A stretch of 64,000 nucleotides of DNA. It comes from Liolophura sinensis. Its lineage: Eukaryota; Mollusca; Polyplacophora; Chitonida; Chitonidae. The notes beneath the pieces were generated by a model, which searched no databases, was not told the DNA's origin, and worked only from the letters and a program-made list of their open reading frames with translations. This document shows positions 1 through 64,000 of this stretch, in pieces. The stretch lies in contig NC_088295.1 of NCBI RefSeq assembly GCF_032854445.1, positions 92,249,805 to 92,313,804 of the forward strand. Reading direction: 5' to 3'. Position 1 is the first letter of the stretch. Each line of letters starts with the position of its first letter. A program made the translations under genes and the position numbers.

Positions 1-2780
1 TCTGAATAAAGGAAGGGATTGATATGGGATAAATGTGGATTTCTGTATAAAGAAGAGGATTGATATGACATGGGTGTGGAATTCTGTATAAAGAAGGGGA
101 ATGATATGGGATAAATGTGGATTTCTGTATAAAGGGGACTGATATGGAATGAATGTGGATTTCTGTATAAAGAAGGGGGCTGATATGGGATGGGTGTGGA
201 TTTCTGTAAAAAGAAGGGGATTGATATGGGATAAATGTGGATTTCTGTATAAAGGGAACTGATATGGGATGGGTGTGGGTTTCTGTATAAAGAAGGGGAT
301 TGATATGGCATGGGTGTGGAATTCTGTATACAGAAGGGGATTGATATGGGATGAATGTGGATTTCTGTATAAAGAAGAGGATTGATATGGGATAAATGTG
401 GATTTCTGTATAAAGAAGGGGACTGATATGGGATGAATGTGGATTTCTGTACAAAGAAGGGGACTTACATGGCATGGATGTGGAATTCTGTAGAAAGGAG
501 GGGACTGATATGGGATAAATGTGGATTTCTGTATAAAGAAGGGGACTGATATGGCATAGATGTGGAATTCTGTATAAAGAAGGAGATTGATATGGGACGA
601 ATGTGGATTTCTGTATAAAGAAGGGGACTGATATGGGATGAATGTGGATTTCTGTACAAAGAAGGGGACTGATATGGGATGGATGTGGATTTCTGTACAA
701 TGAAGGGGATTGATATGGGATAAATGTTGATTTCTGTATAAAGAAGGGAACTGATATGGGATGAATGTGGATTTCTGTATAAAAGAAGCGAATTGATATG
801 GGATAAATGTGGATTTCTGTATAAAGAAGGGGACTGATATGGGATGAATGTGGATTTCTGTACAAAGAAGGGGACTTACATGGCATGGATGTGGAATTCT
901 GTAGAAAGGAGGGGACTGATATGGGATAAATGTGGATTTCTGTATAAAGAAGGGGAATGATATGGCATAGATGTGGAATTCTGTATAAAGAAGGAGATTG
1001 ATATGGGACGAATGTGGATTTCTGTATAAAGAAGGGGACTGATATGGGATGAATGTGGATTTCTGTACAAAGAAGGGGACTTACATGGCATGGATGTGGA
1101 ATTCTGTAGAAAGGAGGGGACTGATATGGGATAAATGTGGATTTCTGTATAAAGAAGGGGACTGATATGGCATAGATGTGGAATTCTGTATAAAGAAGGA
1201 GATTGATATGGGACGAATGTGGATTTCTGTACAAAGAAGGGGACTTACATGGCATGGATGTGGATTTCTGTACAAAGAAGGGGACTGATATGGGATGGAT
1301 GTGGATTTCTGTACAAAGAAGGGGATTGATATGGGATAAATGTGGATTTCTGTATAAAGAAGGGGACTGATATGGGATGAATGTGGATTTCTGTATAAAG
1401 AGGGGATTGATATGGGATAAATGTGGATTTCTGTATAAAGAAGGGGACTGATATGGGATGAATGTGGATTTCTGTATAAAGAAGGGGACTGATATGGAAT
1501 GAATGTGGATTTCTGTACAAAGAAGGGGACTGATATGGGATGGATGTGGATTTCTGTACAAAGAAGGGGACTGATATGGGATGGATGTGGATTTCTGTAC
1601 AAAGAAGGGGACTTACATGGCATGGATGTGGAATTCTGTAGAAAGGAGGGGACTGATATGGGATAAATGTGGATTTCTGTATAAAGAAGGGGACTGATAT
1701 GGCATAGATGTGGAATTCTGTATAAAGAAGGAGATTGATATGGGACGAATGTGGATTTCTGTATAAAGAAGGGGACTGATATGGGATGAATGTGGATTTC
1801 TGTACAAAGAAGGGGACTGATATGGGATGGATGTGGATTTCTGTACAATGAAGGGGATTGATATGGGATAAATGTGGATTTCTGTATAAAGAAGGGGACT
1901 GATATGGGATGAATGTGGATTTCTGTATAAAAGAAGCGGATTGATATGGGATAAATGTGGATTTCTGTATAAAGAAGGGGACTGATATGGGATGAATGTG
2001 GATTTCTGTACAAAGAAGGGGACTTACATGGCATGGATGTGGAATTCTGTAGAAAGGAGGGGACTGATATGGGATAAATGTGGATTTCTGTATAAAGAAG
2101 GGGAATGATATGGCATAGATGTGGAATTCTGTATAAAGAAGGAGATTGATATGGGACGAATGTGGATTTCTGTATAAAGAAGGGGACTGATATGGGATGA
2201 ATGTGGATTTCTGTACAAAGAAGGGGACTTACATGGCATGGATGTGGAATTCTGTAGAAAGGAGGGGACTGATATGGGATAAATGTGGATTTCTGTATAA
2301 AGAAGGGGACTGATATGGCATAGATGTGGAATTCTGTATAAAGAAGGAGATTGATATGGGACGAATGTGGATTTCTGTACAAAGAAGGGGACTTACATGG
2401 CATGAATGTGGATTTCTGTACAAAGAAGGGGACTGATATGGGATGGATGTGGATTTCTGTACAAAGAAGGGGATTGATATGGGATAAATGTGGATTTCTG
2501 TATAAAGAAGGGGACTGATATGGGATGAATGTGGATTTCTGTATAAAGAAGGGAACTGATATGGAATGAATGTGGATTTCTGTACAAAGAAGGGGACTGA
2601 TATGGGATGGATGTGGATTTCCGTACAAAGAAGGGGACTGATATGGGATGGATGTGGATTTCTGTACAAAGAAGGGGACTTACATGGCATGGACGTGGAA
2701 TTCTGTATAAAGGAGAGGATTGATATGGGATAAATGTGGATTTCTGTACAAAGAAGGGGACTGATATAGGATAGAAGTGG
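1..2780. repeat. 41-bp minisatellite with 1148-bp higher-order repeat (intron of the lectin gene)
   Basis: About 68 copies of a 41-bp unit, typically GAAGGGGACTGATATGGGAT followed by GGATGTGGATTTCTGTACAAA. Blocks recur almost unchanged 1148 bp apart (465-659 with 1613-1807; 876-1091 with 2024-2239), which is 28 units. The last unit runs into the exon 19 donor at 2787. Long stop-free frames across it are a by-product of the unit and do not look like genes. Confidence 0.93.
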
Positions 2781-2786
2781 ACTTAC

Positions 2787-3311
2787 GTATACAGGTGTGG
2801 TTAATGGAGAAAAGATGCCAGACTTCTGTGCCGTCTTCCCCCAGCAGATAGCGTCCGTGCTGACCAAATGACCGGTATAACTCATAGCCTCTGTCACACT
2901 GACAGCTGTAACCTCCTGTTAAGTCCACACAACCCTGGTGACAGTAGCCCTCGTCACACTCATTGATGTCTGAGGACAGAAAGCCAGCATTGTGATACGA
3001 TTAGCATACAAATGGCACAGCTACATCATAACATCTGCAATTAACTGTCCACAGTGTCTCATCACAGTGTAATAAAGCAGCAGATCATTGCCAAATCAAA
3101 TACTTCTTGAGTTTTAGGAGATTGTTTGGATATGTTAATAGATGTCCCACAGGTTTGTCAGTTGTGAATACAGGTAATGACTTACTCAGACAAACATTGG
3201 TTTGGTTCACGTTCTTCCTGTAGCCAGAATAACATGTACACTCAAAGCCACCTGGGCTGTTAATACAGCCTTGCTGACAGCCAGATATCCCAGAGATACA
3301 CTCATTAATGT
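2787..3311 (-). CDS. Exons 18-19: two calcium-binding EGF domains
   Basis: Exon 3311-3186 starts DINECISG and exon 2969-2787 starts NINECDEGY, the calcium-binding EGF signature. Both have the CxC core (ECTCYSGY and SCQCDRGY). Both are phase 1 to 1. Exon 19 has a long insertion before its last cysteine and ends NHTCI at a CGTAAGT donor (2786-2785). The next exon is outside the window. Confidence 0.83.
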
Positions 3312-6300
3312 CTGCCAAAATAAACCACATCACACAATCACAAATACACATCAATTAAAACACTATATCAGTTTCACAGAATCAAAGCAAATGCAATAAT
3401 ATTTATATAATAAATATTATTTCCAACAAAGTTTTGCCTTGAACTTGTCCAAACACAAAAACTGTTGAATATAAGTATGTACATGTATGGAGACTTGTGG
3501 CATGACGCATGATTACCTTCGCAGGTGGGGTAATCATCAACAGCACACCTGTATGGGTTCAGGCCCTTCACAGTGTAACCTGGGTTACACTGAACCTGCA
3601 CAGAGTCCCCTGCTGCATACGTTCTCTCTCTGTTTAGGGTAATACCATTCTCCAGCTCAGGGATGTTACATAGTCTCTCTGTAACACAAGTACACCTCAG
3701 GGTCAAATCAGGTCAAATTGGGGTGAAATTAGGTCACAGTGAGTTCAAATAATATGGTGTCTAAGATTCAACGTCATTTGAATATTCTATACTGGATATA
3801 CCCTATTTTCTCGACATAAACAAATTACAGCTATGTGACATGATGAAAATTTCAAGATCAGCTCTACTGAACACAAAAAACACACATGTACTGTTCTCCA
3901 TGTAAGGCTATGGCACATCATTACAGATTGACAGGAGAGGATAGGCGATGAACTAAGCTTACTTTGACAGGTGGGAGGAGAGCCTGACCAGGTGTTGCCC
4001 TGACCACAGACCAGGCGGGCCAGTCCCACCACTTCATACCCAGCCTCACACCTGATCTCCACCACGGTGCTGAACGTGGTGCCAGAGCCGTACAATATGA
4101 AGTAGCGACCATTAGTGATGGGAGGCAGGACAGGACAACTTGTAGCTGAGGAGAAAAGAATCAAAAACAAATTTACTCAAAGAAACACAGTGTTGGAAAC
4201 AGAACATTTATACAAATAATATTGTCAGATTACAGAAGAAACAACTACTGACAAGATGTATATGTGGCCAGAAATGTCATGTACAGCTGGATACCAGGCA
4301 CCACAGTGATGACAGATAGGTGATGAGATCTGAATCTATCAGGTCATATCTGACCACAAACACGGACTCACCTGTACAGCTGGGAGGAGAGCTCCAGGTA
4401 CCATCACTCTGGCAGGTAATCAGACTTGAGCCTATAAGGTTATATCCAGGAGCGCACTGATATCTCACATTGTTCCCAGAGTAAAGGCCTCCATTAAAGA
4501 TGATAAAACCATTAGTCACAGCCGGAATTTGCCCACAGAACACAGCTGAAATCAAACAAAACTACATCTTTAGTTAAACTGAACATAAACTCAGCCACTA
4601 AGGCTGAATTAATTAATAAAGTAGTATTCCAGAAATGTTCTAAAACTATTGAAAATATCAACACTGCTAATCAACAAAATAAATAGCGAATGATCGTCAG
4701 TACCTAGCCACTCATTTGGTGATGCCATTTTGCCATGTTATAGCTATCTAGAGTTACATCACAAAACCTAGGAGCTTTCCCACACCATCGGTATTAAACA
4801 AGATGTCAATGAGAAAATACAAACAGAAACACCTAATTCCCAACCAAAGAGTATCACTTCTGTCCCGATTTCAAAGGGCTAAGGCTTCTTTTAACCTGGC
4901 GCTTGGTCTGGGCACAAGCATCGTTTTTTAGCAGCCCTGCTTGTCCTCGACTTTGACCAGCATGGTGGCCTAGCTGGTTGTACCATCATCAAGGAATTTA
5001 CTGAACATAGCAGGACCTTCTCATTTATAACAGACTCTTTCGTGCAGATTGCATATTTTCGTAATAAATCTGACTTTCCTACGGAAAAATAAGGCAAAGT
5101 CACAATATTTTCCTTCAAGCAATGACTCTCCCAAGGCAGTTTTCTCAGCCTCAGAAATTACTGCAGTCTCCTGCCCAACATGTACGCATTGTTACACGGG
5201 GCAGCCGTTCTCTCAGTTCCCTGCTTATACAAGTTTTGGTCCAAAATGCATCAGTTTAACACTTAAATTAAGAGCAAAATCCAATTTATTGCATTAATAT
5301 CTGTTTACCCACTATAAGAAACCACACTGACAATCGAGAGCTTATGTTTATAAGGGCTTCTACAACGTGGCTACTCGGGGTAAATTGTCCGTCAATACCA
5401 TATCCTCAATACTGAACTTCGTCTTCTCAGCTTTCAAAACTTAATAGAAATTTTTACTTATTTTTCTGTGATAATTGTGTCCTATATCCCTTTTTCTATG
5501 TATAAATAGTGGCAGACTTTATGTTCATTTTAAATTAAAATGAATAGAAAGGTCCATGACTTCATTACAGGCTAATCAATCATGGTCACTTATGAAAACC
5601 AGAAGTAGACTGAAAAATGGACATCAACTTACGGGCACACTCTGGAAAGGGAGTCAAGTCCCAGGTGCCTCCCAGAAGACAGGTGACGGTCACACTGGGC
5701 TGACCACGGTACTTTGCCTCTGTGAACACTGAGCCAGAAGAGCACTGCACTGTAATCACCACACCAAACCCAGCACCACCATTAGCAGGGGAGACCTGGA
5801 TGTTCTTAGATCCTGTATCTATCTGGGGACAATCTGTAAACCAAGTCAAAATTAATGGTCAATACTTCTTTAAGAGCATAAAACACACCTATTATCAGTG
5901 TATGCAATGTGGCATTTCCCAGCAGGACTTCACATACATTTTATCAGCACAGTTTCCAGCAGGATCGTTATATGCAGTTAATCAGCACAGTCTCCAGCTA
6001 GTTCTTTATACACACTTTATCAGAGCAGTTTCCAGCAGTTTCTTCACACACGTTTTATCAGAGCAATTTCCAGCAGGTTATTTGTACACAGTTAATCAGA
6101 CCAGTTTCCAGCAGGTTCTTTATACACACTTTATAAGAGCAGTTCCAGCAGGTTCTTCATATACAGTTTATCACACCAGTTTCCAGTAGATTCTTTACAT
6201 ACAGTTTAGCATAGCAGTTTCTAGCAGGTTCTTTATATACAGTTCATCAGAACAGTTTCCAGCTGAATTTTCATCATATTGGACATTAAACAATTGTTAC

Positions 6301-9300
6301 ATCTGTCTGATTTCCTGAATTAGGTCAGTACACCTCGTCCAACTTACCTGAGGAGAACCTGGCACTGAAGCCGACCCCGTTTCCCACGGCCCCTGTGATC
6401 ATCCTGACATAGAACTGCCCCTGCTGTCCTGTCTGTGTGGTGAGGGCAGAACTAGGGAGGACCTGACCTGTGAACCCTAGCCCTGGGTGCTGAGCCTGTC
6501 CACGGTCACTAACACCACGGAACACCTGTGCAAACCACAAAATGATAACATAACACCTGGTGTGGTCAGTTATAATTCATGTGTATCTGGGTGAAGTATT
6601 GCCTCAGATATGCATGAAAAGAAGAAAGAACAATCATTCATGTATGTCCATAAAGAGACAAAAATTGACAAGTTAACATCAGACCATTAACTTACCTGCA
6701 CAAAATCCTTGTCAGTTTCCATGTCAAAAGGGCTGATGAACTGCATCTTGAGTGGGCGTGGCAAGGGGTTGCTGATGTGCCAGGTACAGATGGTCTGACT
6801 AGGATAGGGGCGGCTGCTGTAACCTGGGCTTGCAATGACTCCAGACTCTTGATACAACACCATGTTACAACCTGCAATCATAGAGGTCAGTATGTAAATG
6901 GATTGTCATGATATGGACACAATCCAAAAGACTTGTACTACTGGTTTAAACACAACTAGATCACTCCAGGAACTCCCACAAATTAGTATCAGCAGTTCAT
7001 TAACACATATAAAAGGGTCAAAAGCTGAACGTTTAAGTACATGTGTACATGTATCTCTGCTCAAATCAAACTCAGAATAGGCAATGTAAGACGCATGTTT
7101 GACACGCCTAATACTGAGGAATAATTTTTCAAAGAAAATGAACATGTATTATTCAAACCTTGTCTGTAGGATAAGAGAAATCCTCTTCCTGCGGTGACTG
7201 TTTCCGTGCGAATGTGAACAAGGATGATTCGTGAGGTGGAGATAACTGTCTGTTTCAGAGATGCAGCTGTAAACCGAGCGAGCAGTGGGTCCCTTGCCGA
7301 ATCTCCGTCATAGATCATCACATAATCCTGGGGACCTACATCATTGTCCAACAGCTGATGGGGAAAACAGAAAAATTATTTACTCTGTACACTCTACTCA
7401 CAAAGAAATGCCACAGCTGGGAACACTACATGTGCGTATGGAATACCATATGAATGCTTCCGGATATGTGAAAATAACAACTAAATACTACACAATCAAA
7501 CCATGACAGCTAAGTTTTGTGCTTAATGATGTGTCAAGGTAAAAAAACATGAACACGTATGACATTAGGTTGAATATAAGGAAATGTTTTTCTTTGCATC
7601 TATACAGAGACAGATTGGTGCCAATTCACCTGACAGAGCCATGCATGTATGACAGTAGTGTAAAGTTACAAAGGGGGCTTGCCTCCACAGAGATGACAAA
7701 TTCAGACTCTGCCTCAATGGTATAGATGACCCAAAGGCCACCTGGTAACTGTATGGGGTAGAAAGGGGTGCCGACTTGACGACTCGTGGACACAGCCACT
7801 AATGCCCCTCCGGAGTTAGGTAGCTGAGACAAAGCTGCAATTGTAAAGTTACAGGTAACTGAGAATAATACTTGAATATAGCAATATGTTAAGTATTCAT
7901 TCCTGAGAACCCAAGAACTGACTCATTTGAAGTCATTTACAGCCGATCATTTAACGCCATCTCTATACTCACACATGAATGTATAACTGTTTCTTGAGAG
8001 ATGGTCATGAGATGGACAGAGTAATAACATCACATATGGCCACTTGATTTCTATGCATCTGTATACACTTGCTTGTTACTGGCACCATCATGGGCCATAT
8101 TTGCCACTAATTTGCCACTATTTCACAATTCCAGTCATTCACTGTTTAACACGTGCTTTTGCTCTATACAGAAGGGTTTGTTTTATGCAGGGGTAACATT
8201 TTAACTGTTGTGTACTAAAACAGATGTAACCTTTATTCTATGGATACTAAGTTATATATGTCTGGAATAAAGGCATTGTTATTATAATATTATTATTATT
8301 TATGGTTTATGGTATGTGTAAATGTATCAGGAGTTAGATATGCCCATGTGTACATATATGCGTCATTTGACAAGGGCAGAGGGACAAGACTTACGCTCAT
8401 CCCCAATCTGGCCGGGGCACCGCTTGACATATACATCATAACTGATGTCCTCAATGGGCATGGTGAGTTGGTCTGCCAGAGTGCAGCGTCTGCTGGAAGG
8501 CTGGTACGTGAACAGTGCACAGGCCTGGTTCAGACACAGTGACTCACAGTAAGACACCCCCTGAGTGGTATCGAGGGACAGGGTCTGCTGTACACCACGA
8601 GGGAAGTTAGAGGCTTTGTGGCCAGCCAGCTTCATCATACCACAGGTGAAGCCTGGAGAACCACATACACATAGTTCACATTAAAAAAAAAATAGTCCAA
8701 AAATAAAAGGCCAAGTGTACGTAGGTATTATGTGAAACTTACTGATAGTCATACAAAGATATGCATATATTACTCTGCTTTGGATCTATTAGCAGGACTG
8801 TAAACTTGCTGATATATGAATTACCCACTGCAACTGACAGACTAAAGTAAGAGACATTAGGGCAGGTATTTTTTTTACACAAAGTGTCCACAAAGTCTTC
8901 AACATAAACTGTGAGTTAAATAAAAAGACAGCACATATTTCAGTAAAACCCATTCACCATAAGTATGGCTGATCTAACTCATTAGCTTACTTGTTGACCA
9001 GGTGGCCGAAAAACCTGGAGCAGAAACAGACTCGTCAGTTTTAAAACGAATGATCATGAGGTTGTTAGAACTGACAAATGTCTGTGATGTGTCCACATTC
9101 CTGCCAGACAGGAGGGCTAAGCGTGAGGTCGTGGACAAAGTTTGGCCCCCCACACGAATCTCCACCACATCCACATCTTCCTCTGTGTTGAAGCTGGAGA
9201 ACTGAAACAAGTCATTGACCTGTCAGCACAGAAACAGAAACCTGGTCCTATGTTTGTGAATGATGTTATATGACAGATAAACTGTCTGACTACTCCACAG

Positions 9301-12300
9301 CTTTCTCACCTAGTAAGGCAATAAGCCAGCATGCAAGACTCCAAGCTATATGAGAGAAGGTACCTTGAGTTCTATCCTGGATCCCACCGGTCCCACCAGA
9401 GTCCACTGACAGGTTCTGCTGTTGTCATACTGGTTAGGGAATTTGGGAGACTCTATGTCCACACCTGTGTCCTCCACTACATAGCTACAGTCCTGACCAC
9501 CTGTCAAATACACATAGTTAGGGTAACACAATCCCAGCACACAGGCAATCAGTCTAACACTGTAACACTCTGACTTAAAATACAGGTTCTGGAGCCCTAT
9601 TTTATTATTTAGCATTGTCTGAATAAAATAATTTAGCCAATAAATAAGTGAAAGGATGGCGTTTTTATCCAAGTCCAGCGATATGAACGATTATTTACAT
9701 TGCAGGTATTTTTTCTTAAAGCACTAAGGGTTCACCATGCATTAGCATCACTCTAACTACGTAATATGATTTATTTATTCATTCAAAATCATTAATGTTT
9801 CCAGCTGTAGCCTCCTAAATAATACTATTTCACAGATACGACAGCATTCAATATTATGGGTTGAAGAAACGAGGAAAAGCTTGAAAAAAGCCAACAAACT
9901 GTGACAGGTCACTGATGAACATCTTGACATAAAGCAAACACGAATGAAACTGTAACCGACTCAGTAGCTAATCTATTTATCTATTTGTTCTCCTCCTAAG
10001 GTACTTAGGCCTACTTACAGTTTGCTTCATCAGAACCATCTCCACAATTATCAACTCCATTACACACATCATCTGTAGAAATGCAGCGACCTGACAGAAC
10101 ACACTGGAAATTGCCTGTAATAAAAATAAAATATTAAACACAGTAATACATGACAATTAACAACAACGCAGCAAGCTATCATTGTACATAAGCATATCAG
10201 AACAGCTTAAACAGTAATTAACATTTCCTGTAATTGTAAGGTAATGTTCATGTACGTGCCCACTACTAATTACTCAGCACAAAAACAAAAGAAACTACAT
10301 GTATATCCTGCAGCTTACATTTATTCATTTTGATCGACTCAGTATGCTATGATACTTTAAAATTCTGACATTCATACAAATTAAGTGTTATAACACAAGT
10401 TATATCACAAGCGGCAGAAACGGGAGGAGGTGTGTATGTGGGGTGGGGGGGGGGGGGCTGAAATTAAAGTGAGGGAGCTGACCCACCTCCACCCCCCATA
10501 AAAATGTTGTTTTTTTTTTCTACAGGCCAAATGATCGGCTGCGAGGTTTGAATTCTAATTCTAACTAATTTCAGCAAGCAAATTCAAAATGGTACATATG
10601 TTCATGTCAGACATTGGTACAGGCATACGGATAGTGAGATCTGGGATCCGAATAATACTGCCCTGTCTGCGAGATCGAGTTTCCATGGGAACATATGGCA
10701 TATAGACGAACACGATTATCATTTAATTTGGATACTTTCCATTTCAGTTCAAAGGGACAACTGTTCACATACAGACATATTTTAAACGTTGTAACTTATT
10801 ATATTTACCTTGTGGACACGCCGAAATTTCACAGGCATACGGTTTTGGAAGGGAGCACTGGTCGAAGTACCAGAGAGTGCGAGATGTCGTCCACTCCGCG
10901 TACACGCACTCGCCGGCCGTCACATCCGGGTTACCGTAACCCCAATGACCGAAGTAGGCCATTTCCGGCCTTCCGTCACTCCATTGCCCATCCACCGAGC
11001 TGCCCGTGACAGGCGCGAAGCCCCGTCTGTTATATCCTAGAAAGATAAAAATATTACTGTAGCACCTTTCAATTAGAAATCGTAATCAGTTGTTCGTGTT
11101 TCAACAACAATTACGGACTGTCCTTCCCTTGTTTTTCTTTTTTGGTTAAATTAATTGGTACCCGTACTGCAACGATGATCCATAATTTTTCATGGCTATA
11201 TTGGTTAGCTGTGCATTAACTCTAGCCAGAAGTACACTTAAATAGTGGATACGCCAGTAGAATACCGTATTGATACAATGTAGCTAAAACCCTCAGACTT
11301 TCACTTTTAACTCTATACGTTATATATAGGCGTAGGCCTAATAGGCCTATAACATCAAGCTTTTTTCTACTCATAAGGTTAATTCCACAGACGCGATCCA
11401 TATATTTCATACAATGCCCTGTGTTAATTCAGAGCTCAACTTTATTAAAAGTTGTTGATGTTGATTACTTTCAAGTTTCTGTATATATGTACTCTACCGG
11501 TATGTGTCTCTGGACCTGTTCATAAGGGACATATCTGCTTTAAGCTCACGCTCAAAAGGTTTTCACTAATAGGCCTACGAAGGCGTGGTCAGTTAATTTC
11601 ACAGGTGGAAGAAACCCGCGTGTATTCCACCGACCTCACCATAAGCTCCTTATGAACCTTCCCACTAGTCGCATTACATGTAGGAACATATGCCTATCTT
11701 CTTAATGATATACACATTTACATGTCACACGAGGGGAAGCTCGCCATTATCATTTAATGTAATGTGACAGTTTGTCTTCAGCAAATGTTAGACTGCAAAC
11801 GGCCCTAGAGCGCTGCGTTGTTGACCACGTATTGTCTCCAGAACAGAGCAGATAACAACGGTCTAGATACTGGACTATATTACAAGTGAGATTAGGGGAT
11901 CCACTAATGCTCTTTCCCTTTGGATTGAGCCCGCACCACGATCGTGTCCTAACCTCCCCACCACATCCCAAACTGACGTGACATCTTATCACCTGAGATG
12001 GCATGTATACATAGTTTTCCTGCAGCTAGTTTGGGTCAGGATGAAGAATTAAACTGATTATCCTGTACATGTACTAAAAAATATAATTACCAATCCAGAA
12101 TTGCCTGATGGAGGCGGTTGCGGCCAGTCCTCCGATGTAGTTATTCTGTCCGTACGGTGCAGGCTCCACCAGCTTCCCGCCATTGCTAAACACAAACACA
12201 TATAACAGATGTTAGGTGCTAATAAGATCTGTGTCATTATGAGCATCAGAATCATCTCTAACCCTGTCAACCGAAGAAGAACATTACAGATTCATAATAC

Positions 12301-15300
12301 CAGTTTAGAAGTAGATATATTTCCCGACAGAGCCATTAAAACCACCTCACACAGAAAAATATCGATGTGATATATAAGGATTGTACCATGTATAACCTAC
12401 GGTCATTCAGTCCAGTCATATACACTCCGTGTAGGCAATGATATCAGGCAGAACATTTCAACATTCCAGGTATATCCAGTCAGAATACACTATAGTCTGG
12501 TAAAATACGAAATACATGTACATGAACAGTGCAGTTGTCATAATCACATGCTGATTGACGGTGTACGGCTGAGAAGTATGTGGATATATTGATACTCAAA
12601 CTCATGAAAAGCTTTCTACCCCTATATATGATATAACTAGTATAATACAAGTACTTCCAGGAACCGATGTGGCAGTATTTCACACTACGATTGCCTCCAG
12701 AAACCGGTTTTGCAGTATTTAACACTTCCAGGAACCAGTTTTGCAGTATTTAATGACCAGGTTGGCTCCAGGAACCAGTTTTGCAGTATTAAACACTTCC
12801 AGGAAACACTTTTGCAGCATTTAACATGACCAGGTTGGCTCAGGAACAAGTTTTGTAGTATTTAACACTATCAGTTTGGCTCAAGGGACCAGATTTGCAG
12901 TATTTAACACTTCCATGAACCGGTTTTGCAGTATTTAACATCACCAGATTTGCTCCAGAAACACGTCTTGCAGTACTTAACACTACTAAAGTCTGCATGT
13001 GCTGTTATGTTTGAGCAACTTTATTGACATTAAAGTTAAGAATTGCATGTTGGCCTACACACTGACACTATAATATTAACGCTAGTTTTTTACATGAAGA
13101 AGTTGTGAACAGCCATTAAGCCTGCCATATAAATAATGTTGAAACTGGAATCTGTTTCTAGCTGAGGATACAATGGCGTTAACCAGCGATAAGCCGTCCG
13201 TGCATTACGGAAATCAATGCAATCTCATCAAGGTGACATGTTCGTGGCTGATCGAGCAGCCGCTAATTTGACGTAATTTGTGATGGAAAGGCTGTGTAGA
13301 ATAACCACAGTGACGGCTTCGATCCAATGGTCAAGACAGACAACAATATTGGGCATGAACCATAACATGATTCTAGTAACAATGGATGCTCCTAAACAGA
13401 CGTGTGTGTGACGGCAGTCGTCCTTCTTTGGGACCATCATGTGTGTGAGCCACTGTGGACGATCACATCAGCTGTGCCCAGATTCCTGTCTGTCAACGAT
13501 CTTGTTCTCCGGGTCAATGAGGCTGTCACAGACAAAGCCATCGTCTTAGAACGTTATACGCTCTCATTACCAACCATACTGCCACCCGTATAATCTTGAT
13601 GCACCAAACGTGTTTATACAACCACATGCACAACTAACATTTGGTCGCTATATTGATTTATGAGTAGATGCCGGTTGGTCTTCAAGAGGAGCGAGTCGAG
13701 GGACAGTTGTATAACGCCTTGACGGCTTCACATAAGACACAGTGATGTCAGATATTCAATAACTGAAGGAGGCTTGTAGCGGACATGCACCTAGAGAGTG
13801 CAATATGGCTGTGGTGATATCGACTGATGTTGGCGGTCCGTGTAAATGGACTGCTGATGTAGACTGATAACAAGTTTATCAATGGAAGTGGGCCCTCCAA
13901 CACATTCTTCTACACACGTACAAGCGACATATGCAAACATAGACTGTCCGTCAGTATAAGTAATCATAGGTATCTTGTAATCAGCTTGTCGCGTGTTCTA
14001 ATCCACCTCTAGTTGTTTCAGCAGCGGTTTTAAGTCAAGAGGTTTGTCAGGTACCTGGCGAAGGTCGGTAGTTTACCTCTCAAGAGGTTTGTCAGGTACC
14101 TGGCGAAGGTCGGTAGTTTACCTCTCAAGAGGTTTGTCAGGTACCTGGCGAAGGTCTATAGTTTACCTCTCAAGAGGTTTGTCAGGTACCTGGCGAAGGT
14201 CGGTAGTTTACCTCTCAAGAGGTTTGTCCGGTACCTTGCGTAGGTCTATAGTTTACCTCTCAAGAGGTTTGTCAGGTATCAACGTGGCGAAGGTCGATAG
14301 TTTACCTCTCAAGAGGTTTCTCAGGTACCTGGTGAAGGTCGGTAGTTTACCTCTCAAGAGGTTTGTCAGGCATCAACGTGGCGAAGGTCGGTAGTTTACC
14401 TCTCAAGAGGTTTGTCAGGTATCAACGTGGCGAAGGTCGGAAGTTTATCTCCGGCACTCCCGTTTCCTTCACCCATAAACCTGGCCGCAGTCATATATGT
14501 GAACAATTCTTCAGCACGTCGTTAGACAACAATCAACACACAATGTAAGCAGACTAAATTGTAATGGAGATTGCCTGTTCTTACCGATAACATGTGGTGT
14601 TGGCCACCTCCCAGGGGACGGATTCACTGATTACGAGGAAACATTTCCCGCTAGGGTGTTTGTACCAGCCTGTAGGGACACAAATTCACAACATTACAAC
14701 TCATCACCCATGACATTTTTACAGCAATATATTGCATTTCCTTTGAACATGAAATTCAGAAACGAAGAAAAACAATAAGTTGTACACCAACAGATTAATA
14801 TTTCTTGTCTTTTAATAACTCGCAGAAGATAATTCCATAAAATGGTGCTCTCTACATTGAAATCATACAAAGAAGAGGGAAACATCATCACATTACATTT
14901 TTTTTCTGCTGTTCTAGGGGAAAGTGTTCACGAGAGTGACGAACAATTTATGAACAGCAAGCACAGTTTCTAATAAATATTTTTGACCTGTATGCAGACC
15001 CTCTCTGACCCTCTCTTACGTGAAAGGATTCGTGATTTTCTTACCTTCGGGGCATATCAAGTTATTGCTTTGGGCGATCTGAAATGCAACATTAGAGAGC
15101 ATTACACAACATTACAATCTACAGCTCAAGTTAATATCTGTGGGCGTGACAAAGGAAACGACATGTTGTGTTCTGATCTAATGCATGGACGCTCAATCGG
15201 GGCTCGCGTGAAAAAAAAAATAAAACAAAAACGGATTTTCAGTGTTTACGATAAGAGGTATAGGTTCAGTTTTGATACACCAAAGAGTCGAGTGTATGGT

Positions 15301-18300
15301 GTGTATATATCTTGCCTTATAGCATTTGTTAGAAACTGTGTGTTATGAGACGATTTCAATCAACATCACAAGTTATTACTCCAAAAATGGTGTACCAAGG
15401 TTACGCCATCAAACAGTTTTACAATAACTATAATTATATTGTGAGTAAATATGGACAGTGCGTCCAGAATCTTTGGCACTCTGCTTCATGGTCGTGTCTA
15501 ATTCCACTTAACCCGGGTCAAGGGGCAGTGTACTCGTGTTGAACCAGATCACCACGTTGGATATATAAAAAGTTCCAGTCAAAACGCAGCTGAGACACAT
15601 ATTTTATTGCCGACAACATATATAGCATGGTACATGTTTTGAAAACTGATTTCACTCTTTCTTCTTTGTCATTCCTTGTGATTTCATTCGTTCTTCTTTG
15701 TCATTCCTTGTGATTTCACTCGTTCTTCTTCGTCATTCTTTGTGATTTCACTCGTTCTTCTTTGTCATTCCTTGCCTCTTTCCAACATCACTAAAAGCCA
15801 TCGTTGAGTGTTTCTCTTAGCACGATCCCGTCCTAATTTTGTACTTTACATACTCCCTTAAATAATTCTTTGGTGGTTTGTGTTAAACGTCGTTTGGGGA
15901 AATGGCCAGGCGATTATTGACCTGGGACGTTCATGTTGGTTGACGACTGGTTTCGACGCATATATTAAACGTCGTTTTGGGTATTGGCCCAATGCATAGA
16001 TTGAACAAATTTTTTCAGTCAAAAAAAAAAGTTCATGAATTTTCTTTTCTCTAAACATCTCCATATGTAAGCCTAAACAGATGTACGTAAGTTAACATTA
16101 TGGCATATTCATCGCATGAAGAAAATTATTTCTTTATTATTTTAGTCCAGTGGTCAAGCATTTAAGCTATACACCATGCATTTAATAGAGCAATATGTTG
16201 TTCTCCAGATTTTGACATTTCGTATGAAAGAGATCATTAATTATTGTCAGATTTGGTCAAGACAAGTCACGATGTTTAGTTTTGAATATCTGTGTGAACC
16301 CTGGTTAATATATCTCAGAGGTCGGTCATCCAAAAATGAGATATGTCTTTATAAATTACTCTACTTTCAATCAGAGTGCAGTACATGGCACCAACCACCA
16401 AAAAGTGGACTGGTCATCCGATATGTGGTTTGTCTGCCATATGTAGTTTTGGATTTTGGTTTGGTTTCCTCACCTTGGCATTTGGCATGTGTCACGGAAA
16501 GACGACCAGTTACTGTCAAGCGTAACCATAGACATTGGTTCATAACCTGGTATACTTTCATGTTAACTGATTCAACTGCCATTCTACATTTAATCTGGAC
16601 TGACACAGTTGCCGTGTGCTTATATACACGTGGTTGTAATGGGGATGACAAATAATGAACAGGTGTAATATTCAGCTTCATTCAGTGTGTTGCCATGAGG
16701 CGTGGGTCATTACACAGTGTGAGTAACTAGATGGGAGGTGTTACATGTGTAGGTCGACTTGACAAGATCCAGTCTGGTGTTACTGAAGCCCATTTGGAAC
16801 AAGAATAAGCGGGTAACTTATATTACACAGAGACAAGGTCTGTAATCTTTCTTTATGTACGTCTTTACCTTTGTCTTGCGCTAACGTCCCCGAGTGAAAA
16901 AGCTGCCATATCAGTTATCATATATGGTTTGTTTAATTGACATAAAAATGTACTATACTGTCGTCAGTGAAATTTACTTTGTCGCGGTGTAAAACATCAA
17001 TCGAATAAATAGATAAATACATAACTTAAGAATGGTCACGAAATATACACCAGGCATGTCGTACATACCATCTGTCTATATTATATATCGGATCGGTGGC
17101 TTATAAGTCTATAACGGTTAGATCTGATAGACTGGGGTTTGTAGGTGACTGTAGTATTTAAAATTAGCACCCACAGGAAGAGAGTGTTTGTTTTGCCAAT
17201 GCCACCGTAAGTAAATACACGAAACCATGCAAGCTATATAATGGTTGATGGGAAAGGTTTACTTTGGAGGTTAAGGGTGTAGAGTGCTCTGGAAATGTGA
17301 AAACACTGCCGTGTATAAGAAATGTCATGACAGGCCGAGATACTGGCCACGTACGTGTACAGTTAACATTATTCACCTGTAGACATAAATACACAGAGAA
17401 TGGACGTATTTGCACCATGCCTCGAGATTAGAGTTTCACCAAGCTTTTGCGTGTTTTGCGCGATCTGTACACTTCGTACATGCATGTTTCCGTTATATAT
17501 AAACGTCTACGCTATAAAGAGCAAAATACTTTTATGTTGCATTGTAAAATTAGTAACGAGTAGAATTACACCCGCTGAAGCTGAGACTGAAAAGAAGTGA
17601 ACTTACATAAGCAGACAAATTTGATTGTTTTCATGATATACTTAAGAAGATAAAATAATGTCAAAAGTGCACAAACTACGTTTCACATTTTGTGAAGTTG
17701 GACTAACAAATACCCTGGGTAATGGTAACTAGTAGAGTTCTACTAGGTAGTAGGTGTGTAAAAGGTAGTTTTGTTCGCAATATTTGAATGTAATCTATAA
17801 AATATTAACTCGTTGACCCGCTTTGATGATCATTAATAGGCATGTGGGGTTTCCACACTTCCACATTCAACAGCGTATGTGCGTTGTTCTTGTCATGAAT
17901 ATTGAAACAGCCCATTTACCTTATTTTTTCTCTGAACAAAATACCTTTCATACCCATAAAGTATAATGCCACGCTTTAAAGGTTAATTTAAAAGATAAAA
18001 ATGGGAGGGCTTAGTTTGATTTCATGCGTCTGAAAAAGTCTTCTCAGTATAGATTCCAGGTACACTTTGTGTGTTTTTCCCCGCACATTGACAATAGACA
18101 GATCGATACTGTTTAAAGCATGCCATGATGGATGTTCAGTACACTGTTTACTCAGATCATTCAGACAAGAGCATGGTCACGTTACTGTCGGAATAGCGAT
18201 GACTCTCCGAATTTATGTTTGATTAAACTGAAGGAAAATTTTCAAATAAATCAGTCTCTTGATTCTCCGTGTTTTTTTTTTAACTTAAAACGGGCATTTG

Positions 18301-19951
18301 GCATTGAAATGGGGGGATTGATATGTTCATTGTTGTGGACAAAAATCTGAAGATAAATCAACAGTCTTTTGAATTTCAATAGTTTTCAACGATAAGTTGG
18401 ACATCTGAGTTTGAAATACCCCTTTCCAAATAACAACCCATCAACACAGAACAGATACACCGTATACAGACATTATACTGGCCGAGATATACAGGCAGAG
18501 TGGAACCAAACCCGGGAATACATCTGACTTGTCGGCTGGCTGTTTAATTGGGTGGGGATATAGAATGATCGGGAGTAGATGCTGGTGTGGGTGGGGTATA
18601 ATTGTATCCGCCACAGTTTGGATTTAACAAACAAGCATGGAACACACAGAATGACAATCACCTGGAGATTGGTGCACAAAAGAGAAATTATTGTAAATCC
18701 ATTGGCTTGCCGGGATAAATCTGTTTGAATCGGTTTAGGAGCCCTGTTTACTATAATGTATTGATTGCGGGTACAGGTATTGTCGTGTACCTCTCTAATC
18801 GCCTTATTTCTCAACACGATTCTGCCTCGTTCTGTCCCTAGCCAGAATGACTGCATGAGAGCTTGGTTAATGTTTGTAATGCGATATCGCTGTTCAGGTG
18901 AGAGTGTATTGCAGTCGAACTTATTCCATAAGCTCCGGGTCTGCGCTTTAAACTATAGCAATGTTCTGTACTATGCGGTAGGTGAATCATAAACTGAAAG
19001 TAAATCAGGTGTTTTGGACAGTGCATGATTTCACCTGGCGGCCCTTTGTCTCTCACAACAGATTTACGTATATCTGACTTACGCAACAACGTATAATGCA
19101 GCTGTATGGACAAGTTTGAGTAATTAAAGATTATCTACCCTCAATCCCGCCCCACTCAGACTTCTTCACCCCCCATCAATCTTAATTATTATTCTCTCCC
19201 ATCAGAATATTTTCGTCAAAACTATAGAGTATTCAATGTTTGTTGTACTTTGTGTGTTTGTGTTCGTGTCGGTGGTTTTCTGCGTCCCTGACAGACATTC
19301 ACAAACTAGCTTGTTGGTGTAGACAAGATCTGCAGTCGCCATGGTACCACGTGCAGAAGCAGGATATTGGAAACAGACAATCAAATATAACTATTGACAG
19401 AAATATGGGAAGAGACCAGCCTGTTCATTAGACCACATCATTATGCGTCAGGTTAGGTTTTGTAGTACTGTGCAGATCTTCCAAATGCTCAAAGCTTTCA
19501 GTTAGTGACTAAATCTAGCTTGAAGTTTATTTGTATTCACAAATGATTTTAACTCACACAACAATACTGGTAAGGTCTCAATTAGATGTAAGGGAATGAG
19601 GCGTTATATATGTTTCCGAGTGTCTTTTTAGCTCTTAATTACGCCCATTTAAACTTAACTTGGCCAGGTAAATGCGTAGGCATCCTAAATGGCCAGACAC
19701 CGTCAGGTCGTTCCATATAAACATAAAATGAAACAGTGTTATGGTGTTTGTTAAAGACTCCCGTAACATTCTGGTAACATAGATATTTGAACTTCCATTT
19801 TTCAGCCAAGACAATTGCAAAATTTGAAAAATTGACAAGGGGCGGAATTGGTTGCTTGTTGATACTAGGTTGCTTTCAAAGAACTTACCGTTAGACCATT
19901 CCAGATACCACCAATGCCTAGTACCAATAGCACAAGGCTTAATGTCCCCAT
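2787..19951 (-). CDS. Secreted multidomain C-type lectin/LDLa/CUB/PAN/CCP/EGF protein (3' end outside window)
   Basis: Nineteen coding exons on the minus strand, about 979 residues, ending in phase 1 at 2787, so the gene continues beyond base 1. Exons in transcript order: 19951-19889, 15078-15045, 14669-14585, 12185-12091, 11036-10809, 10114-10019, 9500-9364, 9201-8991, 8652-8395, 7834-7683, 7354-7159, 6871-6696, 6525-6348, 5833-5633, 4545-4372, 4145-3963, 3678-3517, 3311-3186, 2969-2787. Every junction keeps the reading frame; all introns are GT-AG except the one after 7683, which fits GC-AG. Domain order: signal peptide, C-type lectin, LDLa, CUB, PAN/apple, CUB, CUB, four CCP, two EGF. No membrane segment is visible, so the part seen should be extracellular. 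Such mosaics serve in carbohydrate recognition, adhesion or innate immunity; the ligand cannot be read from sequence. I do not recognise a named orthologue. Domain calls are firm; the overall function is inference. Confidence 0.88.
3517..5833 (-). CDS. Exons 14-17: four CCP/sushi domains
   Basis: Four phase-1/phase-1 exons (5833-5633, 4545-4372, 4145-3963, 3678-3517) each encode one complement-control module of about 54-67 residues: C..P......G......G......C..GY...G...L.C...G.W....P.C. The clearest are FCGQIPAVTNG to SPPSCTG and SCPVLPPITNG to SPPTCQS. The first is longer and has CLLGGTWDL before its last cysteine; the fourth lacks the tryptophan (CAVDDYPTCEG). One exon per domain with symmetric phases fits exon shuffling. 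Confidence 0.85.
5925..6265. repeat. Degenerate ~39-bp tandem repeat in intron 13 of the lectin gene
   Basis: Eight or nine imperfect copies of a unit like CAGTTTCCAGCAGGTTCTTT then ATACACAGTTTATCAGAG, between exons 13 and 14. Confidence 0.75.
6348..6871 (-). CDS. Exons 12-13: CUB domain 3
   Basis: Exons 6871-6696 and 6525-6348 encode about residues 519-636: GCNMVLYQESGVIASPGY, TICTWHIS, then FISPFDMETDKDFVQVFRG and a close at GFSARFSS. As in CUB 1 only the first two cysteines are present. The intron lies after DKDFVQ, slightly further along than in the first two CUB domains. Confidence 0.82.
7159..7834 (-). CDS. Exons 10-11: CUB domain 2, without cysteines
   Basis: Exons 7834-7683 and 7354-7159 encode about residues 403-518. 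CUB character comes from GTPFYPIQLPGGLWVIYTI, the EFVISVE strand, QDYVMIYDGDS (the conserved D-x-V-x-I-x-D-G) and GRGFLLSYR. No cysteine is present in either half. The exons join in frame only if exon 10 ends after ...ISVE at 7683, where the intron begins GCAAGC. Using the nearer GTGAAT at 7623-7618 gives phase 2 and an early stop in exon 11. Confidence 0.75.
8395..8652 (-). CDS. Exon 9: PAN/apple domain
   Basis: A single exon (phase 1 to 1, 258 nt) encodes about 85 residues with SYCESLCLNQACALFTYQP, the typical PAN/apple helix and strand (C..xCL....C..F.Y), then RRCTLAD. PAN modules bind proteins or sugars. A PAN module between CUB domains is an uncommon arrangement. Family confidence is good; the ligand is unknown. 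Confidence 0.78.
8991..9500 (-). CDS. Exons 7-8: CUB domain 1
   Basis: Exons 9500-9364 and 9201-8991 encode about residues 201-316. The first half has the C1 and C2 cysteines (QDCSYVV and SRTCQWTL) and the SPKFPNQYDN turn. The second half has the core strands FSSFNTEEDVDVVEIRVGG and the aromatic end GFSATWST. The C3-C4 cysteine pair of classical CUB domains is absent. The phase-0 intron falls between the two halves, just after RIELK. Confidence 0.82.
10019..10114 (-). CDS. Exon 6: LDL-receptor class A repeat
   Basis: One phase-1/phase-1 exon encodes FQCVLSGRCI through CGDGSDEANC. Together with the cysteine in ACPQG at the end of exon 5 it gives the six-cysteine LDLa pattern and the acidic calcium cage (D..D..DGSDE). 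Symmetric phase-1 borders are typical of shuffled extracellular modules. Confidence 0.88.
10441..10457 (+). repeat. Poly-G tract
   Basis: GGG, T, then 13 consecutive G in the intron between the C-type lectin and LDLa exons. It could form a G-quadruplex and is a likely site of length error. Confidence 0.8.
10809..15078 (-). CDS. Exons 2-5: C-type lectin-like domain
   Basis: Four exons (15078-15045, 14669-14585, 12185-12091, 11036-10809) encode about residues 22-168. The domain opens with ICPEGWYKHPSGKCF, the two-cysteine start of long-form C-type lectins, continues through NTTCYR and the hallmark QFWIG, and closes with the paired cysteines of GECVYAEW and CSLPKPYACE. At the sugar-binding loop, where EPN or QPD normally sits, the protein has NPD (GNPDVTAGEC). 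The usual WND before the penultimate cysteine is replaced by YFDQC. Calcium-dependent sugar binding is therefore possible but not assured. The final CPQ of this segment provides the first cysteine of the next domain (LDLa). Confidence 0.88.
12640..12985. repeat. Degenerate tandem repeat in intron 3 of the lectin gene
   Basis: Repeated CTTCCAGGAACCGGTTTTGC plus AGTATTTAACA, with alternating spacers containing GACCAGGTTGGCT. Seven or eight imperfect copies, with no coding signal. Confidence 0.7.
14040..14448. repeat. 45-bp minisatellite in intron 3 of the lectin gene
   Basis: About nine copies of CTCAAGAGGTTTGTCAGGTA followed by CCTGGCGAAGGTCGGTAGTTTACCT. Some copies replace GTACCTGG with GTATCAACGTGG. 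The unit is 15 codons, so a stop-free plus-strand frame runs through it by chance. Confidence 0.88.
15079..19888. other. Intron 1 of the lectin gene, no gene seen
   Basis: About 4.8 kb between the signal-peptide exon and exon 2. It holds a 37-38-bp repeat (15650-15775, about four copies containing CGTTCTTCTTTGTCATTCCT) and a pair of TTAAACGTCGTTT segments (15880-15985). The longest plus-strand frame (16176-16655) shows no domain or splice context. I see nothing else. Confidence 0.6.
19889..19951 (-). CDS. Exon 1 of the modular lectin gene: signal peptide
   Basis: ATG at 19951-19949 starts a 21-codon exon reading MGTLSLVLLVLGIGGIWNGL, then T, followed directly by a GTAAGT donor. The hydrophobic LSLVLLVLGIGG core is a typical signal peptide, with probable cleavage near the exon end. 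It ends in phase 0, as exon 2 (15078) requires. Intron 1 is the longest of the gene, about 4.8 kb. Confidence 0.8.
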
Positions 19952-20176
19952 GATGATGGAGGTACACCACTAACCGAAAACTCTCTTCTTTTCTCCGTCT
20001 TGTAAAATACGTGTCCTTCCCTTATTCCAGGTGAAGGCTTAAAGCCGTCACCACGCCCGCCTCTTGGGAACTGTAAGGTTATGTGACTGTCACCAAGGCG
20101 TGTAAGGACACAATCTGTACAGTTCCACACAAATGGAGAGAAACAACCTCAATAAAGTCCTGTCCGAGTTTTCCCC

Positions 20177-20182
20177 TTTATA
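20177..20182 (-). promoter_or_regulatory. Candidate TATA box of the modular lectin gene
   Basis: On the minus strand CATATAAAGGGG lies about 230 bp upstream of the start codon at 19951. Transcription would begin near 20150 and give a 5' leader of about 200 nt. This is a motif match only. Confidence 0.35.
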
Positions 20183-20199
20183 TGAGCAGATCCATGATT

Positions 20200-22118
20200 T
20201 GTAGAGATGGAAAGTCGGTGTTGTGATGTTTGGCAGAGTTCTTCACCTGACTGTTATGACCCACCTGTCACTCTGTCTCTGTATATGTCCGCCATGTTGT
20301 ATCTAAGCAAAACTACGCGGAGGACAAAACAGAAGCGGGTGCCACGGAATGCCGTTAGTCGATACGCTGAGCGTCACAGAGGTGGGTCCCGTGGGTGAGG
20401 AATCCCGCACTAAGCTTAATGGAGCGAGACGGGACAAGACCAGCCCTTGTCATGCCTGTTACCAGACACGGTCACCGACAACCCACCGTGCTGACAGACG
20501 CATTGTTCTCATGCTCAATACGTTTAGAATGTGTCCATACCTGTCGTACACTTAATCGACCATTCTTTGATGAACGTCTTTACCGACAGGTAGTATAGAG
20601 TGCCAACTTCTCTCACAACATGGGATCACTCTGTTCTACATGGAGAACACGAGGACAGAGCACTCAAACTGTACTCACGATAGATTTCACGCTCACCACT
20701 CCTACCATGAGCTTAATCAACTTTCCAACATTGCGTTTGAATATAGGTATACATTAAATACAATCAATGGCACAGTCGCTCACTCTAAACCTTCATTTTA
20801 ATCATACATACTTTTATACCACATTTATACCATTAAGCAACCTGTAACCTGATGGAGTATATGAGCGTTCCTTTAGCTTTCGGTGGATGGACACTCACAT
20901 TCCCTGACCGTTTGTGACAGCTAGGGACACGTCCGAACTGGCTTAGTGATCAATAGCCATTACGCGTGATGTCAGCCTAGGGTGATTAATCCCATATATG
21001 TCCTTAACTGGAATCAAATCCTCAAAACAAAAAAGGATTATTGAAAAGAAGCAGATGTAACCGACAGTCCTGAAGGGTTTAAAAGATGGAGTTAACCATT
21101 AAACTTGCTTAAAATCGATCCATTGTAGTGTGTATTTGCGGTTATAGCCATAGTTACACAACGCGCTAGTTGACAATCAACGCGTGTCTTCATAGAGCTC
21201 ATCAGCTATGAACATTGTTTGGAAATCCTCCCTAAACAGAGACTGACGTCGATAATGTGAAGAACCAGTGGGGTTTTATTCATCAAGAAACACGTACATG
21301 GTCTGTATATATCTAATGTAATGATCATAGCAAACGCGTCGTTTCTTCGTTGTCTCTCTACTATTCACTTAGATACTCCCCTATGACCGGCGGGCTGAGT
21401 GATGAGGGGTGTGTATCAGATGCATATCACATATCAAGTGTACAGCAATGGCTGCGGAAGGCGGCGTGAAATCAATAAACATTCTGCTGTCGAGTGCATT
21501 ATAATCACCGCTAGGTATAGGACTGCTCACCTGTGCTACTTTGGCGCGGAGATGTAATACAAGGTAATGGGGGAATGATGAGAGCCCCCGGGGCACCGGA
21601 ACAGACTGTCCCACTCACGGGATATTACACACGTCACTTAATACATATGGGACGGATGAATCCTGGACAGTTATATGTCAGGTCTAAGTAGAGAGATATA
21701 TAGATAAAAGTGCGAGAAATAATTTCAAATTATCACGTTAAAAATTACCCTACACTGATGTGGACTGCCTATTCCTACATACATGTATAACCAAGCCAAG
21801 GTTATTTCCTGGTGTTATTACAACATACTTGACGCAGCTCCATGGAGTATCGTTCTTAGAACCATGATATGGATGAATTGAAGTAAGATCATACATGCGT
21901 GAAAAGTTTAGCGAAATGCATGTCTGAAACGTTGAATTAATTTGTACTTAGTAATATTTTTGACTACACGTATACGTAAGGGATCTATGCTGTACAAATT
22001 ACGTGCACACTGTACACAGTATGTGTAAAATAGCCAAATACAGACACAATCATGTTCAGAAAGTAATACAAACTGCTTCCTTCCCTCTACCTTACATCAC
22101 ATCGGCACCCACGTCATG
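20200..22118. other. Intergenic, nothing recognised
   Basis: Upstream flank of the lectin gene. Only short overlapping frames on both strands; no domain, RNA gene or repeat I can support. Confidence 0.5.
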
Positions 22119-22242
22119 CATTCATTTCTTTATTTATTTGAATAGTGTTTTACGCCGTTCCCAAGGATATAATATGACGACGGCCAGCGTTATGGTGGGA
22201 GTTAATTGGGGGGAAATCTGCGACCATCTGCAGACTTTCTAA
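22119..22242 (-). mobile_element. 3' fragment of a dispersed SINE-like element (ACGGCGTAAAACAC family)
   Basis: On the minus strand it contains CCACCATAACGCTGGCCGTC and GTAAAACAC-type sequence followed by an (AAAT)n tail. The same family appears at 27405-27588, 27875-27945, 39342-39425, 46176-46410 and 46702-46790. The copy is truncated and diverged. Confidence 0.7.
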
Positions 22243-22769
22243 CATACGACAACATGAGACGAACTCATAAATAATGATCGCATTGGTCAATAGGCCATTG
22301 TGCTGCCCTATACCACACTATAACCAAAAGGCCATTGAGCCCCCTTCCCCCTATGCACCCACTCTAGTTACTATGAATTGCATGGAAAACACATCGACTG
22401 TCAAGCCAAGCCAAAACAAAACGAACTACTAAGTAATTCGTAAAAACGATCGAACTCGTAAAACGATTAACGTCCTAAAACGATCGAACACACAAGCGTC
22501 AAACATTATAACAACAATTCCAACACGGCACATTGCTCAGTGTCCAGAAATCGAACTTGTCATAGGAAACTGGTTCCTGGTAATTTCAAACGCCGGTAAT
22601 TTGATAATTATACCTGGTACAGTTAGCATCATTAATTACCTGGTTATTTCAAGATATGGTAATTGCTAGGTAATTTATTATATTTTTTATTCAATCTGTG
22701 CTGTGTCAGCGCATAGGTTTATAAACAGGTTTGTCAAGTATGATAGGAATCATCGCAAGACCACACCTT

Positions 22770-23520
22770 TTCCTCCATAGTGAGGTATATATTGTGGAGT
22801 GCAGCCGCCACTCCACAATGAGGTGTAGCAGATGTATATGCTCAGGGTCGTCACCATTTCTGCCACATCCTTCACGATGAGGTGTGACAGATCTGTATAT
22901 GTACGGTCGCCATTCTCTGTCTCTTCCCTCACAACGAGGTGCGGCAAATGAACATGAACGGCCGCCACAATCTGCCGCCTCCACTTTACAAAAAAGTGTG
23001 GCAGATGTAAATGTATTCGGACGCCGTTGTCTGCTGTTTCCTTCACAGCGAGATGTGGGAGATGTAAGGTCGCCGTTGTCTGCTGTTTCCTTCACAACGA
23101 GGTGTGGGGGATGTAAGGTCGCCGTTGTCTACTGTTTCCTTCACAGCGAGATGTGGGAGATGTAAGGTCGGCATTATCTGCTGTTTCCTTCACAACGAGT
23201 TGTGGGAGAGGTAAGGTCGGCATTATCTGCTGTTTCCTTCACAACGAGATGTGGGAGATGTAAGGTCGCCGTTGTCTGCTGTTTCCTTCACAACGAGGTG
23301 TGGGGGATGTAAGGTCGCCGTTATCTGCTGTTTCCTTCACTACAAGGTGTGCGAGATGTAAGGTTGGCATTATCTGCTGTTTCCTTCACAACTAGGTGTG
23401 GTTCGGCATTATCTGCTGTTTCCTTCACTACGAGGTGTGGGAGATAAAAGGTCGGCATTATCCGCTGTTTCCTTCACTATGAGGTGGGCGAGATGTAAAG
23501 TATATTCCGCATCCTTCACA
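22770..23520. repeat. 49-bp minisatellite, intergenic
   Basis: Copies of GAGGTGTGGGAGATGTAAGG, then TCGCCGTTGTCTGCTGTTTC, then CTTCACAAC, 49 bp apart in the regular core (23022, 23071, 23120), with longer degenerate units before 23000. No gene is inferred from the frames inside. Confidence 0.85.
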
Positions 23521-23559
23521 ATGCTTTGATTTGATTTATTATTCCCGCCCTTCACCTTA

Positions 23560-24168
23560 AGAAGCGGCATGCAGATGTAAATGTACGGGCGCCATTATCT
23601 GCTGCCTCATTCACAATGAGAAGCAGCATGCAGATGTAAATGTACGGGCGCCATTATCTGCTGCTTCATTCACAATGAGAAGCAGCATGCAGATGTAAAT
23701 GTGTTTTATTGTTTGAACACGTAATCAAAGTACGGTCGACATTATCTGCCGGTTGTCCAACGACAAGGTGTGACAGATACAAGTATATGTTAGGTATCCA
23801 TTATCTGCCGGTTGTCTCACGACAAGGTGTGACAGACACAAGTATATGTTAGGTCGCCATTATCTGCCGGTTGTCTCACGACAAGGTGTGACAGATACAA
23901 GTATATGTTAGGTCGCCATTATCTGCTGGTTGTCTCACGACAAGGTGTGACAGACACAAGTATATGTTAGGTCGCCATTATCTGCCGGTTGTCTCACGAT
24001 AAGGTGTGACAGACACAAGTATATGTTAGGTCGCCATTACCTGCCGGTTGTCTCACGACAAGGTGTGACAGACACAAGTATATGTTAAGTCGCCATTATC
24101 TGCCGGTTGTCTCACAACAAGGTGTGACAGACACAAGTATATGTTAGGTCGCCATTATCTGTCGCTTG
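23560..24168. repeat. 59-bp minisatellite, intergenic
   Basis: Regular 59-bp units between about 23720 and 24165: CGCCATTATCTGCCGGTTGT, CTCACGACAAGGTGTGACAG, ACACAAGTATATGTTAGGT. The segment before it has three 60-bp units with CAGATGTAAATGTACGGGCG. Shared words (CGCCATTATCTGC, AAGGTGTG) suggest a common origin with the adjacent 49-bp array. Confidence 0.85.
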
Positions 24169-24277
24169 ATAGCTGGATTTATTTCTCCCCACCTGGCTGA
24201 GTTACAGAAGTGTAATGCAAAATCGAATTTATACTGTTCCATCGTCGTAACAACTTTTTCTTTACATACAACAAATT

Positions 24278-24428
24278 CAGTTTATCTGTAAAGCTTTGGT
24301 TCAAACGTACGACTGTATGAACGACGGTTGACGTTTACACATGCCTGGCGGTTTATCTGTAAACTTTTGGTCTAAACGTACGGCTGTATGGAACGACGGT
24401 TGACGTTTACACATGCCTGGCAGTTTAT
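24278..24428. repeat. Tandem duplication of ~73 bp
   Basis: Two copies of a segment containing GGTTTATCTGTAAACTTTTG and ACGACGGTTGACGTTTACAC, ending CATGCCTGGC. Confidence 0.8.
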
Positions 24429-24429
24429 T

Positions 24430-25840
24430 AACAGGCCTACAAAATAATAAACCATATAGCATGTAGCAATTTGCTAAAGTATTTAATTATTTGATCCGAC
24501 TGTTATTTAAAGCCATACATACTCAAGAATTTGTCACAGATTTATTTACTTTTGTTATATACAATGTACGGTTTATGAAATTCGTGAGGAAACCGGGGTG
24601 ATCGCAGTACATCACCAATCATGGCGGGTTATACTGACGAATTCTTCCACGTGCAACGTGTTCTGTCATATACTGGTAGGTCAAAGGTCACCAGAGAGCT
24701 GGATGGAAAACAACAAAAGACATCACCATCGACTGCTTATGGACAACAACGCAATAACGAGAGCCCCTTCCCCCACCACATCCCCAAATAAAGCACGGGC
24801 CGTAGATAGAAATCTTTTCAAATTAACCACACGGTCACTGTTCCCGCCTCCTGAACAATATCCGAATGTGCCGTACATGTGTGTTTGAAATAACGCCATA
24901 TAGTAGATTTGTCTCTGGAGGGAAACAATGTACGGGACCAGTTGTGTCTATGACGTTTTATATTGTCTTGTGGACTGAGATATATGATATATACACAATC
25001 TGTTTCGATACCGCGAAACCAATGGCTATAAAATACTGGTCGTTATCTCCCCTATACTCTCACTCTACATCATGTTTAATGCAGACGCAAGAATAAACTT
25101 ATAGGTCAATCGGCGTGTCTGCAATTGCTATAGCAACACCGTGAGGCATTAAGAACATAAACAGCGCCAATATCCCGTTTTACTTAATTCAAAGAGTAAG
25201 TCGTAGCCATGACAGCGGTTCATAACATTACTGAGACTAGCCCGCGTGAATCGGCACTCAATATAAGAGATCGATAAGCTATATTGGATGTACCTGATTT
25301 AATGGTCGAGGTCTGATATGTGACAATAGCTGACAATCTGACCCATAAATAATCAGACATCGAAGCCATCTGGGTATAAGCCTTAGGCTCATATACAAAC
25401 GGGGTTTTGACCATTTTTTAAATTAGAATAGGCAACAATACTTGAATTACTATACCTGTTCCCCATGCAGTACATGTTTAAAGCTGTATCCGAAATGTAG
25501 ATAAATATGACATGAAATTAGACGACTTGCTTTAATTAAAAGAAAACGAAGGCATGAAATGAAATGCATGAGCATCAGGAAAAAGGCCACTGAAAACTGT
25601 CTCAAATATATAATAAATATATTCACTTCATATTGTGTTAATATATTTACTTTAATAGTCTAAAGAAACAAGGGAAGATAAGACTTTATATACAGACATG
25701 TAGCTATACATACCCTATAAAAAAACCATGTTGCACCCTTGGTTTCAACTAGCTTTCTCAAAGCATTGTGCTGTAATCATACACTGAGACAAAACCCATG
25801 ATAAGAATACATCACTATATATGTATTTGTAATATATCTA
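24430..25840. other. Intergenic, nothing recognised
   Basis: AT-rich spacer. Short frames only; no splice-supported exon, RNA gene or repeat. Confidence 0.5.
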
Positions 25841-25867
25841 GTATATATGTATGTATGTATGTGTGTA

Positions 25868-25902
<35 letters not shown>

Positions 25903-25919
25903 ATATATGTATGTATGTT

Positions 25920-25920
<1 letters not shown>
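25841..25920. repeat. (GTAT)n/(GT)n microsatellite
   Basis: Alternating GTAT and GT runs next to a SINE copy. Confidence 0.92.
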
Positions 25921-26362
<442 letters not shown>

Positions 26363-27404
26363 GGTGTCCTGGTCAGTCATGGTTCATAACCTCTACAGAC
26401 GCGTCATAGAATAGTTCAGCGTATACAGGAGAGGAAATTCAACCTCTATTGAGGTAATTAATCAATGAATGCTTGAGCTCCAATTGTAGTATCTTGTCTG
26501 CATGTTAACATCGGGAAAAACTGGATTATGTAAATAACGTAACATAAATGGAAAACCTATTTATATACTACAATATGAAATTAACACCATCGAGAAAAAA
26601 GATTTCATAAATGGTATTAATATAACCATGGCAACGCTTCATTTACGTCACAATATGATATTCATGTTATGCTCAGGAAAATCGCTGAGAGTGTGTGTCA
26701 AAACATGACATGTGAGACCTGTTTTTCTTGTAGCGCAAGAATCATATTGTATGAGATTAAAATTAAATCGCAGAAGTCAAGAATTTCATTGGTTGTGTTT
26801 TTTCTGCTGTAACTTAAAGTTTACAGCAGCTAAACTTAATCGAAAAACTGAAAACATTTCCTCAATAATTTGGCGAATGGCCCAGTTTTTTTTCAGCCCA
26901 TAAAAAGGATCGCCATCCTATAGAAGAAATTTATAAGAAAAATTCTCGACTGCTGCTTTAAACAATAATGAAATAAATAAATGAATCTCAGGTATGCCTC
27001 AGTGGTTCAATGATTAAGCAGCTAACATCTCAGGCCGGAGAATCTGTAAATAGATCAGCATTTATATAAGCACTGACAACGGCGTTCCATAGTTCAGTAA
27101 CAACTCTACTTTCCTCTACACATGCTGAAAGGAGAACGAGGAGCATGCTCACAAAGCGTCGATTTCATTATATAGGAAAGCACTGATTCCCCATGAAATC
27201 CATCTGCATTTTTTTAATAAAAACGATAAGAGTTTTCTCTCGCGCACATTGGATGACAATAGAGATTATTTGAATTTCGATATAAGGTTATTCATCACTA
27301 CCACTTATGGGTGGCAATACCCCAGGCAGAAAGACGTGCATATATGGTGTGTATAGCTTACATTACGTATATGGGGTAACATCTACCAGAGAGTATATTA
27401 AGTA
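26363..27404. other. Intergenic, nothing recognised
   Basis: AT-rich sequence without a supported gene or repeat. Confidence 0.45.
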
Positions 27405-27588
27405 ATCCAGCTCATACTGGCTTCCTCTCCGGCCGTACGTGGGAAGGTCTGCAAGAAACCTGCGGATGGTCGTGGGTTTCCCCCGGGCTCCCCTCGGTTT
27501 CCTACCACCACCGTCGTATAAGTGAAATATTTTTGAGCACAGCGTAGAACACCAATCAGATACATAATTAAATAAATATACTAATTAA
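27405..27588 (+). mobile_element. Dispersed SINE-like element
   Basis: Contains CTTCCTCTCCGGCCGTACGT, CCTGCGGATGGTCGTGGGTT, GGTTTCCTACCACCACCGTC, GTATAAGTGAAATATTTTTG and an AATAAATA tail. Head missing or unrecognisable. A second, shorter copy of its 3' end lies at 27875-27945 (AAAAAGTGAAATATTCTTAG then TACGGCGTAG). Confidence 0.78.
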
Positions 27589-28220
27589 CATCGAAAATTG
27601 CCTCCATTCAAACTTTCTTAAATTTTTCCAAATATAGACTGCATCTAGAGTCATTAATCACAATCTACAATCATAGAGCAGGAGATCGTTGGCGATACCT
27701 GGTGTGCATAATTAAAGGTAAATGTGGGTGCCTTGGTTAACTTGCAACAAGGGGCTGTGTAAACATGGATTTGCAAGGTGTTACTCTATAATACGAAAAC
27801 GTCGTTTTCAATGTTTAATCATTGCACTGTTCTGGAAATTTTTCGACATATAGGCCTACATATACTTATATTTTATATTCAGTCGAAAAAGTGAAATATT
27901 CTTAGTACGGCGTAGAAAAACAATCAAATAAATAAATATATACAGTAAGCCGTGAATTGTTATTACGGTAACAATATCTTTCGTTAAAATCATATATTTC
28001 TATATAAATTAGTTATAAGTCAAAGAGACTGAGATGTTAATTTTGATAACAAAACTGATCTTCTAATTTTACTTTGGATAACGGTTGAACCGTTTGTTGG
28101 ACCAACATCACTTTTCCACAAACTTACAAGACAACTGTTTCAAGGGAGATAATTCTGGTAACGGTATATAAAGCAGGCAAGCACATCCGGGCACTGCGGA
28201 CTTTGTTGGTGACAACCAAG

Positions 28221-30923
28221 ATGGCAGCCACCATGATAGACTTGACACAATTTCCTCACAGAACGGAATTTAGTGGTACTTCTGAGGAAAATGTCGCATT
28301 TGCGAAAACATTCTGGCAATCTGTGCAATTACATCCGCCGATGGAATCCAGACTAGTTTCGAGCGATATACGACAGCGACTGAAAGTGGCCGCACCACGT
28401 TCACAAGGTGAGACATTATAGCGGTATGCCCAGCATGGCGATAGCGATCCAAATTATGACAATGCTGCTTACATGGATTTATTGGCAACTCGGATATGAA
28501 TTTACCCTTTATACCGGTTATACATTAACTGAGAAGTCTATCTTCAGAAGTCTGGCGCAAAGTTGCAATACGTATAAATAACAAATCGTTGAGGAATGAT
28601 CGAGGGGCATATACACAGGCTTATTTTCATTGAGTTACTTGTGTGTACTACCTACTTGTAAGAGTAATTAAAGAATAAATTGAACCCATTAGCCAAAAAT
28701 GTGATAAAATTTTGCTTTATTAATAATATTTTATCTTTCTCAGTGAAAGTTGTACGCCAAGTTCCAAAGGACGAAGCACCAGGTTTGTATAGACATGTCT
28801 GTTTTCTGTATAAGCATTTATATTTTACATTTACTATGGCATCTAGGCCTATACCTTGAATGATTGAGCTTGGTCAGCATGTCTGTATCTTTGTGTTACA
28901 TGTGACAAAGTTTGTCAGTTACTTGTCAGCATCATATGAGTGAGTATTCTTATGTATGCATTGTTATTCTTGTAAATGGGTAAATAAATTATGGTGTTGC
29001 TAAAGGACTCGACATCATTGTGCATGGCATTCAACTCCAGTCAGTCAGTCAATCAGTCTGTCAATAAATTTCACAATGCCTACATTTTGCATTAGCCCAT
29101 AAAGTATTTATTTCACACCACTCAACTTCTGTATTTTCTGTTTCTTTCTAGTACTATACTCCAATTTCCATTATGAATATTATTGCAGATTTAAAAAAAT
29201 TTTTTGTGCGTGCAAAAACTATTGAGAAAATGGAAGAAATCCAGCGGCTAAACAAACTGTCACAGTGTCGAGAAGAAGATTTACAGAGATTACAACGACA
29301 AAGGCAGGAAAGGATAAGGGTATGTTATAAACTGACATGACTTCATAATGTCTCTTGTGATATTTTATTTTTTTTCACCTGTTGATCACTTGAAATTTAT
29401 AGTGTACATGCGACAATCATACCCTGTTACCCATGATAATATCCTAAGGGATGAACAGGTGTAATGTTAACAGGGTGTCACAGTACTGACTAACCCACTA
29501 TAATTCCAGGAAATTGTCCCATTTGACAGACAGGTGTCACCCTCGCACAGTCTTACAGTTCCGACTAACCCACTTTGGGACATGTATGACACTGACAGGG
29601 CCTGGGGCACTCTAAGGGTTTACCACAGTATTTCCCCTCTGATATGCTTATTATGATAGTATCACAAGAGCCTATGTAACACTGAATGTAACACTCAACA
29701 ATACATACCCACTGTGGTCCCAGGATAATGTTCCCAGAGTCAGACAGGTGTTAGACTCAATTTGCCACAAGACTTACTTACTGTGGTCCCAGGATAATGT
29801 TTACAATAGTCAGACAGGTGTTAGACTCAGTTTGCCACAAGACTTACTTACCGTGGTCCCAGAATAATGTTTACAAGAGTCACACAGGTGTTAGATTCAA
29901 TGTGCTACAAGACTTACTTACTGTGGTCCCAGGATAATATTCCAAGAGTCAGACAGGTGTTACACTCAGTTTGCCACAAGACTTACTTACTGTGGTCCCA
30001 GGATAATGTTTACAATAGTCAGACAGGTGTTAGACTCAGTTTGCCACAAGACTTACTTACTGTGGTCCCAGAATAATGTTCCAATAGTCAGACAGGTGTT
30101 AGACTCAGTTTGCCACAAGACTTACTTACTGTGGTTCCAGGATAATATTCCAATAGTCAGACAGGTGTTAGACTCAGTTTGCCACAAGACTTACTTACTG
30201 TGGTCCCAGAATAATGTTCCAATAGTCAGACAGGTGTTAGACACAATTTGCCACAAGATTTACGTACTGTTCTCCCAGAATAATATTCCAAGAGTCAGCC
30301 AGGTGTTAGACTCAATTTGCTACAAGACTTACTTACTGTGGTCCCAGGATAATATTCCAAGAGTCAGACAGGTGTTGACTTACAGGGTGTGCTACTCTCA
30401 TGGGGTGTGTTAGCCCACAGGGTTTGCCACAATGTTCAGTCAGGTGTCACACTTCAGTACAGGGTTAGCTACCTTCACAAGGTTTGCCTCAATGTGGTGC
30501 TAGTATAATGTTCAGACAGGTGTCACCTTTTAGTACAGGGTGAGCTACCCTCACAGGGTATGCCACAATGCAGTGCGAGGATGAATGTTCAGACAGGTGT
30601 CACACTTTAGTACAGGGTGAGCTACCCTCACAGGGTTTGCCACAATGTGGTGCTAGGATAATGCACATTTAGCACATTGAATAATTTGTCATTTCAGGAA
30701 TGAATTTAGGTGCACTTAAAGAATTTGAACCATACCTGTGAATGGTCACCTGCATTGACTTTTTTATTTGTTGCAGAAAGATCTAGGTTCTCGTGAGCGT
30801 CGGATGCAGTCTGCACCAGCATGTCTGTCACATAGTAAGAGCCTGACGCAGGTCAACGAGACACTGGAAGCCGTGGAGGAAATCAAACAGCTAGACATCC
30901 CAGACTATGACTCTGATGAATGA
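28221..30923 (+). CDS. Unrecognised 167-residue coiled-coil protein, four exons
   Basis: Coding exons 28221-28407, 28744-28782, 29189-29319 and 30777-30923 join in frame (phases 1, 1, 0) with GT-AG introns and end at TGA 30921-30923. The start ATG lies in AAGATGG, a good initiation context; a second ATG follows four codons later. The N-terminal half has [20 protein letters not shown] and FWQSV. Exon 3 is a basic, Q/R-rich predicted coiled coil ([25 protein letters not shown]). The C-terminus is acidic, ending [10 protein letters not shown]. No signal peptide or membrane segment is evident, so a cytosolic or nuclear protein is likely. I do not recognise the family. Intron 3 contains a 69-bp minisatellite. 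Confidence 0.8.
29700..30400. repeat. 69-bp minisatellite in intron 3 of the four-exon gene
   Basis: About ten copies of TGTGGTCCCAGAATAATGTT, CCAATAGTCAGACAGGTGTT, AGACTCAGTTTGCCACAAGA, CTTACTTAC; 69 bp apart (for example 30061 and 30130). It is followed to 30670 by a related, looser repeat with CAGACAGGTGTCAC and GAGCTACCCTCACAGGGT. Confidence 0.88.
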
Positions 30924-31505
30924 CCTGCTACAGACTGTTAACTTCAAAACAGATTATCCTGAGACCAGTGTTGCAAAGCTGTGCCAACCAGTGTCAGGAG
31001 TGACATCCATGAAGTGAGGATCACTTCACTAAATGATACTGATATAACATTGACACAGCTTTGTAATAATGAACCTGTCCTTCAGCAACAGCGTCACAGC
31101 CTTTGTGAGCATTGGCTCATCCTTTAATGTGTAAACATACCTATACATGTAGGTATATACTGCATGTGTGCATACATTACATACGAAAATCTGTGATATT
31201 CATTACTGTTACATGTTATATGTTCGTTGTTTGATTCCATTACTTCATGTTTGACAGGCTTTTACATTTTAATTACTCGTTATTTGTTTTCCTTATTCCC
31301 ACTTCTAGAGAGGTTCACTGGACTAAGTGTTTTGTCTTTAATCTGAAAGCATTGTTTCGTTGTTCAGTCAATGCCACTTGTCAAATGCAAAAATCGCATT
31401 AAACAGAGCACTTTTCATTTGACGAATCGAATTTTGACTGATTGACTCAACACTCTCACAGTCTTAAGCAAACATCATGATATGGTTTTAATAGAGTGGC
31501 GCATA

Positions 31506-31511
31506 AATAAA
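31506..31511 (+). terminator. Candidate polyadenylation signal AATAAA
   Basis: AATAAA about 580 bp after the stop codon of the four-exon gene. Motif only. Confidence 0.35.
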
Positions 31512-32539
31512 ACATGTAATTGTTGTCAATATCTTTGAGATTTTTTTGTGTCTCTTACTAATATATTAAGAATATGGCCAACCTGAAATGTGAGAGATCA
31601 TAGTTTTCATCTTGAATTAGTATTTCAGCTTTCATTTGGCCATCATCTCCAGCAGTCTCTTTGTTTTTTTGGGTAAAAACTACTTTTCATTACAAATTCA
31701 GTCATAACAATTAAGTAGTTAAATATTGGTTTAGGACCATGTCCATCACAACAATTTCCATTACCTGCGACACTAATTTTCCACTTGTACATTGACAGTC
31801 AGTTTTAAGAGTGGAAGTAGCTGAAGTCACTGAGGTAAACCACTGACCTTTGGCAAGTCGCTGACAAGCTTTTGCATGTGTAATATACAGTCATCTACAT
31901 TATACTGATAGAAGACAAGTGCTCTTTGAACTTTGCTCAATGAGACTGGACAAATGGTCACATGAGGGTCATCAATCATTTTCAAAGCCTCACACACATT
32001 AAAGTAAGGGAATCAACAATTGTGGGACGACAGCTAGGAGGTGATAGACAAACACGATGACATCACAACTGTTACAGATGTCAGTTTACATACACTAACC
32101 TTTGGCAATGACCATAAAGATCCTAAGGATGACAGTCATATTCTATTCTGAAAATATCATCTGACTCACTATATGAAACATTAACACTGGAAAATCATTA
32201 TTTATTGTATTTACAACGGTTTATTTTATTCCTGGACAAAGAAAACGACCATGACAATCATTCTACAAATAGTTTACATCAGGTTAAGCATGTGTATGTA
32301 GCTACAGTGTTCCCCTAATGTGCACTTCATGTAACCTTCTGTGATGATACAGGCAAGGTAGAAAAATTATTTATCTGGCCTAAAAGTCAGAAAATGTCAG
32401 ACGACATTACAACAACATTACAGATTAATACAGGAATCATTTCAAGACAAAGGTATTTCTTCAGAACACATTGTTACCACAATCAAGAAAGTCACTCTAG
32501 ACAACTGCTCAATAGAATTTACTAACCCCAGGCCTGCAA

Positions 32540-32960
32540 TGATATATGAGGTAGTGTTAATGTAACAAGTGCCGAGTAATCAAAACAAAATCAGTAGCAC
32601 TGTTAACACAACAGCACCGGAGTAATCACAACGAAACCAGGTGCAATGTAACAAGTGCCAAGGGAGCACAACACAATGGGAGGCACTGTTAACACAGCAG
32701 TGCTGGAGTAATCACAACAAAACTAGGTGCAATGTAACACGTGCCGAATAAGCACTACATAATCAGAGGCACTGTTACCACAGCAGTGCTGGAGTAATCA
32801 TAACGAAACCACTTGCAATGTAATAAGTGCCAAGTAAGCACAAGACAAGCAGAGGTAGTGTTAAAACAACAGTGCTGGAGTAATCACAACGAAACCACTT
32901 GCAATGTAATAAGTGCCAAGTAAGCACAAGACAAGCAGAGGTAGTGTTAACACGAAAGTG
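32540..32960. repeat. ~86-bp tandem repeat
   Basis: About five copies, with GCAATGTAACAAGTGCCAAG, then AGGCACTGTTAACACAGCAG and TGCTGGAGTAATCACAACGA. Two copies start at 32644 and 32730. Confidence 0.82.
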
Positions 32961-33844
32961 TTACAGTACATGTAGGCATAGGCCTGTGTACAGAACTGTA
33001 TACCTACAGGGAGTTTTATAGCTCTTCAGTCTGAAACATTTTTATCCTGTACTACCTGCACCAACAGATGCTCAACCAATATGAGTATATTTACATAAAA
33101 AAATATGAGCACATAAAAAAAAAAAAATTCTCAACCTAATGGAAAACAGTTGAGCTTTTGGGGCACAATATCAGTGGGCACTTCACTGTATTGCTTGGTG
33201 ACACAAATCATAAAACGAAAGGAGGCTGAATAAAATAAATATTTAACAAGCCATTAAGCAATAACATGATCATTCTCCACATTATCTGATACATTCTATA
33301 TTTAGTATTAAAAAAATATACATGTATTCATTTCTCAAAAAACAGTTCTAATTTAGCTCTTTTTCTTATGCAAACTATACATTGCATGAACAGGATTTTT
33401 AGCTCTCGATATAGATAGACATACGTTCATCTCACTTCTTAAAATAAATCTTTGTTCAAGCTCATACATGTATGAGAACATAAAAATATGTCATCACAGT
33501 CAGTCATACTTGACACACATCGAAAAAACTTTAGCTCTCAAGTAACACGCTGCGTTTTGATTTCACATTACAGGATCAAACAACATAAGGTAGATGCTAA
33601 AATAAAGCATATATCAGTAGCAAATATTAATTAGTGCCTCAGAGACACACCTTGTCTGGAGAGGTGCAATAAAGGGAGGTAACCATTAACTTGCTATCCA
33701 AGACACCAATATGGAGGGCCTAGCTCAAGCAAACCTTTTTTGATCCTGGAAACAGTATGTTTTGATAACATTAAAGCATCACCAAAAGAAATTGCTCCAT
33801 CACCTGTTGAACCAGCTTCCGAGTTAAAACGTAATCATCAAATT

Positions 33845-34050
33845 CTGATACAAGCCTTCTCAGTAAAAACTGACTCATCCAACTCTGAAACAAGCCTTCT
33901 AAGTGAAAACTTACTCATCAAACTCTGAAACCAGCCTTCTAAGTGAAAACTTACTCATTAAACTCTGAAACCAGCCTTTTAAGTGAAAACTTACTCATCA
34001 AACTCTAAAACCAGCCCTCTCTGTGAAAACTCACTAATCAATCTCTATTA
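33845..34050. repeat. 40-bp tandem repeat in the ETHE1 3' flank
   Basis: About five copies of TTACTCATCAAACTCTGAAA followed by CCAGCCTTCTAAGTGAAAAC, 40 bp apart. It may lie in the ETHE1 3' untranslated region. Confidence 0.85.
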
Positions 34051-34183
34051 TCAAACAGGTGATGTAAACACATTACCACATACCTAGAAATTATGTACAA
34101 ACATCTTTCTCCAAAAACAAAAACTGCTTGTTTGCACTACATATGCTCCCTGCTCCTGTACTACTTGCTGTTTCATTGGGCCG

Positions 34184-37100
34184 TCAGCTCTCTGGCACCT
34201 CAAACACTCCACAAGCCATGTTAGCAGGTAGGGCTCGATCTGTCAGGCACAGAAAATACAGCTTACCACACAGAATACATGCTATGCTAGTGTTGCTATG
34301 AACGAAGTTGGAAAATCTTTAAGTTACTTTTTAAATTAAATTTGTGGAAATGGACACAGTCTGACAATATTTAGTTCATTATACCAGAGAACAGAGAAAC
34401 TGTTGATAGAATATCCTACTGTGGTATCTAGTATGTGTGTCCTCTTGTGTGTCCTGATCTGTGCTGCTGACAGCTCCTGTACACATACACATATCCAAAC
34501 AAAATAAATACCTTTCTGCCATACTGGTAGAGAAATTAGGAAACAGGAGATAATTATTACCAATTTGTTTTGGGTAGGGCAGATTGAGTTCTCCCATCAC
34601 TCTGATAAATTCCTCTCTCTTCCTCCTCAATCGAAGATTACACCGTTTTTCCTCTTCCACCGTTGTCATTGTCTGGCCTGTCAAAAAGTCATTGACTGAC
34701 TGTCAGACTATGGGTTTGATATCCAGATATTTGATGTGTTTGTTTGTTTAGGTTTCAACATCAACTGAAACATTGCTTCTCAAATCACAACATCTCATTG
34801 TAGCTTAATAGCTAGTCATGATGAAGACATGCCACCTTACTGGAATGCCATCCCATGATGACGACATGTCACTTTACTGGAATGCCATGTCATGACGAAG
34901 ACATGTCACCTCACTGGAGTGCCATGTCATAATGAAGACATGCCACCTCACTGGAATGCCATGTCATGATGACGACATGTCACTTCACTGGAATGCCATG
35001 TCATGACGAAGACATGCCACCTTACTGGAATGCCATCTCATGATGAAGACATGTCACCTCACTGGAGTGCCATGTCATAATGAAGACATGTCACTGCACT
35101 GGAATGCCATGTCATAATGAAGACATGTCACCGCACTGGAATGCCATGTCATAATGAAGACATGTCACCTCACTGGAATGCCATGTCATGATGACGACAT
35201 GTCACTTCACTGGAATGCCATGTCATGACGAAGACATGCCACCTTACTGGAATGCCATCTCATGATGAAGACATGTCATCTCACTGGAATGCCATGTCAT
35301 GACGAAGACATGCCACCTTACTGGAATGCCATCTCATGATGAAGACATATCACCTCACTGGAATGCCATGTCATGATGAAGACATGCCACCCCACCGGAA
35401 TGCCATGTCATGATGCCATTCTCAGTCACAGTGTATAGACAGCTTTGCACTCTGTCAATCCTCTCCTACTGGATGCCTCTTGTGAGAGATAAGAGGGCCC
35501 TTTAAGCGCTACCACTTACAATGAGGACACTCTAACCCAATCCCTTATAATACAAGTATAAAATTTTTACAGTGTTCCTAGATTTAATACAAGACTAACT
35601 TAAAATATTGTCTTGGAATGAAAAACAACATGCCATTTGGTGGCATAAAGAGATGCACTGCCAACAAATAAAGAGAGGAGTAGGCTACATGTCTGAACTA
35701 TTGAAAAGTTCCATGCTGCATGGAGAGGTACAACTACCTTTATCAGCCAAATGGTGAGTCTTATATGTGACATCATGAGCAGGTACTTCTATTCACCTTC
35801 GTAATAATGAACAGGTGTTGATATTTACCTGTGTACTGAAAAGCTCCAACCTTTTCAACCTGTGCAGCCATGAACAGGTGTTAATACCTACCCATGTAAT
35901 CATGAGCAGGTGTTTCTACTTACCTATGTAAGGTGCTGGAACCTACCTGTGTAACCAGGAACATGTATTGATACCTCCCTACCTCATTGGCAAGTCTTGA
36001 TAGTTACCTGAATAATCATAAACAGGTGTTGATACTTACTTGTATAATCATGATCAGGCGTTGACAGTTAACTGATTAATCATGAGCATGGGTTTTCACT
36101 TACCTGTGTAATCATGGGCGGGAAACAACACAAAGTTATCTGGCAAAGTGAAAATCTTCGAGTGAACCGAGTCATACAAGGTACCAGCATTTCCTGAAAG
36201 AAGAAATATTTTCATGAAAGTATTTCCTGTCAAAGTGTCCTTACATTTATATATGAAGAGTGAAACATGGTACAGTGTTATCATGCTGGGAAAGTTTACC
36301 TATGAAGAATAATTCATCTAGAGAGAGACAGTCACGTAACTAACCTTGCTGAAAGTCTGTGCGGCCACATCCTCGCACAAGGAGAGCATCACCTGTGAAT
36401 GCCATTCCCTTCTCATGCCAGACGTATGTCATACAACCTGGAAATATACAGTGTTGCTCATGTCATACACACGGATGAGACAGACACTGGGATGGAAACT
36501 AAACAACAAACTCATAATTTTTATGTTTTCAGCATTTCTGAATTAAATTCTGTACATCTTCCTGAAGTATTTTTTGCATAAATAAAGAGGAATTTCTCCA
36601 AAAAAGAGGAAAAATCTCCTGCCTGCATACAACTTGGAAATATACAGTTTTACTCATGTCATACAGCCTGGAAACATACAGTGTAAACTATACCGCTCAT
36701 GTCATACAGCCTAGAAACACACAGCGTAAGCTACACTGCTCATGTTAACAGCCTGGAAACACACAGTGTAAACTACACTGCTCATGTCATACAGCCTGGA
36801 AACACACAGTGTAAGCTACACTGCTCATGTCATACAGTCTGGAAAAACATAGTGTAAGCTACACTGCTCATGTCATACAGTCTGGAAATACACAGTGTTG
36901 CTCATGTCATACAGGGTGGAAAAATACAGTGTTGCTCATGTCATACAGCCTGGAAACACACAATGTAAACTACACTGCTCATGTCATACAGCCTGGAAAC
37001 ACACAGTGTTGCTCATGTCATACAGGTCGGAAAAATACAGTGTTGCTCATGTCATACAGCCTGGAAACACACAATGTAAACTACACTGCTCATGTCATAC

Positions 37101-40100
37101 AGCCTGGAAATACACAGTGTTGCTCATGTCATACAGGTCGGAAAAATACAGTGTTGCTCATGTCATACAGCCTAGAAACACACAATGTAAACTACACTGC
37201 TCATGTCATACAGCCTGGAAACACACAGTGTAAGCTACACTGCTCGTGTCATACAGTCTGGAAACACACAGTGTAAGCTACACTCCTCATGTCATACAGC
37301 CTGGAAATACACAGTGTTGCTCATGTCATACAGGGTGGAAAAATACAGTGTTGCTCATGTCATACAGCCTGGAAACACACAGTGTAAGCTACACTGCTCA
37401 TGTCATACAGCCTGGAAATATACAGTGTTGCTCATGTCATACAGCCAGGAAAAACACTGTGTAAGCTACACTGCTCATGTCATACAGCCTGGAAATATAC
37501 AGTGTTGCTATGTCATACAGCCAGGAAATACACAGTGCTGCTCATGTTATACAACCTGGAAATATACAGTGTTGCTCACGTCATACAGCCTGGAAACACA
37601 CAATATAAAGTACACTGCTCATGTTATACAGTCTGGAAACACACAGTGTAAACTACACTGCTCATGTCATACAACCTGGAAAAACACCGTGTAAGCTGCA
37701 CTGCTCATGTCATACAGCCTGGGAATATACAGTGCTGCTCATGTCATACAGCCAGGAAATACAAAGTGCTGCTCATGTTATACAGTCTGGAAACACACAG
37801 TGTAAACTACACTGCTCATGTCATACAACCTGGAAAAACACAGTGTAAGCTACACTGCTCATGTCATACAGCCTGGAAATACAGTGCTGCTCATGTCATA
37901 CAGCCAGGAAATACACAGTGCTGCTCATGTTATACAACCTGGAAATATACAGTGTAAACTACACTGCTCATGTTATACAGTCTGGAAACACACAAATGTA
38001 AGCTACACTGCTCATGTCATACAGTCTGGAAAAACACTGTGTAAGCTACACTGCTCATGTTATACAGCTTGGAATCACACAGTGTAAGATACATTGCTCA
38101 TGTCATATAGCCTGGAAACACACAGTGTAAGCTACACTGCTCAAGTCATACAGTCTGGAAATATACAGTGTTGCTATGTCATACAGCCTGGAAACACACA
38201 GTGTAAGCTACACTGTTCATGTTAAACAGCTTGGAATCACAAAGTGTAAGATACATTGCTCATGTCATATAGCCTGGAAACACACAGTGTAAGCTACACT
38301 GCTCATGTTATACAGCTTGGAATCACACAGTGTAAGATACATTGCTCATGTCATATAGCCTGGAAACACACAGTGTAAGCTACACTGCTCATGTCATACA
38401 ACCTGAAAATATAGTGTTGCTCATGTCATGCAGTCTGGAAACACACAGTGTAAGCGACATTGCTCATGTCATACAGTCTGGAAATATACAGTGTTGCTCA
38501 CGTCATACAACCTGGAAAAACATAGTGTAAGCTACACTGCTCATGTTATACTGCATGGAAACACACAGTGTAGGCTACACTGCTCATGTCATACAACCTG
38601 GAAAAACACAGTGTAAGCTACACTGTTCATGTTAAACAGCTTGGAATCACAAAGTGTAAGATACATTGCTCATGTCATATAGCCTGGAAACACACAGTGT
38701 AAGCTACACTGCTCATGTTATACAGCTTGGAATCACACAGTGTAAGATACATTGCTCATGTCATATAGCCTGGAAACACACAGTGTAAGCTACACTGCTC
38801 ATGTCATACAACCTGAAAATATAGTGTTGCTCATGTCATGCAGTCTGGAAACACACAGTGTAAGCGACATTGCTCATGTCATACAGTCTGGAAATATACA
38901 GTGTTGCTCACGTCATACAACCTGGAAAAACATAGTGTAAGCTACACTGCTCATGTTATACTGCATGGAAACACACAGTGTAGGCTACACTGCTCATGTC
39001 ATACAACCTGGAAAAACACAGTGTAAGCTACACTGCTCATGTTATACTGCCCGGAAACACACAGTGTAAGCTACACTGCTCATGTCATACAACCTGGAAA
39101 AACACTGTGTAAGCTACACTGCTCATGTTATACTGCCCGGAAACACACAGTGTAAGCTGCACTGCTCATCTTATACAGCTTGGAAATCCTTTGTTACTCA
39201 TACCACACAGCCTGGAAATACTTTGTTGATCATGTTACACAGCCTGGAAATACACAGTGTAAGCTACACTTCACATGTCACATAACTTTGAAATACACAG
39301 TTTATCATGTCATACAGCCTAGAAATACACTGTTCCTCTGGGCTCTGTTTCCTCCCACCATAATGCTGGTCGCCGTCGCGTAAGTGAAATATTCTAGAAT
39401 AAATCAAATAAATAAATAAATAAATACACAGTGTAAGCTACACTGTTCATGTCATACAGAATGGAAACACACACTGCTCACTTTACAGAGCCTAGAAATG
39501 CACAGTGTAAGCCACACTTCTCGTGTTACACAGTCTGGAAATACAAGCTATATTTCTCATGTTATACATAAACCCTTTGCTGTACCATCACCACTGGTAT
39601 GCCTGAGAGTGCCTCAACTCTCTGGTGGAAACTGTCCACATGTAATGTACCATCACATTATAAACTCTGCTGTACCACTACCACTGGTATGTCTGGGTGT
39701 GTCTTGGCACCCTGGCTGAAACTGACAACATGTAATGTACCATCACATTATAAACTCTGCTGTACCACTACCACTGGTATGTCTGGGTGTGTCTTGGCAC
39801 CCTGGCTGAAACTGTCCACATGTAATATACCATCACATTATACACTCCGCTGTAACATTACCACTGGTATGTCTGGGTGTGTCTTCGCACCCTAGCTAAA
39901 ACTGTCCACATGTAATGTACCATCACATTATACACTCTGCTGTACCATTACCACTGGTAGTGTGCCCCTGAGACATTATACCATCATCTATACCTTTGAC
40001 ACTGGTATGTCTGGGTGTGCCCTGGTATATAATACCATCAGCTGTGCGATTACCAATGGTACGACCAGATGTGCCCTGGTACATTATACCATCAGCTGTA

Positions 40101-43100
40101 CTATTACCACTGGTATGCCTGAGTGTGCCCAGGTACATTATACCATCAGTTGTACTGTTACAACTGGCATGTCTGAGAGTGCCCTGGTACATTATACCAT
40201 CAACTGTATCATTACCAATGGTATGTCCAGATGTGCCCTGGTACATTATACCATCAGCTGTACTATTACCACTGGTATGCCTGAGTGTGCCAAGGTACAT
40301 TATGCCATCAGTTGTACTGTTACAACTGGCATGTCTGAGTGTGCCCTGGTACATTATACCATCAACTGTACCATTACCAATGGTATGTCCCGATGTGCCC
40401 TGGTATATTATACCATCAGCTATACCACTACCACTGGTATGTCTGGGTGTGTCTTGGCACCCTAGCTAAAACTGTCCGTATGTAATGTACCATTACATTA
40501 TACACTCCGCTGTACCACTACAACTGGTATGTCTGGGTGTGCCCCAGACATTATACCATCAGCTGTGCAATTACCAATGGTATGTCCAGATGTGCCCTGG
40601 CACATTATACCATCAGCTGTACTATTACCACTGGTATGCCTGATAGTGTCCAGGTACATTATACCATCAGTTGTACCGTTACAACTGGCATGTCTGAGTG
40701 TGCCCCAGTACATAATACCACCAGCTGTACCATTACCAATGGTATGTCCCGATGTGCCCCGGTACATTATACCATCAGCTGTACCTTTAACCCTGGTATG
40801 TCTGGGTGTGCCCTGAGAAATTATACCATAAACTGTACCATTACCACTGGCATGTCTGAGTGTGCCTGGGTACATTATACCATCAGCTGTACCTTTAACC
40901 CTGGTATGTCTGGGTGTGCCCTGCTACATTATACCATCAGCTGTAGCAATACCAATGGTATGTCGAGATGTGCCCTGGTACATTGTACCATCAGCTGTAC
41001 TATTAACACTGGAATGTCTAAGTGTGCCCTGGTACATTATACCATCAACTGTACCATTACCAATGGTATTTCTGGGTGTGCCCCAGTACATTATACTATC
41101 AGCTGTACCATCACCATGTAATAGTATATCTGAGTGTGCCTGGGTACCTTATACCATCAGCTGTACTAGTACCAATGGTACTAGTGCCCTGGTACATTAT
41201 ACAATTACCACTGGTATGGCCAGGTGTGAGCTGCTACATTATACCATCATGTATACCATTACCATTTGTATGTCCTGGAGTGCTGCGACACTCTATCTGA
41301 AACTGTCCAAACTTAATGTGGTCCCCATCATTAATTTTCTTGTCTGACTTGGCACCGCTCACTTCTGCTATAACACTTTGACACTTGGGCAATCTTCTTT
41401 TGATTTCACCTGACCCGGTCACATGATCGGCATGAACATGTGTGTTTACTGCCAAAAAAAGTAAAGAGGCACATCAGCATGTTCCACAGAATATAATGAT
41501 AAGAGGTTCCTTTCTATCATACACTCACAGACAGGACAGGATTTCCTTACGCCAAAAAAATGCTACATACCGGTATTTGTTTTAGTTTACATGTGTCAGT
41601 AAGGTTCAATAAAACCTAGAATATAAATTGTTAACAGTTAACAGTGTCTACAACCACATCGGGCCACGAAATCTAGGTGGTCGGAGTAACCAAAAAATGG
41701 GTTACAGGTTTTAAGCCTTGAATAACCCTGATCGTTCGGTTCTCCTTAACTCTTTGTTCCAGGGTACAAATTGGCATAACTGATTTATCAGTGTGCACAA
41801 TAACACTCCAGGTAACTGACGTGCAAACGTTTGTTTCATTCGTGCCAAATTTCGTAGCCTGAATGTGTTTGATTTTTATAGAGGAAGTATGTCACTGTTA
41901 CCCTTTGTACTCAATGGAACTATGTGCCATCACTACATAGGTTATCTGATGTTTAACCCCACTCCAGTATGACCTTATCTCAGTATTACCTGCATAGATG
42001 AGATTGAGCTGGAGGTCCTTAACTATCTGCACGTCCCGGTCCACCAACTCTAGCACAGGGTCAATCAGGATTGCCTCCCTTGATGCACTATCAGCCAGCA
42101 AATAGGTGTAGGTATACGACTTAAAATCAAACAGCTGAATGAGATAAAAAAACACACAAAACATAACTACTGATCCCTGGTATCAGTGAAGTGTGCCAAA
42201 TCCCTGGCATACATTCAATATTTAACCATGCTTTTTGGGGTGGGGGTGGGGGGGGGGGGGGGGGTGAATGTGGCTGGATGAATTTTGACAGCCAGGAATT
42301 GTAGTATTACATGATAAGACTTATGAAAAATTGACAAGTGATTCTATAAACATACAATAATATGCATGATTATTGTGTTTGTGCATACACCTACTTGCAA
42401 TAATTATATACTGCATATTGATCCTGTGGGACATTAGGCCATATAACACCATCATGATTTCAAGTACATGTGTACTGGTCCGCATGGTACCTTTCACTGA
42501 AACAACTAAACCAGCCAAAACTGGCCACAGCTATATAGATATGTAACTGGTACAGCTGCCTGCTGCTAGATTATTGTACCACTCACACAAAGGTCACCGA
42601 GTTTCACCACATACAACACACACTTTAACATATTAGGCTCCATTTGGAACATGTCTTGGGACGTTGGTGATCTCTGAAGCTGGACCCTCACCTATACTTG
42701 GCTGGGACAGGCATTCAGCTTGCCTTTGAATGAACCCCTCTGCATACTGTTTAGGAGAGGATTACATCAGAATCAAACTTACTGTGCTGTAGGCCTACCC
42801 TTGAGCTGATTGTCTTATTACATCACTTCAGCTTGTCTACAACTGCAAATAATATCATTAAACTTTGCTCTATTTGGGCCTGTTTTTATGTTGAAACATA
42901 CTATATAGCTCCAAAGAGCTACCGGTACATTAAACTGTAAGGGGTACAAAGGCTGTCTAGCCAAAAGGTATGCAGTACGCATGGGGGCCTAAGCGTAATG
43001 CGTTCAGGATAACATACCTCCGCACATCTGTAACTTACACCACGAGCACGCTTACCTGACGAAACAAGTATTCTTTCGAGGAGAACGATGTTGACATATT

Positions 43101-43247
43101 TTTCGCTTCTGCTGAGATCGGTTTCGTTTTGAACAAGCCCACCCTCAAGCGTGGAACGTCAGCCGCGTAAGTTTTGACGCCGTAATGTTGACGTCGCTGT
43201 TCGAGAATTGACTGCCGCATCTTTAGCCAATGTCCTCTAACAAGCAT
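34184..43247 (-). CDS. ETHE1: Persulfide dioxygenase ETHE1, mitochondrial
   Basis: Seven exons: 43247-43056, 42134-41990, 41448-41263, 36437-36345, 36193-36104, 34677-34561, 34239-34184, total 292 codons plus stop, all phases consistent. ETHE1 is a metallo-beta-lactamase-fold non-haem iron enzyme of the mitochondrial matrix. It oxidises glutathione persulfide to sulfite in sulfide detoxification. Diagnostic motifs: THVHADH (H116, H118, D120, H121), PGHT (H172), [19 protein letters not shown] (D191) and FPAHDY (H232). The ligands H116, H172 and D191 are spaced exactly like human H79, H135 and D154. The N-terminus is longer than the human one and rich in R, K and Q ([20 protein letters not shown]), fitting a mitochondrial presequence. 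An in-frame ATG also occurs upstream in the same open frame, so the start is the least certain part. The C-terminus [14 protein letters not shown] matches the family. Confidence 0.95.
34815..35415. repeat. 37-bp minisatellite in ETHE1 intron 5
   Basis: About 16 copies of GATGAAGACATGTCACCTCA followed by CTGGAATGCCATGTCAT. Confidence 0.9.
35755..36103. repeat. Degenerate repeat derived from the ETHE1 exon 5 donor
   Basis: About nine loose copies of a 30-40-bp unit such as TTGATACTTACCTGTGTAAT CATGAGCAGGTG run directly into the true exon 5 donor, which reads CACTTACCTGTGTAATCATG on the plus strand. Several copies keep the complement of CAG|GTAAGT or a close relative. Confidence 0.72.
36622..39565. 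repeat. 34/43-bp minisatellite derived from the ETHE1 exon 4 acceptor (intron 3)
   Basis: About 75 copies of GCTCATGTCATACAGCCTGG AAACACACAGTGTAAGCTACACT (43 bp) or the shorter form ending CAGTGTT (34 bp). The real acceptor at 36438 reads GTATGTCATACAACCTGGAA ATATACAGTGTTGCTCATGT on the plus strand and is a clear member. Two ~410-bp blocks (38208-38617 and 38618-39027) look identical. A SINE fragment lies near the distal end. Confidence 0.92.
39342..39425 (+). mobile_element. SINE-like 3' fragment inside ETHE1 intron 3
   Basis: CTGTTTCCTCCCACCATAAT, GCTGGTCGCCGTCGCGTAAG, TGAAATATTCTAGAATAAAT and an (AAAT)n tail, interrupting the array. Confidence 0.75.
39575..41262. repeat. 54-bp minisatellite derived from the ETHE1 exon 3 donor (intron 3)
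   Basis: About 28 units of ACCATTACCACTGGTATGTC, TGGGTGTGCCCTGGTACATT, ATACCATCAGCTGT. The true exon 3 end and donor (41255-41300) aligns along the whole unit (ATACCATTACCATTTGTATG TCCTGGAGTG). Longer variants (39600-39960, 40440-40510) also copy more exon 3 coding sequence, such as GAAACTGTCCACATGTAATG against GAAACTGTCCAAACTTAATG. Confidence 0.92.
42231..42264 (+). repeat. Poly-G tract in ETHE1 intron 1
   Basis: Interrupted G runs ending in 17 consecutive G. Quadruplex-prone, with uncertain length. Confidence 0.8.
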
Positions 43248-43328
43248 TCCCTTGTCATGGTAGATGGTTTTCCCTAAAACACAAACCACGGAAAGCGCTG
43301 GTCGTTGGCAAAGCACAAACATCGTCAA

Positions 43329-44528
43329 CTGTCGTATTTAACCTATGAACAACCCATCAGCGAACACGACGGTCTACGTGACGACTACACGACGCACACA
43401 GCACTGTCACAACGTAGGTCGGCCTGACAGCTGCGCATGCCCTTTAAGCGTATCATGTACCAACTTCCGTATTCAGTAAAGACTGGAAGGAGTCAAGTTT
43501 TGAAAAAATTCCGCTCTTGGAGAAAGAGCTGAAAATACTGGAATTTGAGTCCGTACTTTTTATATTAGTAGACAGTTTTCACCACTACAACTGTACCGAG
43601 AGATCGCCGCCTACATATTAATACAGCGAGAAGTATGTGCGGAATAAGGGCATGTGTACCCGGGAATGATCTCCAAAGTTTGCATTCTCATTTTTGAAAA
43701 CATAAACAAGACCAGTGCATCTACAGTTGCAGTAGGTACACGTTTAACAGACAGATTAGTGCATAAATTCATGAATACCGTACACTAGAATTTCAATTAA
43801 CCATGCAACCTGTATTCGAAGATAAGTAAGAGACACAGTTGATGACATGCTTGTGAAAACGAACCTTGTACGAAAGTTGTAGCTGTTGTGGACTAGAAAA
43901 CATCAGCACTTGCGCCCACTTTCACAAAACTTTGTAAATCAGTTTTTCGTCACATTTCTGGAAAATAAGGTCGCCTTATGGATCCATAACCTAACCTAAC
44001 CGGCAGAAGTTGACGAAAAGAAATATGACGTTTTGAGCTAGAATTGTGATGGGGGCATCTGGAACCAAATAGGACAATTTGTAAGCCATTGACTATCGTG
44101 GTTATTTCAAGTTTAGGGCATGGTACTATATTTTGTGGTTTTTCATTTACATCTTAAGAGCCAACTTTTACTAGTTCATGTACTAAATGTTCTGTACATA
44201 TTGACATAAATTACCATTCAAAAACAAGAGTGGATTGCAGAAATGATTCAGTCAGGTAAATAAATTCATTGAATTGTGTGATTGATGTACATCACACCAT
44301 CAAATCCCAACAGATAGACTCTGCATGGGCCTGAAGAGCTTTGTGCTTTTCCTTAAACTGCTAAATGCTGAGGACCAAGTGAAGAATAAAAGTATAAAAT
44401 CACCAGTATAAAATCTGCATAAATTTAAAGATGTAACACTTCAAACTGTTCTGATGTCATTTCAGCAAATAACCTAGCTCCTTTTATTTTACCTTTTTGT
44501 CTATGTGTTTGCCTGTAGGTGAGTGGAG
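43329..44528. promoter_or_regulatory. Shared upstream region of ETHE1 and ANAPC13
   Basis: The two start codons face away from each other, 1.28 kb apart. Near 43375-43450 the sequence has CTACGTGACGAC (CRE-like) and GCTGCGCATGCCC (NRF1-like half site), and is richer in CpG than the surroundings. A CTGTAG acceptor-like sequence at 44513-44518 suggests a non-coding first exon for ANAPC13. A bidirectional promoter is an inference from this layout. Confidence 0.45.
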
Positions 44529-44753
44529 ATGGACAGCGAGGTAAGCCGCGATGGTCGTGTGATGGACCTCATCGATGAGAAGTGGCGAGAGGACCAGTTG
44601 CCCATGGAGGACGTGGCCGTTCCTCAGATGGAACTGCCGGAGCTGGAACCCGATAATGGACCAACGAGCGAGACCCAGGAGGAACAGGAGCAGAAATGGA
44701 CAGACCTCGGATTGTCCACGTTACATGAACAACCCCCGTCCTCATCAGGCTAA
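44529..44753 (+). CDS. ANAPC13: Anaphase-promoting complex subunit 13
   Basis: One uninterrupted exon encodes 74 residues, exactly the length of the human protein. It begins MDSEVSRDGRVMDLIDEKWR, continues EDQLPMEDVAVP and the acidic ELPELEPDNG, and ends with KWTDLGLSTLHEQPPSSSG. ANAPC13 (yeast Swm1) is a small, largely extended subunit that stabilises the TPR lobe of the APC/C, the ubiquitin ligase controlling exit from mitosis. The start is the ATG in GGAGATGG; a CTGTAG acceptor 10 bp upstream implies a spliced 5' leader. Its stop (TAA 44751-44753) is followed within 150 bp by a 106-bp tandem array. Confidence 0.95.
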   Translation: MDSEVSRDGRVMDLIDEKWREDQLPMEDVAVPQMELPELEPDNGPTSETQEEQEQKWTDLGLSTLHEQPPSSSG

Positions 44754-44889
44754 CCAAGGAATATTCCACTGGCCTGCTTTAGAGTACTTGCATAAACTGT
44801 GAACAATGAAAAAAAAAACCTTCCCTGTACAGGTTATCAGAGGTTTGTTCCCATGGTCTGGTTACTGCTGTTATTTGTCCATGTAGCAC

Positions 44890-45992
44890 TGGGTTGTGAA
44901 ATTGTGACTAGCAGCCCTCAAGCTGTATGTAGCACGGAAAGGTAAATAGCTACATGTTTCACTGAGCTGTGAATGCTAACTGTTCTCAGGTTAGCAGGAA
45001 TGATGTGAATAGGTACTGTCTTCAAGCTGCATGTAGCACGGAAAGGTAAATAGCTACATGTTTTACTGAGCTGTGAATGCTAACTGTCCTCAGGTTAGGA
45101 GGAATGAGATGTGAATAGGTACTGTCTTCAAACTGCATGTAGCACGAAAAGGTAAATAGCTAAATGTCTTACTGAGCTGTGAATGCTAACTGTTCTCAGG
45201 TTAGCAGGAATGAGATGTGAATAGGTACTGTCTTCAAACTGCATGTAGCACGAAAGGTAAATAGCTACATGTTTTACTGAGCTGTGAATGCTAACTGTTC
45301 TCAGGTTAGGAGGAATGAGATGTGAATAGGTACTGTCTTCAAACTGCATGTAGCACGGAAAGGTAAATAGCTACATGTTTCACTGAGCTGTGAATGTTAA
45401 CTGTTCTCAGGTTAGCAGGAATGAGATGGGAATAGGTACTGTCTTCAAACTGCATGTAGCACGGAAAGGTAAATAGCTACATGTTTCACTGAGCTGTGAA
45501 TGCTAACTGTTCTCAGGTTAGGAGGAATGAGATGTGAATAGGTACTGCCTTCAAGCTGTATGTAGCACGGAAAGGTAAATAGCTACATGTTTCACTGAGC
45601 TGTGAATGCTAACTGTTCTCAGGTTAGGAGGAATGAGATGTGAATAGGTACTGTCTTCAAACTGCATGTAGCACGGAAAGGTAAATAGCTACATGTTTCA
45701 CTGAGCTGTGAATGCTAACTGTTCTCAGGTTAGGAGGAATGAGATGTGAATAGGTACTGTCTTCAAACTGCATGTAGCACGGAAAGGTAAATAGCTACAT
45801 GTTTTACTGAGCTGTGAATGTTAACTGTTCTCAGGTTAGCAGGAATGAGATGTGAATAGGTACTGTCTTCAAACTGCATGTAGCACGGAAAGGTAAATAG
45901 CTACATGTTTCACTGAGCTGTGAATGCTAACTGTTCTCAGGTTAGCAGGAATGAGATGTGAATAGGTACTGTCTTCAAACTGCATGTAGCAC
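44890..45992. repeat. 106-bp minisatellite downstream of ANAPC13
   Basis: About ten copies; 106-bp spacing is seen at 45361 and 45467. Each unit has AGGTAAATAGCTACATGTTT, CACTGAGCTGTGAATGCTAA, CTGTTCTCAGGTTAGGAGGA, ATGTGAATAGGTACTGTCTT and CAAACTGCATGTAGCACGGA. The unit includes donor-like AAAGGTAAAT and acceptor-like TGTTCTCAGG words. It may lie in the ANAPC13 3' untranslated region. Confidence 0.92.
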
Positions 45993-46175
45993 TGGACTGC
46001 AATCTTCGTGCTACTTGTAGCACTTGGCTGTGAAAAGCTACATGTAACCAAGTTTTAATAGTGTGAATGGTTTTTACATGTATTACATGTTTATACCATA
46101 GGTTGTTGCCATAGTTACAATCAAGTTGAGTTGACTATAGCTGAATTGAACCACACCAAGTATTAACTGTCAGCA

Positions 46176-46410
46176 CAATGACTCGGGGAGCCTCTCAGAA
46201 GGGCAGTCGCTGTGAGTTCAAGTCCAGTTCATGCAGGTTTCTTCTCCGGTCATACGTGGGATGGTCTGTCAAAAGCCTGCAGATGGCCATGGGTCTCGCC
46301 TGGGCTCTGCTTGGTTTCCTCTCACCATTGTTGTTACATGAAATGTAGGTATAATAAGTAAAATACTCTTGAGTACGGTGAAAACATCAATCATAAAGTA
46401 AATAAATGTC
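46176..46410 (+). mobile_element. SINE-like element, most complete copy of its family here
   Basis: Has a box B-like GTGAGTTCAAGTCCAG, then TTCTTCTCCGGTCATACGTG, CCTGCAGATGGCCATGGGTC, GGTTTCCTCTCACCATTGTT, AAAATACTCTTGAGTACGGT and an AAATAAAT tail. A shorter relative follows at 46702-46790 (GTTTCCTTCCTCCATATTAA, AAATACTCCTGGGTACAGC). Confidence 0.75.
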
Positions 46411-46799
46411 TGTTGGAGTTGCCTAGTCAGCAGCTCTCTGTCACACATATTCATATGTGAATAAATAAATGTAATATTGAGCATGTAAAAATGCTTGTTT
46501 TTTGTGTATGTCTTTTGTTGTTGTTGTTGTTTTATTTTCGTGTGTACAGACCACTAGAAGCTAACTGTCCCCCAAACAGTGGTAGCTTAGATAAATGATA
46601 AGGGATGGAAATGTTTACGGCCGCTCTGTACATCCTTTAGTTCTATGCTGACAGTGTGGTTAATAGGTGTAAGGATGGATCATGGTTTAAGTATATGAAC
46701 CAGCCTGGTTTCCTTCCTCCATATTAATGCCCACTGTCGCTGTATAAGGGAAATACTCCTGGGTACAGCACAAAACAGATAGAGAAATAATACATGTAG

Positions 46800-47998
46800 G
46801 GCTACATGTACGTGGATCAAATTCTGCAGACATCACAAATTTTAGAAGTGCCTCCTCATGTGGTTTCCCCTTACATAGCGAATGCTATAACAGTAACTCT
46901 GCGATGTGGGCAGAGAGGATCTTGAGCCATGGGAAACTTCTAGAGGCAATCTGCATGCATGGTGTGTTAGTTTCTTAGTTTAGGTGAATAATGTAATCTG
47001 TGTCTGTGTTACTTTTTTTACCAGTGTGAAAGGACCTCACAATTCAGCATTCTGTATCAAAATAGTAGCCTAGTCAAGTCAGGGATTTGTTCCAGTATGA
47101 ATATGAACTGTTTTCCCATACCAGTACAGTGTTCCAGTATGAATATGAACTGTTTTCCCATACGGTACCAGTACAGTGTTCCAGTAAATTGGGTGCTCGG
47201 GAGATAGCCGTTGCTGTGAAGTGGAATGATGTAATTGTCTACAGCTGCTACTATACAAGGCTAATGCTACACGTCCATCAACCAACCAGCAACCCTTTAT
47301 CTCACTGTTCTAGCCAGCAGAGATGAAAATGTGATGTAGATTGTTTCCTAAATTATTACCATTTGGTACAAAGTTGTGCAAGTTTTGGGGTGTCTCATGG
47401 AAACAACAATTTTGTCATTTCCACTTTTGCTTGATGTTACATCACACAAGAAGTCGTCAGTTAACCCTCTGAGGTCTGAAAATGAAGAGCACTGATCACC
47501 ACTGAGGTAGGGCTAGTAGAGATCACACTTCACTGTAGCCCCTTGCAATTCATTGTAAACATACATGTACAGTGTATGGTAAGACTCACTGAGCCTACTG
47601 ATGTGGTAACTGCTGTGTTTTATTCATATGTTCCTGTGTTAATTACTTCTCTTTTTGAAACGGTATAATCGATGGAACAGCTATGAATCATAAAGATACC
47701 CTTGTGACATATAAACTATGAGCACAAGAAACTGTACTGAAAGTTTCCTGTCAAACAGGGAAGCCTGTTACATTTTGTTAAAAATATTTTCTAATCATAT
47801 ATCTATTCTAACTTGACAAATTCCAGCTTTTGTAATTCGTGACATTCGTAAGTAGAATTATTAAGGCAAGACAAATGCCAGCTTTTTCAATAAGTTGTTA
47901 TTTATTTCCAACATTATATTTTTATGGAGGACTTGCAACGGGGCTGCCGCCAAGAGTTATGTCCCCTGATCCGCATGGACACTTCTGCACATGCGCTC
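46800..47998. other. Spacer between ANAPC13 and CFAP44
   Basis: No supported gene. Contains a short duplication at 47087-47180 (TGTTCCAGTATGAATATGAA CTGTTTTCCCATAC, twice). Confidence 0.5.
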
Positions 47999-48012
47999 GC
48001 GACCATGGCAAC
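47999..48012 (+). promoter_or_regulatory. Candidate RFX X-box overlapping the CFAP44 start codon
   Basis: GCGACC-AT-GGCAAC compares with the X-box consensus GTNRCC-N(0-3)-RGYAAC, with one mismatch (C for T at position 2). The start codon is the AT of the spacer plus the next G. RFX factors drive many ciliary genes through X-boxes near the transcription start. An NRF1-like CACATGCGC lies just upstream. Confidence 0.4.
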
Positions 48013-51000
48013 CAACGTAAATGTCAAGATGGAGGAGGAGAGCAAAGCAGGCGATCAGACTGCAGACGAACAAGGTATGTAACTAATTTATTTCGTTTGT
48101 ATTTTGCATTGAAAGTTAACTTCACTACAGTAAGTGCTTTTAATAATGAGAACCTCATAGCCAGTATTCAATCGGTCCGACGGTAACTGTTTACAGTTTG
48201 GCCATTGGGTAACATGGTGCTTGATTCGCTCTGTTAAGAAATCGTACTGATTTTCCATGTAATTTTGTGATCGAATTTAACCCAGGCTAAGGCTACCTAT
48301 TAAATTAGTCTCTGTACCTGATGTGATCATTGCCTTGGTTCATTTGTGAATCACAGGAATTAAAATACTACCTTACTGTAGTTTACTTGGTAATGTATAT
48401 TAGATAGGTCTCATTTAATAGCGTAGTTAAACTTTTCCCAATATATACCAATGTGAGGAAAAAAGATTTAGTCTATAGTGTAGGCCTACATTTTTTTTAT
48501 TTCCTTTTACTTATTATTTTTTGTTTTATAAATACATACCAGTTAATTCTGATTTTAACCGACCAAACATCTAGGCCCCTAATAGTAGCGATGAGACCGG
48601 CCCGGATAGCACAGTTGGTAGAGCGTCCGCTTCGGGACCGGTAGATCCAGGATCAATCCTTGATCGAGTCACACCTAAGACTTTAAAAGAGGAAGTTGTA
48701 ACTTCCTCGCTTGGCGTTCAGCATGAAGGGGATAGTGCAACGACTGGTTGACCCGTATCAGTATAATGGCTCGGGCGGGGCGGCTTATTTGCCTTCGGTA
48801 AGTCGTCTCAGTGAAGCAGCACTAAATAAAAGAGCGGTGGAAATCTGTCCTGCAACAAGGAGGCACATTACACGTACATGCACCCTAATGATTCCTTCGT
48901 CGTCATATGACTGAAAAATTGTTGAGTACGACGTTAAACCCCAAGCACTCACTCACTCACTAGTAGCAATGAAAATTTATAGGGAAAGCCATGTCTACTA
49001 AACATGGGTATTGTTTGTTCCAGCCTTTGGAACAGGTCAGTCATTATTATGAATTGATACTGAATGCTGACTATGAGGCAGATAAAAATCAGAAATGTTG
49101 GATGTTTTGGATATCTTATATTTTATCCTTCCCATCAATTTGTCCTTGTGGTTAAAAACAATTATCTGCAACTGTCTGTTTGACGTAGAAGAATCAGGTT
49201 TGATAAAAACTGAAACACATTTATTGTCAATTCACTGCATTAAGCTGCATTTGATAACCACATGTCATGATTACATGTATTTACTCAAAGAGGGTATAAG
49301 TGATGGTAAACCAGAAATACTGGGAGCAGATGAGAAGGTCAGCCTTCCAAAGCCCACCAATCTGAGGCAAGCCACATCTCATCTGAGGATTGAAGCGTTG
49401 CGCAGGTATCGCCTTAAACATTCCTTTGACATTGATGATTACGATGACAGAGGTGCATCTGTGAAAAGCAAGTGTAATGAACTTTCTGAAACACAAGATG
49501 ATACTTTTCGGAAGGAAGATGAGGAGAACAAGAAAACTGGTGATAAGTTGGTGACTCCACAGCTTCCAGTTATAACTGATAGGAGCTTTTCAGGCCATCA
49601 TTTGTATCAACCAGAATTTCCTATACCATCCGTGTGCAACTCTGATGATGATCTTGTCACGTGGGGTGAGACTAGCCGCAGCTTATCACTGGGATCAATG
49701 GAGGACACTTTGTTTCAGCTTGATCACGGCAATGTTGTTGTTCAGTTAGATGGTGAAGAGCTTGGTTTTGATAGCAGTGAATTTTCACCCTTTGATTCAC
49801 ATTACGTTTCACCGCTTACTTATCCTGGCACATTGTACTACCATGGGTCACCTACCAACAGCCATGCTAATCATGAGCCAGTATCACCATCATCAGTTGA
49901 AATATGGCAACCACCTGGGTCTACCTCATTTCATCCATCACCCCAGGCAGGGAGAGGTACATTGTCTTCATTCAGTCTGCACACTATAACCATAGTTAAA
50001 GCATGTAGAACCTGGCATGAGGTTTTTCTTTCTGAATGTTTTGGACGTGCATGTGAAATTTATCTGTTGAATAGAAGCATGACTGAGTTAATTTTTTTTA
50101 AAACTTGTCTCAGTGCAATCTCCCAGATTCAGAATTGCCCTGCAGTACATTGACCCACAAGTTGCCGTCATTATTTTGACATTTAAAGCTATATTATTAG
50201 AGGCTTCATGTTAGACAATTTTTTTGTTCTACACCATTAGTACCTAGTTAGTACTGTTATGTAGAAGAGATTACCACTTCATGAATAAATAATTGTCAGA
50301 AGCCTCAGTGTATGGTCAATGTGGACTTTCTGCTTTCAGAGAATGTTCATTATCAATGTGAAAAGTTGTAATTACATGTATATGCTTTCCCTTATAGATA
50401 ACTTTGCATATGTATGTTGCATATGTATGGGCTTCATGTCTGTATGTGATATTTTTGTACCGTACAGTGTGTTATCAATGAAGTTTGAGCTTTAAGTGCT
50501 TTCGTGATATTGATAGGTGGACATGTATGTTAGACCACATGAATGTATATGCACATGTATGCTGTAACTATACAAAGTTTGTTATGTTTAACTTGCTGTT
50601 TGATGTATATATATCCTCCCCCACTGTTTTCAGCTGGGCTGAACTTGTACGTTTCAACATGTAGAAAATACCCACTGTTTGCATCATATTATCTGTGAAA
50701 AAGAGTTACAGCATGCTCAGTCTTATCTTGGCTTTCAGCTTTAACAGTGGTCAATGTGTTTGTGAATATTGTGCAGTAGTTCATATTTGACTCAACATGC
50801 ACGCGGACTGCAGTGCTTGCATAGTAGTTGTAAAGTGATTGTAGTTTTTGTCTACGCTTACACCCCTGGTATATATATTTGTATATGTGCATCTGTGTAG
50901 ATTGTACATGTAGTACTACAATTATATGATAGAGGTATCCACAAACTACGCTGCCATTCAGTCCATATTTCACTTATACTTATAATAAGCCTGAAAGTCT

Positions 51001-53501
51001 TACAGAGTCTAAAAGGAACTGATGATTTCCAGTGAAATGGATAAATGATATGAAATATTTTGCCACTGACAGTCAACACGTACTCTTCAAGTTCCGTGTA
51101 TTTCCTCTCATCAAGTAAATGTAATTATCTAATAGTTATGCCCAAAATACTCCTTCCACTGTACTTGTGCATTTCTGTTGTATCTGATTTGCTATGTCTG
51201 TCACCCTAATGTGTTGTTATCTGGCCGTTAGCTGTAGAGGGATCCACAGAGGCAACTGGGATGGATGGTGAGCAGCAAAACGAGGGAACAACAACCCCAA
51301 CACAGGACCAGCCAGCTCAAGGCCAGGGAAATACACCAGCACAAGGTATACATAGTGTAGGATTTATGCTCTTCCTGGAGGATAAGCTACTGTCAATCAG
51401 TCATCCCTCTGAAAGATAATAGCAAACCCTTGGCTTGTACAATGACATTGATTTTATCAGACTTTCACCGTTATAACATAAAAGACATTGGAGTAGGGTA
51501 TTTCTCCTTAACACAATGACACTTTCCGAGTGTCTTGAATACACAGTTTTGTTGTGATGTGTATAGCTTGTCTAATGGATCTTACCTATGTAACGTAGTA
51601 CTTAGTATTGGGTAAATGTATTGATGGTAACTGTATTTTACAATGTAGATCTAGTATGAAAGTAATGAAAACCTTTCATTTGTTTTTTGCTTGTTATCTG
51701 CCTTTGTCTGTTGCTTCATGAACATGTTGGCAACTTAACCAAGCAGGTTACTTGTGTTTCCTATGAATGTTATTGGAGCCTTCTTGAGAGTGATTTACAT
51801 GTACATGTACCTGTGATGATTTAATACAGTGTCAAATGAGGGATCAAACACAGACAACCCGGCAGGGAGTTTGGTTGACATGGGAACAGGTACCTATAGA
51901 TCAGACCTGTGGTAGATTCCTAATGTAGAACTTTATGGTGGTAGTTTCTGTAGGTGCTCAGATCTCCTACATATAGATCAGCTCATCTTTGTCAGCCTTT
52001 CTGATGTCCATTATTTCTATCAGTCTGCTGTTCTATGTGGCTCTGTACTATCCTTGCTCATGCTATTCTCTGTCTACATGAAATTGGGTGCCACTTATCA
52101 CATGGTTGTGTCAACATTATGTGCTTCTCTTGAGAAGGGTGGTTTGAGAGAGAATTAAGAGTAAAGTAATAGACAATAGTAACAGTAACATTTGCTCTTT
52201 ATGCTATGATACACTTTTTAACATGATGTTCTAAATGTTAATATACATGTAGACTTGTGTTCAGAACAGATCTCTGTATTAAGATGAAAAATGGTAAGTT
52301 CTGATCAAAAATTCATCATTCACACAAATAAACTAGTCTAGTGCTGTTGAAAATATGCATTCCCATTCTATTATGTTGTTTTTTGTTTGTTTTTTTATCC
52401 AGCATTTATCATATTTAACCAAACTGAAAGATCAACTTTGTTTGGCTCTGCAGGAACTGACAAGGTAGACAAGAAAGATGAGGAAAAGTCTGAAGAAACT
52501 GAGCATGCTGGGCCTGAAGAAGCAGAGGGACAAGGTAAAGACAATGAAATTGTACCTGAAACCGAGAAGCCCCCGGAGGAGCAGCCTCCAAGTGAGACAG
52601 GAGAGCAGGCTGATACTGTGGAGCAGGGTCAGGCTGTTGTGAATGATTGGGGAGATGAGGCTAAGGAAGAAGGGACCACTGATCAAGGTGAAACAGGTGA
52701 GGCAATATTCCTTATTTAGATGTATGCCATATGTAATGTATATCACATCTACATACATTCTCATCAAGCATTTTCATCACTGTATGGCTGGAACGTGGAC
52801 AAAATGTATATCCCATGGAGAGAACATTCCTTTTCTTCTGAGTCAATTTTCAGGCTATTTTCAAGTGGTAGTTGTGATGAAGGAGAAGTATTATTTTGTC
52901 AAACTGAGATCTTTTACTAATGTGGCTGCATTTAGTGCCAATTTGCCCCTTATGCTTTTAAGCTCAGTATCATTTGTTACATGGGTGTACATTTATCTTC
53001 AGAAAACATTGTTGAAAGTCATGGAGAGAAACCGACAGAAGAGTCCACTCAGGAGAAGGGAGAAACTGAAAAGCAAACTGAAAAGAGTGAAGAGGCTGAG
53101 AAAGAAGCTGAAGGGAAGGGAGAAGCTGACAAACAAGAGGTTGACAAAGAAGCTGAACAGAATAAAGAGGTTGATAAACAAGCTGAACAGGAGGGAGAAG
53201 CTGACAATCAAGCTGAACCAAATGGAGAAACTGACAAACCAGCTGAGACATCTGGAGAGGGGCCAGTCACCTCAGGACAGGAAGAGGAGGGGCAAGCTGA
53301 AGAAGGTGTTCAGGGAGATGGGGAGCGTGGGGAAGGGAGTGGCTCTCAGAAGGGAGACGAGGACTTGAATGCCTGGGGAGAGAGTAGGGAAGATCTGGTA
53401 GAGACCATGGACCCGTTATTCTACTACAATGCAGAGGAGCATGTGTCAGGTGCACAGGTACAGGAGGAGTCTGGCCTGCCTCTTGACATGCTCACACTCA
53501 A
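48005..53501 (+). CDS. CFAP44: CFAP44 exons 1-6: acidic, low-complexity N-terminal region
   Basis: About 550 residues ahead of the WD repeats, unusually long and acidic. Exon 1 gives [20 protein letters not shown]. Exon 2 (49291-49956) has [20 protein letters not shown]. Exons 5-6 are rich in E, K and Q, with about seven repeats of an 11-13-residue unit like EADKQAEQNGE. A WGE motif occurs three times ([31 protein letters not shown]). All five internal introns but the last are phase 1, so exons 2-5 could be skipped without a frameshift. Exon 6 ends LPLDMLTL, leading into the conserved HSYGYDC. The exon assignment rests on phase and splice sites; sequence conservation here is weak. Confidence 0.75.
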
Positions 53502-56500
53502 GTATCCTTTTTATGTGACATATACTACCACTTACACACAGTTTTGTTTCAGAGGTACTGCATGATCATTACTATTCTATCTCATAGAAAGTTGAATGTA
53601 CGCAGTTACATGGGTTTATCAGTGCAAATCGCAAGAAGTGAGTAACACAGCTGAGGCAAGAGATGTATGCACAGACTGAATGCTTGTCAGTTGATCTGGG
53701 AAAACATTTATTGTTTAGAATATTCTTTCTCATGATAATTTGTGTAACTAATTATAGCCATATTAAGATTAGACAAGATTATGGTTTTGAAAGTGAGCAT
53801 TTGTCTTTAACCACTGACCAGCCATTCGTACGGTTATGACTGCACCAAACGTGCTAATCTCCACATCCTGGATGAGACGACGGTGTGCTTTGTAGCAGGT
53901 AACCTGGTGGAGTTACTGAACCTGACCAGCAAGGAGCAGACATACCTCCGCAGTACAAGTGGAGGAGGTGTTGGAGCTATTGCTGTGAGTATACCTCATG
54001 AGTACAAGTGTGGGAGGTGTTGGGACTATTGCTGTGAGTACCTCATGGGCACATATTGGAGAGGTGTTGAGGCTATTGCTGTGAGTATATTTTACAAGTG
54101 TGGGAGGTGTTGGGACTATTGCTGTGAGTACCTCATGGGCACATATTGGAGAGGTGTTGAAGCTATTGCTGTGAATATATCTTACAAGTGTGGGAGGTGT
54201 TGGGACTATTGCTGTGAGTACCTCATGGGCACATATTGGAGAGGTGTTGAAGCTACTGCTGTGAATATATCTTACAAGTGTGGGAGGTGTTGGGACTATT
54301 GCTGTGAGTACCTCATGGGCACATATTGGAGAGGTGTTGAAGCTATTGCTGTGAATATATCTTACAAGTGTGGGAGGTGTTGGAACTATTGCTGTGAGTA
54401 CCTCATGGGCACATATTGGAGAGGTGTTGAAGCTATTGCTGTGAGTATATTTTACAAGTGTGGGAGGTGTTGGGACTATTGCTGTGAGTACCTCATGGGC
54501 ACATATTGGAGAGGTGTTGAAGCTATTGCTGTGAGTATATTTTACAAGTGTGGGAGGTGTTGGGACTATTGCTGTGTGTACCTCATGGGCACATATTGGA
54601 GAGGTGTTGAGGCTATTGCTGTGAATATATCTTACAAGTATGGGAGGTGTTGGGACTATTGCTGCGAGTACCTCATGGGCACATATTGGAGAGGTGTTGA
54701 TACTATTGCTGTGAATATATCTTACAAGTGTGGGAGATGTTGGGACTATTGCTGTGACTACCTCATGGGCACAAATGGGGGAGGTGTTGGGACTATTGCT
54801 GTGAGTACCTCATGGGCACATATTGGAGAGGTGTTGAGGCTATTGCTGTGAGTATATTTTACAAGTGTGGGAGGTGTTGGGACTATTGCTGTGAGTACCT
54901 CATGGGCACATATTGGAGAGGTGTTGAAGCTATTGCTGTGAATATATCTTACAAGTGTGGGAGGTGTTGGGACTATTGCTGTGAGTACCTCATGGGCACA
55001 TATTGGAGAGGTGTTGAAGCTACTGCTGTGAATATATCTTACAAGTGTGGGAGGTGTTGGGACTATTGCTGTGAGTACCTCATGGGCACATATTGGAGAG
55101 GTGTTGAAGCTATTGCTGTGAATATATCTTACAAGTGTGGGAGGTGTTGGAACTATTGCTGTGAGTACCTCATGGGCACATATTGGAGAGGTGTTGAAGC
55201 TATTGCTGTGAGTATATTTTACAAGTGTGGGAGGTGTTGGGACTATTGCTGTGAGTACCTCATGGGCACATATTGGAGAGGTGTTGAAGCTATTGCTGTG
55301 AGTATATTTTACAAGTGTGGGAGGTGTTGGGACTATTGCTGTGTGTACCTCATGGGCACATATTGGAGAGGTGTTGAGGCTATTGCTGTGAATATATCTT
55401 ACAAGTATGGGAGGTGTTGGGAGTATTGCTGCGAGTACCTCATGGGCACATATTGGAGAGGTGTTGAGACTATTGCTGTGAATATATCTTACAAGTGTGG
55501 GAGATGTTGGGACTATTGCTGTGACTACCTCATGGGCACAAATGGGGGAGGTGTTGGGACTGTTGCTGTGAGTACCTCATGGGCACAAATGGGAGAGGTG
55601 TTGGGGCTATTGCTGTGAGTACCTCATGGGCACATATTGGAGAGGTGTTGAAGCTATTGCTGTGAATATATCTTACAAGTGTGGGAGGTGTTGGGACTAT
55701 TGCTGTGAGTACCTCATGGGCACATATTGGAGAGGTGTTGAAGCTACTGCTGTGAATATATCTTACAAGTGTGGGAGGTGTTGGGACTATTGCTGTGAGT
55801 ACCTCATGGGCACATATTGGAGAGGTGTTGAAGCTATTGCTGTGAATATATCTTACAAGTGTGGGAGGTGTTGGAACTATTGCTGTGAGTACCTCATGGG
55901 CACATATTGGAGAGGTGTTGAAGCTATTGCTGTGAGTATATTTTACAAGTGTGGGAGGTGTTGGGACTATTGCTGTGAGTACCTCATGGGTACATATTGG
56001 AGAGGTGTTGAAGCTATTGCTGTGAGTATATTTTACAAGTGTGGGAGGTGTTGGGACTATTGCTGTGAGTACCTCATGGGCACATATTGGAGAGGTGTTG
56101 AGGCTATTGCTGTGAATATATCTTACAAGTATGGGAGGTGTTGGGACTATTGCTGCGAGTACCTCATGGGCACATATTGGAGAGGTGTTGATACTATTGC
56201 TGTGAATATATCTTACAAGTGTGGGAGATGTTGGGACTATTGCTGTGACTACCTCATGGGCACAAATGGGGGAGGTGTTGGGACTGTTGCTGTGAGTACC
56301 TCATGGGCACAAATGGGAGAGGTGTTGGGGCTATTGCTGCGAGTATATCTTACAAGTGTGGGAGGTGTTGGTGCTGTTGCTGTGAGTACCTCAGGGGCAC
56401 AAGTGTGGGAGGTGTTGGGGCTGCTGCTGTGAGTACCTCAGGGGGACAAGTCGGGGATGTGGTGGGGCTGTTGCTGTGAGTACCCCATTGGTGCAAGTTG

Positions 56501-59500
56501 GTTAGGTGTTGGGGCTATTGCTGTGAGTACCTCATGGGCACAAATGGGTGAGGCATTGAGGCTATTGCTGTGAGTATATCTTACAAGTGTGGGAGGTGTT
56601 GGGGCTATTGCTGTGAGTACCTCAGGGGCACAAATGGGTGAGGCATTGAGGCTATTGCTGTGAGTATATCTTACAAGTGTGGGATATGTTGGTGCTGTTG
56701 CTGTGAGTACCTCATGGGCACATATTGGAGAGGTGTTGAAGCTATTGCTGTGAATATATCTTACAAGTGTGGGAGGTGTTGGGGCTATTGCTGTGAGTAC
56801 CTCAGGGGCACAAATGGGTGAGGCATTGAGGCTATTGCTGTGAGTATATCTTACAAGTGAGGGAGGTGTTGGGGCTGCTGCTGTGAGTACCTCAGGAGGA
56901 CAAGTCGGGGATGTGGTGGGGCTGTTGCTGTGAGTACCCCATTGGTGCAAGTTGGTTAGGTGTTGGGGCTACTGCTGTGAGTACCTCAGGGGCACAAGTG
57001 TGGGAGGTGTTGGGGCTGTTGCTGTGAGTACCTTAGGGGGACAAGTGGGGGATGTGGTGGGGCTGTTGTTGTGAGTACCCCATTGGTGCAAGTTGGTTAG
57101 GTGTTGGGGCTATTGCTGTGAGTACCTCATGGGCACAAATGGGTGAGGTATTGAGGCTATTGCTGTGAGTATATCTTACAAATGTGGGAGGTGTTGGTGC
57201 TGTTGCTGTGAGTACCTCAGGGGCACAAGTGTGGGAGGCATTGGGGCTGTTGCTGTGAGTACCTTAGGGGGACAAGTGGGGGATGTGGTGGGGCTGTTGC
57301 TGTGAGTACCCCATTGGTGCAAGTTGGTTAGGTGTTGGGGCTATTGCTGTGAGTACCTCATGGGCACAAATGGGTGAGGTATTGAGGCTATTGCTGTGAG
57401 TATATCTTACAAATGTGGGAGGTGTTGGTGCTGTTGCTGTGAGTATCTCAGGAGTACAGGTAGGGGAGGCATTGGGGCTGTTGCTAAATATTAAAAAGAA
57501 TAAATAAACAGTGATACCACATGTTGACCACAAACTTAATTTTTTTACAGGTACATCCAAGCAGAAAATTCTTTGCTGTAGCAGAGAAAGGGAAAGTCCC
57601 TAATATAAACATATATGAGTACCCATCTCTGAAGTTGCACCGCATACTGAGAGGAGGAACAGAGCAGTGTTATAATTATGTGGACTTCAGGTAGGACACT
57701 AAATATTCTTTATTACTTTAACGTTTTATAGACACTTGACTGCAGATGGAACTAGTCTGTGTAAAGAAAATAAGAAAGATAATAGACTATCTGCAAGCAC
57801 AAGTGATAAGTAATCCAAGCCTATTAACTCTTGTCAGTCATGTCTTTTGAGTTGTAACCCAGTCTCTGTGTGTGTTTGCAGCCCTGATGGAGAACTGCTG
57901 GCCTCCCAGGGAGGGGAGTCAGACTACATGTTAACAGTGTGGAGATGGAGACAGGAGAAGATTGTGCTGCGCTCCAAGGCCTTCTCCCAGGAGGTGTTCA
58001 GGGCAACCTTTTCCACAGAGCTTGAAGGACAGCTGACCACAGCAGGCACCAGCCATATCAAGTGTGTACCTCAAAGCTTAACTTGATTCTCCAAAACTCC
58101 ATTGAAGCAAAACATATACATGTATGATCTACTGCGATCAAATCTGAGTAGAGGATCTTATGCAGTGGTGGAAAGCCTAGCTTTGGATGACGTCAAAAAG
58201 ACGTTAAGATTGTCTGATGATTAGTAAGAAAGTACCCATTAAAAACAATTCAGTGACATTGTCCTTTTCAGCAAAATATGGTAGTAATGAGTCTCAAGAA
58301 TAGCTGTTAGGTATTCTGTAGGTTTATTTCCCGTATTTGTATCAATTTAGCTGACATGAGTGGGCCTGTCTGAGAATTATGTGACTTTCATTTTATTTGT
58401 TAACAGATTTTGGAAGATGGCTGACACATTTACAGGTTTGAAGCTACAAGGTCAGCTGGGGAAGTTTGGTCGCACAGAGATCTCTGATATAGAGGGTTAC
58501 GTGGAGTTGCCTGATGGGAAGGTCTTGTCAGGCTGTGAGTGGGGGAATCTTCTGGTCTGGGATGGAGGGCTCATTAAGGTGGAGATCTCTCGTAAGGGAG
58601 GCAAATCCTGTCACCATGGCCCAGTCCAGCAGATCTTACTGGATGAAGGAGAGTTGATGACTGTCGGAGTGGATGGATTCATCAGAGTAGGTTCTCAATA
58701 ATTTATCAAGCATGTTGATGTTAATCTGAACACATGGCTTAAACCTTAGATGGGAATCACCAGCATTGTTCAAATCTACTGCTTTTTGTTTGTTATTGTT
58801 ATTACATTACTTGTATCAGACATACCTGATATGTTCAGGTATTAAAGAGACATGCTACCTGTCTATGACTTACTGATAGTTGAGTTCTATACAATGACAG
58901 TGTATTTGTTTTGTTTTTTCTAGGTGTGGGACTTTGAAACAATAGACACAGCTGAAGGTGTAGATGAAGTGGGTTTGTTTGAAATGGAACCAATGAATGA
59001 GCTGCAAGTGGAAATGGATGTCAAGCTTAAGTCCATCGTGAAGTCTGTGGACACAGAGAATGAGCCCACCATCTGGTACGCACAGGTAAGAGATGTAGTA
59101 GGTAGGGGAACAGTGCCGAGTTGTCTGCAGCCTTCAACTGTCAGTGCAAGGGTTGTGTTTAAACACTACACAGTCCTGATGATATTGAGAATGTGTTTGA
59201 ATGTTCTGAATTGCTAATCCTCTGACAGGTTTTACATGACATATATGTTGAGGTGAGTAAATAGACATGCGTGTCTGTTCACAGGATGCCAACGGTGGGA
59301 TTTGGAAGCTGGACTTATCATTTTCTCACACATCGCTGGCCCCAGAGAAGCTGATGACGTACCACGCAGGTCCGATCTGGAGTGCGGATACCTCACCAGT
59401 GAGCCACCTGGTGGCCACCACAGGACAGGATAGTAAGTCAGCTGATTGGATGGTTCAGATTCACAATGTCACGGGCCCTCCATTCTGAAAATGAGAAGCC

Positions 59501-62500
59501 ATGGTGAAAGCCATTCTGGCAAAGTGACCCTTTTACAAGACATTGCGAGGAACACCTGAAAAGCATTTCTTGTATAAATTCAAGTATATATGAACATTGT
59601 TTAAATATGTTTCCTACTGATCCAGGCATAATTACTTACCTGAATTTTGTGATGATTTTGTCCCACAGGTACCGTGAGGGTATTTGACTACGTGTCCAGA
59701 AAACAACTGTGTCAGTCTAGCTTTAACTCTGCTGGAACAAGCCTGACCTGGGTCCCAGAGATTGTAAGTCCATGATGGGGTGTAAAGTCATTATCATTCA
59801 TTCCTTCCAGGTATCTTATCTGTTTAAAACCATAAACATTTTCTGCTTCTGTCCCTTCAGACCTCTTACACATGGCCACTGTGTTTCTAACCACAGCTAG
59901 GGCTGTGTGTAACACAGAGATTTTGTAAGTTTTTATGTTATGAGAAGGTTCATGTACTTTCCCAGTGAAACTGTTAGATCTTTTCTCTGCCAAACATGTA
60001 GTTCTGAGCATACATCCGAGTGCTGTGTACTGTCAAATAAGTCATCGCATTTGTTCAACATTAACATGTGATATCCTGCTTGTAGGTCGACCCTAAAGGC
60101 TCTACAGTTGTGGTTGGGTTTGGTGATGGTGTTGTCCGTGTGTTGACCATTGCTAGTATACATGAGCATTCCCTGGGGCACAAGGGGAAAGATGAGTGTG
60201 AGTTTGTGTTACGTCAAGCCTTCAAGCCGCACACAGGTTCTGTTACCAGCCTCGCCATTGATAACAATGGAGAAGTACTGGCAACTGGGGTAAGTTCCTA
60301 ACCTGTCTTCACCTGGGAGTTTTAGGGTCTCAGTATTGTTTCAAAGTTTTGCTCCTCTGTAAGACCCACTTAATTGGATGTTTTATGTGTGATACTTTCA
60401 TTTTCCAGAGTGAAGATGGAACTGTGTTTTTCATGACAGTTGGCACAACGTATGAGCCTGTAGGTTTTGTGAAAATGCCAGCAGCTGTGCGGTCCATTCA
60501 GTGGTCTCCAAAAAAATTTGTAAGTAGATCGGTTGACAGTGATTTCCATTCTGATATAAGGTTAACATGCTTTAGTTGTCATACAAAGTGTAAGTCAAAC
60601 TACTTTAGTACCCTACAAAAGTTGACAAACCAAAGAAAGTTAAGTTATGATCAAGGGGCCGCTTTCATCAGACTTTGTGACTTGTATTTCTCGTAACTTT
60701 TTTTGTGAAAGATATTGTCTAGCTTATAGTGCCGTAAGGCGATGTCAAGTGTGAGAAAAGTACGCAAAAAATTATTGACAAAGTTTTGTGAAAGTTTGTC
60801 TTTCAATTTTATTTGTTTTGTTTTTTTCCAGAAAAAGTCAACATTACTGATCTTTTGTGACGGTGGATGTGCAGTAGAACTAGCAGCCCCAGAGCAAGGC
60901 ACTTTTGACACAGCTCACACATTCCAGATAACAGGACTGGATATGAAGACATTCCAGTTCAACAGTATCAAGTCTTATTTACGGGTAACTGTGTAAAAAT
61001 GGCTGACATATTTACTCTAACATTTGTAACCTGTACGTCAGGCGTTACTTCCCATGGAATGAGGTTAGTCTCCCTTAACTGTAATGTTGTTCACTCCTGG
61101 GTTGAACTCCTTATTTTGTATAAGTTGTTCAAAAGTGTGGATATTAACTTCATTCTGTTACAAATTAAGATCAGATTTTGTTTGAATTGATGTTGCCATT
61201 TTAATATTTGTGTGTGTGTTACTGTGATGCATTGTGTGTTACAGCATGAGGAAGACTTGGCACGGCAGGCTAAAGAGGAGGAGGAGAGAAAAAAAACGTG
61301 AGGAAGAGGAGAGGAAGAAGAGGATAGAAAGAGGATTAGAGACTGAATCTGAAGCAGGCGACGAAGAACCAGGTATAGACACTGATCAAAAGATACATGT
61401 GCTAAAACAAAGTACTGTATAAAAATTAGCAGTTTTCAAGTGACCGGCTTTGCTTGATTCCAACTGATTCATCTACCTTATAGGGCCATTGGAGAGCCTT
61501 TGGGAACTCTTTGTGAATTCATTTCTTATCATAAAAGCATTAGTGTTGACATCAAAAGTATCATTTGATCATTCATATGGTTCTTGAAGTACATTTTACA
61601 TGCCAGACTTCAGGTGAAATACAGTATTCTCAGGCTACAACTTTACTCTTAAAGTTGTTATTGGGATGTAATTTTTTTTCTCTCAGTTTTAATAAAAATT
61701 AAAAATCCTTTATTGAAAATCGTTTTTCAGCAGTCCAACAAAAAAAAAAATTGCTTACCGACCTACTCTATTTATTCAAATAGTACCAGGTTACTGCTAA
61801 CAGATATATCTACATAATTGTTTTGTCCTGTACAAACCAGATGACCCCTGTCTAAATGATGGTGGGGAACAGGACAATTTGTCCTTGTCAAGCAGCTGAT
61901 TTCCACACTTGTAATGGCATACTTTCCCACACAGTGAAAACAAGAGCCATTGTGGTCCCTGTCCTACATGATAGACAAATCCTCCGTGGTTATCACCTGG
62001 TCTGTCCTACCAGCTGAGTTAATATATGTAGTAATTCCCATTCCACCTTCAGAGTCGGCTACGCCACAACAGCCACCATGGGAGCCTTACATCCCTGAAG
62101 AACCCAGCCCCATTTTGACAGGCTTCTACACCGACGAGGGCAAATTCTGGCTCTCTATGGTACGACTGAATTCACATGTAGTATAATGTTAGAATTGAGG
62201 ACATGGTGTTTGTATTAGCTAAAATAAATAATCTGGTCATGAATGTATATAAATCAAATGTTTCCTACATTTTATGGTCAGGAAACATGAACATTTTCTG
62301 TAACAAAACAATTTGTCTTCTTCATGAGTCAGTCATAGACAGTGGTACAGTGAGACAGGTCTATAATGTTTATAGATACAGTACATTTTAAGATGTGTCA
62401 TTTAAAATAGCAGACACTTCTCCATCTGTCTTTAGTGGTGTCAGGAACCTAATATCTGACATTAAACACAGCCTGTGTGTGTTACAGGGTGGATTTGATG

Positions 62501-63786
62501 CTGGTTATCTGTACGAGTGTAAGTTCTTGTCAGAAGAGGAGAAAGCCAGCATGAGAAAAGAGAATATAGACAAGCCCCTGAGGGCAGTGTCTGTCATAGA
62601 CTCCAATGATGTTCCTATCACACAGATCAAGTTCAGGTAAATACCACCCATCAGATCCCTTACTAACAACAAAATTTACATTATAACAAACTCTTTGTTT
62701 TCTGCCTTGTAAATTGGCAATCATACTGTGGTGTTGACTCTATCTTCTAGTTAGGAGTACAGCCTATTGTTTATGTAAAGCTTAATAATCTGTGTAATTT
62801 CAAAAACTAAATGGTTAGTACATGTACATCACAAACCAGTTAAATGTAATGGATGGATACCACATGCCCATTGTCCCAGCACATCCCATCACAGAGAGAA
62901 TGAACATTTGTAATCAATGTGTGGGACATCCAGCTGATCTATTAACAATAATGTAATGGATGGATACCAAATGCCCATTGTCCCAGCACATCCCATCACA
63001 GAGAGAATGAACATTTGTAATCAATGTGTGGGACATCCAGCTGATCTATTAACAATAATGTTGGTTAGAATTGGTCAAATGCCTGTCTTGATTGGTGTGT
63101 GGAAAGGTATCTGACAGGTGTGTCTGCCACTGGACACAGCGTAGGCTGAGGTGTGGTGAATTTTTCTCTAATGCTGGGATTCCACTGACGTGTGATTGTA
63201 TTTATCATTACTTGTCTGTTAGTTCTGAAAATGGGAATTACATCAATACCCAGGAGTGTTTCCACGGACTCAGCAGGAGTCTCTAGCATAAAACATGTCC
63301 CATTTTTCACATATCAGAAAAGGATTTAGTACTGGGATGGGTTGACAGATTATTTGAATCACAGTTGTCAACACATGGGCCATGGAAACGCTGTAACAAA
63401 TGCGTGAAGTAATCGCATGAAGTAACACAAACTCTTGTTTGTGGAATCACAGCCAAAAGCAAGATGAATATAACATATGTTGTACTCTTTTCTCTAACAG
63501 TTCTAAGGTGGATCAGGTGCTGATGGGCATGGAGAACGGTGCTGTGCGGATCCAGCAGATGGACCCTGAGTCCCAGGAGAAGGACCTGGGTCTGATGGGG
63601 CCCTACTGGATGCTGACCATCCACGACAACAACTACGGCCACATCACTCGTCTACTGACCAGTCACGATGACACCTACATCCTCACTGTTGGCAGAGATG
63701 GCAACTTCTTTGCCTTCAACATGATGGGACAGGAGGAGATAAAGGAGAGAGTGGCTGAGGCCAAGGCCAGACTTCCATCTGCCAGG
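48005..63786 (+). CDS. CFAP44: Cilia- and flagella-associated protein 44 (3' end outside window)
   Basis: Twenty exons give about 1319 residues in frame: 48005-48074, 49291-49956, 51232-51345, 51830-51889, 52454-52696, 53003-53501, 53822-53984, 57551-57690, 57882-58061, 58407-58686, 58924-59085, 59285-59432, 59669-59763, 60086-60289, 60409-60519, 60832-60984, 61245-61372, 62053-62159, 62488-62636, 63501-63786. CFAP44 (WDR52) pairs with CFAP43 in the tether that links the inner-arm dynein f head to the axonemal doublet; loss in humans causes sperm flagellar defects. Identity rests on [70 protein letters not shown] and [12 protein letters not shown]. The human protein is about 1850 residues, so the C-terminal coiled-coil part lies beyond 64000. 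Exon 17 contains a one-base frameshift. Confidence 0.94.
48583..48974 (+). mobile_element. Complete tRNA-derived SINE with target-site duplication (CFAP44 intron 1)
   Basis: The body (48597-48960) starts CCGGCCCGGATAGCACAGTT with a box A (TAGCACAGTTGG) and a weak box B (GGATCAATCC). It carries the core ACTTCCTCGCTTGGCGTTCA and ends GAGTACGACGTTAAACCCC with a (CACT)n tail. It is flanked by near-identical 14-bp repeats, TAGTAGCGATGAGA (48583-48596) and TAGTAGCAATGAAA (48961-48974), the expected target-site duplication. It resembles the V-SINE/RUDI-type elements of molluscs, a name given from memory. Confidence 0.85.
49957..51231. other. CFAP44 intron 2, nothing else seen
   Basis: About 1.3 kb, AT-rich with several ATGTATG and TACATGTA words. 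The open frame of exon 2 runs on into this intron for about 65 codons without conservation. Confidence 0.55.
53822..60984 (+). CDS. CFAP44: CFAP44 exons 7-16: WD40 propeller region
   Basis: About residues 550-1096. Beta-propeller blades are visible as [13 protein letters not shown]...[33 protein letters not shown]...[26 protein letters not shown]...[44 protein letters not shown] and [20 protein letters not shown]. Exon 7 ends in [11 protein letters not shown] with a GTGAGT donor that has seeded the intron 7 array. This is the best conserved part of the protein and the basis of the gene call. Confidence 0.92.
53985..57480. repeat. 90-bp minisatellite derived from the CFAP44 exon 7 donor (intron 7)
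   Basis: About 39 units of 90 bp, each two related ~45-bp halves: TGTGGGAGGTGTTGGGACTA, TTGCTGTGAGTACCTCATGG, GCACATATTGGAGAGGTGTT, GAAGCTATTGCTGTGAATAT, ATCTTACAAG. The exon edge GGAGGAGGTGTTGGAGCTAT TGCT|GTGAGTATAC is the founder. Higher-order blocks recur at about 724-767 bp (marker CTTACAAGTATGGG at 54631, 55398, 56122). The last 1 kb is more degenerate. Open frames of 270-320 codons inside it are by-products. Confidence 0.94.
61245..63786 (+). CDS. CFAP44: CFAP44 exons 17-20: charged linker and following beta region
   Basis: Exon 17 (61245-61372) encodes [17 protein letters not shown], then after a run of eight A the reading must shift by one base to continue [20 protein letters not shown]. 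As printed, the frame hits TGA at 61298. Downstream exons ([68 protein letters not shown]) are intact, and the phases match only if the run is seven A. Confidence 0.85.
62846..63060. repeat. 107-bp tandem duplication in CFAP44 intron 19
   Basis: Two almost identical copies beginning GTAATGGATGGATACCA at 62846 and 62953. The copies end ATCTATTAACAATAAT. Confidence 0.92.
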
Positions 63787-64000
63787 GTAAATACCTGCAA
63801 ATACTCAGCTCATTGTGCTGAGAAACCAGTAATTACCATAACCAGGGTTCCTTCTACCAACATGAAAACCTCCACTCTGCTCACTGTACTGAGAAACCAG
63901 TAAATACCATAACCAGGCTCCCTTCTACCAACATGAAAACCTCCACTCTGCTCACTGTACTGAGAAACCAGTAAATACCATAACCAGGCTCCCTTCTACC
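63787..64000. repeat. 71-bp tandem repeat starting at the CFAP44 exon 20 donor
   Basis: At least three copies (CTTCTACCAACATGAAAACC at 63851 and 63922; CTTCTACC at 63993) containing CTGAGAAACCAGTAAATACC. The array begins within a few bases of the donor at 63787 and runs off the window. Confidence 0.85.

Follow-up and report, generated by a model that had tools for sequence, protein, structure and literature searches.

Four donors and one acceptor in a 64-kb window, the whole stretch of DNA analysed, lie beside tandem arrays whose units hold the neighbouring exon edge, the splice site and the start of the intron in register. These arrays are very probably (we would say about 85%) mirage-type minisatellites, tandem copies of segments spanning an exon-intron border. 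The original prediction had described this arrangement at both donors and an acceptor, and junction-spanning alignments and in-register tests bear it out. It had named five amplified junctions: the donors at 36104, 41263 and 53984 and the acceptor at 36437 hold, but the donor at 2787 does not reach significance, and a donor absent from its list, 63786, is added here.

We built gene models by hand with GT..AG introns for three genes, a sushi/EGF gene, ETHE1 and CFAP44. They do not extend to sushi-gene sequence upstream of 12.2 kb, nor to about 12.2-34 kb and 44.7-51 kb. The five predicted junctions coincide exactly with exon edges of these models, while the exon 5' end at 43275 has no AG/GT edge and was not used as a junction. 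Tandem arrays were called with TRF. Ten of the 20 merged arrays fall outside the gene models, and so outside the junction test, and the array at 53054-53258 is coding and was left out of the intronic set. Setting each of nine intronic arrays against the junctions of its own intron gave 16 array-junction pairs. The sample is one sequence and one window; tRNA and Rfam searches across the 64 kb found no match, and pattern scans of prokaryote and viral contigs likewise gave 0 matches.

Each pair was examined with a hybrid null, in which 20 intron bases were kept constant and the exon edge (20, 30 or 60 nt) was swapped either for 39 other exon edges of the same type or for 300 dinucleotide shuffles. 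This test supports five of the 16 pairs, donors 36104, 41263, 53984 and 63786 and acceptor 36437, with counts uncorrected for 16 tests, such that 63786 would turn marginal under correction. Another ten pairs are unsupported, namely four supported arrays against the far end of their own intron and both ends of three arrays; the closest of them is the 62636 donor (equalled by 1-10 of 39 edges and 23-110 of 300 shuffles). Unit lengths of the supported arrays are 32, ~43, 54/90, 90 and 71 nt (TRF), and two TRF rows, 35997-36116 and 53964-57450, cross the exon border.

We used the in-register test in place of exon-only local alignment (+2/-3), which is weak with short or diverged matches, but give both. 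By exon-only alignment none of 78 other junctions and none of 300 shuffles reached the score of 53984 or 36104; 36437 was tied or outscored by one of 78 junctions and four of 300 shuffles, 41263 by 2/78 and 5/300, 63786 by 6/79 and 25/300, and 2787 by 7/79 and 84/300. Against 500 mononucleotide shuffles of the exon alone, the numbers doing as well were 0 for 53984, 2 for 36104, 6 for 63786, 16 for 36437 and 150 for 2787, and 41263 scored 26 against a shuffle maximum of 16. When 60-nt pieces from 80 exon ends were compared by BLAST with dust filtering, two matched their own intron, 41263 (E 1e-5 to 6e-5) and 53984 (E 1e-8 to 3e-8), with stray matches of other ends at E of at least 0.002; the ends at 36104, 36437 and 63786 had no significant own-intron match in this exon-only search. 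The evidence thus narrows once the register constraint is dropped, and the support at these three junctions is short exon matches (~12-20 nt) in register with the splice site.

One case is a CFAP44 intron.

53822..53984, + strand: CFAP44 exon; the last ~31-33 nt of its 3' edge recur downstream together with donor GTGAGT (frame, splice sites, hybrid null)
53985..57550, + strand: CFAP44 intron, 3566 nt, 97% tandem array (TRF)

The joined CFAP44 exons match the PDB entry for CFAP44 with E 2.6e-149. At every exon length none of the 39 edges and none of the 300 shuffles did as well as the 53984 junction. The 90-nt unit comprises two junction copies; 77 copies were aligned, 72 of them keeping GT, and their identity to the exon drops with distance from it (rho -0.60, 77 copies).

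One ETHE1 intron is amplified at both ends, by separate arrays.

41263..41448, - strand: ETHE1 exon; up to 57 nt of its 3' edge recur downstream along with donor GTAATGG (ungapped junction-spanning alignment)
39578..41180, - strand: donor-derived array, 54- and 90-nt units (TRF, hybrid null)
36653..39334, - strand: acceptor-derived array of the same intron, ~43-nt units (TRF, hybrid null)
36345..36437, - strand: ETHE1 exon; the acceptor array includes its 5' edge (12 nt) (gene model, hybrid null)
39331..39421, strand not assigned: SINE-like fragment with an AAAT tail, inside acceptor-type array (direct sequence reading)

The gene matches PDB 4chl with E 4.5e-86. The 41263 donor was matched by 0/39 edges and 0/300 shuffles at every exon length, and an ungapped alignment of 77 nt, 57 of them in the exon, spans the junction with 57/77 positions identical. 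Within 39500-41240, 25 copies were aligned, with GT in 21; five share 55-57 exon bases, and four of these five are at the donor-distal end. For the acceptor at 36437 the counts were 0/39 and 0-2/300. Its array gave 58 aligned copies within 36480-39560, with AG in 40, the best being identical at 41 of 42 positions across the acceptor, and it shows the same distance trend as the CFAP44 array, weakly (|rho| 0.35, p 0.018, 45 copies). It also contains a 410-nt higher-order repeat with copies 95% alike, compatible with recent turnover of the array. The SINE-like fragment is flanked by AAATACAC at 39323-39330 and 39422-39429, a word also found in the array units; we read the pair as a candidate target-site duplication.

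A second ETHE1 intron, 34678-36103, carries a smaller array of the same kind.

36104..36193, - strand: ETHE1 exon bounded by the amplified donor CACAG/GTAAGT (gene model)
35869..36116, - strand: donor-derived array of 32-nt units (joined by hand from two TRF rows)
34815..35415, - strand: second array of this intron, matching neither junction (hybrid null)

The TRF row 35997-36116 extends 13 nt into the exon, and the donor was equalled by 0-1 of 39 edges and 0-8 of 300 shuffles. Nine copies were aligned within 35700-36086, GT being present in seven. In this 1426-nt intron only the array at 35869-36116 is junction-derived; the larger array has no junction match.

The donor added to the list lies at the window's edge.

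63501..63786, + strand: CFAP44 exon; the array that follows repeats its final ~20 nt (alignment tests, hybrid null)
63803..64000, + strand: 71-nt array ending at the window edge (TRF, hybrid null)

This junction was matched by 0/39 edges and 1-2/300 shuffles, with an alignment of 64 columns and one 4-nt gap. The exon-matching copies have AT, not GT, and GTAAATACC recurs at another place in the unit, where no exon bases accompany it.

Sequence common to arrays and exon edges could also arise if exon edges and their splice sites had been recruited from an older satellite. This is hardly credible, as it is contradicted at 36104, 36437, 41263 and 53984, where the residues of the exon edges align ungapped with solved ETHE1 and CFAP44 chains. 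At these four the exon sequence is thus older than the array, and copying ran from exon to array, as the original prediction had it. The 63786 junction lies outside the protein stretch searched, so that the direction is read at the other four.

The remaining intronic arrays show no significant relation of this kind to an exon.

1..2781, - strand: 41-nt array adjoining the sushi/EGF gene's donor at 2787, with a non-significant exon-side match (TRF)
5912..6263, - strand: intronic array matching neither adjacent junction (hybrid null)
62843..63061, + strand: 107-nt repeat in two copies within a CFAP44 intron, its junction match not significant (hybrid null)

At 2787, 2-4 of 39 edges and 8-79 of 300 shuffles did as well. 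The best-scoring alignment sets TATAC/GTAAGTCC against TATAC/AGAAATCC; in another reading, with one register, GTAAGTCC pairs with a minority variant of the unit that has nine exact occurrences against 32 and 13 for two others. Three of the nine intronic arrays (5912-6263, 34815-35415 and 62843-63061) match neither adjacent junction by the hybrid null.

These arrays bear on whether minisatellites simply arise anywhere in introns, with no preference for borders, and some cross a junction as introns are short. Such chance placement is possible, if on balance doubtful. Three arrays lack a match at either end, the one at 2787 adds a fourth, unproven case, and in the introns of these genes random placement would cross a border in 8% (32-nt unit) to 32% (90-nt unit) of cases. 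Five of nine nevertheless exceeds expectation in this one window, with a binomial P of 0.006, 0.02 and 0.05 at p = 0.15, 0.20 and 0.25; with four of nine instead, P is 0.03, 0.09 and 0.17. The excess over random placement is only moderate. Chance placement concerns the rate at which arrays meet borders and leaves the junction homology itself untouched. The prediction that introns grow by junction duplication stands in part: the longest three of the 38 complete introns (4825, 3566 and 1426 nt, median 321.5) carry junction arrays, with array shares of 89%, 97% and 59%, but the three unmatched arrays do not fit it.

Another route to tandem copies at splice sites is the gain of an intron by tandem genomic duplication, in which a coding segment containing AG/GT is doubled and the GT of one copy is used with the AG of the next. 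The ETHE1 intron at donor 41263 lies at human-equivalent c.412 (4chl-alignment numbering). Human intron 3 is 37 nt away, at c.375, a position given by the variant c.375+5G>A (PMC8136189), and the neighbouring intron at c.505 agrees with the human position. Mirages have also been proposed as a possible source of new introns in the amphioxus globin paper. We nonetheless consider intron gain unlikely here. Its expected signature is that the intron start resembles the downstream exon start and the intron end the upstream exon end, and a test using 38 introns did not find it. Among 37 other exons, 25 and 9 scored as well for the ETHE1 intron amplified at both ends, 26 and 28 for the CFAP44 intron and 23 and 37 for ETHE1 34678-36103. 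The first 200 nt of the ETHE1 donor array show no relation to its acceptor counterpart (score 10; ten shuffles gave 9-12).

Many copies retain a splice dinucleotide (GT in 72/77, 21/25 and 7/9, AG in 40/58), in line with the spare splice sites that had been predicted. Could the arrays be kept for a function, for example as decoy sites by which splicing is slowed or regulated? On a matrix built from 35 donors only, weak authentic donors stand beside the largest two of the supported donor arrays (53984, 0.9; 41263, 5.5), against 5.2-13.1 for 35 others. The CFAP44 intron holds 160 sites scoring at least as high as its authentic donor and the ETHE1 intron nine, and 27 acceptor-like sites in the latter equal or exceed its acceptor. 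However, donor-like sites as strong as the median real donor number zero in both introns, whereas array-free introns have 0.8 per kb. The other junction arrays adjoin ordinary or strong donors (36104, 13.1; 63786, 8.6), and at 63786 the copies matching the exon are those without GT. A retained function seems quite improbable.

On the preferred reading, tandem duplication of border segments, a short segment spanning the border would be duplicated in tandem, with the extra copies falling within the intron, inward of the outermost authentic splice site. That outermost site would be the one used, and as long as this donor or acceptor stayed usable the extra copies would be spliced out and be nearly neutral. 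Repeated slippage or unequal exchange could then expand the array into a kilobase intron full of decaying duplicate splice sites.

The original prediction knew of no standard name for the pattern, but one exists. Mirages are described, in the sections of PMC3087553 and PMC3902484 available, as minisatellite-like tandem duplications of exon-intron boundaries in amphioxus Adh, globin (BflGb6 and BflGb9), troponin C and PGBD5 genes, with units of 10-72 bp in Adh3 and 150-160 bp in the globins. As in those accounts, the unit here spans the border, both 5' and 3' intron ends are affected and many copies keep AG/GT; the unit lengths (32-90 nt) fall inside the reported range of tens to ~160 bp. Mirages are also marked by undisturbed regular splicing and by an array length that is unstable between alleles or tissues. 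The window arrays differ from the amphioxus cases described there in copy number, with 77, 58 and 25 aligned copies against six and three in two BflGb6 haplotypes, and in the amplification of both ends of one intron by separate arrays. Structurally, then, the arrays of the window look like mirages, real and interesting and with an amphioxus precedent.

Repeat expansion also alters gene structure in human segmental duplications, where half of the internal tandem repeats are in coding exons and those at exon-intron boundaries, a class like the window arrays, can form new introns (PMC2812944, in part), and in Cryptococcus, where the introns gained are copies of others in the same gene (PMC2395259, in part). 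Unlike these cases, as those excerpts present them, an existing intron's own edge is here repeated inside that intron. By the comparison drawn above, the window arrays share tandem duplication within a gene with intron gain, which makes a new intron, as reportedly happened in a potato RdRp gene, but do not show its expected signature.

The SINE-like elements of the window have tails that we take to be molluscan, which suggests a mollusc as host. If the host is not a cephalochordate, mirages reach beyond the lancelet reports cited here and their known range is widened. We propose tentatively, at somewhat less than even odds, that the host is indeed not a cephalochordate, that junction minisatellites are a general route to kilobase animal introns, acting from either end independently, and that the 37-nt shift of the ETHE1 intron relative to human may have accompanied the same process. 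Intron lengthening is usually ascribed to transposons. Here one ETHE1 and one CFAP44 intron consist mainly of copies of their own junctions, and a third intron partly so, leaving dozens of duplicate splice sites to be ignored. Two questions thereby become directly testable: how the spliceosome finds the correct site when so many copies are present, and whether introns measurably lengthen or move through junction duplication.

We built the gene models manually, using open frames, splice dinucleotides and Pfam and PDB matches:

minus strand, multidomain gene carrying EGF, sushi, CUB and PAN domains, plus lectin-C at a score slightly below the cut-off
minus strand, ETHE1 (PDB 4chl, E 4.5e-86)
plus strand, APC13 (Pfam, E 1.4e-15), modelled with no introns
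plus strand, CFAP44 (E 2.6e-149)

The three intron-bearing models have 38 complete introns and two cut by the window ends, giving 80 junctions. Leaving out simple repeats and short rows, the 71 Tandem Repeats Finder (TRF) rows in the 64-kb window merged into 20 arrays, nine in modelled introns, ten in regions without a gene model and one inside a CFAP44 exon. The exonic array, a degenerate 30-nt repeat at 53054-53258, encodes a Lys/Glu/Gln-rich stretch. An array at 44918-45992 (106-nt unit, ten copies, 96% matches), immediately 3' of APC13, looks young and has no tie to a modelled junction. Adjoining arrays of 49- and 59-nt units at 23022-24168, outside the modelled genes, have a common core like TTATCTGC..TCAC..CAAGGTGTG, and the minus strand of a 45-nt array at 14035-14451, with no gene model nearby, resembles donor sites (CCAGGTACCTG, GAGGTAAAC).

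The original prediction was that five junctions, named here by their exon-edge coordinates, adjoin arrays copied from the exon-intron border. We scored arrays against the junctions of their own intron, replacing the exon edge by 39 other edges of the same type or 300 shuffles at exon lengths of 20, 30 and 60. Because the intron side is array by definition and must not decide the test, its 20 bases were kept constant throughout. Donors 53984 (CFAP44) and 41263 (ETHE1) scored above every control at every exon length. The ETHE1 acceptor 36437 was above all 39 swaps, with only 0-2 of 300 shuffles reaching its score, and the ETHE1 donor 36104 was matched or beaten by 0-1 of 39 swaps and 0-8 of 300 shuffles. 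The predicted matches thus stood at four junctions and failed at the fifth, donor 2787 of the sushi/EGF gene, where 2-4 of 39 swaps and 8-79 of 300 shuffles were not beaten. A CFAP44 donor absent from the prediction, 63786, was above all 39 swaps, with 1-2 of 300 shuffles not beaten. The other ten of the 16 array-junction pairs had no support in this test; four of the unsupported pairs set a supported array against the opposite junction of the intron it lies in.

The strongest single piece of evidence is at 41263, where one array copy aligns over 77 nt ungapped, with identities at 40 of 57 exon and 17 of 20 intron positions. One copy at 36437 matches 41 of the 42 positions compared (30 intron, 12 exon). 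At 63786 the alignment of the unit takes in exon and intron, 64 columns in all, and has a single 4-nt gap; the exon-matching copies have AT at the position of the donor GT, and two more fragments contain a match to GTAAATACC but lack exon bases. Two TRF rows, 35997-36116 and 53964-57450, extend over the border into the exon.

Without the register constraint the evidence is narrower than in the exon-swap test. The original prediction had allowed that the matches might vanish once simple sequence was masked. BLAST of the 80 exon ends, with low-complexity masking and free register, gave own-intron matches at 41263 and 53984, where masking therefore leaves the signal intact, and none from any other exon end. 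In a stringent exon-only alignment 36104 and 53984 lead all junctions and 36437 and 41263 rank among the highest, with 63786 equalled or beaten by 6 of 79 other junctions and 2787 by 7 of 79.

Solved ETHE1 or CFAP44 chains align ungapped with the protein sequence of the exon edges at 36104, 36437, 41263 and 53984, and we take the best-matching chains to be human, plant and mammalian. At all four, therefore, the exon came first and the array was copied from it. Likeness to the exon drops with distance in the CFAP44 array (rho -0.60, 77 copies) and, weakly, with distance from the acceptor in the ETHE1 acceptor array (|rho| 0.35; the computed +0.35 has the same sense as in CFAP44 because positions were numbered starting at the acceptor-distal end). 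The ETHE1 donor array differs: five of its 15 copies have 55-57 exon bases, four of them at the donor-distal end (39648-39918) and the fifth at 40488, and the remaining ten share 20-44. Possibly the unit was originally long and was shortened later. The window also carries SINE-like sequences:

about 39331-39421, fragment with an AAAT tail, flanked on both sides by AAATACAC, within ETHE1 acceptor-type repeats
about 48596-48965, element
46170-46420, element with a relative at 27406-27510 (79% identical)

As the fragment lies inside acceptor-type repeats, the ETHE1 acceptor array probably predates its insertion; the target-site duplication is uncertain because AAATACAC is also present in array units. 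One of the elements (48596-48965, 46170-46420 or 27406-27510) has by eye a tRNA-like head, and an ACTC tail; ARAGORN found no tRNA. Such tails are known from molluscs, and the elements may be molluscan.

The median intron is 321.5 nt, and the three longest of the 38 complete introns all contain junction arrays:

long ETHE1 intron, donor 41263 to acceptor 36437, 4825 nt, 89% array
CFAP44 intron, 3566 nt, 97% array
ETHE1 intron 34678-36103, starting at donor 36104, 1426 nt, 59% array, with only 35869-36116 junction-derived

Aligned donor copies carry GT in 72 of 77 cases in CFAP44 and in 21 of 25 and 7 of 9 in ETHE1, and AG is present in 40 of 58 aligned copies of the ETHE1 acceptor array, counts that are set by alignment score cut-offs and come from mutually non-independent copies. 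A matrix built from 35 other donors, which themselves range from 5.2 to 13.1, gives the authentic donors scores of 0.9 (53984), 5.5 (41263), 7.9 (2787), 8.6 (63786) and 13.1 (36104). Sites scoring at least as high as the authentic donor number 160 in the CFAP44 intron and nine in the long ETHE1 intron, and neither intron has a site at the median real-donor score. No site in the ETHE1 34678-36103 intron is as strong as the authentic donor, and seven are at or above the median. The long ETHE1 intron also has 27 acceptor-like sites scoring at least as high as its own acceptor. The arrays thus hold the many spare splice sites that were predicted, with GT or AG kept in most aligned copies, though most are weak by matrix score. 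Plus-strand frames through the CFAP44 array (53811-56429) are open for 286-346 codons, so some duplicate donors, if used, would meet no immediate stop.

The original prediction knew of no standard name for the pattern, but one exists: tandem duplications of exon-intron boundaries have been described in amphioxus as mirages, and the PGBD5 paper extends the list of cases to PGBD5 and troponin C (excerpts of PMC3087553 and PMC3902484). The junction arrays in the window have the same anatomy, and by that likeness we class them as mirages.

Variants c.375+5G>A and c.505+1G>A, in an excerpt of PMC8136189, place human ETHE1 introns at c.375|376 and c.505|506. We numbered the chiton gene as 4chl chain position + 16; codon 154 is then D, in keeping with variant c.462T>A (p.D154E). 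The c.505 intron is present in the window, and c.375 falls within an unbroken exon. The mirage intron, which follows exon 41263-41448, interrupts the gene at a site corresponding to c.412, 37 nt further downstream than c.375 (human intron 3). From these positions, the intron could have been relocated in either lineage. The signature expected of intron gain by tandem duplication was looked for in the ETHE1 mirage intron and was absent, and we consider that origin unlikely.

Border-crossing may be favoured or may reflect chance placement. Random placement of 32-90 nt tandem duplications on the modelled introns, a duplication counting as crossing when it covers 8 nt or more both of exon and of intron, predicts 8-32% crossing. 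The observed five of nine arrays exceeds this in our single window: for p = 0.15, 0.20 or 0.25, P is 0.006, 0.02 or 0.05, and it rises to 0.03, 0.09 or 0.17 when the count is limited to the four junctions of the original prediction.

A duplication spanning a donor would place a second copy within the intron. If splicing kept to the outermost donor, the message would be unchanged, and the same would hold for an acceptor. The extra junction copies could then drift and expand as an ordinary minisatellite, perhaps driven by slippage or unequal exchange. With one of the five predicted junctions unproven and one added, the junction arrays in this window are a real and well-supported case of a known but little-studied phenomenon.
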